Shown: positions 1 to 64,000 of the stretch, piece after piece
Numbering within the stretch: position 1 is the stretch's first letter
How the letters are laid out: the number at the start of each line of letters is the position of its first letter
Origin: Diplosphaera chodatii
Taxonomy: Eukaryota; Chlorophyta; Trebouxiophyceae; Prasiolales; Stichococcaceae
Length of the DNA stretch: 64,000 nt
Direction of reading: 5' to 3'
Assembly (NCBI GenBank): GCA_032358165.1
Contig: JAALGY010000014.1
Location: forward strand, 744,001-808,000
Translations under genes and position numbers: made by a program
The notes under the pieces: generated by a model
Seen by the model: only the letters and a program-made list of their open reading frames with translations
Databases searched by the model: none
What the model was told of the DNA's origin: nothing

Positions 1-32
1 GCCGGGACAGGACGGCGTGACAGCGCAGCGGC

Positions 33-1488
33 ATGGGTTGTGCCCTCAGTCGCGGTGCGCATGCATGCCGCACGGCACGGCTGCAAAACTTTGGATATGG
101 TTGCTGATACTGCCCTACAGTCATACAGCGGTATACGAACGCTGGCTCGCACGTGCCCGCAGGGGCAGAGCAGCCAGCAGGCGACCTGCGGGGCGTTGTG
201 CCGCAGAGTGAGAGTGCCAGCGGCACCCCGCGAGTCAAGCTCGTCCTGCTGGGTGACTCGGTAAGCACCGACATCTGCTGCCCTTTGGCATGCAACGCTC
301 GCCTTTGCAGCACGGCGTTAGCGACAAAAGCAACAGCAGCAGTACAATGCAGCCGCTGGCCCAGCTGCTGCCGTTTAAGCTGGGGTTCGAGCAGTGTGCT
401 TGGCTGGACGTCCTTGGGCGCACCGCACCACTGAAGCCCTTGTGTGCGGTGTTTTCCAGGGCGTCGGCAAGTCGTGCCTGGTGCTGCGGTATGTGCGGGG
501 CGCCTTCGACCCCAGCTCCAAGGTCACCATCGGCGCGGCCTTCATGTCGCACTCCACACGCGTCGCCAGCGGCGACACCGTGAAGTTTGAGATCTGGTGG
601 GTGCTCAGCAGCGTTTCTCAGCAGCACCTCCCTCCCTCATCGGGACCGCAATTTGAACAGGCAGCAGGCAGCACGTAAGTCAGCTGGCTGGATGCGGACT
701 GTGCAGGGACACAGCAGGGCAGGAGCGGTACAGGTCGCTGGCGCCGCTGTACTATCGCGGGGCGGCCGCAGCCGCAGTGGTCTACGACATCACATCCACC
801 GAGACCTTCACCAAGGCCAAGTACTGGGTGTCAGAGCTGCAGAAGAGCGCCTCAGGGGACATAGGTGAGTCGCTGAGGGCGCCACTCGCTGCGCTCAAGT
901 GCTCCTGGCTTGCACTGCTGGGCACGCTCCTCCCATATGCTCTTGAGGGTCGTTGATCCAGAGTGGATCAATAGCCTGCTGCAGGGCTCTGCGCCTGCAC
1001 CCAACAGCTGTCTGCGTCCAACAGGCACAACTTGCAGCAGGGCAGCTGCCGTCCTGCTGGGTTGCGCACCAGTGCAAAGGCTTCTGACTGCCGGTGCTGC
1101 TGTCGTGCAGTCATCGTGCTGGTGGGCAACAAGGCAGATCTGGAGAGCGAGCGGCAGGTCGCCACATCCGAAGCCCGGGAGTATGCAGACAGGTCAGCGC
1201 TCCTGCGGCGCCTATGCCACCCGAATGCTGCGTTGCATGCGTGGATAATGCGTGCTGAAGAGCCGGCGGCCCACCATGCAATGCGAGGAGCGCCCGCTGG
1301 ATGCGCTGCCTGACCTCAATGTGGCTCCACCGTGCAGCAACGGCATGCTGTTCGTGGAGTCGTCGGCCAAAACGGCGGAGGGCGTCGCAAAGATCTTCGA
1401 GGCGGTTGCCGAGAAGCTGCTGTCCCCCCAGCTGCCGCCCTCGTCCACCCCCGCCAGCGACTCCGACTCGGAGCCTGGACAGTCATAG
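33..1488 (+). CDS. ARA6: ARA6-like (RABF1) Rab5-type small GTPase, complete, 6 exons
   Basis: Exons 33-54, 163-260, 460-596, 707-864, 1111-1192 and 1338-1488 join in phase to 215 codons plus stop. All Rab motifs are visible: GDSGVGKSC P-loop (residues 38-46), DTAGQE (87-92), NKAD (145-148) and ESSAK (173-177). Two features identify the plant-specific ARA6 branch rather than an ordinary Rab5. The protein starts MGC, the N-myristoylation/palmitoylation signal of ARA6, encoded on a 22-base first exon. The C-terminus (ending EPGQS) has no prenylatable cysteine. ARA6 proteins act in endosome-to-plasma-membrane or vacuole traffic in plants (family knowledge). The start is supported because the MGC exon joins exon 2 in perfect phase. 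A TGTAA, the usual green-algal poly(A) signal, lies at 1862-1866. The next gene converges from the other strand. Confidence 0.9.
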
Positions 1489-2332
1489 GGGCGGCGTTCA
1501 GGCATGGCAGACGAGGATGTGCTGCAGCCAATATTCACTGTGCAGCATCAGGTCGCTGCAGCCGCCCTCATACCGACACAGTGTACCGCATCTGAGTGTC
1601 AACCGGCTTCAGTTGCACGTCTCATGCATACGCTGCTTGAGACTGCTCTCTGCCAACGGTGGCTGCTAGCACCACTCCACGAACAGGCGTCGCTGCCGGT
1701 GCTGCACCAATGTGGCTGCCATCGTGGCATGTACAAAGTTGGACTCGATGATACCACATGTAGCAAACTTTAGCTAGCTTAGTCTGTACCTGTACTTGGT
1801 TTCGTCAATCTGCACTACTGCACCTTGGGCGCTGCACAGTTTCCAATTGCTTCTTACACCATGTAATGTACGCTTGCTTGGGTGAGATGTGTCAGCGCCA
1901 ATGGGCATGGACGCACGCATGCTGACAACCCTCCTATGTCCGCGGTCATGTGTCCACCAACGCAAACTGCAACTTGACACTCAAAGGACGCGCTCGAAAG
2001 TCAATGCAAGACTTTCATGCGGCCGTCAGCAATGCTAGTCGTCACAGGAGCGGTGACAGTACAGAAAGGAACAAAAACGCTCCGGCCACAGCCCAAAGCC
2101 CACAGAGCAAGATGACAACTTGTCAAAGCAGTGGGAAAGTCTGGGTAGATGGAACACCCATCAAACCGCTCAATTGGCCCTCGCCCAGTTCAAATGAAAG
2201 CTGAGCGTGGTCGGTCGCATGCATCAACTATGCAACTGATTGGTAGTGATCACAGTGCTGTTCCGGGCTCTGCTGGCGGATGCGCTGCATGCCTGGCGTC
2301 ACGGCGGTTGACTGCTTGCTAATGTCACCGGC
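1489..2332. other. Convergent intergenic region, no gene seen
   Basis: This spacer lies between the 3' ends of the ARA6-like gene (+) and the DUF900 hydrolase (-). It holds 3' untranslated sequence of both. A TGTAA signal sits at 1862-1866 on the plus strand and its complement at 1854-1858 for the minus-strand gene. Open frames inside are short and have no splice partners. Confidence 0.6.
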
Positions 2333-5300
2333 TCACTGCTGGATCTTGTACAGTGGCCCATCAAATGAGATGAAGGGGCGCGGGTTGCCTTTAGGCGCCT
2401 CCATCAGCCTTGCAACATTCTGCTGCCTGTAGGTCTGCAGCCGGCGCGCTGTGACAGGCGTGTCCATCGCTGCCACTATCTCCGCACGCACCGACTCACT
2501 CTTCACAAAGTACCTGCGAAGCCAACACATCATACTTCAGCGCTGCAATACACTGGTTGCATCACGACTGTGCAGCTAGAGCCACCATGGTATTTAACAG
2601 TGCAACAACTGAACCAGTGCAACAATTGACTGCAATCACTCAGTGACGACAATGGATGGAGGAGCGGACCCATGGCCGTTTCCATTCGCCGCAATGTCTT
2701 TCTCTGAAGCAATGCTGCAGTCGATGACGTCCAAGTGGGACACCTTGACAACCCTGCGGCACAGCACGATGCATCGGTTTGTCTACGACTCTGCTGCAGC
2801 CGTGGACACGTGCAGGGTTGGACACGTGCGAAGCAGCTGAGAGCTGGTTTAGAATATAGAGCAACGGCGGTGCATTCCTGGGCATTTCACAGGGCATTAC
2901 ATGCAGGCACACTGGCGGCGGTTACAGCAGCACTGCATCTGACAGCAGGAGACGCACGTGCCGCCGTGGTTGAAGAGCCCTCCGATTGCGTTGCGGACCT
3001 TCCCCACCTGGATGAAGGCAGCCTTTAGCAGCCCGTCAATCCCGTCGTCCACACCTGCATGGCACACAGCTTGCGTTCGACCACACGAACCTGGAAGGAC
3101 CCCATGAAACGAACAACAGGTGCCAGCACAGATCAACCCACATGCCCACCACTCCACTGCATGTCGCAGTCACGGACATGTGAGGCACAGTGGGACATCA
3201 CGGTGTCCGCCTGACCTGGCACCGAGACATGCTCACCTTCGAACAGCAGACCTACGCGTCGCTCCTTGCCATTTGCTTCAGCCGGTCTGTCGTGGACAAG
3301 GTAGCTGCAGGGCAATGGCTGGTGTAACAAACTGGGGTGTTAGGTGGTGAGATGGTAAAGTACTGTCATCCAAGCTCACGCACGTGCCCACCTCACAATG
3401 AGCGGGATGTCATGCGATGAAGCCAACACAATCGTCCTGCACAAGAAGTTGTGAGACAGTTGCGCCTTTGCTGGATCATCGATTACGAGATGTTCTGCGG
3501 CTAGACGAAACACAAGGACTGCTGCATAGGCATGTTGCGCTCCTTGCAAGGTCAACACATGCACACCTGGCGGTGTCGCCAAGCAGTGACATGACCGGCT
3601 GCATCGTGTGCGAGTAGGTACTGGCATCAATGTCTGCGGACGTATTGATGATCTGCAGGACCATGCAGCTCAGCACTGTTATGTGGACGCGGCGAGTTCA
3701 AGGTCACTGTACATACAGGATCAGTTGCCAGGCCGGCATCGGGTGCACAGACAAAGCATGTGCTGTGCCTTGATTGCAGGCAGCATGAGCAACTGCATGC
3801 TGGTCATATACACTGCTTGGACCCGACAGCATGTCCATGCTCACCAGCATCGGCGCATCGGCAGTGTTCAGCTGCAGGGCCGCCTTCTCGCTGTCGTAGA
3901 CCTTGCCAAGCGCAGAGGTCGTGGGACGGTTGCCCATGGAGTGCGCCAAGATGATCAACTGCCAGTGCTTGCCATTGTCCTGGTGCCACATCAGCCGGTA
4001 TTGTTTCTCGCGCAGGGCTTCAATATCATGACCATTGCGGCATGCTTGGCCTCCTCGGCATGAACATGGCAGCTGACGCTACAGCAGGCTTGCCGGAACC
4101 ATCAGCCAGTGTCACGTGAGTGCATGCATGCAGCATGGGGGCTCACCAGCTTGATGTGCAGGAGGCGGCGGATCAGGGTGGCCAGGTGGTCCGACAGGCC
4201 GCCGCACTCCGCCATGAACTCCTCGCGGGGGTAGCTCAGCGTGCGGCCCGCCGAGTCCCAGGTGAACGACACGACTGCCTGGTGTTGCACACGAGCAGAC
4301 AGATCAGACGAGCGCGAGCACCTGAGACTCCATGCTATCGTGTGCGGTAGGGTCAGTGCGATGCCCTAGTGGCAGCCGCATCATGACCCCCGTATGCGTG
4401 GTGGGGCCTCCTCCATACCGTTCTGACTACAACAGCAACGCCACCCGTGAGGCATCGCTGCAAGCCTCACCTGAACGCCAAGGCCGCCAGACGGTCCCGG
4501 AGGCTGCAGCAGCCGATCTGCAGTGTCGTTGGCCTCCGCCGGCAGCGTGTTGTACCCTGCATGGCGTACGCATCACGACGAAGGTGTTACAGCTTTGAGA
4601 CAGTTGCTCCGTGTGAATGTCTTTGTTTCAAGGTCTGCAAAGGGTATCCCAAGCTGGTGCGAGAGGATGGCGCCACAGCGAGTCGTGTCATGCAGCTGCG
4701 CACCGTGCACAAATAGGACCAGCCTGGCGGCGCTAGGTCCAGAGTGCTGCTGCAAGTCAGCCTTGATGCTGGCGGCCCACTCTGCATATCATGGCGCACT
4801 CATTGTGTGAGACGTGCGCACCTCTGAACGCCTGCCTTTACATTATGCATGGTGTGCCGGCGTTGCAGTGCAGCTGGGTCGGATCTAGCATCATCTAAAA
4901 ACCTTTGAGATGCAAGGATACTGATCTGGATCGAACAGACATCCTACCATCGTACGGCATCGGAGGCGACACGTCTGGCTTGGCAGCGGCTTGAGCTCCT
5001 GCCGCATTGGGCGGGAACTGCCACTTAGTGTGCTTCAGCTCGGACTCATATGTCACGACCGGCGGCTTGCCGTCGAACCCTTTGTCATCGTAAGTCAGAA
5101 CATTGGCCGCTGCAGAGTGAACGGTGCCGGCTTTCGGTCGTGTTGCAGCCGGCGCCGGGTATGGTGAGCCATCATCAGCCACCTTCAGTAGCCTCGCAGC
5201 CTGCAGCAGGCAGCACGTTGAGAACGTCTCATCTCCGTGAATCAAGCCACGTCAGCTCCGACTCATATCACCCACAGCGCTTGCCTGCGCTCGCCAACTG

Positions 5301-5477
5301 CACATGTGCATGCATCAGAGCTCGAGAACTCACATCAGCATCATTGGGCAGCTGCAGCTGCACATCAGGCTGCCCATCGGAAGCTTGGACCACTGCCTGC
5401 GCCTTGCCGAGCTTGATTGACTTGTCCGGGTTGGCCTTGATTGCGTTGTAAAAAGCCTCCGCTCCTGTTGCCGCCAT
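2333..5477 (-). CDS. DUF900-type alpha/beta hydrolase, complete, 12 exons
   Basis: Exons in minus-strand order: 5334-5477, 4948-5200, 4704-4781, 4471-4556, 4147-4278, 3902-3979, 3567-3652, 3392-3436, 3237-3304, 2958-3054, 2670-2753 and 2333-2513. They join in phase to 443 aa. The chain reproduces the order of conserved blocks of the DUF900 family: FVHGYNT (156-162), FTWDSAG, nucleophile elbow AHSMGN (serine 245), NTSADID (acid around 264-266), a tIVLASSHD strand and GHGYF (histidine 383). A catalytic triad is therefore visible, although the substrate is unknown. The first 130 residues are a lineage-specific N-terminal extension with no recognised domain. The splice at 2670/2513 was chosen because it restores GHGYF. 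The gene is head-to-head with another alpha/beta hydrolase across a 650-bp spacer. Confidence 0.82.
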
Positions 5478-6126
5478 TGCAGCAATGATGAAATTTGACA
5501 AGAAATGCAGACGCTGGCAGATTCTGGCGCGCCTTGAACACAAAACGAAAGTGTGAACTGCAACGGATGAATGTCTACGATGTGCACTGGCCGGCCAGGT
5601 CGATCTGGGACCACCCTCTGATCACCTGATCTCGGGACACAACGCCATGTACGGCTCAGGTGCCAGCTGGACGTACTGTGCCGGCCGCCCTGTAGACATC
5701 CCACTCGCAGAGTACAAGTCCCGGCAGTCCGTTTGCTTGCAGAATGCACATGCATGGCGTTAGGACTTCGCGTCTGGTGTGTGCCCGAGTGAGCTGGGAC
5801 TCTGTCGAGCATTCAATACCCTTCTGGTCATTTGAGCTGTGCAGCTGATCTCAGCTGATGTGCAGGCAATGCTGGCATGCGAGATGGTCTGTGGGCTTGC
5901 TGCATCATATGAACACGATACCATGAACTTGATATAGCAGGCTCTGCCAGACTGTCCCATGGGAACGTCCTATTCGCAGGTGAGCGTGTGACACATTACA
6001 TGTGCACCTGGATGATCTCATCAGGATGCGCCGGGCCCGGCTGCTGCATGTCAAAACCATGTAGCTGTGTGCAATGTGGTGGATGGCGGCCTTCAGGGCG
6101 GAAAGAAGTTGACGGCGCAGCCGTCG
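5478..6126. promoter_or_regulatory. Divergent spacer, presumed bidirectional promoter
   Basis: This spacer separates the two divergently transcribed hydrolase genes. No convincing TATA box or conserved element was recognised. Its role as a promoter region is inferred from gene orientation only. Confidence 0.4.
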
Positions 6127-8133
6127 ATGACCCTGGGCACAGCACCGCCAGATCTGGCTACCGCAGCACGCGTGCTGGCTGATCAGACGCAGTTCATCAC
6201 GACATCAGATGGCGTGCAGCTGGTGCGATATTTCCTGATGTTCTAGCGCTCAGCGATGGTTGCACAGGCCTCTGCATGGGCGGGCGTCACCTGGCTTTCC
6301 CTGTGGCGCAGGCGTATGATGTATTTGGCAAGGCGGGGCCAGCGGTGGTGCTGATCCACGGGTGGTCGGGCTCGCGGCACTACTTCGAGCGCAACGCTCA
6401 GGTGCTGCCCAGCTGCAAGGGCTGACACCTTGCAAGCTGCAGGACGTCTGGGTCATTGTGCATGGACTGTGCCAGTTGCATGCTGACCAGCAGCATGCTG
6501 CCTGTCCAGGCACTCGCACGCAGCTGCAGGGTGTACTGCCCGGATTTACGGTTCCACGGCGACAGCGGGCGGCCCACATATGTGCGCTGTCACCAGCGTG
6601 CACGAGGAATCTCCGCCTGCTGCTGTTTTTGAAGCGAGAGCGCACAACATCAGCAGTCACTGGAACTGTTGATGAAGTGGTGAGGGCATGCCATTGCAGG
6701 GCCACCATGTGGCGCGTCTGGCAGCAGACTTACGGGACTTCCTGGTCGCTCACGACCTGCAGGTGCAATTTGCACGCATGTTTGCCTATGAGAACTGTGC
6801 ATGAGCGATACTTCGGTGAAAAGAATGGGAGATGTGAGCTTTTCCGCCGTCATGCCGATGAACCTATGCACAGTCTGCATGAAGAGACCGAGTACGTCCA
6901 TGTGCTGCCACAGCTGGCGACGCTGGTGGGGTGCTCCATGGGCGCCTCTGTGATCTGGGCGCACATGGAGCTGTTTGGCGATGCGCGCATCGGCAAATGC
7001 GTCTTTGTGGACCAGGTGCCGCTTCAGGTACGACAAAACCTGCATTTGCTGTGGACCCAACAAAGTCTCGCCCTCTGAGATCGCCGCAAACCATGTAGCA
7101 GCTGATAATGTGGAAGGTGCTGATACCCCTTGGGTGCAAAGTGCAGGACCGCGCGGAGGACTGGTCGCTCGGCTCGCGCGGCTGCTATGATGCGGTGTCG
7201 CTGACGCGGCTGCAGATGCAGCTGCGGTACGACTTCGGGGGCGTCGCTCAGGTGGCCACTGTGTTCAATCTACTGCTGTGCAGGCTGGAGGCTCGCTAAA
7301 CACGGCAGTGATGCTGCTAGCTGCCCTGCACTTTGCAGTGCTGAGCAGCTGCCAAGCAAGCCCCTGGTGCCTCCGAGCACCGCACCAACAAGCACCTGCT
7401 GTGATGAAGGGGAACCTGGAGGGGTGCGTCAGCAAGCAGCTGGGTGAAGACGCGGGGACGGTGCTGGTGCGCGAGACTCTCAAGGCGGACCCCGAGGCGC
7501 TGGCCAAGCTCATGGCCGACCACACACGGGTACAGGAAAACTGCAGTGTAAGGTGCACATCTGTTGGCCAGTCTGTAGCATGACGTATGAGGCATGATGT
7601 CGTACTTCTAGTGGACAACCACCTGGGCTGACAGCTGCAGTCCCACGGCAGCTATGGCCGCAGTGGACTGTGCGACACCTTCTCTACCCCCCAGAGTATG
7701 CCCCTGACTAGCTCTGCTTCTTCTGCTGCAGCTCGACTGGCGGCCGCTGCTGCCGCACATACGTGTGCCGTGCCTGAACCTCATCGGGGAGCTGTCGGGC
7801 GTCTTCCCAGAGGCCGGCTGCCGTGCTGTCAGCGACCTCATCCCAGACTGCCATACGGTGCGTGGCTTCAAGCTGGTTGCTGCAACATCAGGAGTCTGGC
7901 TGCTGCGGCCCGGCTGAGGGCTCCGGTTGCCCCCAATATACTATGAATGACTTACAAAAGGCCAACATGTGGTGTGTCATATCCTAGCAGCCACTCTGCC
8001 ATTTTGCTTGCAGGTGGTGTTCGAGGGCTGCAACCACTGGCTGTACCTTGAGGAGCCGGCCGCCTTCAATCGGCTGGTGCGGGACTTCGTGCTGCACGGG
8101 CTGCCGGCGGTGTCCAAACTCGACCGGGTCTGA
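6127..8133 (+). CDS. Alpha/beta hydrolase fold protein, complete, 9 exons
   Basis: Exons 6127-6222, 6312-6401, 6510-6581, 6700-6762, 6914-7027, 7147-7251, 7410-7529, 7732-7857 and 8014-8133 join to 301 aa. The core fold is plain: oxyanion-hole HGW (48-50), DLRFHGDSG (74-82), GHHVARLAADL, nucleophile elbow GCSMG (serine 115) and the histidine loop GCNHWLYLEEP (histidine 270). The acid may be in IGELSGVFPE (238-247), where the usual aspartate position is not obvious. These motifs fit the large esterase/lipase/epoxide-hydrolase group, and no substrate can be assigned. No signal peptide or transmembrane segment is seen. Start at 6127 is the first ATG that keeps the frame, since upstream in-frame ATGs meet stops. 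The exon-7 acceptor (ATGAAG) is atypical and is the least certain junction. Confidence 0.82.
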
Positions 8134-8832
8134 TGAAGTGACTGAGCGTACGGTGTGTGTATGTAGTTTGGCCGTTTGCAAGAGCAGCAGGCTTCGGAAC
8201 TGTCGTGATGTGGGAATGGAAACTCACGCAGACTAACCGCATGTCACATTGACATCAACACTGCTACTGATGGCTTATCGACCATGTTGTGCTGAACCAT
8301 GACGGGCGCTGATCACTGCATGGTTGGCTGAACATGCGCTGACAAGCAGGTTGTTGACATCTTCCTTCTGTAGCAAGAATTGCGTCCTGCGTGATCTGCT
8401 GCACAGTTGTGTGCAGCTTGGATGTCACCATATCTCAGCAATTTGGTAGTAAGACACCTCCGCCACTTCAGCAAACGGCGGCAGCACCTTGTCAGCAGCA
8501 ACCCGACGCGACAACACGCGGTCACAACTTTGTCCACAAGATCAGCCACACCTCAGATCATGACCAATCCAGCTGAAACCAGGTCCCTACCATGATGCTG
8601 GTGCTAGCATCGGCTGTGCCGATCGGCCGACAACACGGGCAGCAAATCTCCACAGGGACACGGGTGATTGTGGCGAACCGCAGTGTTGGCATCCGTCTAT
8701 TGCTGCACGGTCATCCCGGCAGGCATGCTTGCTGCTCCTTTACCGCGTCATGCCGATTCGATGCCCTGTTGCTATATCCCGTGCTGTGGTTAGCGCTGGT
8801 CGAATGGCGAGTGCGGTGCCAAGCACAGCATC
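8134..8832. other. Intergenic, no gene seen
   Basis: This is 3' flank of the hydrolase and 5' flank of the membrane-protein gene. Only short unsupported frames are present, with no repeats and no RNA gene recognised. Confidence 0.5.
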
Positions 8833-9984
8833 ATGGCAATCTCAAAATCGATGGTAGTCGAATCTCCTCCTAACTCCGGCCTGCATTCATGCGGCACGCA
8901 TGCAAGGCCAATACATCAATCATGCTGCAGGGCGCCCAGCTATGTGGTGCGCTGTGCACATGAGGGCGGCGGTTACGACCATCGGGGCGGATCTGCTGGC
9001 GGCGGCGGCAGCGGCGACTTTAAGCCACCTGGCAGTAGTGACAGCAAGCGCCATGGCGGCTTGCTGCGCCAGGGCGGTGCTCTGATCCGCAGGTGCTGCC
9101 GTCGTGTGCTCCATGAGCTATTAAAGGCAGCATGTTGATAGTGCTATCATATGCCAGTCTCTTGGCTTGCACCCCGATTGGGCAATTGTTACTTTCGGTT
9201 TGCAGGCGGGTCTGAACCGTCAATCTTGGTTGGGCATTTCTCAACTTCACCGCATGGTGCACATGCTGCAGGCTCAATGACACGCTTGGCGTGCGGCCAT
9301 TCCGCGATCTCAACCAGATTCGCAACATCAAAGAGGTCTGGTACCACTGTGTCGGATCCCATTGATTACTACAGACCGTATCAGATGGGCTTCCTCACAG
9401 ATGTATGTGATCATCATGTTTTGATGCCTGCATGCTGAGTGCCATCATGTGAGAAGCTGCCATTGGGCGCTAGGCAAGTAGAAGCACAGGAGTACGCATA
9501 TCTGTCCTGTTTGTAACAGTTCACGTTCCGTCTTGCAGCGCGAGATAGGTGGCCGGCTGTGGCTGCTGCTGCTCACATTCTACGGCATCTACTACGGAGC
9601 ATACCTGTACCTGGTCTACAAGATCCTGCAGTCGCTGCCCGGTATTCTCGATCTGCAATTGTTTCCCAGTGTGCAGATCTGCCTGAAGCAACCTGATTGT
9701 CTCCGCCACTGTCCTGCTCCTTGTGTGACACGTCTTGCAGAGGACAGCAGGCAAGCGCTGCGCAGCATGACGCATACAGTGGCAGTACCGCCAACAGTGC
9801 CCAGCCAGGAGTGCTTGCTTGTGGTGCAGGCGTCATGCCGGCGCTGGAGCAGGCGGACGACAAGACGGGCTGGCTGCTGGGCGCGCTGCTGGACGTGGGC
9901 CTGTGGCCCTGGCTGGCGGCGGCGCTGCTGCTGTACATCAAGGCGGGGGTGGGTCACAGGGAGGAAGGCTCTGAGGACGTCTGA
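8833..9984 (+). CDS. Small membrane protein, probably plastid-targeted, 4 exons, function unknown
   Basis: Exons 8833-9092, 9272-9335, 9539-9641 and 9830-9984 join in phase to 193 aa. The first ~45 residues start MAISKSMV and are rich in Ser, Ala, Cys and Arg with no acidic run, resembling a chloroplast transit peptide. A Gly/Ser/Asp-rich linker follows, then a basic-hydrophobic segment (RPFRDLNQIRNIKE). Two strong transmembrane stretches follow, one around LWLLLLTFYGIYYGAYLYLV and one around LDVGLWPWLAAALLLYI. The C-terminus (HREEGSEDV) is acidic. I do not recognise the family. The exon-2 donor at 9335 was chosen because it alone keeps the frame into the first helix. An open extension to 9402 exists in another frame. 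A TGTAA lies at 10256-10260. Confidence 0.6.
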
Positions 9985-10363
9985 TGATCGGCTTGGGTGG
10001 GACAACACGACGGGCCGAGAGACAGGCCGGAAGGCGAGGCCTGGCTGTTGTGACAGCTAAGCAGAGTCGAGAACAGGGAGCTCATGTGACAAATGGCATG
10101 ACAGAGTTGTGTTCACGATCAGCGCTGGGCTGGTAGTTTCACACTGGTTGTGCGTAGCCTACAACAAGTGCGTGGCTCAATTCCTCAATATGCATCATGC
10201 ATCAGGTTGCAGGTCCAACTTCCTCACACGTGTGCATCAAGCAAGTCGATCCACATGTAAATAGCAATATGGTACAGATCCGTCTCGGATACATCCTCAA
10301 ATGATCCCAGTCCCTCAACACACAATTCTCAAACCACAGCAATGACAGTAGGCAGTGGGCTTT
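9985..10363. other. Convergent 3' spacer
   Basis: This is 3' untranslated sequence between the membrane-protein gene (+) and the SET gene (-). It contains a plus-strand TGTAA at 10256-10260. Nothing else was recognised. Confidence 0.5.
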
Positions 10364-12759
10364 TCAGACGTCAGACCCCGCGGTGCCCAGCGACCATCGC
10401 CACTTGCCGTCAGGGACATCCGCGAGGCCCCGGGCCGCTGCCTGCAGTTTCACTGCGACAGGACGTATCAGCTAATCTACAATGGACGCAGCCAGGGTGG
10501 ACCAGCTTGCCCCTCAGAAAGCCATTGCAGGCTGGGGATCTCATGCATAACCATGGGTCAGCGCAACAGCTTGTTTGTGTCACATGCTTGCAGACTCCCA
10601 CGCTTTGAACGTCTCCAGCATGATGCGTGCAGCACGCTCACCTTGAAGCTGGTGGCCAGCAGGGGCGGCGCGGCGCCAAAGTTCAGGAACACGTTGAGGG
10701 GCCTCATGCCATGCTCCAACACCTGCAGCCCGCCGCAGGTCGGCTTTTACATAGTCGCAGACCATGTGCAGTCAAGCACATTGTGTAAAGCAGTCCTTCT
10801 GGGCTAGGTGCCACATGCCTGGCATGTTGTGAAGACAGCCAGGATAACATGGAGAACATGTGCCCTGATGCGCACCTGGTACGAAATGTACAGCTCCTGA
10901 CCCGGCTTCAGATCGCGCAGCTGCCCTGCAGGGGCACAGCAGGGTGTACCCTGAAAGAGCTGTGGGTCAGGTATGCAGATTGGATCCAGCCGGTCGTTAA
11001 ATCCCCACTGTTCAGGCAGTTGTACCATACCTTTCCACAGTGAGAAGACGGCATAGTGCACGCCATTGGTGGGCAGGCTGTCGTCCTCCACCCTGTAGCG
11101 TGCAATGCATGCCCATCAAGAGGGCAACGTGTTCCACTGCACCGCAGCCATGGCATACCAACGATCGTCAACCAGCAACACGCAGTGTCTCGAGGCATGT
11201 GCAGGACGGGCTGCTTTGGCACAGCAGCACGGGCCTCTTGACCCAGGACATGACCACCAGACTGGCAAGGCGCACCCAAGCGGGTGCGAGGCATGGTCGG
11301 AGTGGTTCATCAGGTCGATGAAGGGCGCAAGGCCCGGGTCGTCAAAGCCGCCAAATGCACGTGAGGCGATCTGCCCCATGCCTGAGCAGTCCAAGTAAAG
11401 GTTTGTTCAGCAGCAGCTAATCACCAATAATTCACAGTAGCAGGACCTGGTGCCGTCGTGTGCTGTGCAAACTGCTGGAATCTGTCTGTGACTGCTTGCA
11501 CAACAGGGAAAAGGGCCAGCACCGCAACATGGCAGACTCACCCCAAGCGATGTCTGCAGGGTCCAGCTGGTGGACAGGCGCAAGAGCCTCGGCTGCCGCC
11601 GCTGCCTGCTGTTGTGCCTGCCGCGCTGCCTGCCGCACCTCAGCCCGCCAGTCCGCCTCCCGCTGCTCACTCAGGCCTGCGGAAGCACAACGTCCCAAAA
11701 CTCGTTCAAAAAAATTGATGTCACTGGAACGTTACAGGCGTGGCAAGATGGATGACTGCGGCTGGATGGCGGCACATTTGCTACGATGCTGATTGTTTTG
11801 CTAGACGTGGCGACCATGGCAAGAAGTGACCCTATCCAGCAGGTGCAGTACAGTCACAGATGTCATACCTAGCTTTGCAAAGGCATCGTCCAGCTCGTCT
11901 GGCGGCAGCAGCCAGGGGCACGGCGGCTGCGGCGGCAGGGCCTCGATGTACGGCGCAAAGAAGGCGGCCTTGCCCCTGCGCCTGTGACACAAGGCCACGG
12001 TAATCCTAGCAAGTCTCACAATGGCAGTCCGCCCAGCTGACAGCACAAACCTAACGCTGTCACATTACACTGCATTGGGGTGAAGCAACGACACTCACTT
12101 CTGGTGGGCCAGCAGCGCCGCCAGTGCGATGCCGGGGTTCAGGCTGTCCCTGACGCGCGGCCGGCCGGCTCGCTGCAGGGCCGGGCTCAGCAGCCGGTCC
12201 GCCACGGCGGCGGTCATGTACAGCTGCTCGGGCACCAGCACCAGCGGCAGCGCCGCATCCTCCCCTGTAATGGCTTCACGGGTGACGATGCCCCTGCAGC
12301 ACAGTCGTCACTAGTCAGTCGGTGGTCGCAGAACTCGAGGCATGTTCGTAGGTGGGATCACATCTGACTGTCATGCAGGCTGTGCCACTGTTTCAGCACC
12401 ATGCTGTGGTGCGTGCAGACACAGAGGTGCACCTGGCCCCACATTCCGTGGCATTGCTCAGCGCGAGCGCCTCGTGCACGTAGCCGCCATGCTCCCGCAC
12501 CCAGTTCGCCAGGCGCTCCCCCTGTAGCAGGGCATGAGACACACATGCTCCCATCAGATGCCGCCACCTGCTGCTTTGGCGCTTGGTGCAGTTTGGCAGA
12601 TTCGCCACTCTGGTGATGCGACTTCTGACAGGCTGTCACCTCAGGCAGGAACTGCCATCGTTGCCACACCGCCTCAGCGGCTGTGGTCAACCCAGCTGGG
12701 GCAGCGGGTGTTGCTGTTGCAGCAACTGCCCGCCGGCATCCCTGACCTGCGGCATGCAT
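10364..12759 (-). CDS. SET-domain protein methyltransferase, Rubisco LSMT-like, 10 exons
   Basis: Minus-strand exons 12640-12759, 12433-12521, 12099-12293, 11869-11981, 11542-11676, 11276-11381, 11031-11092, 10876-10925, 10642-10722 and 10364-10441 join exactly to 342 aa. The split-SET architecture of the Rubisco-large-subunit methyltransferase/SETD6 group is visible. It has WVREHGGYVHEAL at the start of the SET domain, then RGIVTREAITGED, an inserted region with FAPYIEALPP and an alanine/glutamine-rich helix. IDLMNHSDHASHP follows (NHS at 243-245), then LKPGQELYISYQ (288-290) and VFLNFGAAPPL. Such enzymes methylate lysines on plastid or ribosomal proteins, and the substrate here is unknown. 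The first 30 residues (MHAAGQGCRRAVAATA...) resemble a transit peptide. The usual C-terminal Rubisco-binding domain is very short, so the protein is smaller than the roughly 480-aa plant LSMT. Confidence 0.85.
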
Positions 12760-14115
12760 GAACCATGCTCACTGGTCATTGGACACTTGATCAAGCTACC
12801 TGTTGTCCTGTCTTCATCAGCTGAAGTCGCCTGACAAAGCATGGTCAATGCATGCATGGCCAATACCTGTGCAGCAGCTGCGCACATGCCCGGCAACGGG
12901 GTGAGGATCATGGCACTGTGACGGCTGCCATCTGCTTGCTGGCCGGCTGGTTGCTGCGCCCTGGCTGCAACTGCTCGACGCCGATCGACACGGCAACCCG
13001 CCAATTGCAAACCCTCCGGCCGCAGAGGCGCTGCCCAACCACGAGACGGTGGTGCAACTTGCCTTGTGCATGGACGTCGGCTATGGTGATGCGCAGCTAG
13101 TGTAGAGTGTGAAACAGCAGCATCATACTGGGTTGGCTGCGGTAGACTGCTACCCTTCGCTACCTCAACAGCTGCCAGCTTGCATGAGCAGCGTAGCCCC
13201 AACCCGCCAATGTTCAACAGCCATGCATGTGCCCTGTTTTTCACTTTCAGCTGATCCGCCTCATGTCAACGTCTCTTGTAAGCATGCTGTGTCGCCGCAA
13301 GCCCAAACCTGACTGGCTGCACGACCAGATCACTTGCCAAAACAAGATCCTGCAGTGGGGGAGTCACGCTCACGTGTCGAGCGGGTTCGAACGGGCCTCC
13401 TGTTGCGCCCCGGGCATCTGGCTCAACCAAACCGCTTTGCAGCCCTCGCTACGCACTATCGTATGACCTGACGCTGCCCCTGTGACCCGATCAGCATTCA
13501 CTGTTGTGCTTGCATCAGCACTCTTCTGCGAGTGGCCCAGAGCAAGTGGTGCCAGCCGTGGGCAGGGCAGCGATTTGTGCTTGCGCACGGCGTCTCACCA
13601 CGCAAGACGCTGCGTCCCTGCTGCTGTCGAGGCAGGCGCGGATCGCGTCGACAGCGTCTGTGCAGTGGTGGGCACTTACTGGAAGTCTGCCAACCCCTGG
13701 ATGCCACTGTCGCCTGAGCAACCTGCGCCTCGATGTCGGAGAGCGCGCGTTGCTCGGATGCAGGCTAGACAAATTGCACCTTGAGGCATGCGTTGGGTCA
13801 CACAGAGAGAACCTGCATTCACTTGTGAACCTCTGCATGTATCAAGTACTGCGGCATGCTGGAGCTGATCAACGCCTTGGTTTAGGCGATACCACATACA
13901 GCAGAGCTGGCAGATTGCAGGACCAGCAGCGGTCAACAAGCATGTGGACAAGATCAATGTATGCAACCATTTTCCCCAAGCCCACTGAGGCGTCTAAGGG
14001 GCCGTTGGGTGTGATCTGAAGCCCAGGCGCCTTGCAGGCTTGGTCCAGCACGACCGCAGCACCAGCACGCTCGGGCGCTGGTTCTCAGCTGCCGTCGTCA
14101 ATCGGCGGCGGCGCG
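12760..14115. other. Divergent spacer with unassigned open fragments
   Basis: This 1.36-kb spacer lies between two divergent genes. A plus-strand open stretch at about 12910-13105 reads like protein (WLQLLDADRHGNPP, then NHETVVQLALCMDVG) and is followed near 13251 by a CAG acceptor and a short frame ending at GTAAGC. I found no start codon and no complete chain. It could be an unrecognised small gene, a decayed exon, or long 5' leaders of the flanking genes. Confidence 0.35.
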
Positions 14116-15801
14116 ATGTCGCCGCCGACAGCGGGCGCCACAGTCGAGCTCGCCGAGGCAAAGCCGCCAGCAGGGACGCTGCCGCCGCTGCCGAAAAAGG
14201 TCGTCATCGAAGCGCACCGCAGGTAAGCCAGGCAGCATCGGGTCGGATGCGGCATATGGTTGACATACTCTACATTGCCAGGTCTGCCTGCTGAAGACCC
14301 TTAACAGTGAGATGCTGCGTGCAGGCCTCTGTCGCTTGCGGATGCCGCCTTTGCATTTCATGCCCTCACCTTCCTATGCTACGCAAAGGTTGAATGCGCA
14401 CTGCAATCTGCCTTCACTTTGTACTCCCTACCCTTCCCTACAGCATGGAGCAGTGAAGCATCAAGGCATAGGCAGACAGCAGATGTTGAAAGCATGAGCG
14501 GCTGCTGCTTGGGCCGAGATGCCAGCTTATTCCGACCAATCTTGAGCAGGTGGTGGGGTGGCATATGTCAGTCGAGGCGTCAAAACACCCTGGCGCAACC
14601 GGCTTCGGCTGGTTCTTCCGGTACCTGACCTTCTACAGCTTCAGCCTGCAGTTTGCAACGCTGGGCCTGTCCTGCTTGTCAGACATCACCCGTGAGGTGC
14701 GTCTCTGACAAGTGTTCGGTTGGTTGCCTTCTCCTCCATGCTCTAATGGGCCCATGAAGGCTGCAGCTAAGATGTTGTATTGCTGTGGCTTCTGCAGGAC
14801 AACAAGTGGAAGGACGCCCTGGACCGCTGGGCGGATGATCTGTCCTGCGCACTGTTCGGCCTCGCCAATGTGGTCACAATCATGTACTACATCGTGGACA
14901 CCACCACCGGGGTGCGCCGACAGCCGCCGACACGACCACACAGCCGCTGCAGCATCGCCTGCATGCACTTATACCCAGGGCAGCATGTAGTGCTTGAAGC
15001 AGTTGTGTGCCTTCTCCCCCGCGCAGGGCGACGTGGAGGGCAGGGGCTTCACGCGGCCGCCGTGGCTGGGCTTCGCTGTCCACGTGTTCAACAGCATGGT
15101 GGCCTGGGGCGACCTCGCGGTGAGGCGCGGTCATGGGTCCCGCCGCCGGCACTGAACTGTCAGTCGCATTGCAGCAAGGGCCCACCGAGCGCATGTTGCA
15201 TACGAACACACAATTGAGCAGCCGTGCATTGCTGTAACTGCCGCTGCATATTTCCCCTAGGGTGAAAGCGTGAGGTGCTGCCGCCCCGGATCACCAAGAG
15301 CAGAGATGCCCTGTGCTGACATTGCTCAACTTCCTGCCTGCAGCTCAGCCACCCCCGCAGCTTCACCAAGCGCTCCTCGCGCATCAGCCTCAGCATAGCC
15401 AGCTTCTACCTGTGCTGGATCCTGGTCTGCAGCCACTTCAACGGCGTCTTTCCGTACCCCTTCCTCAACAAGATGCCCTGGCCTCAGGTACCTGTGCAAC
15501 AGAATGCTCAATGCAGTGCTGACAGCCCGATGATGCGATGTTGTGCGGTGGCATTGTCAACACGAGCCTTCACAATTGCAGCGAACCAGCCGCGCGCCCG
15601 ACGCATGGCAGGCTGTGTGCTCTGAGAAGGGCGTCCGTGGTGAGAGTACTGTCTGAAGCGTGTGTGAATCCGCTGTGTCTGCAGGGCTTCTTGGCGGTGG
15701 CGGCAGCATCGAACATCCTGTTCTTCCTGCTGTTCAAGACTGGGAAGCGTCTCAGCGCCCCAATGCTGCGGTGGCGTGACGCAAAGGCCAAGGAGGAATG
15801 A
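14116..15801 (+). CDS. FAR-17a/AIG1-like multi-pass membrane protein, 7 exons
   Basis: Exons 14116-14222, 14325-14388, 14550-14696, 14798-14911, 15027-15119, 15344-15487 and 15685-15801 join in phase to 261 aa. The hydropathy and spaced motifs match the FAR-17a/AIG1 family (AIG1, ADTRP). They include FFRYLTFYSFSLQFATLGL, WADDLSCALFGLANVVTIMYY, PPWLGFAVHVFNSMVAWGDL, SIASFYLCWILVCSHFNGVF with PYPFLNKMPWP, and FLAVAAASNILFFLLFKTG. About six transmembrane helices are seen. Human members hydrolyse fatty-acid esters of hydroxy fatty acids through an intramembrane threonine and histidine (family knowledge). Here the HVFNSM segment holds the candidate histidine. The N-terminal ~35 residues are proline-rich and cytosolic-looking. 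The C-terminus (RDAKAKEE) is charged. Start at 14116 is the first ATG in the open frame. Confidence 0.85.
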
Positions 15802-16400
15802 GCGCCTGCCACCGCCGGATGGTTTTGGAGAGCACTTGCACACCGCAGCTGCAGCAGGATGGTGCAGTCAGTACGGGAGCTTTGCACGCGTTGCTTACTC
15901 TGGTCGCTGCTGGTTTTGCACATCTGAATGCTGTTCTGGATATATCGCCGGCAGTAGTGTGGTCCGCAGGCAAGACTGTGAGCGGCACAAAGCACAACAG
16001 TGTTGGATGTGTCGTAGTGTGGACACAGTATCATCATGTTGCTGATCAGCATGTCAAAGCAACTACTTGCACCAACCTCGACATGTCGTCAGCATTGCAG
16101 CGGGTGCACCCGCAGCATGCACAGCAGCAGATGATGCTGATCCTGCTGGAACCTTGTGCAGGAGTCACTGCTCTGCTCCTATTCGACATACTTACCGTGA
16201 CCGCCAGCACATCCTGCCATAGACATTCAGCAACACGCCTTGAAGTTGGTCAGTATGCCTGAACGTTGACGTCGACCCTTTGCATCCGTATGCTATCATC
16301 AATTCACGAGGGGGCAACACGCGGCAGTTAGCCCAACCTTCACCAACATAAGCAATCATACGCGCGTGAACACACACTACGTTGGCACACCGCCGCAGTC
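15802..16400. other. Intergenic, no gene seen
   Basis: This is 3' flank of the FAR-17a-like gene and promoter side of the YCED-like gene, in tandem orientation. No TATA box, repeat or RNA gene was recognised. Confidence 0.5.
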
Positions 16401-18165
16401 ATGTCAGCTCGCAGCTGCATGCACAGGCAGCAAAGCGGCACGCAGCAACGCTCCCGCTGCCTTTGTACTCTGGAAGCATGCAGCACAGCATGCAGACAGC
16501 CTGAAGCGGTACCGCCGGCTATTGGACACAGGCACGGCAGCAGGGATGTTGCAGCAGCAGCGCAGGGTCGGCGCATGCACACCGGCCTGCCACCATCAAA
16601 AGTCAAGCCGCCGCGGCACAAGCGCCATGGTCGCGTGCCACAGCGCGAGCTGCAGAACCCCGTCGAGCCACATGTCTCTAGAGAGCATCGCAGGTCGCGT
16701 CCATCAATTGGTGAGCGTCGTCATGGCATGGCATGGTACACGTTCAGCATGCACAGAAATTGTCGCTCAAATGTCCATTCAGCCACCCTCGCTCGTACGG
16801 TCAAGAGGGACTGTGCACTCTCTACTTTGCAAAGCACATCGTGCATTCGTGTAAGGCATCATTCATAGCTGCAGGGCTGCGGCGGAGTGACATTGCGGCC
16901 ATCAGGTCAAAGGCGCACATCAGCGACAGCACATCACTGGGCGAGCTGGACATGGAGCGCCTGATACCTTCCCTCGACGCTGCAGCCTCTGAGGGTGCTT
17001 GGTGGCTGACCTCTGCCTGCCATGTTCATCCGGTGCCGCTAGCAGACCCTGGCACTGTTCACAGCGCCTGCAGGTGTAAATTGTGCTGACTCGGTTGTGG
17101 CCAGCTGACGGCAGTGCTGCGTTGGTGCAGCAAACGACGTGGAGGTAGATATGAGGGTGGAGGCGGTGGGTGCTGGATTCTTCGTTCGTGCCGATGTCAG
17201 AACACGGCTGGCGCTGTCCTGCGACTGCTGCCTGGCCACCTTCGAGCACCCTGTCCGCACGCACTTTGAGGTGTGCAGAATGTGCGGGTATACCATCCGG
17301 GTTCAGTTCATGTGCCATATGTGTTGGCTGGTCACACCAGCTGCGCCCTGCCATTGCAGCTTTTTGTGCACAATTGGGCTGGGCAGTCGCATCCCTGCCC
17401 TGGGCCACTGTGCCTCAGCATCCCTACCCGAGTGTGTTGCTGGCGTGCCCCGTGATATCCACCGTGTGTGGCTGCAGGCATGGCTGAATGCTACACGGGA
17501 TGCCGATGCAGAGTGCACCGACCCTTCAGAGCTACCTTTCCCGCCGGGCATCAAGGTGCTTGTCCGTACCCCGTTCCTGCGCTGTCAGCAGTCCCAAAGG
17601 CTGATTGACTGGTATTTGAAGTGAGGCTGCGACCGTGCAATCTCCTGCTGGCACCTGTTGAGTCTGCACGCCGCTCTGCGCGGACAGGTGGCGGACCTCA
17701 GCGACCTGACGCGTGAGGCAGTGGGCTGCGCGGCGCCTGCCTCGGCGCTGTGCGGCCGCCCCAGCTGCAGCACAGCCCAGGTGAGGCTTGAGGTTCCTTT
17801 GGAGGTCTACAGTGCTGCAGTGTATAAGGCAGCGGCACATCGGTACACCATCCTGGCATACCCTATGTGTGACTGAGGTGCGCTGTGTGCTGTTTGCAGG
17901 CAAAGCAGGGCATTGGGATATCTGGCATGGCATCCGGCTGGGCGGCCGGGCCGGGCACAGACTCTGAGGATGACCCAGATGCTGAGCCGCAGTCAGGTGA
18001 GTGGAGAAACAACTGACTTGTTACTGCATGTTGCAGGGTTGAGTGCAGCAAGCATCTGCCCACTGCTATTCATGCGTAAGACTTCCACTCATCTCTGTTT
18101 TGGATGCAGGGTTGAAGTCGCCTGCGCTTCGGCAGCTAGCAGACATGTTAGTCAGCCGACAATAA
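16401..18165 (+). CDS. YCED/DUF177 family protein, probably chloroplast rRNA accumulation factor, 7 exons
   Basis: Exons 16401-16710, 16875-16994, 17131-17270, 17478-17555, 17688-17780, 17900-17996 and 18110-18165 join in phase to 297 aa. The DUF177 core runs from about residue 140 to 250. It includes LALSCDCCLATFEHPV (the family's C-x-x-C position), then LPFPPGIK-VADLSDLTREAVG and the short cysteine segment LCGRPSC. In bacteria YceD is linked to 23S rRNA and ribosomal protein L32 genes, and the plant homologues are needed for chloroplast 23S rRNA accumulation (family knowledge). The first ~100 residues are Arg/Ser/Ala-rich with hardly any acidic residues, consistent with a transit peptide plus linker. 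The C-terminus has an acidic patch (DSEDDPDAEPQS) followed by LKSPALRQLADMLVSRQ. Confidence 0.85.
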
Positions 18166-18571
18166 GGCTGCCGAGGCCTGTAGCTATAGCTGAAAGGCCC
18201 CGTACCAACACAGGCAGTCACTTCGTGAGCAAAATGAACTGATTGCAATGCTTGACTTGGCCATTGTTACATGTGGATACGGCAGACAGACAAAACTGAT
18301 AACATCTGATTGGGGTATCATACTGACACGTGACAACACTGCCTAGGCTTATGCTTTGCCAAACCATAGCTCTGATTATGTCAATGTGCTTGATGTTGTT
18401 CACAGCCGACAGCGAAATGTGCCTGGCCACCAGCAGAACCATTGAGTGCGGTGCAGTTTTATTCATCACCCTGCCACAGTGTTCAGCGGTGAGCAGCCTG
18501 GGCTGTTAGAGCCTGGCCCCAGTGATGCAGCCTGCACCTGCGGCTGATGCCTGCAGATGCGGCTAACCCAC
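18166..18571. other. Convergent 3' spacer
   Basis: This region lies between the YCED-like gene (+) and the HMG/Tudor-like gene (-). No feature was recognised beyond the presumed 3' untranslated sequence. Confidence 0.5.
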
Positions 18572-21500
18572 TCATAGCCCCGGTGGCGGCCACGCCGTCA
18601 GCAGGTCCTTGAGCTCGAACCACTCCGCCTCGCCCGAGTCGCCGTCGTCATACTCCACCGCCCACCTGCAGGGTGTCAGACCGCTAAGATCACCATGTGG
18701 AGAAGCACCTTTCCCATGCGTAGCTTGCAGCCACTTAGGTGTGTTCTGGGCCGAGTAGACCAAGCTCGAGATGGTGGTCATTTGGTGAAGTGCTGCCGAG
18801 CGTCACGCACAGCGGGGTGATGCCCTGGCCGGTGATGCGAGCGAACAGGTACTCGGTGATGCGGCCGCCAAACACCACCGGCCCCCGCTCCGTCTCAAAG
18901 GTGTTGGCCACCTTTGCGCCCACCAGCTTGGCCGGGTGGCATGGGAACGCTCCCGGCCGGTTGCCAAACTCCTGCAACGACAGCAGAGCCTGTTGCATGG
19001 CCACTGCATGTGCCCAGAGGAGGAGGCGCGACTGGGGTAGCAGCAAGGATACCGATGGCCAGCACATTGCACGTCTGGAGTGGGTAGCATGTCAGCGTCC
19101 ACTGAGTTGCATTGCGCTGTGGAAATGAGTTCTGCAAAGTTGTGACGCCGGCCTCTTCCCACCTTGGCGTTGGCGACTGCCCGGGCCTCTGCAATGGCGA
19201 CGGCATGCTGCTCGTTCTCCGCGCGCTTCGGCACCGCGGCGCCGGTCTTCTGGCGCTTTGGTGGCGTGGCGGGGCCCCTGAGAGCCTGCGCCCCTGCGCA
19301 GGAACGGGCCGCGGGGACTGAGGCGAGGCACCCATTGATTGATTGGTGCTGCATGAGCAGCTGCAAGCAGCCATGTGACATGGCTCAGGCCTTGCTGCAC
19401 ATCATCAGGGTCCTTCACAGTGTGCATGATGTGATGGCATGCATGTTATGAGCGTGCACTGCTAGTGTTCGTGCCAGCGTGCAACCATGCAGACGTGTGT
19501 TGTGAGGCCCACACAGTGCATGGCCACACTGCCGACGCACCTGGTCTGCGCTTTCCGGTGGGTGACTGCAGCCCTGGGTCCCCACCCTGCAGCACACCAC
19601 CACCACTGCCAGCAGCCGCACTGCTGCCGGCTTTGCCTGCCGCCGCCCCTTGGGCCTTACCATCAGCGCGGGCCTTTGCTGCCTGCACGGTCTGCTTCCT
19701 GCTGCCGCGACTGCCGGCAGGCTTCCGGCCCTGCCCCTCGGTGGCAGCCTCAAACTCCACTGCCGCCGCGGCCTCGTCATCATCGTCAGATGTCTCTCCG
19801 CCATCACTGACGCTGCGTGGTATCAAGCTCGCCATCAGCTGCTGAAGGTGCAGAGCTACCAAGCAACCTCTCCATGCTCAGGGCGTACAACACCAATCAC
19901 AGATAGCTCACTCTCTCCAGATACAAGTCAGCTCCCGCACCAACCTGTCGTCTGACAAGTCGGAGGCCGCCCGCTCCTCATCCGCAGCATGCGCGTTGGC
20001 GGCTGCCCGTGCCTTGCGCGCCTCCTTCCGCTGCTTCCGCACCGCCTCCCGCCGCCGCCTCCACGCCACCATTTCCGCTTCATGTCGCTCATATGCAGCT
20101 GCGAGGCAACACATGGCTGGTGTCACCCACATCAGCTGGCAGGAGATTTTCAATCAGTCAGTCACCACAGCCACCACTTTATCTGTGTGTTGACAGGCGA
20201 CATGGGACATGTCGACCCACACTTTGCTGCCGAACAGAGCAGGAGCCAGACATCCTACGGGCCTGTAACATCTGGGCTCCAGGCTGGTACACAGCTCACC
20301 ATCAGCCTGCGCCTCATAGGGCGCCCGCTCGCCGTTGCTCGCCTCCTCCCAAGCGGCCTCCGCCGCCTCCAGTGCCCGCTCCAGGGCCTCCCCGCCGGCG
20401 CCAGCCGCCTCCGGCTCCTGCTGCACCAGCCTGCACGGCGCCAATGAGTCCGATGCTCATTCAATTCGTATGCTGCGGCCATCTGCCTGTGACCTGTGCA
20501 CTTTGCAGGGAGCGGCGCGTGGCACACTTGTCAGCAGAGGTGTCCTGCCATCCGACAGGATCCCGAGCACAGGAGCATATCTGGAGCAACAGTTTGCTCA
20601 GTCGCCATGCACCTAACATGGCACGGTAGTCGTCCGACCCTTCGGACTGCCCCAGAAGGTAGGGCAAGCTCACCAAGCTTCGTTGTACAGCTCCTGCGCC
20701 GTCTGCGGCGGCGCCGGCGGCGTGCGCGCGGCTGCACGGGCCGCCCTGGCCGCGGCCTCCCGCGCCTGGAACGCCTTCCACCCCGGGTTGGCCTTTTCGT
20801 ACACGTCGCACTGCGCCGCATACCGCCGCTCGTCCGCTGCACGAACAGAACGCCAGGCAGTTAGCACCGTTTCATGCTGACATCTGTGATGATGCTCAGC
20901 ATGCAAGCGTGATGTAGCAAAGCTGAGCGCGCTTCCTTCTCGACCTGCATCACAAACCCTGGCCGATGCCAGAGAGGGCTGTGTGCTTCCCGGGGCGTCG
21001 TACCTGCAGCATATGCGCGGTACTTCTCCTGCTGGTCGAAGGGCAGGTCCTCGAAGCGCCGTGGCTCATCTCGCAGGGCGAGCCGCGTTTGCTCTGGGTC
21101 TGTGGTTGACAAGAAAGTCATGCTGTCAGGGCCGGGCTTGCTGCAGGTGGATGCAGCAACCACCTGGCCCCTCGACCCCTGCCGAGCCAGCAGCAAGCTT
21201 GGGCCAACAGCAAGCAGTGTGGCAGACTGGCACAGATGCAGGTAGGTCCCCAGGACTCACATGTCAGCAGCCGCAGGTCAGGGTTTCCCGCCAGCAGCGC
21301 CGAGCGGCGATCCTCGAGGAAGGCGCGCTCCGGCGTCAGCGGCTTGCGCGGCTGCTTGCCCAGCCACTGCGGCGCCACGCCGCCCGCCTTTGCCGGCGCC
21401 GACACAGCCCACTCTGCAGACATGATGAGCTGCATAACATGTGTGCTGTGTCATGACATCTCCAAGAGCATGACGTTGAAACTACCTGCGCCATGTATGC

Positions 21501-21946
21501 CTACAGCTGGGGTGTTGTGACGTTTGAGAACCTGCATGCTGCGCACCGTCAGAGTGCACATGCATGTCAAAGCTGACCAGGTTTGAACCACGGTGCAATC
21601 ACGGTCTGTTGCCTGCTCTGACGCCAGATCGCTCGCCCTAAATGTCAGCAGCGACAGAAGACGCACCCATCATCGGCTGCACGGCAGAGACGAACTCCAC
21701 GCGGCCGCGCTGCGATTTGACGACCCGCAGAGCAGTCTCATCTGGGTCTGCCACCAGAGCTGGCCGCGGCATCTGGGCGCCATAGAAGCTGGCGACCTTG
21801 CGGCTGACTTTGCTCTTGACTGGCGATAGCAGCTCGACCAGTGCCTGGCCCGGCGTTGACGGCACGACGTCGCCCGGTGTTGCTGGGATGGCTTGGGGAG
21901 TGCTGGAAGCCTTCTTTCGCCCGGTGCCGGCACGGCGGCCCGGCAT
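18572..21946 (-). CDS. Nuclear protein with HMG-box-like repeats and a C-terminal Tudor-like domain, 10 exons
   Basis: Minus-strand exons 21667-21946, 21261-21413, 21004-21099, 20674-20836, 20300-20430, 19941-20098, 19541-19841, 19163-19293, 18811-18971 and 18572-18665 join exactly to 555 aa. The N-terminus is basic (MPGRRAGTGRKKASS). Two stretches resemble HMG boxes. One runs from PLTPERAFLEDRRSALL through FDQQEKYRAYAADERRYAAQ. The other runs from AWEEASNGERAPYEAQA to YERHEAEMVAWRRRR. An acidic/serine patch (SDGGETSDDDDEAA) and a low-complexity linker follow. Then comes a Tudor-like pair of segments, KLVGAKVANTFETERG plus FGGRITEYL, and WAVEYDDGDSGEAEWFELK. The Tudor part resembles the PTM/DIR17-type module of plant chromatin readers (inference). 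A chromatin-associated role is likely, but the HMG calls are weak because key aromatic positions are only partly kept. Confidence 0.7.
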
Positions 21947-22366
21947 TGCAGCCACAGCCGGATCTCAGTTCTGTCTGGGAGTGGCGGTGTTTTGACGGAC
22001 TGCGCCGTGGTTTTGCAAGGTGCGCCGTGGTTTTGTGCGTCAACACTGTCATGCACTCGAAATTGCAATTTCAAAGCATGGGTTTTCCAGCAGCCACCCC
22101 TGTACCCAAAAGTGGGGTCCCTTTCCTGATAGGTTGGAGTGGGGCCAGTGGAGGTTCCGCCGAAAGCCACTGTGGCAGTGCAGATCTGTGGGGACAGACA
22201 CACGCTTACTACTGACCGTGGCGCAGTGGTCATCCGGCACTGGCAGGACCAGCATGAGATCGCTATTGCAAGTGCAACTGCTATGGAACTGGTTGCTGCT
22301 GCTGCTGTGTGCGATCACGGGGCCTCACAGCACAAACCCCAACCGCGCCTCCACAGTGCCGCGACC
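21947..22366. other. Spacer between tandem minus-strand genes
   Basis: This is promoter side of the HMG/Tudor-like gene and 3' flank of the Maf gene. No specific element was recognised. Confidence 0.5.
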
Positions 22367-23920
22367 CTAAACCGCCAGGATGCCGGAATCTATGAGCTGC
22401 CCGACACGCTTAGCAAAGGCGTGGCAGGGGAACCCCATCACGTTGTGAAAGTCACCCTGCCAGATAGCAGGGGTGCTGTTAGTGCGACAGTCCTGCATGT
22501 GCCGTCAATGCAGCATGCGATGACGGCAGGCCAGTGAACAGGCAACAGCTGCTCGGAGTCTCAGTGCAAGTCAGCATGCGCTGCTAGCGAATGCACTCAC
22601 CTCTATCCTCGAGACAAACTGCATGGCAGGCCCCTGAATGCCATATGCGCCAGCCTTCCCGAAGCATTCACCTGTGCAGCAAAGCGCAAGTGTGACTCGT
22701 TGCCAGATTAGCATCAGACTTCTATGCAGGCTCAGCTGCAAATACATGAAGCCCAATCTGTTGTTCGCACCAGTGTCTACATACGCCCTGACAGCTGCCT
22801 CTGGCAGCTGGTCAAATTGCACCGCTGTGGTCTCAGACAACAGGCTTTCTACGCCTGCCTCGCTGCTTTCTACAGCAGGGCCGCCTGCTGGGCTGTCTGC
22901 GCAATGCGTGCCCAGAGATCAGCGTTCTGTGACAGCCACATGTTACCGTCCCAACAGCCGTTGAGACGCTGAGTTGCTCTTGCATGCTGCAGAAGGGGAA
23001 CGTGTCTGCTAACCCGATGTACCTGCAGATGCTTCCGGCATTATAAGAACAACGCCTGTATGTACCAGGTGCTGCCTGCCGCTGAGCCTGAAGGCAAGCT
23101 GCAACCTCTTGCACAGTGCATGAGTCTTGACACTCACATATACCACATGCTGTGCGAAACACGGTATTTGCACAGTGCTTGCAGTAGAGCACACCATCAG
23201 GACCCCACCTGGTGAGCATGCGGATGGCCTCATCCGCATCTGCAGGCTTCTCCAGAATATCGCCATCTACCTCAACTACCTGCATGGCAGCAACTGCCCA
23301 ACGCTGACAGCTGCAGTCCCCTACGTCACCACTACCCCATCTCCAGACATCCTCCAATCCTCGCAGTTAACACGCTGTCCCACAAGTGGGTGCTTGAAGC
23401 TGACACTTCACTGCCATGTCAGGTCATGCAGCAGATCAGCAGCGCTGGCGCTCAGCTAGCTCTGCAGCTGTGTTATCTACCCCGGCAGTCCCCAGTATTC
23501 ATACTCGCTTCACAATGGTCTCACCGTGTCGGCACCAATGATGAGCGTCGGCGTCGGGGAGCCCTGCGCACGCAGCCGGGCGGCCACCTCCAGCGTCTTC
23601 TGTCTCGCAGTCGCCACCACGTAGCTGGCGGGGCTGTGGTCTGCATGCGGCAGGTCCTCGGCAAATGTCGACGGCACCACCTCGCACTGCAGACGCAAGC
23701 GGATTTGACATTCAGTGTACACAGTGGAGCGAGCAGGTAATCAACAATACTGAGTACACGATCGAACAAGTAGAGCTAGCAGGAAAAGCTAACACTGGGA
23801 ACCTAGTCGGCATCAGATCACCTTCAGGCCCAGCAATGTCAGCAGCTCCTGCCGCCGTGGCGAAGCCGACGCCAGCACCACCCTGTGCTGCACCAGCTGC
23901 GGCAGGTGTTGCACCAACAT
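22367..23920 (-). CDS. Maf/Ham1-fold nucleoside-triphosphate pyrophosphatase, 7 exons
   Basis: Minus-strand exons 23822-23920, 23525-23686, 23209-23279, 23023-23087, 22771-22869, 22601-22671 and 22367-22456 join to 218 aa, the normal Maf length. The signature blocks appear in order: LASASPRR (16-23), TLIIGADTVVEVDG (80-93), ILEKP (95-99), LSGRQHLVHTGV (112-123), YVDTGE and KAGAYGIQG (171-179), and finally DFHNVMGFPCHAF. Maf proteins hydrolyse dTTP/UTP or modified nucleotides to monophosphates, cleansing the nucleotide pool (family knowledge). The catalytic aspartate is D86 in GADT. There is no targeting peptide, so a cytosolic location is likely. The start ATG at 23920 lies 495 bp from the divergent THO2 start. 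Confidence 0.92.
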
Positions 23921-24415
23921 TGTACACGAGGCGGTGAAGCACGCTAGCTAGGTTCGCCTTGAGCCTGTGGGCGCTCGTTCGACTGCCTTGGCAGTGGCGC
24001 ACGCAACCAGGAACCCACTAGCCGTCAGGCCTGTACAACTTGGCAGGATCGCAGCTCAACGGCCTGCCCAAGCAGCACACAATGGCATCACTGACCGTGC
24101 TCCAATGCCCGATCTGAATAAGCTGCATGTGACATGGTCGGATTGCCCCGTGCAGTCTCAGTGCATGTGCTTCCTGGACCTATGGAAGTAGGAGGGCTGC
24201 CTGAACATGAGTTGGCAACACAGAGCGTAGTTCTGCAATTGATCGCACTTGGTTGTGAAACGCTGCAAGCCCTAACGACGGACAGCCGCACTGCAGATGG
24301 TGCAGTAGCAATGATGTAGCTGCTAGGAGGCCATGATGGGCAGCGCAAGTACCAGGCATTTGGTTGAGCGGCACACCGCAGGCTGCTGACGGCAGCTGCG
24401 TGAAAGGGAGGCTGC
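23921..24415. promoter_or_regulatory. Divergent spacer, presumed Maf/THO2 bidirectional promoter
   Basis: This 495-bp spacer separates the start codons of the Maf gene (-) and the THO2 gene (+). No TATA element is evident. Regulatory function is inferred from the head-to-head layout. Confidence 0.4.
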
Positions 24416-27400
24416 ATGGCGGTGGCTGGCTGCGTGGACGCTGCAGCGACACCCGTACCCAGCGTCATCAGCGCGCAGCAAATTGCTGCCATCAACGATG
24501 GCAAGGTGGGGCACAGAAGTTTGCAAACAGACATCACAGCGACTGGGAACGCAGTCTGTAAGCAATGCAATTGCATAATGCAGCAGCTTGTTCGCGCGGC
24601 AGTGCGACGTGCGCCGCCTCGCTCGATGCACTTCACGGCTGACATTACCAATTCCGTGGCTGCAGAACATAGCCCGGTCTTAAATGGCTTTCAGCCCACA
24701 GCATACCTAGCGGCTTTTCGCACAGCCTAACAGCGCCAGTGTGCAAGGCAGTTTCACACGAGCCGTCACATGCGATGCCCCAAATGTGCCCTCGGCATGG
24801 GATGCCGTTTCGGGACCAAGTGTTCTTGCACAATGTTTCGTGCGCAAATGTGCAGCTGGTGCCGAGCGAGACGGGGCCAACCATCACCGGCGTCACGCCC
24901 GCCAAGCTGCAGCAGTACCTGTTTGAGCTGTGCCGCGCGGTCACCCAGGTGAGCAGCATCTGAAGGGCACACGGCGATTTTGCGTGGTGTAGCATTTGCT
25001 TGTTTGTGGCAGTACTTCATCACGGTGTCCAAGTGCAGAGCTCGGCTGAGTCTTCACGCATGGCAACCTCAGGAGTAGCGAATGCCAATGTCTGCTCAAG
25101 CTCAGCGTCTTGACTTCGAGAGCAGCGTCATTGAACTCGTGCACTGTGCTGCAGGGCGAGCTGGCTCCGGATAAGTTTGCGGATGGCGTGCGGTGCGCTG
25201 GCACCGCGGCGGATGGCTGCGGCGCGGCAGTGGTGGATGTGCTGTGGATGGCCTGGCTGCAGGTGGTCACAGCACGGAACCGCAGTGCCATGTGGCGTGA
25301 CTTCTCACGCATCATACAGTACTTAACCATCCAGCACCTGTCGATTGGATGAGCGCAAGGGGCTACGCAGGCCTCGTGTGGTCACCACCACCCTCTGCCC
25401 CTGTTCCGTCGCACAAGCATACCCTTGCAAGTTTGGCTCCTTGTGGGGCGCGCCGACTGCAAAAACCCTGGAGCTAAGCCCTGGTGCAGGCGGCGGGCGG
25501 CGCGGTGCCGGCCGCGGCGCCGGCGCCCGCAGGGGAGGAGGAAGGTCCCCGGGAGCGCCTCGTCGCGCTGCTGCAGGACCTGATCAAGCAGGGCATGGTG
25601 CGAATGCAAACTGGCGTGTCGCCGCACCTGACGAGCTGCACACCATCCTGCCGAGGGATGCTGCCGCTGATGCCGGGTGAAGCATGGGGCGCGAGCCGCT
25701 GCCCTGAGAGTGTGTCCTGGGGCGGCTGCGCCCAGGTGACGAAGCGGCAGGTGATGGAGACGGCGGATGACGACTTCCTGGAGGCCGGGGGCCTCGTGGT
25801 GTCCGCCGCCGCGTGGCACAAGAAGGGCATCCGCGTCAACACCAAGGCACGCCATGCAGCGCCCCTGATGGCGTGCCCGATGCTGTCAGCCCAGCCCCCT
25901 GGCTGCACGCCAGCATCATGTGGAGTTCCTGGATTGGACAGTAAGAGTGGTTTGAGTTGATGAGCGCTGCTGCAGAGCTTTGCTCGGCGCTCCAACAACT
26001 TGAGGTCCTGCCCTTTGCGCTGAGCCTGAACAGCTTGACGACTTTTGGTACTGACGAGATACACCGTACGTGCAGGCGGTGTACACGCAGCAGAAATTCA
26101 ACCTGCTGCGGGAGGAGGGCGAGGGCTTTGCCAAGCTGCTGGCCGCGCTCAACCGCTTTGGCGCCGCTGCACTGTCCCCCGCATCTGTTCCCGGCCTGGT
26201 GAGCCTCAGAAGCTGCTTTGGGGGCACAGATGCAGACCCTGTAACGATTATCAGACAGACGTTATGTCAATGATCCTGCAGTGCTTGCATGTGTTTGCAG
26301 ACCTGCCCGCGTGTTGAGCCGATGTGTAGTCCCGAGCAGGTGCTCCACGCCTGAGCAATGACGCAAATCAAACCGGCAAAATGGATGTGTTCCCCGCAGG
26401 TGCTGGAGGTCAAGGCGCTGATCGGGTACTTCGATCTGGACCCGAACCGCGCGATCGCGCTGGCGCTGCAGGCGTACACGGCCCAGCCCGCCAACGGCGC
26501 ATACCTGCCGCTGTTCCGCCTGTTCGTGCCGGATTCGGTGGGCCAGACGCTGGGCTTCCTGTTCCAGCACGCGCAGGCGGCCGGCGACACCCCGGACAGC
26601 CTGTTCGCTGTGGCCGTCGCGCTCATGCAGGTGCGTGTCAAGAAATCTGGACAACGTCCTTCGAGGGTTCTGCATGGTACACCACAAATGCATTGCAGGC
26701 AGCTCAAGCCGCTGCTCGGCTGTTCAAGCAATCCTTGACTTCGTGTTTCATCATACCTTACCGGCCACATGGTCAGATGCTATGATGGGGCTTTGCCTAT
26801 TGTCATCTTGCTGATGCGTGCTTGCTATGCACTTGCTATGCAGCTTCGCATGATGCATGACCTCAAGGTCCCATGATGGCTGTGGCTGGTTCAGTCCATG
26901 GTGCAGAGGTGTCAGCCTTGCACCATCGATCTGTAGAGCCATAGTCCATCATGGGTGCATCGCTCAGCACACGGCAGCGGCTTTGCGCGTGCGCCGAATG
27001 CGCAAATGCGTCTGCCACGCGCACCTCACAGCATGTGCTCCTCCATCGACCTGTCCACCCAGAACCGATGTGCCTACCGCAGGCTGGCATCGTGAGCCTG
27101 GAGGCGGTGATGGGCCACCTGTCGCCGGCCGACGACGCCATGGCGGCTGCCGCCAAGGATGCGGCTTCAGCGCTGGCAAAGGAGATCCGCGGCATCGGCG
27201 TCATCAGCCTGTCCGCCACCGCCGCCGAGCCGGTGCGTGCGCTGCCGGCTTGCGGATGCTGCTGTCGTGTGTCGGCATGATCATCTGGACGCCGCAGCTG
27301 TGCTGCCATATGCCAGGCAATCTCGCTGCAATATCAGCTGGTGAACTCGGACATATGCGCTTGTGCGGCCGAAGCACCCCCCTGCACGTCGCTCCGAGCA

Positions 27401-30400
27401 CCTGGATGACAACATGACTCCAGACATTCAAAGTGCTGTGCATCTGATGTGCAGCAGCAGCAGCAGGAGGCGGGGCAGCCGCGGGGCCCCGCGGTGCTGA
27501 CCAGCGGCACGCTGCGGCTGGACGTGGGGCCCATGGCGCGCGCGGCCCGCGCCCCGCTGGCCGCCAACAACCAGAAGCTGGGCCTGCTGGCGGCGCTGCT
27601 CAGGGTGCGGGACATGACTTGCTGCGCTGGGGTTCAGCTGGCCACTCTGCAGCCGTTGGTGGGTCCGCTGAAGGGCCCGCCTATGAGCGAGCGCTGCGGA
27701 CATGCAAGGGACCAGTCTACGCGCCCAAGATTCTCTCGGTGTCAGAGGGACTGCTACTGCCTGTTTAACTCAGCATTCCTAGAGCAGGCTCCGCTCCCGC
27801 ATGAAGATCTACTTTGCGTATAGGCTGGCGACTGGAGCCGTGCCAGGACGCTGATGGGGTGGCTGAGCGCACTGGGCGTGTCGCCTGCGGCGCACCCCCC
27901 TGTAGCGGCAGCGCTTGCTGCCGATGCAGCTTGCCTGCTCGCTCCTCTGCTCGCAGCCGCGCAGCCAAAGGTGCGCAACACAGCACGGCCAGCATTCCAA
28001 GGCAACACGGTCACGGCAACACGGCAAGGCGACACGGCAGGGCAACACAGTCAAGGCAACACGGTTAAGGCAACACGGCAAGCTGTCAGCTGGCTGCTGC
28101 GCATGCTGCAGCTGGCTTGCTGCTGGTGTGCAGCCATCGTGGGCAGCTGCCGTGGTACTGCTCCATGCAGCTCCCCTTACGGTGCATACAATGAGGGCAT
28201 ACGTGAGAAGTGACCTGATGAGCAACGTCCACTAGACTCCAGTGTGTACATGTGCAGGCGCCACAGCCAGCCGCGCCGCCGTCGCTGCCGGACGACCTGC
28301 TGGAGCGGCTGCGGGCGCTAGGGCCGCACATCGCCGTGGACGTGGCGCTCATGGCACGGCTGTCGCGCGCGCTGCGCTTCGTGCTGGCCCACAGCCAGGC
28401 GGCCGCGGCGGCGGACGCCAGCAGTGCTGCAGCGTCGGCATTTGCTCAGGTGTGCACGCATGGCAGCATACGTGAGTCCAGCATGCCAGGTTCCAGTGAG
28501 TCCTGTAGCAAGGTGTCCGTCTTTGCAAGACGCTGGCGGCGTTTAAATGCTGCTGCCGTCCACTTGCCTCCTGAGCCTTTGCCAATACCTCAGAACTGTC
28601 TGCAGCTCGTTGATCACTGGGGATCGCAGCATTGGCAAAACCTCGATCACCGATTTCGCCATGCTGCCAGGTGGAGGAGGTCCTGAGCGGGGTGCTGCTG
28701 CCGGGCATGCTGCTGACGGGAGCGGTGCCCGCGGTGGCGTGCGAGATCTACGGTGCCCTGTCCGCGCTGCCATACACCTCGCGCTACCGCCTGTACAGCG
28801 AGCTGCGGGTGCGCCCTTCACCCTGCTGCTTGGCTGCAGCAAATACACATCCACAGTAGCTAGCCAGCGTCGGCAGCAGAATGGAGGACGTTGCTGGTTG
28901 CGACCTCATCTGATTGGACGGTCTATGAAGAGCGAGGCCCAGGGCTCTTGAAGTATGACTGAGAAGCGATTCTGCAGGAGACAACCAATGCGACGCCCAT
29001 CCTGACGGCGTCCGCCAAGCTGGCCGTCACGGAGCTGAAGAAGGTGCTGCGGCGGGTGCACGCGCCCGAGAGCGCGAAGGACAAGAAGGGCGAGATTAAG
29101 ATGTTCGGCCGCATGCTCGCCAAGATCGCGGCCGCCAACCCGCTGGCCGTCGCGCAGCTGGTCATCGCCCAAGTGCGCATCTCTTTGGCTGCTGGCTAGC
29201 GCTCCAGGATCCTGCAAGGGCCTCAGTACAAGCGCATGCCAGCAGTGGCGATCGCACAAGTGATCAGCGCTACAGTTGCACATGTGGGCATGGCAGCGCT
29301 TTAAGGCGTGTCCCATTGTGCAGCCCCATATCGGCTAAAGTGGGTTGCCATTCACCCCAGGTGGAGGCGTACCCCAACATGGTGGAGCCGTACGTTGAGG
29401 CGCTGCGCTACCTCACGCCCCTGGGCTTCGACGTGCTGACTTTTGCCATCATCGACCGCCTCGCCGGCTCAGGTGCGAGCTCGTGGGCAAGTCTGGTCAG
29501 AGCAAGGCATTTTGTCATCCTGCTGCAGTGTGAACCAGGCATTGGCGACTGCTGCTGTCTGCAAGCCTTTGATTGTAGTGCTGCCTTACGACTGTCTGGG
29601 TACCTGTCTGGCACGTTCAGCGCTCAAGGTGCAATCCTTGCCAGCATCGAAGCCATATGCAGCATGTGCTCATGTCTGCAGGGCGGGAGAAGCTAAAGCA
29701 GGACGGCGTGAACATTGCCGACTGGCTCACGGCGCTCGCCCTCTTCACTGGGCATGCTGCCAAGGTGCTATGGCATTCTCTTGCCAACCCAGTCATCTCT
29801 CGTTTGCCATCAAGCACCCGCCGCAGGCGCACTGTACCTGTATGGTTGACTCGACGGCGATCTTCGGAGGCAGGCATGGGCGGGCGTGGATGTGGCGGCG
29901 CTGGCGCAGTACCTGACGCACACGCTGCGCTCGGGGCAGGCCTTCGACCTGTTGCTGCTCAAGGAGCTGGTGTCCGTCATGACGGTGCGCCCTGCGATGA
30001 CAGCAATGGTCTGCTGGGCAGTCTGACAGGTTCGAGATGATGCTTCGCCTTGCCAGGCACCGAGGCAGCTCAGGAATTCACCCTGGAGCAGCCGGAAGGC
30101 ATGGTGGTTTGGTGCTGCAGTGGGGTCCCCGTCCACATGGGGACGTTTTTTCGGAGACCAGAGGAGACATCAGCGTCACATGTCAAAATGCTGCAGGGCA
30201 CGGTGACGGTGCCGGACCTGAGCCAGGAGCAGGTGGACGGCATGGCGGGCGGCGACACGCTGCGCACCCAGACCCTCGCCTTCGGCGTCGTGCGCAACGC
30301 GAAGCAGCTGCAAAAGGGCGCCGCACGGCTGCTGTCCGCGCTGCAGCAGGTGCGTTGGGTGCTGCATCCCGCAGGACCTGGCTGCCGACCATGCCTGTCA

Positions 30401-30429
30401 CGGGGTGCCGCTGGGTTTGGTGCAAGCTT

Positions 30430-30471
<42 letters not shown>

Positions 30472-33400
30472 GTGAAGCACTTCGCAGCTCCCGCTGATGT
30501 TGCACGAAGTGCAAGTGCATGCTGTGTGCACGTCATCTGTGGATTGTTATGCACTATGGGAATTGTGAACCAAACAGAGACAATTTGTTTGTGAAGCCCT
30601 CAGCAGACAGTCAGGTTCATATAGTCAGCGCAGGGTTTTGATCTGCACACAGCTGGGCGTGCTGCGTAAACAAGCCTTGTTTTAAAGCGTGATGTGCGGC
30701 CACGGTGCTGCAGGGGCCGAGGGAGCAGCAGCTGGCGCTTCCGCTCCTGCTGCTGCTCGGGCAGCAGCTGCGCGTGATCGCGCTGCAGACCGAGTCCCCG
30801 CACCTCAAGCTGGTGGCGGAGCTGTATGACAAGGCCTCCCAGACGCTGCTGCAGGTATGTCAGTTGCCCAACTCTAGATGTATGTACAAAACATCTGATC
30901 GATGTGCTTCTGACCAAGGCCTCGGGCAATAATCGTAAAACAGCGGCCGCTTTCTACTGGCGCCAGCAGCACACACCTTGATCCCTGCTGCTTTTCCATG
31001 CAGTTTGGCGACTTCCTGAAGGGCGCGCTGGCGCCGGCGGACTACGCGCGGCTGCTGCCGCCGCTGGAGTCCCTGGTCGGGGACTACGGCATGGACCCGG
31101 TGCGCCACTCGATGAACCGTCCTTATGATTCGAATGCACGGACGCAACAGACGCAGAAAATGCAATGCTGCTGGCAAATTTTCCCTATGCTGTATGTGAG
31201 GTGATGTGATTCACCTGGGATGCTCATGCGCCAAGGTTCTCGACACTTCAGAAGCCCATTCATTCGTGGCTCTGTTGCTGCATCAACATCCTGCTTGGGG
31301 CTTGCATCCGCCGTGATGCATCAGTCGGATGGTCAACATTCCATCGGACTGATTATGTCACGTCTGGAGTATGTCCCAAGCACGGCGTCAATGCCTTGAC
31401 TCACATTCAGGCTGCAGGGTTTTGCACATGCTCCTTGCGCTGAGCAGGCACAAACAGTCCGTGGCTTGGTTGGTTTACTCAGGTTCACGCTGTGAATCTT
31501 GCAGGAGGCGGCCTTCCAACTGTACCGGCCCATCATCGCGCGCGTCATCCCGCCGACGCTGGAGGCGCCCAGGGTGGATGCGAAGCCGGAGGACGGGGAG
31601 GTGGCGGCGGAGGAGGGCGAGATCGAGGTCCCTCAGCCGGCGGCCCCCGAGCCAGGTGCTTCCATGTCAAGTACATGAATCGTTGCAGCCAGACCACCTC
31701 ACTTGGCTGTCCAGCCGTCCAGCCAGGTGCAGCTGCGTGCGCATCTGCACTGCTTTGCACTGCAGTGTACTTTGCTCTCATGGTGCCGAACATCATAACT
31801 GCAAGACTGAAAGAAACACCTATTAGCGATTCGCTGTTGACCCCTTTCTTGCATGCAGAGCAATGGCATCTGCTGCTGCCCTGTTACAGCGGTGTAAATG
31901 TGGTGTGTAGGCGAGGTCTCAGGCGAGGCGGCCCCCGCAAACGGTGAGCTGACGTGGCCGGCGGTGGCGGCGAGCGTGCGGGCGGTGCTTCCCGCTGCCG
32001 TGTGGGACATCATCCCCGTGGAGCTGTACACCACCTTCTGGAGCCTGTCGCTGTACGACATCCACGTCCCCACCGAGTCGTGAGTTACTATGTCCATATC
32101 TCCGGAAAATCTGTTGATTGCAATTGATTGATCTGATCCTGCAGCGGTCATGGCAAGGAACCAATTATCCACTATGGCCGGCTGCATGCCGCACCCCAGA
32201 CTGGCAGGCCTGAGTGTTGGGGAAATCGCAGTGGATTTGGCAGTGGCAATGCTCCAGTCCACACTCAAGTATGTAGATGGCAGGGGAACAGAATGTTCCA
32301 CGGTGGACAGAGTTATCAAGTGACCCAAGTCAACAGCAAAACAGCCTTGGAAGCAGGCCCAGCAACACGATATATTGAGCGTTTATTGACGCTGACTGCA
32401 AATTATTGACGTTGACACCTGCAGGACTACTGCTGAGGTCGCCAGGCCCAAGTCTGGCTCGTGCAGACCGAGGTCTGGGGACCTCGGCAGTAGTCCTGCC
32501 AAGTCAATATACTGCTTTTAGCCTCAATATATCGTGCTCGCCGAGAGACCTAGAACCTACACGAGTGCTGCACAACATCTCAACTCTGGACCAACACATA
32601 GGGGGGTGGTGGTGCATAGGCTGCCTGTTGACTTCGGGGCAGTGTTGCAGTCGGTTACCCAGCAGCACTGTCTGCCAGTGTGCATCAGCAGGCGGGCATG
32701 AGCAGGTGATGTGCCCCGATATAGCCCAGGGACGCGGATGCGGGCCTGGGCAACACGCTACGGCGGCACAAGCTGCAAGCACCCACTTGTACAGTTTTCG
32801 TGCAACCAGCGAAGGCAGCTTGTCACAAAGGATAAACACAACCTGTGAACAGGTAGCACCAACTTTGCGTGGCCCGGTTTGCAGATATCAGCGGGAGATG
32901 ACACGGCTGACGGTGCAGCTGCGCAACAAGAAGGACGCGGTGCGGGCGGCGGAGCGCGATGCCGAGGTGAGTCTGGAAACGATGTCACATGCCACCTGAC
33001 CGTCCAGTATGATCGAGTGTTCTGCGTGTCGAAGTCACTTGAGAGAGGGTTGCTTACATGACGTGCTGATCGGTCCAGGCCCGGCGGCGGGGGTACATGG
33101 TTGAGGACGCTGTCATGGCCGCGCACCCGGACATCCCCACCGCCACCAAGGAGATCCAGCGCATTGAGGTGTGGCCTGATGGGTCTGATTGCCTGCCATG
33201 CATGCATGTAAGTGTAGCTGTGCACCTTCATGTGTGTTGCAGCCATCCCCTGTGGTGGCCCTGCGAGGAGGTGCTTTGCACCGACTCAAAAGCATGCTCC
33301 CTGCATCCCAAAGCTTCCAGCTTTCTACTTTTGAATACCCCTGTTCTGCCTTTCTCCAACATCTTGTGTCATTCTATCAGCACGTGCTAGAGAAGCTCCC

Positions 33401-36400
33401 GGCGGAGCTGAAGGCGCAGCAGAAGAACCATGCGGCGGTGGCGGCGCGGCTCAAAGCGCAGTCCGACACCTGGCTGCGCAACACGCCCGGGCTGCGGCAC
33501 TTTGCAGACACCTTCGTGCTGCACTGGTGTGTTTAAGTTTTTATCCTCGCATGTTTTGCCTGCCAGAGTCATCATGTCTTGTGCGCATCCTGCTCTTCTG
33601 TGCATCGCCTGTCAGTCAATCACACAGCTAGCCTCTGCGGCCGCCCGACCCTTGTGTGTCTGCTCATCATGTTAATCTACATGCCAGTCAAGTGTGCACA
33701 ATGAGCAAGGTGCTCTTTCTCGGGGCATGCTGCTTGCTTGTGGGGTATACTATGGTGCAAAACGTGATGGGTGCTCCTTGTGCCTGCAGCATCATGCCGC
33801 GGCTGAAGCACAGCGCTGCCGACGCAATGTTCTGCGCCAAGTTCATCCACCGGCTGCACACGCTCAACGCCTGGGGCTTCCCCTCCATCCAGATCTACGA
33901 CAAGGTGCGGTCCATTGGAGCCAGCATGGTCTCATGATATGTGATGTTGTTGTGGAGCTTGTTGGCCGAAGTGTGGTCTACTTCCTTTGCTGTTCAACTT
34001 GCGTCGGTATCATGTGCTGCTGTATATGCGTCAAAGAGACCTTCTAGGCTTAAGATTGGTTACTTTCCTTCTCGCAGGTGATCAAGGACATGGTGGAGCT
34101 GGTGCTGTGCTCCACCGACGCGGAGGCGGCCAACCTGGGGCTGTTCCTGCAGCACACGCTGTCCCTCATGGCGCACTGGCGGGTGCGCCCCACAAACCCT
34201 GACCCTGCATCATCCCACCTCCGCTTGCCACACGACAGCACATCCACATCTCACATTCGAGCTGCGCTGCAAATGTGGTCATGATAGCTTCCCAGGTGGC
34301 ATGCCCGGCTGGCCTCTGGGCATGACATCACACAAGCCGCAGCGAGCCTCGGGGTGGTGCATGCCAGCTGTCTGCATTGCCGGCAGGCACTAGGATGCTG
34401 CGGCTGAGTGGGTAAAACATGGCCCATGTCCCTGCAGGGCAGCGCCAAGGTGTATGCGGAGGAGTGCGCGGCGTCGCCCTGCTTCGCCATCAACTTCACG
34501 CAGCCCAGCTCCCGGCGCACCTCCTACGACGAGTTTCGCAAGCTCAACTCCAAGTGGCAGCACAAGCTGGGCAAGGTACGTGTGAGGACAATCAATGCCA
34601 TGCTTTGTCGAGACATTGCTGGCTATCGGCTTCCGCAAAGTCATGCAATGCTGCTGTACTGTGAGTCAAAAGGTTCCACTGCAGCAACCGCACATGCCAG
34701 GCTCCCTTTCCATTATCAGATGTGTCGCCAGCTGCAGTAGCTGCGCTCGCTATATGCGCCGCCTCATTGACAGTGTAGGCAGCTGGTGCCTTTGTTCGCA
34801 ATGTGACCAGAGCATGTTATGCTAGGCAATCACACACAAAGCGTGCCCTGCCCTGCAGATCTTTCGCACCGCGTTGGACAGCGGCGAGTACGTGCACATC
34901 CGCAACTCCCTCATCATCCTCAACAAGATCGTCAAGGTCGATATTGGATCACCCTGTCCTTCTGCAAATATGTGCAGTCCACCGTCAGTTTGGGAAGTAC
35001 CCCTCGGGGCATGTGCGCAAACTCGGTGTTTGACATGCCTCAGTCAGTACGGTGAGTGCTTAAGTGAGTGCTCAAGTGATGGCTGCGCCCCTTGCCATAG
35101 GTCTTCCCGGAGATGGGCGGCGTGGCGTCCCACCTGCAGCAGGCGACGGCCAAGCTGCGGGACACCGAGGCCCGGGAGGACCTCAAGACCCAGGCCAACA
35201 TGTACAACAACACCCTGACCGCCCAATTCGCGCTGCGCACGTGAGTACTACATGACATAATGGTGTACATTCTGGTCACTGCACAAGCCGGGCGGATACA
35301 GCTGTTGTCGCATGAGTGCAGCAGCCAATCAGCAGAGTGAGCGCCATCCGGCAAGCTTGACGATGCGTCTAGGGTGCTGGAGCACTTCACCGCTCGATTC
35401 AGAGCGCCAGGCAGCTTCACGCATGAGGCTGCCTCCGTGCAGGCTGTGGGCTCAGAAGGACTACCTCGAGGACCCGGATGTGGTGGCTAAGCGGCGGGCG
35501 GCCAAGGCTACCGCCCCTGCCGAGGAGGTCAAGTCAGCCTCGAAGCCGTCCCGCAAGCCAGGTGACGACGATTGGAAGACAGCATCAATGTCAGCTGGCA
35601 AACATGCACACACGCAGGTGTGTGGCCGGACGCCTGCTCAATGTCTGACGTCATATGGCTGAAGGGCGGCTGCCCTGTGCTGCAGCCAAAGCAGACGAGG
35701 CGGCTGGCGCTGTGCGGGAGGCCAGCGGCAGCGCTGCCAAGGCCGAGGCGCGCAGCAAGGCTACAGACGCCAAGGGTTCAGATGCGAAGGCCAGCCGTGA
35801 GGTCGACCGACCAGCATCAAGGTGGGGCGGGATGAACAGGGGTGTGTCGACGAAATGTTGGCAGCTCAGAAATGATGTCCAAATGTATCTTGCCTGGCTC
35901 CGTACAAGGACCGGCTGAAAAGTCAGCAAGATGATGTTGGTCCACCGAGCATTGCCTGTGCGCTTCCAATTTGCCCAAGCGGCACTGACAGCGCAGGGTG
36001 TCACAGCACATCGTCGACAGCCTCTCACACTTCCTGAACCAACCTCTGCAGGACGGGCCCGGACCCTGCAGAGCGCCCCGCCAAGGCTGCCGAGCCGAGC
36101 AAACCGGCAGCCAAGGCCGCCGACAAGGCCAGGGACAGAGCGGCTGCAATGACGGCAGAGGCAGCGGCGGCTGGGCCGGCTGCTGAGCAGAAGGGCGGCA
36201 GGGCACAGGAAGGAGAGGGGCGTCAGAAGGAAGCAGGAAGGAGAGACGCCGGCAATGGCCTCAGCAGGCGGCCCAGCGCGCGGGCCGACGCCGCAGACGC
36301 CGCTGCTGCCACGCCAGTCTCCAGCAGCAGAGGTGCTCAGGCCTGAAGAGTAGTACACTTACCTGATGCATAGCCAAGCTGGACAACAAAGCAAATTTGG

Positions 36401-39400
36401 AATCGGCAGACGTCAGTATTGATGGGCGTGCTACCATCCCGTGTTATGCTGTGATGACACAGTGGGATTGCTTGCAGAGGGGCGGGCGGCAGCAGATGAT
36501 GGCGCCGCCCCCACACGCAGCGAGGCGCGCAGAGCCAGCTCGTCAAAGGTGCACATACAGTTGCTGCATCCTCTGTTCTCAGTTGTGAGCTTTTCCGCAG
36601 CTGCTGCTGCTGCAGAGTTTGCAGGAGGAGGACTGCACCTTGCGGCTTGCTGTGCATGCCACAGATACGAGTCGGCCCTGAGCAACCCGTCTAGCTCCAG
36701 CAGACCGTCTCCTAATGGTGCAGCTGCGGGTGGAGGCACCCGAGTTCACGCCCCCGGGGCCATCGGCGGGGCGCTCAAAGGGCAGCCGGCCTGCCGCCGA
36801 GCAGCCAGAGGGCAGCGCAGACCGGGCCGCCAAAAGGGCCCGCACCTCCGATGCGGTGAGTGTCGCTGCTGAGTTAATGAGCTGAATCCATATGGCGGCA
36901 CCACAGACGACGGTGCCGAAGCTGCTGCTGTTCCCGAGTCAAAGGTATCACCAACGACGGTTTGGAACTGTCTGTTGCTGCAACACACGATTGTCATTTC
37001 AGGGGTGTGTCTGCACGATGGGGTAGCCCCACGTGGTGGACCCTACATGCAGGCGCCAGCAGCGGAGCCCGCCAGCAAGGCCGATGCAGGCAAGGCGCCG
37101 CTGGGCACCGCCCGCTTGAGAGCGGCCGCCAGGGGCGATGCAGCATCCACGGATGCAAAGGCAACTGACACGGGCGCGGCTGAAGCACAGCTCTCGAAAC
37201 GGAAGCAGGAGGTGGCGGCAGCTGACCCACCAACTGGGCGTGGCATCACGGTGCGTTGCCCCTGTGATTACAATGCCAGAAGCTGCCGTTGGTATCCGTC
37301 GTCTGTCACCGCCACAGGGACAGCATCTACAGCATTCGGCTGTGGGACCTTGGATCTTTGCACTGTCACATGCAGACACGCCTAGGAGGACGCAGCACCG
37401 CGGAGGCTGGGAGCAGCAGAGCAGAGACCAAGCCAGCGGCTGCGGTGAAGGCAGAGAAAGCAGCCGACCGCACGGATGAAGGCACAGGTCCAGCAGCGGC
37501 AGCCTCAGCAGCAAACGCCGCGGAGCCAGTGAGCGTGAAGCAGGAAGCCGCGGCTGCAGATGAGCCTGAAACGCCCACGCCCCGCCGCAAGCACCAGAAG
37601 GTGCTGTTCCCTGCAGTTTCATCAAGCTTGCATTACATCCTGCTTCCTGCAGGCTGCTTGCAAGGGGCTCACTGTGTGAAATCGGCACACCTGCTCTGCC
37701 TTGAACCCAGTTTCCCAGTTGTGTATCCTCAGAAACCATGTGCGCTATGCTGCAGGTTGTGTTCATTCCGTCTGACAAGCGGAAGCGGGAAGAGCCCGCA
37801 GCGGCACCGGCTCCTGGTCCTGCTGAGGTGCAATTCCAGTCTGCGTCACGCAACCAGGCCCAGCACCGACTCTGCTGTGGCCAGTCAACAAGTCCGCGCC
37901 ACACAGCTAACGCTGGTCGGCGCCCACTCGGATGTGTGGCATGGCCAGATCACGAGATCACTTTGCTAACTGTGCTGTGCTGAAACAACAGGGTGATAAG
38001 CCGCCCAGCAGGGACATGAAGGCGCGGCGCGGCGACGCCGACGCTTCAGCGCAGCCAGCCGCGCCGGCCTCCGAGTTCAACTCCTCGTTGCGGGCTGAGG
38101 TAACTTCCTGCTGTTTTGGGCTAGCTTCAGGGTCTACACAGTCGTCTATAGCAATTATGCCAACTGAAGCCAGTCGCGCTCATATGCCCAGCCCACCAAC
38201 TGGCCCACTACCCAGCCTAATCTGGGGAACAGACCATGCCACGAGCAGTCAGATGGCTGTGGGGTCAGGCATGCATGCCGCTGAGCAGGGTGGCTCATGC
38301 ATTGCTGTCCTCAAGTGGGTGGGGCATTGCAGGGGCGGCAGCCAGCAGCCACCCCAGCAACAGGGGCACTGCAGCTGGAGCAGATACAGGCAGCAGGGTC
38401 AGCAGTTGCAACACCATCGACAGGCCGGCTGCTGGTTTCAACTCCCAGACCAGGGCCGCCACAGCAGCTGCTGCCCAGCAGCGGCTTCCGCCTGAGCAGC
38501 GGCCGCCGTGTGGGCAGCAGCACACCACCCTGCAGCACTGCAGAAACTGCAGCTGCAGATGCTGGTCGATCCTCTGCTGTTGGCAATCATGGCGACAGCA
38601 GTGCCTCAGCCTCTCATGCTACTCAGGTCCTTCAGTCGAGCTCCATCACAAGTGTAGGGTCCGGTACAACTGAGCTAGGTTGCCTGGAGGCATGGTGTAG
38701 CAGGGGCAGTGCTTCCTACAGCATAGCATCAGCACAGCATCTGGCCTGGCACCGATGCATTGACAGCAGTACAATACGCCCATTATCTGCTGTCTGCAGC
38801 TGGCCAAGCGGCTGGGCGGGCTGCCGGCAGAGGCGCGTGCGGGCGCCAACGCAATCATCGCAGACGATCCGACCATGCGGCCTGTCGCCGCCGCGGGCGG
38901 CCACAGCATACCGGTCAGCGGCGTCTGGCTGCTCAGCAGCGCTTCTTGGCTTGGCACGCCGCCTCCTGACACTGACAGCAGCTACGTTTCCTGCTGTCAG
39001 TCTGGCTGCTGGTCTGCAAAGAGCTGACTGCTCGTCATGTGCTCCTTGATGGTAGGTGCGACTCAAAGACCTGTCAGACGGCACGCTGCGCCAGCTGGAC
39101 ACGTACATCGCCGGCCAGGAGGTGCGCTGCTTCCCCTGGCGCTGTGCTGCCATTGCATTCGTGCACTGGCGCACTCGCATGATCCTTGGCCCCAGCAGCA
39201 GTGCCGTATCAGCAACCCTGCTGCCTGCACTGCATGGCAGCCGGCAGCCGCATAGTCCCTAGCGCGCAGCCTGCCTTCCCGTGAATATGACCAATAAAAT
39301 GCTTTGCAGGCTGTTGAAATGCCTGCCAAGGAGAAAAAGCGCAGCCGCGCCAAATCCAAGGAGCGATCTGAAAAGCCGCCCAAGGACAAGAAGAGCCGCC

Positions 39401-39847
39401 ACCACCGCGACCGCGGTGCGCTTCCCTCACTGTGCACAGTCCACATTATCATCAGTGTTAGCGTGTTGGATGTTGCTCACATGCGGCCACAACAAGGCCC
39501 GCGCTATACACAAGTCCGACACCTAAACAAGCTCATGTGTCACATGGAGCAGCCGTATATGTGGACACCAGCGGTCAGCAACTATTTTACACGGCGGACA
39601 ACCACTGTCAATGATGGCTGCTGTTGTGTCGATGCTATCAGCCGCATCCTGTGCATGCGCAGGTGATGATGTCAGGTCAGTACGCAGCAGCGAGCGCGGC
39701 AGCCCCACGCCTGCCGAGACGCCGGCACCAGCGGAGGCCAGGCCCTCGAAGGAGCGGCGCCATGAAAAGGCTGCAAAGGCAGAAAAGGCGGAGAAGGCCG
39801 AAAAGGCAGAGAAGGGTGAGCGCCGGAAGGAAAAGCGGCAGCGCTGA
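24416..39847 (+). CDS. THO2: THO complex subunit 2 (THO2/THOC2), 43 exons, with NET-like domain in the C-terminal tail
   Basis: Forty-three exons were traced. The first is 24416-24505 and the last is 39663-39847. All phases match and give 1,946 aa. THO2 is the scaffold of the THO/TREX complex that couples transcription, mRNP assembly and export in the nucleus. Diagnostic blocks: NTKAVYTQQKFNLLREEGEG, IGYFDLDPNR, NQKLGLLAALL, LPYTSRYRLYSELR, FGRMLAKIAAANPLAV (about 595-610), NIADWLTALALFTG, TTFWSLSLYDIHVP (about 930-943), CIMPRLKHSAADAMFCAKF (about 1053-1071) and FRKLNSKWQHKLGK. From about 1,250 the protein is low-complexity (Ala, Lys, Arg, Glu). The intron after 25846 begins GC instead of GT. 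Exons 38800-38913 and 39056-39121 encode a NET-like domain (residues 1791-1850). The end is an (AEK)n run and KEKRQR. Tail exon choices between 36.6 and 37.4 kb are the least certain. Confidence 0.9.
28001..28080 (+). repeat. Intronic minisatellite, GGCAACACGG unit
   Basis: Six copies of a GGCAACACGG core (one GGCGACACGG and one GGCAACACAG variant), separated by 3-4 variable bases, give a unit of about 13-14 bp. It lies in the THO2 intron between exons 27824-27970 and 28258-28449. Confidence 0.85.
30056..30107 (+). other. Remnant of a duplicated THO2 exon 5' end
   Basis: Aligned without gaps to the start of the next THO2 exon (from 30196), I count about 36 of 52 bases identical, including the CAG acceptor. 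Translated in the same frame it gives GTEAAQEFTLEQPEGM beside GTVTVPDLSQEQVDGM of the used exon. It lies in the intron 29985-30196. The upstream exon ends in phase 0, which does not fit the 30056/30057 acceptor, so it is probably not spliced in. Confidence 0.55.
30431..30470 (+). repeat. Intronic CAG microsatellite
   Basis: Thirteen uninterrupted CAG triplets lie in the THO2 intron after exon 30197-30349. A reading frame through them looks like polyglutamine, but the preceding exon ends at 30349 with a GTGCGT donor, so the tract is not expected to be translated. Confidence 0.9.
32366..32536. repeat. 171-bp intronic foldback (inverted repeat), MITE-like or hairpin RNA
   Basis: The outer arms CACGATATATTGAG (32366-32379) and CTCAATATATCGTG (32523-32536) are perfect reverse complements. 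The inner arms at 32421-32440 (GCAGGACTACTGCTGAGGTC) and 32480-32499 pair over 20 bases with one mismatch. The middle of the stem is partly paired, with a bulge on the left arm. It lies in the THO2 intron 32080-32884. No flanking target-site duplication was established. Confidence 0.75.
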
Positions 39848-40755
39848 AGCGCAGGATGCGGGGCGGCAACCGCTGGATTGCCTGCCGGTGTGATCGTGTT
39901 GTCAATAGTAGAGCAACATGCTCGGCTGGCATTTGGCAATGATGTGGCCACTGCAAGTTGCACCCCTTGCTTCCGAGCGCAGTTGGCATGTTCGGCTCGC
40001 ATGCGTTAATGCACTGTCAAACACCAGAACCCAGTGCATCAAACTTGATGCTACCATGGGCAAGGCTTGGCGGCATGGACCTTCACGCTGTGGCCAATAT
40101 GCGTCACTGTCAGCGCCATATCGCCATGCACGCACGGCACAGTCCCATACAAACGTGCACGGCATGGCAGCAGCATGTGATACCGCCTGCCGTGCACATA
40201 TCATCAACCTGTTGCAAGGAGCAGGCAACTTGCAAGACCTCGACAGCAAGGGGTGCATGAGATGGTTCGATGCAGGGTGGGAGGCATCCCACCTACCACC
40301 TTACTCGCGGCTGACGAAGTCGATTGTTCAAACACAGTTACGCTCTGCCAGCTGCTTTATACCCACTGCGTGCGCAATCACACCAATACAGTGCCTCGTT
40401 TCCCATCACTTGACCATTGTCCGCGTTGGACTGCATCTGGGCACGAAGCAAATGTCGTGACTCATAGTGGCTCAGCACGCGCTTGCTGAACGGAGACCAT
40501 GACCATCAGCGAGTCTTGAAACTCATGATCACGAGGTGGGCGTACACCTTGCTGATCGGTGAACACGCACGCCAGCGGTGGTGCATCGTGCGCTGATGCC
40601 TGCGCAGCCGTGCGCACGGGTGCTGCTTCTGTGCGTCCCGCTGAGACTGGAATGCATGCTGAAACTCTGGGGATGGCATCTGCTCAGTGTGCGCCACTGT
40701 CATGGTGCTCTGCCCGTCTTGACTCTCCTCCACCCGTGTGCGCGCTTGCCTGCAG
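39848..40755. other. Spacer between THO2 and the F-box array
   Basis: This is 3' flank of THO2 and upstream region of array copy 1. Only short unsupported frames are present. Confidence 0.5.
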
Positions 40756-43120
40756 ATGGACCGGCTTGGGGACGACCTGCTGTCTGAGATCTTCAAGGAG
40801 GTGCCCTGGTGCGAGAGGTGAGCCCTCGCATGCACACACAGGTGTGTCTCTTGTCACTATTCGCTGCTCTCGAGCATTGCGATGTCTGCCCACACGCAAT
40901 GCAGGGCGCGCTTGGCGGCTGTGTGCCGCCGCTGGCGCGCCGTCTCGGCAGGGCCTCATGCAGCGGTCGTGTGGCACACGCTCCGCGTTCACGGCCCCAT
41001 ACGTGGCGTCTGGCTGACGAGCCACTACGAGAGCCTCGTGACCTGGTGTCGGGCACGCGGCCGCTACATCCGAGAGCTGCAGATTCTGGTTGACACAGAA
41101 AAGGTGCGCTGGCTTGCTGCTTTACTGAACCGCTGATCTGCAATCAGGACGTGCGCTGGGTGTAAAGGTGTTACGTGAATAGGTGACACGATGTGGCTGA
41201 CCTGCGTCATTTCCTGTGCCCTTGCTGCAGTTGGAGACGGCCACAATTAGCAGTTATATGCTGAATCATATGCTGAATAAGCTATGTGCCGCCATGTTCC
41301 CCAACAGCAGCTAGCTGCAGCGGCTCAGCGTGTCAGCATATGACGCCAACAGCATCTATGTTTTGTCGCGCAAGTTCATCAGCAGCATCCCGGTGGCTTC
41401 TGCACTTGAGTACTTGTCCTTAGCGGTTCCCGAGCACCGCATCCTGAGGTCTCTCGCAGACGCAGTGCGCAGCCTGCGGAAGCTGAAGGTACACTCTCAT
41501 GATCCTGTTGCAGTGATCCTATCCATGCATGCTGCGTGTGAATGCTCATGGTTGAGAAGCCTAGATGACCTCCTGTCTCTAAGCCATGCCAAGTAGTGCT
41601 GACTGCCACTCATCTCATTTGATATGTTACACAGGTCGCTGAGCTGGAGTACACAGGAGTTCCTGACCAGTGTGGAAATGTGGCGGTTAAGTGTCGAGGG
41701 CTCGTCAGTGCCCTTTGCAGCTGCCCAATGCTGGAAGAGGTAAAGCTATTTGGCTTCTACCAATGGTGCGCTTCCAATACGACTGCAAGGCATCGTTTCT
41801 GCGAGTTGCTTCCGAGACTTCACAAAGGTTCATCTGAATCGCATGGCATCTAGCCTGTGGACAATTGTGTGCTGATTTTGAGATGGCTGACTCAGATATT
41901 GCCCATGCTGCAGTCCGCCGCTGGATCTGGTTGCCGCCAGCCGACTTTCATCTTTGTTACTGGACGATGCTGCTATTTTTGACATGAGCGCAGCAGCAAG
42001 TGCACTCCCTTGCAGCCTGCAACGGCTGCGGCTGACAGAGGGTTGCAGCACGGCTGCACTGTTGCACCTGCCAAATGATTTTGCCAGTCTGGCCTGCCTG
42101 CGGCACCTGCATCTGACGATCCACGACTGGGCCACAGGATGCCTGCCTACTCGGTGAGCACCCTGGCAAGTCAAACACATCACCGTCATCACATTCCTTG
42201 CAGCTGGCTGACCGTAGCGTTGGTTTTGTGCAAGGGGTGGCGGTGAATGGTGCTGTGCTGCTGACCAGGCTGCAGTCCCTTCGCCTGGAGGCGCCAGCAG
42301 ACGCGGAGAACATGGACATGAGGCACGGCGACCTGATCAGGGGCCTATCGTCTCTTGAATACATCGAGAAACTGCACATCAAGGGCTTCGAACAGCTGGG
42401 CTGGTGGCCAGCAGATGTGGCTGCTGCGCTGCGGCCGCTCAAGCGGCTGCGGGCCCTGGTGGGTTCTGCCCTGAGACCTGCAGGCCTCGTGAAGACTTCC
42501 ACAGCATGCAGCATGCATAGGCACAATCAGCAGAGCTCGTGTGCTGACTGCTTGCAGTCCACCCAGGGGTGCTGCGATCATCAAGCAGGATCAATGTCAC
42601 GAAATGTTGTTTTGATGTGCGACTTGTCTTCATGTGCATTGCAGGGCTTCGACACATGTGGCTTGCGGCAGTTTCCGGCGAAGGACATGCTGTCGCAACT
42701 ATCCGTCCTCAGCCTGCGCGACAACCGCCTGACGATGCTGGCGGATGCACTGCCAGCCGACGCTGTGCACAGGCTGCAGGTGCTGGACTCAGCGGCAACT
42801 TCCTCGGCCAGCTGCCGAGCTACTGGACTGCTGCGAACCTGGCGGCCTTCAGCGGCAACTGGGCCAGCCTGCGGGTGGTTGGCATGCGGCCCAGGGCGCT
42901 GCGCGGAGCTGACACTGCAGCCGAGCAGAAGGCCAGCAAGAGGATGCTGGCGCTATCGGGTGCGCCCTGCGGGGTACAAGCCACAGCCAAGGCGCTGGCG
43001 CTGCTGCTGCGGCGGCAGGCTGCCGTTGCGCAGCCGCCACGGCCGCCGCCGGTCGTTGTGTCTTCCCAGATGCACGAGGAGCTGCTGCAGCCTGCAGATG
43101 AGCTGGCAGCGCTCACATGA
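40756..43120 (+). pseudogene. F-box/LRR array copy 1, disabled by a stop codon and a frameshift
   Basis: All seven exons of the family can be placed: 40756-40817, 40905-41103, 41231-41488, 41635-41765, 41914-42153, 42269-42458 and 42645-43120. Exon 1-2 give a good F-box (LGDDLLSEIFKEVPW, then RARLAAVCRRWRAVS). In exon 3 the codon at 41312-41314 is TAG where the intact paralogues have CAG (glutamine before LQ-R/Q-L). In exon 7 the conserved LDVSGN region has lost one base near 42790, since the exon is 476 bases where a multiple of three is needed, and the rest of the protein continues in another frame to the family stop at 43118-43120. Exon 7 also has an insertion of about ten residues after the RPRAL segment. 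It is probably a pseudogene unless the stop is spliced around. Confidence 0.75.
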
Positions 43121-44135
43121 GCACACTGCAGTCTGGGCGCACACTTCCCGCGACCCCGTCGGCTGCAACAGCAGCAGAAGCTGCAGATGCTGGACCCGCA
43201 GCGCCGCAAGTAGGCGTGGCATGACATTGGCGGTTGAATATGAGGGAGGAGGTGTAGGAGTTGGAGGTATATGTATGCATGTGGCGGTTGCTTGCGATGC
43301 ATATACGCTTGCAGCAGGCCGGATGTGCAGTGGCATACAGTATGAACCAGTCTAAGCAGCACGCTCTTTTGACTGTCAAAGCATACAAGGTGCAGCAATC
43401 CATGCAAATTCAAGGGTCGCCTGCTGTGCTTGAATGGCTTCTTGGCCCCTCGTTGCCCCTCGTTGCCCATGTGCCCAAGAGGGTCGATGTTGATGTTGTC
43501 AAGCATCGCCCAGGGGTGTGGACCATGCACCAAACGGCTGGCCGCACAACACCATCTGCAACACAGTGGCAAGTCTTGTGACGCCCTCAGCCGTGGTGGT
43601 GCTGGTCAGACCTGCGGCATTCTGCACCGACTGGCGACTGGTGTCAGATTCAGTTAGCAGGCCACGCAGCCTATGCTAGGTGCACCTCGGTAAAATGAGC
43701 GGCAGCAGCAGCAGCTACGTAGCGGGTCAGCGGTTTCACCATCACGTCGGCACTATTTGTGCTGTGCGACAGGCAGGGGAGACCCAGTAGGGAAGGTACG
43801 CGCTTCCGACTTGCAGCAGCAGTATGGCATGCAGCCTGCATCCTTGATCGCGATGATGAGGCAGCTCATCATGCACGACATCTGTAGCATCGTATGTGTA
43901 GTTCGCCATCCTGTCTGATTGGCAGCGGATCCTGCGTCACAGCCATACATGTAATAGTCTTTTGGAGCTATTGAAGCATAGCAGTACAGTCAGGCTGCAG
44001 ATTTGGCGGTGAGCTGCTGCATGTGCACAGAAGTTCGGCTTGACGTGTGCATCTGGAACAGCAATGCGACTGTATGCGGTGAATATTTTCACTGATTAGT
44101 AGAAGGCGCTGGTGACTGTGTGCAGGCACTTGCAA
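43121..44135. other. Array spacer 1-2
   Basis: About 1 kb between copies 1 and 2. No gene was recognised. It is presumed to hold the promoter of copy 2. Confidence 0.5.
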
Positions 44136-46609
44136 ATGAACCGCCTTGGGGAAGACATCCTGTCCGAGATCTTCAAGAGGCTGCCCTGGCGCGACAGGTG
44201 ACCGAGGAGGTGCATGTACTGCATGCACGGAAGTCACCCTGATGTACTTGCTCTGTTCTGGTCGTCAGCGGTGGCAACAGAGTTCGACATGCATGCCCGT
44301 ATTCCAGGGCACGGTTGGCAGTGGTGTGCCACCGCTGGGACACAGTGTCCACCGAGACTCATGCTTCTTCTGTGTGGCGATCACTCAGCATCGAAGACAT
44401 CAAGGTTGACAACGGTCTGCTTGATCGCTATGAGACCTTGAAGCTTTGGTGTCGGAAGCATGGCTGCCACATCCGGGAGTTGCAAGTCCATCTCGCAAAA
44501 CGCCATCACCATGTACGCATACTCAGTGACTGTGCCACGTGTTCACTGTAGAACGTACGCTACGCTGGCTGTGAGGGTTCACACTTTTCTTCAACCTGAC
44601 AACCACGAAATTGCACCAACATGCATGCCTCAACCTGATGCAGGCTGAGGAAGCAAGAACATGGCCTACTCCTCGTCGGCTGATGCTCATACTCATCAAC
44701 CTGTTTTACCACAGCCAGCTGCAGCGGCTGACCGTTTTCATGATTGGCAACACAGCCGGGGGCCACAACAACCATCCACCGTGCAAAGTCGTTGACATAA
44801 CATGGGCAGCTTCAGCCCTTGAGCGACTGACTCTGGCCATCGGCAAGGTCTGCAACCTCAGGGGACTGGCTGAGCTCGTCCGTGAGTCCCATGGACTCAA
44901 GGTGCAGTCCCTTATCAGCCACCAGCATCCTTGCATGACCGCAGCATAGGCACGGCCCTCAATTGGCTGGTGTGCATGCAGTGGATCCTAGCTCTGCTGG
45001 CTCAAAGTGTGCAGTCGCAAGAAGCAGACCTGGACTGGCAGGCAGGTTCAGTTCATTTGCCCACACAGGTCGCTCACTTGCAGTATCTGCACCACGGATC
45101 TGAGATGTATGACTTCGAGTTGACGGGGCATCTTGTGAGTGCCCTCTGCGGCTGCCCACTGCTCGAAGAGCTGAAGTTGTCAAGCTTCTACCTAGAGTAC
45201 GCTGCCATATACTGCTATGAACAGCTGATGTCAGCACTGGTGACCTGCGTGCAGGCGGTCTGCATCTGCTGCTGGCAGTTCGACCATACACTGTCTTCCT
45301 GGTGAACCTGTCTGATCAAGGACTGCTGCCGTCGTTCTCGTGCAGGCAGCTGCCTACAGAGCTCTCTGCAGCGACTCGGGTGACATCGCTGATGCTGACG
45401 GGTGTAAACATGTCCCAACTGAGCATCACGGCCAGCGAGCTGCCTCACAATCTGGTACAGCTGCGGTTGGAAGGGAGCAGTCACGGCACCGAAGTGGAGC
45501 TCAGTGACGACATTGCGTCCGAAGACAGTGACTACAACGCTGCAGAGGACAGTGATGACGGTGCAGCGATGGGCAGTGATGACGGTGCAGCGATGGGCGG
45601 TGATGATGGTGCGGCAGGGGACGGCGGTGCTGCTGCTGCCGCCACAACGCCGCGCATGGCAAGAGACTTTGCTGGTCTGGACCGCTTGCAGCACCTGCAC
45701 TGGACGGTCTGCAGCTGGGGTGCGCCGCGCCTGCCAACCGGGTGAGCATGTGCACAGACCATGAGCACGCCTGCATGCCGAGATGATGGCCAGCAGCGCA
45801 CCGCGGTATGTGGCAGGCGCAAATGTGCTGGCACCCCTGCCCAGGCTGAAACTTCTCCGCCTGGAGGCGCTGCCAAAAGCCTACACTGGCATGAAGGGAC
45901 CCGGCGTTCTGGGCATCTCCTCACTGACTGCCCTCGAGCAGCTGCACCTTGGTGGCTTTGAGGAGCTGGGCCAGTGGCCGACTGATGTGGCCATGGCGCT
46001 GCAGCCGCTGCACCGCCTGCGAGCACTGGTGGGTAGTGAAACAAGTTTTGCCACCTGGGATTTGCATGTACAAGTACCTCCATGTAGGCACACTTTCGCA
46101 TGAGGCGCATGAACCCACATACATGAATGTGTTGACGCTGTCAGTAGGGTGACTCGCTCAACCTGATGTCGCAGGCCATCAATGGGTGTGGGTTTCGTCA
46201 GTCACCCACGGCGACCATACTGTCACAGTTGACAGTCTTGAGCCTGCGTGGCAACCGCCTGACCGCTCTGCCCGACAACCTGCCAGCCGATGCTGTGCAG
46301 AACCTGCAAGTGCTGGATGTCAGCTGCAACTTCCTGCGCTGGCTGCCGAGCTCCAGCCGGACGATTGCCAATCTCGCGACATTCAGCAGCAGCTGGGCGA
46401 GTTTGAGGGTGCTGGGCATACAGCCCAGGGAGCTGCTCAGTCCGCCCATAGGCCTGCAATCCACAGCAAAGGCGCTGGCACGGCAGCTGCGGCAGCAGGC
46501 GGCGGCAGCGCAGCCGCCAAAGCCGCCGCCGGTCGTGGTGTACTCAGCGAGAAATGAGCACCTGCTGAGGCCAGCAGCTGAGCTGGCAATGATAGGATAC
46601 AACGTGTAA
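44136..46609 (+). CDS. F-box/LRR protein, array copy 2, with long acidic repeat insertion, 7 exons
   Basis: Exons 44136-44197, 44308-44512, 44644-44901, 45069-45196, 45346-45741, 45845-46028 and 46175-46609 join in phase to 555 aa, the longest copy. The N-terminal F-box is LGEDILSEIFKRLPWRDR followed by ARLAVVCHRWDTVS. Leucine-rich repeats occupy the middle (LEELKLSSFYLE, LEQLHLGGFEELG, LTVLSLRGNRLTALPDNLP). Exon 5 carries an acidic insertion of about 55 residues built on a 24-bp repeat (SDDGAAMG). The protein ends with the family tail AQPPKPPPVVVYS...NEHLLRPAAELA. F-box/LRR proteins are substrate receptors of SCF ubiquitin ligases, binding Skp1 through the F-box (family knowledge), and the target is unknown. 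No disabling change was seen. Confidence 0.85.
45549..45620 (+). repeat. Coding tandem repeat, three 24-bp units
   Basis: The units at 45549-45572, 45573-45596 and 45597-45620 each encode eight residues. The first two differ by one base and the third is more diverged. They sit inside exon 5 of array copy 2 and extend an Asp/Ser/Gly/Ala-rich loop without breaking the frame. Confidence 0.9.
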
Positions 46610-47566
46610 AAATCTGTCTGCTGAGACACTTTAGATGGATTGGCACTGCAGCAGAGTCTGTCGTGATACGCAGCAAGCGCTGGGATGCGTCAGAATGTGA
46701 CTGTCGCTGTAGTAACGTGAGGTACTGGCATGGGTTACATACAGCGGTAGGGATCTTGCTTCACCCACATACATCGAGGTGCTTTCTCTAAAGCTGTCAT
46801 GCCTGCTGACATGCTTTGCAATGCAACCTCGTGACACGTCATGTAGCCGGTGTATCATCTGACAGATGCCTCAAGAAGAATTGGGAAGCAAGGCAGGCCT
46901 CTGTACACCGAATCGGCGGAATATTAAGCGGCATCAATGTCCACAGCAGGGAGCTGCTCAATAGGAAGCGTCACCCAGCACATAGGAGAGCCATGGGTTA
47001 AAGAGGGGGGCGAGGTATGACTTGCTGTCGCTTGCAATCTGGATGTGTTGTGGCAGTATGTACGTAGTGCCGTCGTTGCTTACGCTGTGCCATCTGCAGC
47101 ACACCGACAGCGTTCATTCCGCTTGCCAGGGCATGGTGCTTGAAGCTTCCGGAAGACTTAGCAGGCCAACGCCTATGACTTCAGTTGCGAACCCGAAGGT
47201 TGATGATGGAGGACGAAAGCAGCGATTCACTACTGAATCACACCTCGTGGTGTCTAACTGGGCCGGCATGCCGTGATCCTGCTGATGAACTGCATGTGCA
47301 GTCTGCATTGTACGTGCGTGCGCCCATGATCAAGCAAGTGTGCTGACGACACTGCAGCGGGTCCTGCAGAGCAAGGCAGCGTTTCCAGGCCTTACGACCT
47401 TGCGGTGCTGCAACATGCCTTCGTTGCTGAGCGTGAAGAGTAGTGCACTCTGACCTTGCGCTGCACGGTGGGTGTGTCTATTTGCTGCATTGCGCGCCTG
47501 CCCACAACTGAAGACATTTCATCCTGACATGCATACAGATACGACTGTTCCTGTATGCAGCCGCAG
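46610..47566. other. Array spacer 2-3, shares blocks with spacer 3-4
   Basis: The segment from about 46648 to 46742 (GCACTGCAGCAGAGTCTG...) recurs near 50083-50165. The block at 46926-46966, ending GAGCTGCTCAATAGGAA, recurs at 50454-50492. The duplicated unit therefore includes both flanks of copy 3. Confidence 0.7.
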
Positions 47567-50034
47567 ATGGACTGCCTTGGGGACGATCTGCTGTCGAGGA
47601 TATTCAGGGCGCTGCCCTGGCGTGACAGGTGCGTCGTGCGCAGCCACTGCACGACGAGGCACGCACGCCTTGGACACACAACTGCTGTAGCTGAAGAGGT
47701 CTTGGCGATCGATGGTGCCATTCTGCATGCGGTGCAGGGCACGAGTGGCTTCTGTGTGCCGCCTCTGGCGTGCCATATCGACAGGCACCCATGCAGCGCT
47801 GGTGTGGCAAAAACTCACAACTGATGACTCCAGGCTCGGCCGTGACCTGCTGACCCACTGCTATGGCAGTTTGCTGCGCTGGTGTGCAGCCCGCGGCAGG
47901 CGCATCAGGGACCTCCACATTCAGTTTCCAAAGGGCTACTGCAATGTACGCACTGTGGCAGCGTCTGAATTGCTGACCTTTCCCTGCATATGTACGCCTT
48001 GGGCATAAGGGACCATGTTCATTGAACCCGGTGGTGATGACAATGAGGCCATCTGCTGCGTGCACCACTTCCATGCAGGCCAGCCATGCACACACCCCGA
48101 GCGGCCGCCAGCTGACAGAAGTGTGTGTCATGCTGCTGGCCACCAGCCGCCAGCTGCAACAGCTGACTATGACCCGAGATGACAGCAGATGTGCAGACTG
48201 CTACTATCTGCCGCAAGGTGTCGTGGGCATGATATCGACAGCTTCATCCCTCGTGCGCCTGACCCTGGCTCTCCCTGATCAGTCGGCTGTCAGCGTGATG
48301 GCAGGATCCCTCTGCAGCCTGCATCAGCTGAAGGTGGCGTTGCCAAAGCAACTGTACATGTCGGCAGTGTCAGAGTTGCCTTGCATTGGCGTGTGTCAAG
48401 TCTAGATAGTCGTAGCCATTCCTGCTGCGCTGTGGCAATGCTTGAGGCAGAAACTGCCGTGTTAACAAGCCTGTCCGCTTGATCACTGGCACACAGGTGG
48501 CTCATCTGTGGTATTCCGGAGGTATTGTGTTTGCAGAGCCTCACAATGAACCAGCAGAGTCGCTTGTCAGGGCACTTTTCTGCTGCCCGCAGCTGGAAGA
48601 GCTACAGCTGTCAAGATTCTACATACGGTGCGCTGTCAACCAGCGAGCGGCAACCTGCTCAATATGCAGCAGGAATGTAATGCACCTGGTAACTGACTCA
48701 TTGCATGCATCGTGCAAGCTGCTGACTTGTGAGACTGTGGCCCTCAAGCCAACCATTGGGAGGCTGCAATGCTTGCGTGGTGCAGGCAGTTGCCGGCAGG
48801 ATCGCCTGCAACACGAGTGACCTCGTTGTGGCTGAGGGATACACACATATGTCAGCTCAGGGTGACAAACAGTGTGTCACTTGGCAGTCTGCAGCAACTG
48901 CGGCTGACAGATTGTGAATACTGCAATGCCTCAATTGGCGCTGATGACAATACAACAGAGGACAGTGATGACAGCGCAGCAGAGCACAGCGATGACGCCT
49001 CGGTGGTGGACAGCGATGATGGTACAGCGGAGTACAACGCTGAAATGATGCGGGTGCCGCGCAACTTTGCCAGCCTGGGCTGTTTGCAGCACTTGCAGCT
49101 GACAGTGCATTACTGTGGTGGACTTTGCCTGCCGACCGGGTCAGTTACTTTGGTGCATCGAGCACGACTCAACTGTGCTGCTGTGATTGCACTGCAAACA
49201 AGCCACCACAGTATGCACACCGAAATTGATACTGTGCTGTGCAACTGTTCAGGCTGAAAACCCTCCGCTTGGAGGCGGCAAGAACATACTATGTGAACAT
49301 GTGTGATCCTGGCGTATGCTCAAGGGCATCTCGTCTCTGGCGGCTCTCGAGCAGTTGCACCTGGCTGGCATGAAGGATCTGGGCCAATGGCCGGCAGATG
49401 TGGCTGCCGCTCTGCAACCTCTCCACCGACTTCAAGCACTGGTGGGCACATGCGAGAGGGCTGCCAGCGTTAGGATGGAATGGGGAGCATATCCATATCC
49501 AGCACACATTACGAGCTGCTTGAGCCACCAGTCATCAAAGTGAGTGGCACACTTTTGGCCACCTCACCCCACTCTTCTGTTGGTGACTCGCTTACACTCA
49601 TGTTGCAGGGCTTGATGGGGTGTGGCTTACAACAGTCGCCCGCATTGGCGGTCCTCTCACAGTTGACACTCCTCAACCTGAGCCACAACAGAATGACCAC
49701 GCTGTCAGATGTGCTGCCAACGGAGCTTGTGCAGAATTTCCGAGTGCTGGAGGTCAGCAGCAACCTTCTGCGCTGGCTGCCAAACTCAAGCACAGCTGCT
49801 GCAAGCCTTGCGGCATTCAGCGGCAACTGGGCGAGCCTGCGGGTGCTGGGCATACGGCCCAAAGACCCTCGCAGTCCGCCAATAGGGCTGCAGTCTGCAG
49901 CCAAGGTGCTGGCACGGCAGCTACAGCGGCAGGCGTCAGGGGCGCAGCCGCCACGGCCGCCGCCGGCTGTGGTGTTCTCAGGGTGGAATGAGCACCTGCT
50001 GCGGCCAGCGGCTGAGCTGGCAATGATAGCATGA
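47567..50034 (+). pseudogene. F-box/LRR array copy 3, single frameshift in exon 6
   Basis: Exons 47567-47628, 47738-47945, 48079-48333, 48497-48627, 48786-49139, 49253-49441 and 49609-50034 follow the family pattern. The F-box is LGDDLLSRIFRALPWRDR followed by ARVASVCRLWRAIS. Exon 5 has an acidic insertion (TEDSDDSAAEHSDDASVVDSDD region). Exon 6 is 189 bases instead of 190. A base is missing near 49316, where copy 6 reads CGCGTACTGCTT and this copy GGCGTATGCT. After it the frame for KGISSLAALEQLHLAGMKDL is shifted. Everything else, including exon 7 and the tail AQPPRPPPAVVFS...NEHLLRPAAELA, is open. It is a recent pseudogene, or an assembly error if the base is really present. Confidence 0.7.
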
Positions 50035-51054
50035 AGTGCATTGGCGTCCGTGCGCTGAGGTGCTGGACATATAATGGCACTGCAGCAGAGTCTGCCATCA
50101 TATGCACCAAGCGCTGGAGTGTCAGGATACGACCATAGGCCACCACCAAGTAAGGTATGGGATGGGCAGGGTTTAAAGCCTGGGGACACGACGTGAAACA
50201 CCTATGGGGTGTGATGGCGTACGATGATGCATGTCCCAGCAGCATCTGCTGCTTGGCATGTCCGACCCAGTACACTGTATGGAGGGACGACCATAAAGGG
50301 TTTTCTGAGTTAAGAATATATTCTTGGCATGCTGGGAACATCTGCCGCTGTTAGTTATCAATGTCCACATGTCCTCTATCTGCGATTGAGACTGGGAGGC
50401 TGTATATATATGCGAAGCCAGGATCATGTTCATCTCCTGATAGGCGAAATCATGAGCGGCACCACCGTTCACAGACGAGCTGCTCAATAGGAAACATTCA
50501 GTACACATCACAGGGCAAATACTGCGGCAGGTGTTGACTACGCATGAGTATAGGATGTCTTATGGCAACCTGTATCACGGCAAATTCTGACGCTGTGCCA
50601 TCTGCAGCACACAGTTGTACATTCCGTGAGGGCACAGTGCTCGAAGACTCAACTTCCTTCCAGGCTACAGACCTCGCCTTTTAGGCTGCCGACATGTAGG
50701 CGTGAGATTGGCGAGCTGTGCGGTGCTGGCCACCCACTGAAGCAGCAAGTCGTTAACACTGACAATTCGCACGTGCAGTCTGCCGCAGTGTGTGCGTGCA
50801 CATGATCAATAGCAGTTGAGCTAGCACCGCAGCATGTCCTGCAGAGCAAAGCAGCGGTCCCAGGCCCCATAACCTCATGGTGCTGCACCCGTGCAGCCGT
50901 GCACAGTGCTTTGCCGAGTCCGCTCGGAGTTGACCCAGACTGTTGGCGTGCATGCATCGTCAGTGAGCGTGCGATCTGCGCCCACCTGCAACTGCATACG
51001 TACATGTTATGTTGACGGCATGATGAACACGACATTGCCGGTATGCATGTGCAG
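50035..51054. other. Array spacer 3-4
   Basis: Contains duplicates of blocks from spacer 2-3 and a TATA-like TGTATATATATGC at 50401-50413, about 640 bp before the copy 4 start. No gene was recognised. Confidence 0.6.
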
Positions 51055-53387
51055 ATGGACTGCCTTGGGGACGATCTGCTTTCGAGGATATTCAAGGGGC
51101 TGCCCTGGCGTGACAGGTGTGTTGTGCACAGCTACTGCACGACGAGGCATGCCCTGGCCATACAGCTGCTGTAGCTGATGAAGTTCAAACCGTATTCTTG
51201 CCTGTCTGCATGCGATGCAGAGCGCGGCTGGCTTCTGTATGCCGTCTCTGGCGTGCTATATCGACAGGCACCCATGCAGCAGTCGTATGGCGGAGGCTCT
51301 GCATTGCTGATGACGCTGCACCCCGCCGTACCTACCTGACCAGCTCTGATGGCAGCTTGGCACGCTGGTGCCTGGCGCGCCGCTGCCACATCCAAGAGCT
51401 GCATCTGCAGTTTGACGAGGGCTACCTGGATGTGAGACGACTCCTTCCTGCCTATTGAGCTTTACACTGTATTTATGGACTGCATGTGAAGGTTGCGCTT
51501 CGCTTGCCAGGTGACTTGCTTTGAGCCTAACCTGCTTCAGAGAGTTCCTCTTGCAGGATGTGCCCATGCGACTGCTCCTAGCACGCGGGGTTGATGACAT
51601 TAGCAATGAGCTGGAAGTGTGCGCTACACTGCTGGCTGGCGGGCAGCTGCAGCGGCTGAACATGTCATCCCGTGACGACAGTGGCGCTGATGCCCTGCCA
51701 TGCGAGCTTGTTGGGAGCGTTTCAATGGCTTCAGCACTCCAGCACCTCACTTTGACCATCAATGACCTTGACAGCCTGCGGGCATTGGAGGATGCTGTCC
51801 GACACCTGCCAAGGCTGAAGGTGCTCCTCTCCGGCAGCATGACCAGATGCAAAGCATGTCAAGTGATGAAGTTGTTGCCACGCCAAGCGCAGCTTTGATG
51901 ACTGCTCGGCTTGTGTCTCTGGGAGGGACAATGTGCATGCAAGCAAAGCGCTGGTGCGCAGCGTGCTGACTCTGTTGACTCGCAACACGGCCACTTGAAT
52001 TTTTGTGTCGTCGAACGCAGGTTGTTGATTTGACATACGCAAGTGACTCTGTGGGCTTTGACAGCCTGGCCGCGAGATTGCTTGTCAGCACCCTTTGCGG
52101 CTGTCCATTGCTGCAAGAGCTCAAGCTCTCGCACTTCTGCTTGATGTGCGCTTTCATGTTTTCTCAGCAAGCCCAGCTATGTTGTAGCCGCGGCTACATG
52201 CCATGTTGGTTGTTACCTGACATGCATCCTCTCTGCGTCCTGTCCTCAGGTCACAGCTCACAGCTGACAGAGTGTACGCCTTTCTGCAGGGAGCTGCCTG
52301 CAGAACTCTGCGAGGCTACTCGGCTGACATCGCTGGTGTTGAGAGATGCGGAAGTCCATGAACTGAGGGCAGCAGCGGATGTGCTGCCTTGCAGGCTGCA
52401 ACGCCTCCGGCTGACAGACGCCACTTGCAGTATGGCACATGCACTGGGGCGTCTGCCCAGGGACTTGGCAGACTTTCGACGCCTGCGCCATGTGCAACTG
52501 ACGGTCCAACAGTGGGATATGTCATGTCTGCCAATTGGGTGAGCATGCACATCTAGTGAGGCCTAATTTCATAAGTTATTGAGCAGCGGCTGACTATGAT
52601 CACTAGTCATAGCTGGCTAGAAGCTGAATCACGTGTTTACCCTGTGTCCAGGCTGCAATCCCTTCGCCTGGAGGCGCCAAGAGACCATGCTTCTGTGGGC
52701 TGGACAGGGTTCAAGGGGCTCTCTCTGCTGTCATCTTTGCAACGACTGTGTTTCTGGGGATTCTACAACTGGTATGCACCGGATGTAGCTGCTGCTCTGC
52801 GCCCCTTGCACCGTCTACGGGCACTGGTGGGTGGCTCATGGGCCAGCATACCATTGGGTAGCTCTGTCATTCATTCGACTACCAACAAGACGTTTCACGT
52901 GGTCAGCACAGCATCACAAGCAGCGCAGCAGCAAATCAAAATGCAATTTGCAGATGGCTGCGCTAACTCACCCGCACTTGCGTCGCAGGGTTTCGATACA
53001 TGTGGCTTGCGTAGCTTTCCGGCACTGGACATCCTGTCTCAGCTGACACTCCTGAGCCTGCGCGACAACGAGCTGAGTCGGCTGGCAGACGCGCTGCCAC
53101 CTGACGCTGTGCAACACCTGAGAGTCCTTGATGTCAGCGGCAACCCGCTGGGCCTAAACATTGCAGCACTCAGCGGCAACTGGGCAAGCCTGCGGGTGGT
53201 CGGCATCAGGCCCAGGGCCTGTCACGACCCATTGTTTGAGCTGGCAGGCACAGCAGAGGTGTTGGCGCTGCTGCTGCGCCGGCAGGCTGCAGTCGCGCAG
53301 CCGCCGCGGCCGCCGCCATTTGTGGTGTACTCTGGCCTTCATGAGGAGCTGCTGTGGGAGGCTGATGAGCTGGCGGTTGTTACATGA
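51055..53387 (+). CDS. F-box/LRR protein, array copy 4, intact, 7 exons
   Basis: Exons 51055-51116, 51221-51431, 51557-51820, 52021-52145, 52290-52538, 52652-52826 and 52989-53387 join to 494 aa. Intron phases are 2,0,0,2,2,0 counted from the left, as in every copy. Exon 1 plus the start of exon 2 make the F-box (LGDDLLSRIFKGLPWRDR, ARLASVCRLWRAIS). Exon 3 to 7 give LRR segments such as LQHLTLTINDLDSLRAL, LLQELKLSHFCL, LTLLSLRDNELSRLADALP and LRVLDVSGNPL. The tail reads AQPPRPPPFVVYS...HEELLWEADELAVVT. There is no acidic insertion in exon 5, so this and copies 1 and 5 represent the short form. Its exon-1 intron is strikingly similar to that of copy 3, showing recent duplication. Confidence 0.85.
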
Positions 53388-54604
53388 GGACAGTGCTGCC
53401 CGCATGCGTGGACACTAGCTAGCGGCAATGCAGAACTGCGACCGATTTGCAGTGAGGCCATAGCACATGTCTGGAGACGACAGCGTATGTCAGTCTGATG
53501 GCAAAGACAAGGTGCTGGAATGCATGGTTGTTGGGCGATGGTAGTGCAGCTGCTGGAGCGCTGGTTTCCACTTGGTGTTGACTGGATGTGGTGGTGGTGA
53601 AATCATGCTGCGCTGGTGGGCAAATGCTGTCCAAGGCTGTAACGTATGTATATGTCATGTTCCTATGGTATGTGCAGCATGCTGCTTCCGCCGCCTAGTA
53701 TGGTTAGGGAGGCATGCAGCACTACATTTAACCACAGTCATCCGCCCTGCCATGCCGTTATTCGTACCTGCCTTCAGCTGCACATCGGACATCCTGCCAT
53801 ATTGGTAATTTTTTGCCACGCTGTGTTCGTGAACATCCAGTGGACATGCTGAAATGACGTCTGCAGTTCCAGCTGAAGTCATCAGGGTGGCAGCAGGCTC
53901 AGCGAAGATGCACCATCCGGCATATATAGCGTAGGCGGGTTATCGAGCGGTGTCAGCTGCATACTGTACCAGCAGCATGCACCGATCGGTGCATACCGTA
54001 CTGCGGCTTGAAGGCTAATCACACTGCGAATATGTTGTATCCAGCGATCATGATCATGAGCGAGCATGCGTGAGGATTTAGCAAGGCAAGCTGTGTACTG
54101 CAGCTGTTCCACTCAGCTTGAAGAGCTGCTGCGCCATAGGCCAACTCCTGCACGTCGTGTCCAGCCCGCCAGCATGTGTTTCAGTCCTGGAGAATACTGG
54201 CTTGCAGGTTCTATCTGCATGTAGTCGCAGCTGTCCATGTACCGACAACAGCTCAAGGTCGCTGCGGCGCATCTGATCTGACTGCATGCAGGCATGTCAA
54301 GCAGGTGGAAAGCAATCCTGTGGCATTTGCAGTCCATTTTGTCATGCATGCACAGAACCATGTGCACTGCTGACACGATATAGCACGATCGCAGGAAACA
54401 ACAGCATCTGTGAACGTTACCTATACCTAAGATGATGACGCAGCAGCCAAGGCGCAATGTGTGTTCTCATTGCTGCAAGAATCTGATGCAAAAGGCCCTG
54501 CACACTGCACTTCCACGTGCTCTGAGCATGGCTCTGAGCATCTTCCATCAGTGGCACTCAGGTCAATGACGGCGATTGTGATGCCTTTGCTTGCCCGCAT
54601 GCAT
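53388..54604. other. Array spacer 4-5
   Basis: Holds a TATA-like CATATATAGC near 53920 followed by GGCGGGTTATCGAGCGGTGTCA (from 53934), which resembles blocks at 46915 and 59393 upstream of copies 3 and 6. No gene was recognised. Confidence 0.5.
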
Positions 54605-56896
54605 ATGCAGGTGAACAGCCTTGGTGATGATCTGCTGGCAGAGGTTTTCAAGACTCTGCCTTGGCGTGAGAGGTGAGGCCCCTGCATGCAGAGCAAGGCA
54701 CTTTCTATGATCCTATCAAAATGCGCTGTCCATGCACATGTACAGCGACAGCCCTCTGCATGACAAATGCAATGCAGAGCGCGCTTGGCGTCTGTGTGCC
54801 GGCGCTGGCATGCCGTCTCGACATGCAGCCATGCAGCTGAGGTGTGGAGAAACCTCTCGGTTCTGGAGGCCACGCCTGCCTTTGGTCGGCCTCGGCAAGC
54901 CTACGGCAGTCTGGTTCACTGGTGCCAGAAGCACGCCACCCATATTCGGGAGCTGCAGCTTCATTTTGCCAACACAGTGCGCAGGCCCGCCATCTGTCTG
55001 TGATGTGCCGCTCTGTTCAATCCTGCGTTAGATGTCAGAGCTTGCCACATTCGGCTGTAGTTGGAAGTCATGTCGCCCACCTGCATTACTTGTTCAATAT
55101 TACAGGTAAACCCTGAGGGTACTGGGCGCCACGTGCTGATGGAGTTGTGCGCCATACTGATGGCTGGCAGTGGCCAGCTGCAGCAGCTCAGTGTGTCCAC
55201 ACATGACAGTGACGGCCTCTTTCTGCTTCCAGAAAGGATAGTGCTCATGTTCTCAATGGTCACGACGGTAGAGTGCCTGCAACTGACCATCCCTAAGCAT
55301 CACCAACTGAAGGCGGTGGCATTCTCGATCCGGAGCTTGCGCAGATTGAAGGTACGCTGTGCGACATGCAGCAAGATACTGACTGTCCAACACTGACGGA
55401 TAGTCCAGCAGCATCATTGCAAGCGCAAAAGGTGGTTCTTCCGCTTGATACCGCTGATGTCAAGCGCGCTTGTGTGCTCATGTCCCACTGACAGGTTGCA
55501 CAGCTGTCTTATAGCGGGATTCCGCAGCCACTCGACACTGTGACGACCCATTCCGTCATCAGCGCGCTCTCCGACTGCCCGCTGCTGCAGGACCTGAAGC
55601 TGCTGGGTCTCTGTCTTGGGTGTGCATGATGCACTGTGCAGACATTTGTGAACTGTCGTTCATGTGTGCATTCTGCTTGGCTGAAGGCGGAGGACCTACG
55701 CTGAGCAATACTTCATATTGCTGTAGAGACTTGGGTGATGCCAATGCTGCAGGGAGCTGCCAGACCTGTCTCAAGCTACGAAGCTGACATCCATCGTGCT
55801 GAGAGGGGCACAGATTGTAGGCATGAGCGCAGCAGAGAGTGCATTGCCTCCTTACCTGCGACGGCTGCGGCTGACAGAGAAGGGGTTTCGCAACACGGGT
55901 GCACTGTCACAGCTGCCCAGAAGCTGCTGTCTGGCTGGCCTGTCTGGTTTGCAGCAGCTGCATTTGACGGCTCACAGCTGGGGACTACAATGTCTGCCCA
56001 CAGGGTAGGTACCTCACGATATCTGCAGCAGCATGTTGGGGGCCTCCGCATGTGCAACCTTCTGACCACTCATGTCTTACAAGCGAGACTGAAGCTACCT
56101 TTTCGGGCTCCAGGCTGCTGTCCCTTCGACTCGAGGCGCCAGAAGGTCGTGAATGGACTTGTGAAGATGGTGACTCGGCTGTGGATCAGTCTCCAATACG
56201 GGGCATCTCCCGCCTGGTGCATCTGGAGAAGCTGCATCTTGAGGGCTTTGACAACCTGGACTGGCGACCAGCAGACGTGGCCGCGGCACTGCGACCTTTG
56301 CACCGTCTGCAAGCACTGGTGGGTGGGGACTGAGCCTGAGCCTGCATGGCCGGACAGCCTGCTATGAAGCGTACATATTATGCATAGGCAGGGGTACCAC
56401 ACTCTGGATTGGTTCCGGATAGCACATATTGCAGGGTCGCCCTGCCAAAGGTGATACTCTCACCCTCATGTTGCAGGGGTTCCGAGAGTGTGGTTTGCAG
56501 GGAATTAGTCTGATTGATAACCTGACGCGCCTTACAACCCTGAGCCTGCGTGGAAACCGCCTGAGCCAGTTGCACGATGTACTTCCGCCTGATGCTGTGG
56601 GCAACCTGCGGCTGCTGGATGTCAGCGGCAACTTCTTATTGGGTCGGCACCCGGACTGCCACATGACTGCAGACAACATCGTGGCTTTCAGCGGCAACTT
56701 CGCGAATGTGAGAGTGCTGGGGATGCGCCCCGGCATCGTGCCAATCGACGCGGCAGCCGCAGCGAGGGCGGTAGCGCTGCTGCTGCAGCGGCAGGCCGCT
56801 GCTGCGACGCCACCAAGGGCGCCGCCAACCGTGGTGTTCTCCGGCATGCATGAGGAGCTGCTGCGGCCTGTGGACGACCTGGCAGTGGTCGCCTGA
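54605..56896 (+). CDS. F-box/LRR protein, array copy 5, intact, 7 exons
   Basis: Exons 54605-54672, 54778-54976, 55106-55351, 55495-55619, 55753-56004, 56114-56318 and 56477-56896 join to 504 aa. An in-frame ATG two codons earlier (54599) would give 506. It starts MQVNSLGDD, so the first ATG of copies 2-4 is replaced by valine and the preceding MQ is used. The F-box is LGDDLLAEVFKTLPWRER plus ARLASVCRRWHAVS. The LRR part includes LLQDLKLLGLCL, LEKLHLEGFDNLDWRP, LTTLSLRGNRLSQLHDVLP and LRLLDVSGNFLL. Exon 6 has a small acidic insert (EWTCEDGDSAVDQ). The tail is more diverged than in other copies (ATPPRAPPTVVFS...HEELLRPVDDLAVVA), making this the most distant member. Confidence 0.83.
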
Positions 56897-59800
56897 CCGT
56901 CATGGCTTTGCCAAGTATTGCGATGTACTGATGCACTTGACATGCGTACTGCAGCATCAGGTCTGGTCGGCTGGCACCTTAGGTGCTTGCATGACCACAC
57001 CCAGTAGCAACGTGTGCCTGACAGCAGATGCAGTTGGTGAGTAGGATGCACATGGGTTTAGCACTGCCCCATGCACACCGACATTGTGAGACAGAACTGA
57101 TGTTTCATCGTCTGTACTTCACGGTACACAGGCAGCGCTGCCCTTCGTGCTTACCCAAACTGTACAGCATCGCAAGAGCAACTCAATCGAATAAGTGCGC
57201 TGCAGGCTGGTTTGTGTGTCCATGGCACTGTCAGATCACCGCTAGTTTGCTGCCGGTGGTTGCCTTCTCAGAACCCAGTCACGCAGGTCTTACATACGTA
57301 TGCCAGGACAGGACCACCACGGCCGCTGCGCATCCTGCGGCCAGGAAGGTTTGACCGTCCTGTTCCTGCTGTTGCTGCTGCTGCTGCTGCGGCCATGCAG
57401 CCGCTGTGCTTTGACCCTGCTGCGTCAGGCTTTGACCTCGGCTGCAGATGCAACTGCTGGACGACGGGATGCCCAGCCCTGCAGGCTGGTGGCACTCTGG
57501 CTGCACCTGCTGCAGCATCGGCCGCTGCTGCGCATGCTGCGGATTCAAAGCTCCATCTCCCAGCTTCAACTGCTTTCGTCAGTCCCCCCAGCGCGAAGAA
57601 CCAAGGCCTGAGGTGCATACCATGCAGTCCTTTGTACTGATGCCAACCAGGCCAGGCTAGCTTCGCGCATCAGATGCTGCAGGGCATTTGTGCATGGATG
57701 CCAGTCAGGTGCCAACATGGGAGCTGTGACCACACAACTGTTAGGCCATGACCGGCGGGCGCTCGATGAAAGAGTCAAGAGGACCTCACCCTCTGCTCAC
57801 CACAGTCGCTGTCCGCGTTCTGCACCTATTGTGCGCTGCTATGCTATTCCTCTGCAGCACTGCATTTACATCACTGCACCAGTAGATCGGCACCGTGAAG
57901 AGGCCATACCTGCGGTCCACAGTGACAAGCATTCTCTGATTGTCTGTGGGGTACGTGGTTTCAGATCATGTGAGTGGCCGCTTGTGTCACTGTGCTGTTA
58001 GTCGAGCATTGACCCTGCCACATGCGTGGACACCATACATGGCACAGCGCCATGCAACTACATGGCTTCATAGACCCCCCAACCATCTGCACACGACAAC
58101 ATCGTGATGCTGTCGCCGCTCCTTATGCCTCACTAGGTCGGAGCACACTGCACACGCGGCCGTCGCCACACCGTGCAGCGGTGCTTTGTCAGCAGCAGGC
58201 AGCGCTGCCTTCCTCCTGTACCCTGCAGATTCAAGATATTTGAGTGTGCCGCCGCTGGGCTGCACACAGATCTGTGCTGTATGTGGCGCAGAGCCAGCAG
58301 CCGGCGCTGGCAAACTTGCACGCACCTGTGGACAGGCAGTGGCCAGCCAAATGGTTTAGTCCCTACCCGGGGTGCTCGAGGCCATCACCCTGTGCCGTGC
58401 CGCACCGCTGGCGTTGTATGATTCCCACGCCTAACCCAGATGCTCGAGTCCTGCAGGATGTTGCGGAACGTCCTTCCCGTCTCCTACGGCATGGCTCAAA
58501 CACAGGGTCAGTTGGACTTGCTGACAACAGCACAACATATGGACAGGACTTCCACGTATGACACCTCAGGCCACATCAGTAGCAGGTAGTGTGCCCTTGC
58601 ATGCCATGGTGTATATCAGATGCATGGCTGCTGATCACTGCAGACCCTATGGTGCACACGTGCGCACCGCCAGCCTAAAACGGATGGAAGGGTCGCCGCC
58701 CGCCGTTTGCGCCTTCCTGAGCAGGTTGAGCCTGCAGCACGCACACGGTGCATTCAGGGACAGGGCATGAAACCCATTCTCAGCCACCACCAAGCAACGA
58801 ACATGGTTTGAACGAACATGCGTCATGCATGCCGCTCGCTACCTTACTTGAGCAATCCCAGTTGTGGGTGGCCGAGCAGTGCTTCTGCCTGGGCGCGCCT
58901 GTTACCGGCGCCATCGATTGTGCCTGTCAGCTAATACACATGCGTACCTGTGGTGTGTGCGTTTTTGAGCTACAGCGTTTCAGTTGATTGCAACAGAACA
59001 TCACCCTTCTGGGGGGCAGTTCACGATGTGCATGTCATTTTTGTTGAATCATTTGCGTGACAGCATCCCAGCATCCCAGTGTATGCAGAGGTCGTGTACT
59101 CTCACAGAACCATCGGGCACTCTAGCGTCCCTGGGCGAGGACCACTTTGATGGTAGACTTGTGTTGTACACGCAAGGGGCTATTCATGTGAAGCGTGCAT
59201 GCATCAGGTGGTTATCTGGCATGCTGCCTCTGCCTGGTGCAAAAGAGGGTCGATGTTGTATAAGTCATCAACTGCCGCCCTGGGCGGGGTGCGAACCATG
59301 CCATCTTTGCCCGCAAGACTTGCAGACAGAAATTGCCGCAGAAGGAGGCCTGCTAGGCATATGTCCAGTTGACAAACTCTCTCGGTGTTGTTGGCGGAAT
59401 ATTATGCGGTGTCAGCAGCATGTGAGCAGCAATCACAACGTGTGCTGACCGGGACCTACCATGCATGAACTGCAGGCCGTCCAGCACATGCGACGACAAG
59501 GCACGCTTGTAAGGTGAGCATTAGAAACCGCGGTCCTTCGAGCCGGTGAACTGCAATCTGCTGTCGCTGCCATCTGTGCGTGGCGGACATCGTGCAGCTC
59601 GCCGACTAACCACTGGGTCTGGCCAGCAGAATTATGAGGACTGCATGATGAGCCAGCATGCAGAACGCTCAGCGAGCTAGTGTGATGTGAGAGGACTGTA
59701 CCTGCATGTGCCTGGGCGCTTGGTTGCCCTGCAATGGCATAGCTGAAGCAGATGGAGGTCCGGTGTATCTGCAGGCCGCAAGCGCGGGCCAGTGTGGCAG

Positions 59801-60196
59801 CCCAAGAACCAGAGGTGTACTGGAAGGGCGACGATGAGTGGTACCCTGGAGTCGCTGCCCAGTACAGTGAGGACAACGTGTGAGACTCTGGTCGCCATCC
59901 ATCCAGTGAGTGCAATCAGTCTCAGCGGTAACGCTGCCATGACTCATGATGTGATGCCCTGATGAACTATGTAGTCTGCTGTCTGTGTTGCACACGGTCA
60001 AGTAGCATGCCTACAAACTGTAGCAGGCAGTCTGAACACTACTGGATACGCTGGTGGTCATGCTGTCTGGTTGCAGCAGTTTGTGCTACCAGCGCTGCGC
60101 GCGCTGCTATTCATGTAGCTTATCCTGCATTTGGAGCATGCATTTCCATGCTCGACATCAGTGACGCTACTGAGGCTGGCATGCCTTCACATGCAG
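56897..60196. other. Long array spacer 5-6, no gene recognised
   Basis: This 3.3-kb interval is almost exactly one repeat unit longer than the other spacers allow, yet I could not find an F-box or LRR exon in it on either strand. A CTG-rich tract lies at 57367-57390. The block GGCGGAATATTATGCGGTGTCAG at 59393, shared with other array promoters, lies about 800 bp before copy 6. Many short frames are present without splice partners. Confidence 0.5.
57367..57390 (+). repeat. Short CTG-rich triplet tract
   Basis: Seven CTG triplets, interrupted once by TTG, lie in the long spacer between copies 5 and 6. On the minus strand it reads as a short glutamine run in an unsupported frame. Confidence 0.7.
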
Positions 60197-62628
60197 ATGG
60201 ACCGCCTTGGCGACGACTCACTGGCGGAGATCTTCCGCGCTCTGCCCTGGCGCGACAGGTGGGCAGCCGCATACATACCTGCACTGGTGGCAGCACGATG
60301 TGTTCCTACGATTGTCGGAAGTGGACCACGTTCAGCATCCAGTGAAGGTCTGTATGTACATTGCAGGGCGCGCCTCGCGGCTGTGTGCCGCCGCTGGCGC
60401 ACAGTCTCGACGGGCACTCATGCAGCGCTGGTGTGGCAAGGACTCAGAGTCAATGACGCCAGGGTTGGCTGTGACCTGCTGATGACCAGGTGCTATCGCA
60501 GTTTGCTTCGCTGGTGCCGAGCCCACGGCAGCCATATCAGGGATCTGCACGTTCAGCTTCCAAGATATGAGGTGGGGACTAACTACATATCTGTTGTGCC
60601 CTGAGCCCTCAATTTGTATCAATTCGCACTAAACAGGGAGGCGTGCTGACCGTGGTTTGTATTCGATGGCTTTGATCCCACCTTTAAGCACCACTTCCAT
60701 GCAGGATGAGCATCTAGACAACAGCCCAAATGGCCAGCGACTGAGAAAAGTCTGTGCCACACTGCTTTCCACCAGCAGCCGGCTGCAGCGCTTTTTCGTG
60801 CTGAGAGAGCCTGAAGGTGGATTTGGGGAGCCTGACTATCGGCTGCCGCGCAAATACATACGCATGGTCATGACGATTCCACGGCTCGAGCGCCTGATCC
60901 TGTCGCTCCCTGATCGCGCACTTGTGAAACTGGTAGAAAAGTCCCTCAGCGGCCTGCATCACCTCAAGGTAAGGTTGGTACAACCACCGAAATATGTATG
61001 TTTGCAGTCGATGGTTGCGTTGTACCGGCAGATGCCAGTGCCACTGTCCCTTATCATGTCTGCCACCCCTACAGTGTGGCATCCCGTAGGAACGTGCAAA
61101 CAAGCCTGATTGTTTTCGTTGCGCACACACAGGTGGCTCATCTACAGTACTCGGGACATCTTGTGTTTGCAGAACCTCACAATGAGGCAGCAGAGTCGCT
61201 TGTTAGGGCCCTTTACTGCTGCCCACGGCTGGAAGAGCTCAGACTGTCAGGGTTCTACATGCGGTGCGGTTTCAGTAATTTGCGGCACTGTCCTTCTGCA
61301 TATGGTGACTGATATGTGACCGCATGAATGTTGCAAGCCGCTGCCAGCAGATGAGAACTGTGCTACCTGAGCAAACCAAGATGGCAGAGTGGGAATCATG
61401 ATGTAGGCAACTGCCGGCAGCACCGCTAGAAGCAGCACAGATGACTTCGTTGCTGCTGTGGGATACAACAGACCTCCTCAAGCTGAACGTTACAGCCAGC
61501 ACACTTCCCCGCAGTTTGCAGCTACTGCGGCTGACAGACGACAGTCAACAGCACTGTGCGGCCAGTAGTGATGATGTTGCAGCAGAGGACAGTGGAAACG
61601 AGTCGGTGGTGGACAGTGTGGGTACAGCGGAGGACTACACAGCTGCATTGAAGCCCGCATCACGCAACTTTGCCAGGTTGCACTGTCTGCAGCACTTACA
61701 GCTGACGGTGCACAATTGCCGTGGCCTTTGCCTGCCGACACAGTGAGCATCTCTGATGCATCAGGCACGAGTTGTATCCCATCGTGATTTTGGATGCCAT
61801 CAGGTCACGGCAGCAAGCACATCGGTTGAATATTGTGTTCTACCATTTTCAGGTTGAAAACCCTCCGCTTGGATGCAGCAAGGACAAACTATGCCGCCAT
61901 GTCTGACCCTCGCGTACTGCTTAACGGCATCTCTTCTCTGGTCATGCTTGAGCAGCTGCATCTTCTTGGCATCAAGGAGCTGGGCCGGCGGCCAGCGGAT
62001 GTGGCTGCTGCTCTGCAACCCCTCTACTGTCTTCAAGCACTGGTAGGCGACTGATGAAGGTTGGCTAGCATCACCCGCGAGCAAATCACAGCAGCAGCCT
62101 TGCTTACCAGTGGCTTGACGGATCCAGCACTATTCTTTGCCGCCATACCCACGCTTTTGTGATGCCCGCAACCTGGTGTTGCAGGGCTTGGAGGCGTGCG
62201 ACTTTCAGCAGTCACCTGCGACGGCAATCCTGTCACAACTGACGCTCCTCAACCTGAGCCACAACCGCATGACGACACTATCGAATGTGCTGCCAGCGGA
62301 GTCTGTGCGAAGCTTGAGGCTGCTGGAGATCAGCGGCAACCTTTTGCGCTGGCTGCCGAACTCACGCACACATGCAGCAACCCTTGCGGCGTTCAGTAGC
62401 AACTGGGCGAGCCTGCGGGTGCTGGGCATACAGCCCAGGGACCCGCGCAGCCCGCCAACTGGGCTGCAAGCCACAGCAAAGGTGCTGGCCCGGCAGCTGC
62501 GGGAGCAGGCGTCAGGTGCGCAGCCGCCACGGCCGCCGCCAGTTGTGGTGTACTCTGACACAGATGAGCACCTGCTGCAGCCCTCAGATGAACTGGCAGA
62601 TACTTGCAGTCTGGTGGAACCAGGCTGA
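60197..62628 (+). CDS. F-box/LRR protein, array copy 6, with acidic insertion, 7 exons
   Basis: Exons 60197-60258, 60367-60571, 60705-60968, 61133-61263, 61407-61742, 61853-62042 and 62185-62628 join in phase to 543 aa. Two in-frame codons upstream another ATG (60191) is available. The F-box is LGDDSLAEIFRALPWRDR with ARLAAVCRRWRTVS. The LRR segments are closest to copy 3 (HLVFAEPHNEAAESLVRAL, LLNLSHNRMTTLSNVLP). Exon 5 carries an acidic insert (SSDDVAAEDSGNESVVDS region) homologous in position to those of copies 2 and 3. The tail AQPPRPPPVVVYS...DEHLLQPSDELA is extended by about nine residues, because the usual stop is lost and the frame ends at CSLVEPG. No disabling change is seen. Confidence 0.83.
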
Positions 62629-63429
62629 TCCGTGCGCTGGAGACCTGGACCATATTGCTGCAGCAGCTGCGGGACATCGTAGGTTCGTAGCAGAAGGTTT
62701 GCTGTAGTATCATGGCAGCAGAGATACAGGGTGGGGCAGATGGGACGCACCGGCTGACCGCAATATCACAGGACAATCAGCTTGCGATATGCATATATAT
62801 CAGCTTGGCTGAGCAGTGTGTTGTGCCAGCGGAAAGCCATCACAACACCATTTATCACAGCTGTAAGTGCGCTTGGAATGGTTTGCTTAGCATGCACATG
62901 CTGCTTCCACCTGCTGCTGTGCTGGGCAGGGTCGATATATTGTCGAGCACGAGGCCATGCACAATTCGTGTCGGCCAGCAACGACAGTGATTTGCAAGCA
63001 CCTCATTTCGCAACGGTCTGCCTCATACGTTTGCTTTGTCGTCCCCGGCTTCTTTCAGCCGTCTGTGGCAGCATCATGCAGGCAAGTGAGCAGGCCCCTC
63101 GTGACTCCTTGTGACCCGCAGCGCATCGTGTGACATCATGTGGTGACATACGGAGGTTGACACGCTCTCTGCATTGTACAACTAATCGGTACCGGTGCAC
63201 CGCTGGCATTGATGGCATGATCGGCAGCTGAGGGCACGGCAGCACTTCCGATGCTGCACATGCTGACGATGGCGCGGCAGTCGTGCACTCACGTATGCTG
63301 CTGTATATGCTATCATCGCTGCCTCGGTGATGAACAGCTTCAGACATGCTCTGCATTCCCGCTTGCTCGGTAAGTCCGTGCCAAACCACAGGTGCGTGCC
63401 AGTCCTGCCATCACAGCCTGACACATGCA
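62629..63429. other. Array spacer 6-7
   Basis: About 800 bp, with a TATA-like GCATATATATCAG near 62790. No gene was recognised. Confidence 0.5.
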
Positions 63430-64000
63430 ATGCAGATCAATTGTCTTGGGGACGACCTGCTTTCAGAGATCTTCAAGGGGCTGCCTTGGCGTGACAGGTG
63501 AGCAATTTCACGCACGAACGGTTCCTCTACAGTTTCGTACGCTGCGTCTGACCGCATGTTCGGCAAGCGTCGATGTGCATGCCATGCAGGGCACGCCTGA
63601 TGGCCGTGTGCCGCCGCTGGCGCACAGTTTCGTATGACACCCATGCAGCGGCAGTGTGGCAGAGACTCAGCATCGATGAGACCGCAGTCGAGGACATACC
63701 GGAAAGCTTCTACGGAAGCTTGGTACGCTGGTGTGCAGCACGCGGACGGCACATCCAGGACCTGCAAGTGCTGGTTGCTTTTGCGCCGTCCTCCGAAAGC
63801 GGTCCACAGGTGCGCAAACGCAATGCGATACAGAGTCTCTGAGCTTCACAGACATACCAAGCTGGGTGACATGGCTCAGGCTTGCTGTCCGTATTTGACG
63901 AACCTTGCACCGCCTCACGTGTGCCTCTCCTCTGTATGTCCAGGAGGTGGACATGATCGACAACCGTCTGCTCATCGAACTGTGCACCATACTCTTTGCC
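63430..64000 (+). CDS. F-box/LRR protein, array copy 7, 5' part only (cut by window end)
   Basis: Exons 63430-63497 and 63590-63809 are complete, and exon 3 begins at 63944 and runs off the window. It starts MQINCLGDD. The second ATG used in copies 1-4 is ATC here, so translation must begin at the upstream ATG, as in copy 5. The F-box is LGDDLLSEIFKGLPWRDR with ARLMAVCRRWRTVS, followed by the family segment SFYGSLVRWCAARGRHIQDLQV. Exon 3 begins EVDMIDNRLLIELCTILF, matching the position of the first LRR exon in other copies. Integrity of the rest cannot be judged. Confidence 0.8.

What the first reader, a model, noticed from the sequence alone, without database searches (positions are those of the whole stretch)
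40756..64000. Head-to-tail array of at least seven F-box/LRR paralogues in an algal genome
Seven genes with the same seven-exon structure, intron phases and domain order follow each other on one strand. Start-to-start distances are about 3.4, 3.4, 3.5, 3.55, 5.6 and 3.2 kb. The F-box (LGDDLLSEIFK-LPWRDR / ARLA-VCRRWR-VS) is strongly kept while the leucine-rich part varies. Large, fast-evolving F-box/LRR clusters are known in land plants and nematodes, and an array like this in a green alga points to diversifying SCF substrate receptors. The pathway they serve is unknown. The array continues past the window.
Basis: partly seen in the sequence, partly recalled or inferred. Interest (0 to 1): 0.8.

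Follow-up and report, generated by a model that had tools for sequence, protein, structure and literature searches.

The report
Tandem F-box/LRR gene array, green alga
Seven related genes stand head to tail in an algal genome and probably make adaptor proteins that choose which other proteins the cell destroys; such arrays are a known kind of gene cluster, though this one lies in a stretch of DNA for which no counterpart was found on the matching, diverged chromosome copy.

Summary
Seven head-to-tail copies on the + strand (starts 40756, 44136, 47567, 51055, 54611, 60197, 63436) share seven exons and phases, and all seven pass Pfam's F-box-like cut-off. Gene 7 ends 1.84 kb past the window; no eighth copy was found on the contig. 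g1 and g3 carry frame lesions. At least 14 family genes lie in five places of the genome. It behaves as an ordinary birth-and-death F-box/LRR family: dN/dS below 1 in 15 of 15 pairs tried, a more constrained F-box, and a conversion-like g3/g4 tract over exon 1 and intron 1. Positive selection in the LRR part is suggestive, not robust. Relatives of the last exon occur on other public contigs, several apparently as arrays. Tandem F-box growth is already described for Chlamydomonas (PMC3030570). The unexpected part: some contigs exist as two diverged colinear copies, and the array lies in a segment of about 73 kb without a detected colinear partner, while DNA from 7.4 kb right of the array matches C32. 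Most likely: SCF substrate receptors, substrates unknown.

The parts
40756..43120 (+). Gene g1, 7 exons (40756-40817, 40905-41103, 41231-41488, 41635-41765, 41914-42153, 42269-42458, 42645-43120); stop in exon 3 and 1-nt deletion in exon 7: likely pseudogene in this strain, or sequence error
   Evidence: F-box-like 27.0 bits vs cut-off 24.3, exons 1-2 given; public relative with open frame P0003, 98% over the 48 residues before the lesion
44136..46609 (+). Gene g2, 7 exons, open, 555 aa
   Evidence: F-box-like 25.2, LRR_4 31.7, R13L1 29.7, LRR_8 27.4 bits, all over cut-off
47567..50034 (+). Gene g3, 7 exons; 1-nt deletion in exon 6 shifts the frame: likely pseudogene in this strain, or sequence error
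   Evidence: F-box-like 25.1 bits, exons 1-5 given
51055..53387 (+). Gene g4, 7 exons, open, 494 aa
   Evidence: F-box-like 27.8, R13L1 LRR 31.6, LRR_4 27.7 bits
54611..56896 (+). Gene g5, 7 exons, open, 502 aa from a GTG; in-frame ATG a few codons upstream
   Evidence: F-box-like 24.7 bits; LRR models below cut-off
60197..62628 (+). Gene g6, 7 exons, open, 543 aa
   Evidence: F-box-like 27.5 bits; LRR models below cut-off
63436..64000 (+). Gene g7, exon 1, exon 2 and the first bases of exon 3 in the window; the rest runs to C12:809842 (1842 bases past the window end); open
   Evidence: F-box-like 30.7, LRR_8 27.1 bits
47567..47796 (+). Gene-conversion-like tract in g3 shared with g4: exon 1, intron 1 and start of exon 2
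   Evidence: best segment score 61.6, 0 of 1000 shuffles, next best pair 30.7; nearest neighbour switches from g4 to g6 along g3
57000..60100 (.). Wider spacer between g5 and g6: no family exon detected; short matches to C12:812009 and C12:816149

Best explanation
A tandem array of seven F-box/LRR genes made by repeated duplication of a ~3.4 kb unit and kept going by birth, death and gene conversion. Each intact protein probably docks by its N-terminal F-box on Skp1 in an SCF ubiquitin ligase, and its leucine-rich part picks a substrate for ubiquitylation. Shown: seven copies, exon structure, F-box and LRR matches, purifying selection on average, two broken copies, a conversion-like tract, relatives elsewhere. 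Inferred: unequal exchange as the source of copies, Skp1 docking, substrate choice, and that copies differ in substrate.
For: F-box-like over cut-off in 7 of 7 array genes and 11 of 12 family genes tested; the F-box matches F-boxes of FBXL3, FBXO31 and Skp2 chains in the PDB weakly (E 0.002-0.1); LRR models pass in g2, g4, g7. Same seven exons and phases in all 14 family genes modelled (the later models were steered by the first six). dN/dS 0.12-0.46 in the F-box and 0.33-0.52 elsewhere, F-box lower in 14 of 15 pairs; M0 omega 0.42 for 10 genes. g3/g4 tract. Skp1 gene at C45:772124 (E 2.8e-29). 34 database relatives of exon 7, of which 4, 2, 2 and 2 share a longest-contig length.
Against: No expression or binding data. 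All 14 genes have LG or IG where 6 of the 8 best F-box loci of the same genome show LP in a regex scan (2 of 8 gave no match); whether that weakens Skp1 binding is unknown. 4 of 14 family genes carry frame lesions. LRR models stay below cut-off in g5 and g6. The exon-7 fold was of low confidence (pLDDT 41), so the solenoid is not shown by structure. The whole-protein profile search found no relative at E 1e-5 among 7996 scored candidates, probably because databases hold exons apart. The cullin search did not complete.
Confidence: 0.78

Rival explanations
1. Neutral genomic drift: the copies are mostly surplus, and number and sequence wander without adaptive meaning.
For: Two of seven copies broken here, four of 14 in the family; copy number differs between the colinear C29 and C30 loci (3 vs 2); 'genomic drift' is the reading in the title of PMC3030570 (passages read).
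Against: dN/dS of 0.31-0.51 over the full length in 15 pairs is below 1, so selection keeps most copies; a near copy of g1 with an open frame exists in a public contig (P0003).
Confidence: 0.35
2. Adaptive diversification of the LRR part, for example against changing partners, pathogens or self/non-self signals.
For: Exons 3-6 vary more than the F-box; with 504 codons M2a beats M1a (2dlnL 17.8) and M8 beats M8a (30.3); on the strict 310 codons M8 vs M8a stays at 8.35 and only 1 of 60 null simulations reached the M1a/M2a value.
Against: On the strict columns M2a vs M1a falls to 3.9 (chi-square P 0.14) with no site above 0.82; the loose set has one site at 0.92. Conversion among copies, dS near 1 and fixed branch lengths can mislead such tests.
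Confidence: 0.2
3. Self/non-self or mating recognition locus, like the S-locus F-box arrays of flowering plants.
For: The array lies in a segment without detected colinear partner on the matching contig.
Against: None of the 6 RNase T2 matches is on C12; the only RWP-RK match on C12 is about 194 kb from the array, at 1004276, and C32 has RWP-RK matches too. S-locus genes are not F-box/LRR (recalled).
Confidence: 0.04
4. Assembly artefact.
For: None found, beyond the fact that the assembly holds diverged copies of some contigs.
Against: g1-g6 are 58-74% alike in exons; near or exact matches in other records: P0003 98% to g1 over 48 aa, P0006 100% to C30_2 over 145 aa (whether those records are of other origin than this genome is not known).
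Confidence: 0.01

Closest known systems
Tandemly grown F-box genes of Chlamydomonas reinhardtii (PMC3030570, passages read)
   Same: Green alga; 88 F-box loci, most from tandem and none from segmental duplication, 84% in that paper's STS class
   Different: No array like this one is named in the passages read; orthology of single genes not tested here
F-box/LRR (FBXL) SCF receptors such as Skp2 and FBXL3
   Same: N-terminal F-box followed by leucine-rich repeats; FBXL3 is the best F-box match in the PDB (E 0.002)
   Different: The family profile matches designed LRR, Toll-like receptor and SHOC-2 chains best, and no FBXL is among the 60 of 194 matches shown; LG instead of LP in the F-box; conserved proline-rich C-terminal tail
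Fast-evolving F-box clusters of land plants (FBA/FBK, PMC3719486, passages read)
   Same: Tandem copies, drift in number
   Different: Other substrate modules; far larger numbers in angiosperms
Allodiploid Auxenochlorella UTEX 250-A (PMC12636532, start of abstract and passages read)
   Same: Green alga with two diverged chromosome sets from a hybrid
   Different: 22 Mb haploid there, 85.6 Mb in all here; whether this genome is a hybrid, a polyploid or a mixture is not settled

Membership tests
F-box protein (Pfam PF12937/PF00646) | Profile score over the curated cut-off | tested here: met
   PF12937 over 24.3 bits in 7 of 7 array genes and 11 of 12 family genes tested; C29_2 22.3; C29_s and C30_2 not tested
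F-box/LRR (FBXL) | Leucine-rich repeats C-terminal to the F-box | tested here: met
   LRR_4, LRR_8 or R13L1 over cut-off in g2, g4, g7; below in g5 and g6; g1 and g3 given only in part. A loose LxxLxL regex counts 9-21 per gene in 14, without a chance control
SCF substrate receptor | Binds Skp1/Cul1 and delivers a substrate | not testable with these tools
   Skp1 gene present; cullin search not answered
SCF substrate receptor | Leu-Pro at the start of the F-box (frequent, recalled as a Skp1 contact; not a defining feature) | tested here: not met
   LG or IG in 14 of 14 genes; LP in 6 of the 8 best F-box loci of this genome, 2 of 8 unmatched
Plant LRR-FBD F-box family | FBD domain | tested here: not met
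   No FBD among Pfam matches up to E 1 in 4 full proteins or up to E 0.1 in g7
S-locus F-box cluster | Linked RNase T2 | tested here: not met
   6 RNase T2 matches in the genome at E 0.001, none on C12

The most novel reading that the evidence does not exclude
The seven-gene array is a chromosome-copy-specific recognition locus of a hybrid or otherwise two-set alga: a segment of about 73 kb that one parent brought and the other lacked, whose F-boxes are partly homogenised by conversion while the LRR parts diverge, giving a battery of degradation receptors that separates strains (immunity, symbiont or mating recognition).
Probability: 0.05. Interest if true: 0.75.

Novelty: new member of a known kind. 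Interest (0 to 1): 0.33.

Why it matters
It gives a small and well-bounded F-box/LRR family (14 genes found, one structure) in a green alga, with diverged chromosome copies to compare and relatives on other public contigs, so birth, death, conversion and selection can be followed gene by gene. By itself it confirms what is known of F-box families.

Tried and rejected
Whole-protein profile search (A1, 10 of 14 genes) gave no relatives at E 1e-5 among 7996 scored candidates; exon 7 alone worked (7993 candidates scored, so a lower bound). One scan each of viral and prokaryote contigs for exon 7 gave none. AlphaFold of exon 7 from five window copies: mean pLDDT 41, not used further. Pfam on 10 of 33 long frames (at least 170 aa) of the left part of the window gave only a Maf match below cut-off, so the left neighbours remain unannotated. 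S-locus and mating-locus ideas: RNase T2 and RWP-RK searches do not support them. Upstream-intron idea (CAG before ATG): dropped, since in-frame ATGs lie just upstream in g5 and g7. Literature: five listings; none of the titles and abstract starts seen described this family; passages of four papers were read (PMC3030570, PMC3719486, PMC7829749, PMC12636532), no paper whole. Weak C1:1939929-1941413 matches of the whole-protein search (E 1.6e-4 to 4.7e-4, LRR part only) were not counted as family. Rows dropped: frame-shifted exons (g1 e7, g3 e6, C29_s e3 and e7, C30_2 e3) were left out of the codon alignment; g1 exon 7 entered the exon-7 tree only up to its lesion, and P0035 (E 7e-4) was left out; site models used 10 of 14 genes with branch lengths fixed up to one scale; 15 of 91 gene pairs were chosen for dN/dS. 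The control of the partner search (10 kb of C29) found its C30 partner over 5.6 kb only; the other 4.4 kb matched other contigs, so partnerless stretches also occur elsewhere. Some C29/C30 models have unsure exon ends (C29_1 exon 6, C29_s exon 3). One script printed nothing and was redone.
Full report
WHAT IS THERE. The window is C12:744001-808000 of an 85.6 Mb, 55-contig genome. Repeat search found two families with seven copies in register. Aligning six copies and placing splice sites gave seven exons per gene with entry phases 0,2,0,0,2,2,0. Gene 7, cut by the window end, was completed from neighbouring DNA and ends at C12:809842. No eighth copy was found: the whole-genome protein search (78 of 118 candidates scored) lists C12 matches only from 784864 to 809839, and exon-by-exon tblastn of C12:734001-838000 found only these seven plus one weak lone exon-4 match on the other strand at 814053.

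STATE OF THE COPIES. g2, g4, g5, g6 and g7 read open. g1 has an in-frame stop in exon 3 and a 1-nt deletion in exon 7; g3 has a 1-nt deletion in exon 6. In the rest of the family C29_s and C30_2 also carry frame lesions: 4 of 14. Whether they are real or sequencing errors cannot be told here; for g1 a near copy with an open frame exists in a public contig (P0003, 98% over the 48 residues before the lesion; the rest resembles g1's shifted frame by eye).

DOMAINS. Pfam F-box-like passes its cut-off of 24.3 bits in all seven array genes: 25.2, 27.8, 24.7, 27.5 for g2, g4, g5, g6 and 27.0, 25.1, 30.7 for g1, g3, g7 (for g1 only exons 1-2, for g3 only exons 1-5 were given). LRR models pass in g2, g4 and g7, not in g5 and g6. 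The profile of ten family proteins matches LRR chains in the PDB (194 sequences at E 0.01, best 60 shown: designed LRR, Toll-like receptor, SHOC-2 and others), mostly over its second half; the F-box alone matches FBXL3, FBXO31 and Skp2 weakly. An oddity is Gly in place of the usual Pro at the F-box start, in 14 of 14 genes.

THE FAMILY IN THE GENOME. Fourteen genes with one structure were found: C12 seven, C29 one plus three, C30 one plus two; as only the best candidates were scored this is a lower bound. C29 and C30 are colinear there at 68-80% nucleotide identity in the seven aligned pieces longer than 2 kb, about 34 kb together, so C29_s/C30_s and C29_1/C30_1 are counterpart pairs (100/100 support each; C29_2/C30_2 90/91). 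Copy number differs between the two loci (3 vs 2). In the tree the seven C12 genes do not form one clade, though a single origin is not ruled out by supported branches; g2, g3 and g6 are a clade (99/98).

A SEGMENT WITHOUT DETECTED PARTNER. C12 from 817261 rightwards, that is from 7.4 kb right of the array's end, matches C32 (inverted) at 75-81% in its five larger blocks. Left of that point no colinear partner was found: window 1-12000, 12001-30000, 30001-40700, the spacer 57000-60100 and the first 9 kb of the right flank gave only short scattered matches apart from the array's own paralogues; the array genes themselves were searched as protein and no member was listed on C32. A control stretch of 10 kb of C29 found its C30 partner at 79% over 5.6 kb, but its other 4.4 kb matched other contigs instead, so partnerless stretches are not unique to C12. 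The span C12:744001-817261 is 73 kb. Loss on C32, insertion on C12, fast divergence, rearrangement (two short C32 matches lie far off at 84-85 kb), limits of the search tool and a gap in the assembly all remain possible; C32 itself could not be read.

EVOLUTION. Pairwise dN/dS is below 1 in 15 of 15 pairs, 0.12-0.46 in the F-box and 0.33-0.52 in the rest; the F-box is lower in 14 of 15. Mean pairwise identity among array genes is 65% for the F-box, 33-49% for the rest of exon 2 and exons 3-6, 53% and 58% for the two parts of exon 7. Codon site models, whose M0 likelihood agrees with IQ-TREE (-13929.83 vs -13929.82), favour a class above 1 on the loose alignment (M2a/M1a 17.8, M8/M8a 30.3). On the strict one M2a/M1a is 3.9: chi-square P 0.14, while only 1 of 60 null simulations reached it, and M8/M8a is 8.35. 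The tests disagree; I read this as suggestive only. g3 is a mosaic: its 5' end, intron 1 included, is closest to g4 (82% vs 61% for the next), nearly all of the rest to g6. In the segment test g3/g4 scores 61.6 against 30.7 for the next pair; with 0-2 of 1000 shuffles, g1/g5, g2/g3, g2/g6 and g3/g6 also stand out, and since the shuffle ignores uneven constraint those weaker ones prove little.

RELATIVES. The exon-7 profile found 35 database proteins at E 0.001, 34 of them clear relatives; sources are ena, jgi and lgn, organisms not given. Four share a longest-contig length of 41,227, two 92,747, two 18,720 and two 12,425; equal length is taken to mean the same contig, which I could not check. 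The four of 41,227 fall into separate supported clades with partners from other contigs; of the two of 92,747 one sits by g4 (92/87) and one in the clade of g7 (99/98); the pairs of 18,720 and 12,425 each lie in one clade. If those contigs are from different algae, several paralogues are older than their split, and arrays are common in the group. P0006 is identical to C30_2 exon 7 and may come from the same species.

COMPARISON. PMC3030570 (passages) reports 88 F-box loci in Chlamydomonas, most from tandem duplication and none from segmental; PMC12636532 (start of abstract and passages) counts 15, 43 and 38 F-box proteins in Auxenochlorella UTEX 250-A, Chlorella vulgaris and Chlamydomonas; PMC7829749 (passages) notes a low number of duplicated members in green algae. 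This genome shows 67 F-box-like matches (150 of 256 candidates scored), none of them on C12, C29 or C30, since the F-box of this family is split by an intron. Hence a new member of a known kind.

MECHANISM. Most likely an SCF receptor family with different substrates per copy; the F-box-first order, Skp1 in the genome and constraint fit, but nothing here shows binding or substrate.

Noticed in passing
C29:150-170 kb and 560-590 kb vs C30:135-155 kb and 538-568 kb; C12:817-828 kb vs C32:344-353 kb; F-box match positions on C26 and C27: At least some contigs exist as two colinear copies, C29/C30 at 68-80% and C12/C32 at 75-81% nucleotide identity in the larger blocks; for C26/C27 this rests on match positions only. 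A hybrid or polyploid alga, or two related species in one assembly.
   Followed up: partly
window 1-40700 (C12:744001-784700): No colinear partner found in the rest of the genome by DNA search, and no Pfam match over cut-off in the 10 of 33 long frames tried; content unknown.
   Followed up: partly
family exon 7, e.g. window 52989-53387: A proline-rich C-terminal tail (QAAAAQPPRPPPxVVYS..EELLRPADELA) is kept nearly as well as the F-box (58% vs 65% mean identity), also in the database relatives; its role is unknown.
   Followed up: partly
window 45490-45640, 48940-49030, 61560-61640: g2, g3 and g6 carry an acidic SDD/EDSDD-rich insert of varying length in exon 5, absent from g1, g4 and g5.
   Followed up: no
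C12:810724-810771 (L039:2724-2771): Short interspersed repeat (about 46 bases, mostly over 85% alike) on many contigs.
   Followed up: no
C26:2433969, C27:1816526, C17:455265, C3:32080: Further Skp1-like matches besides the canonical one on C45.
   Followed up: no
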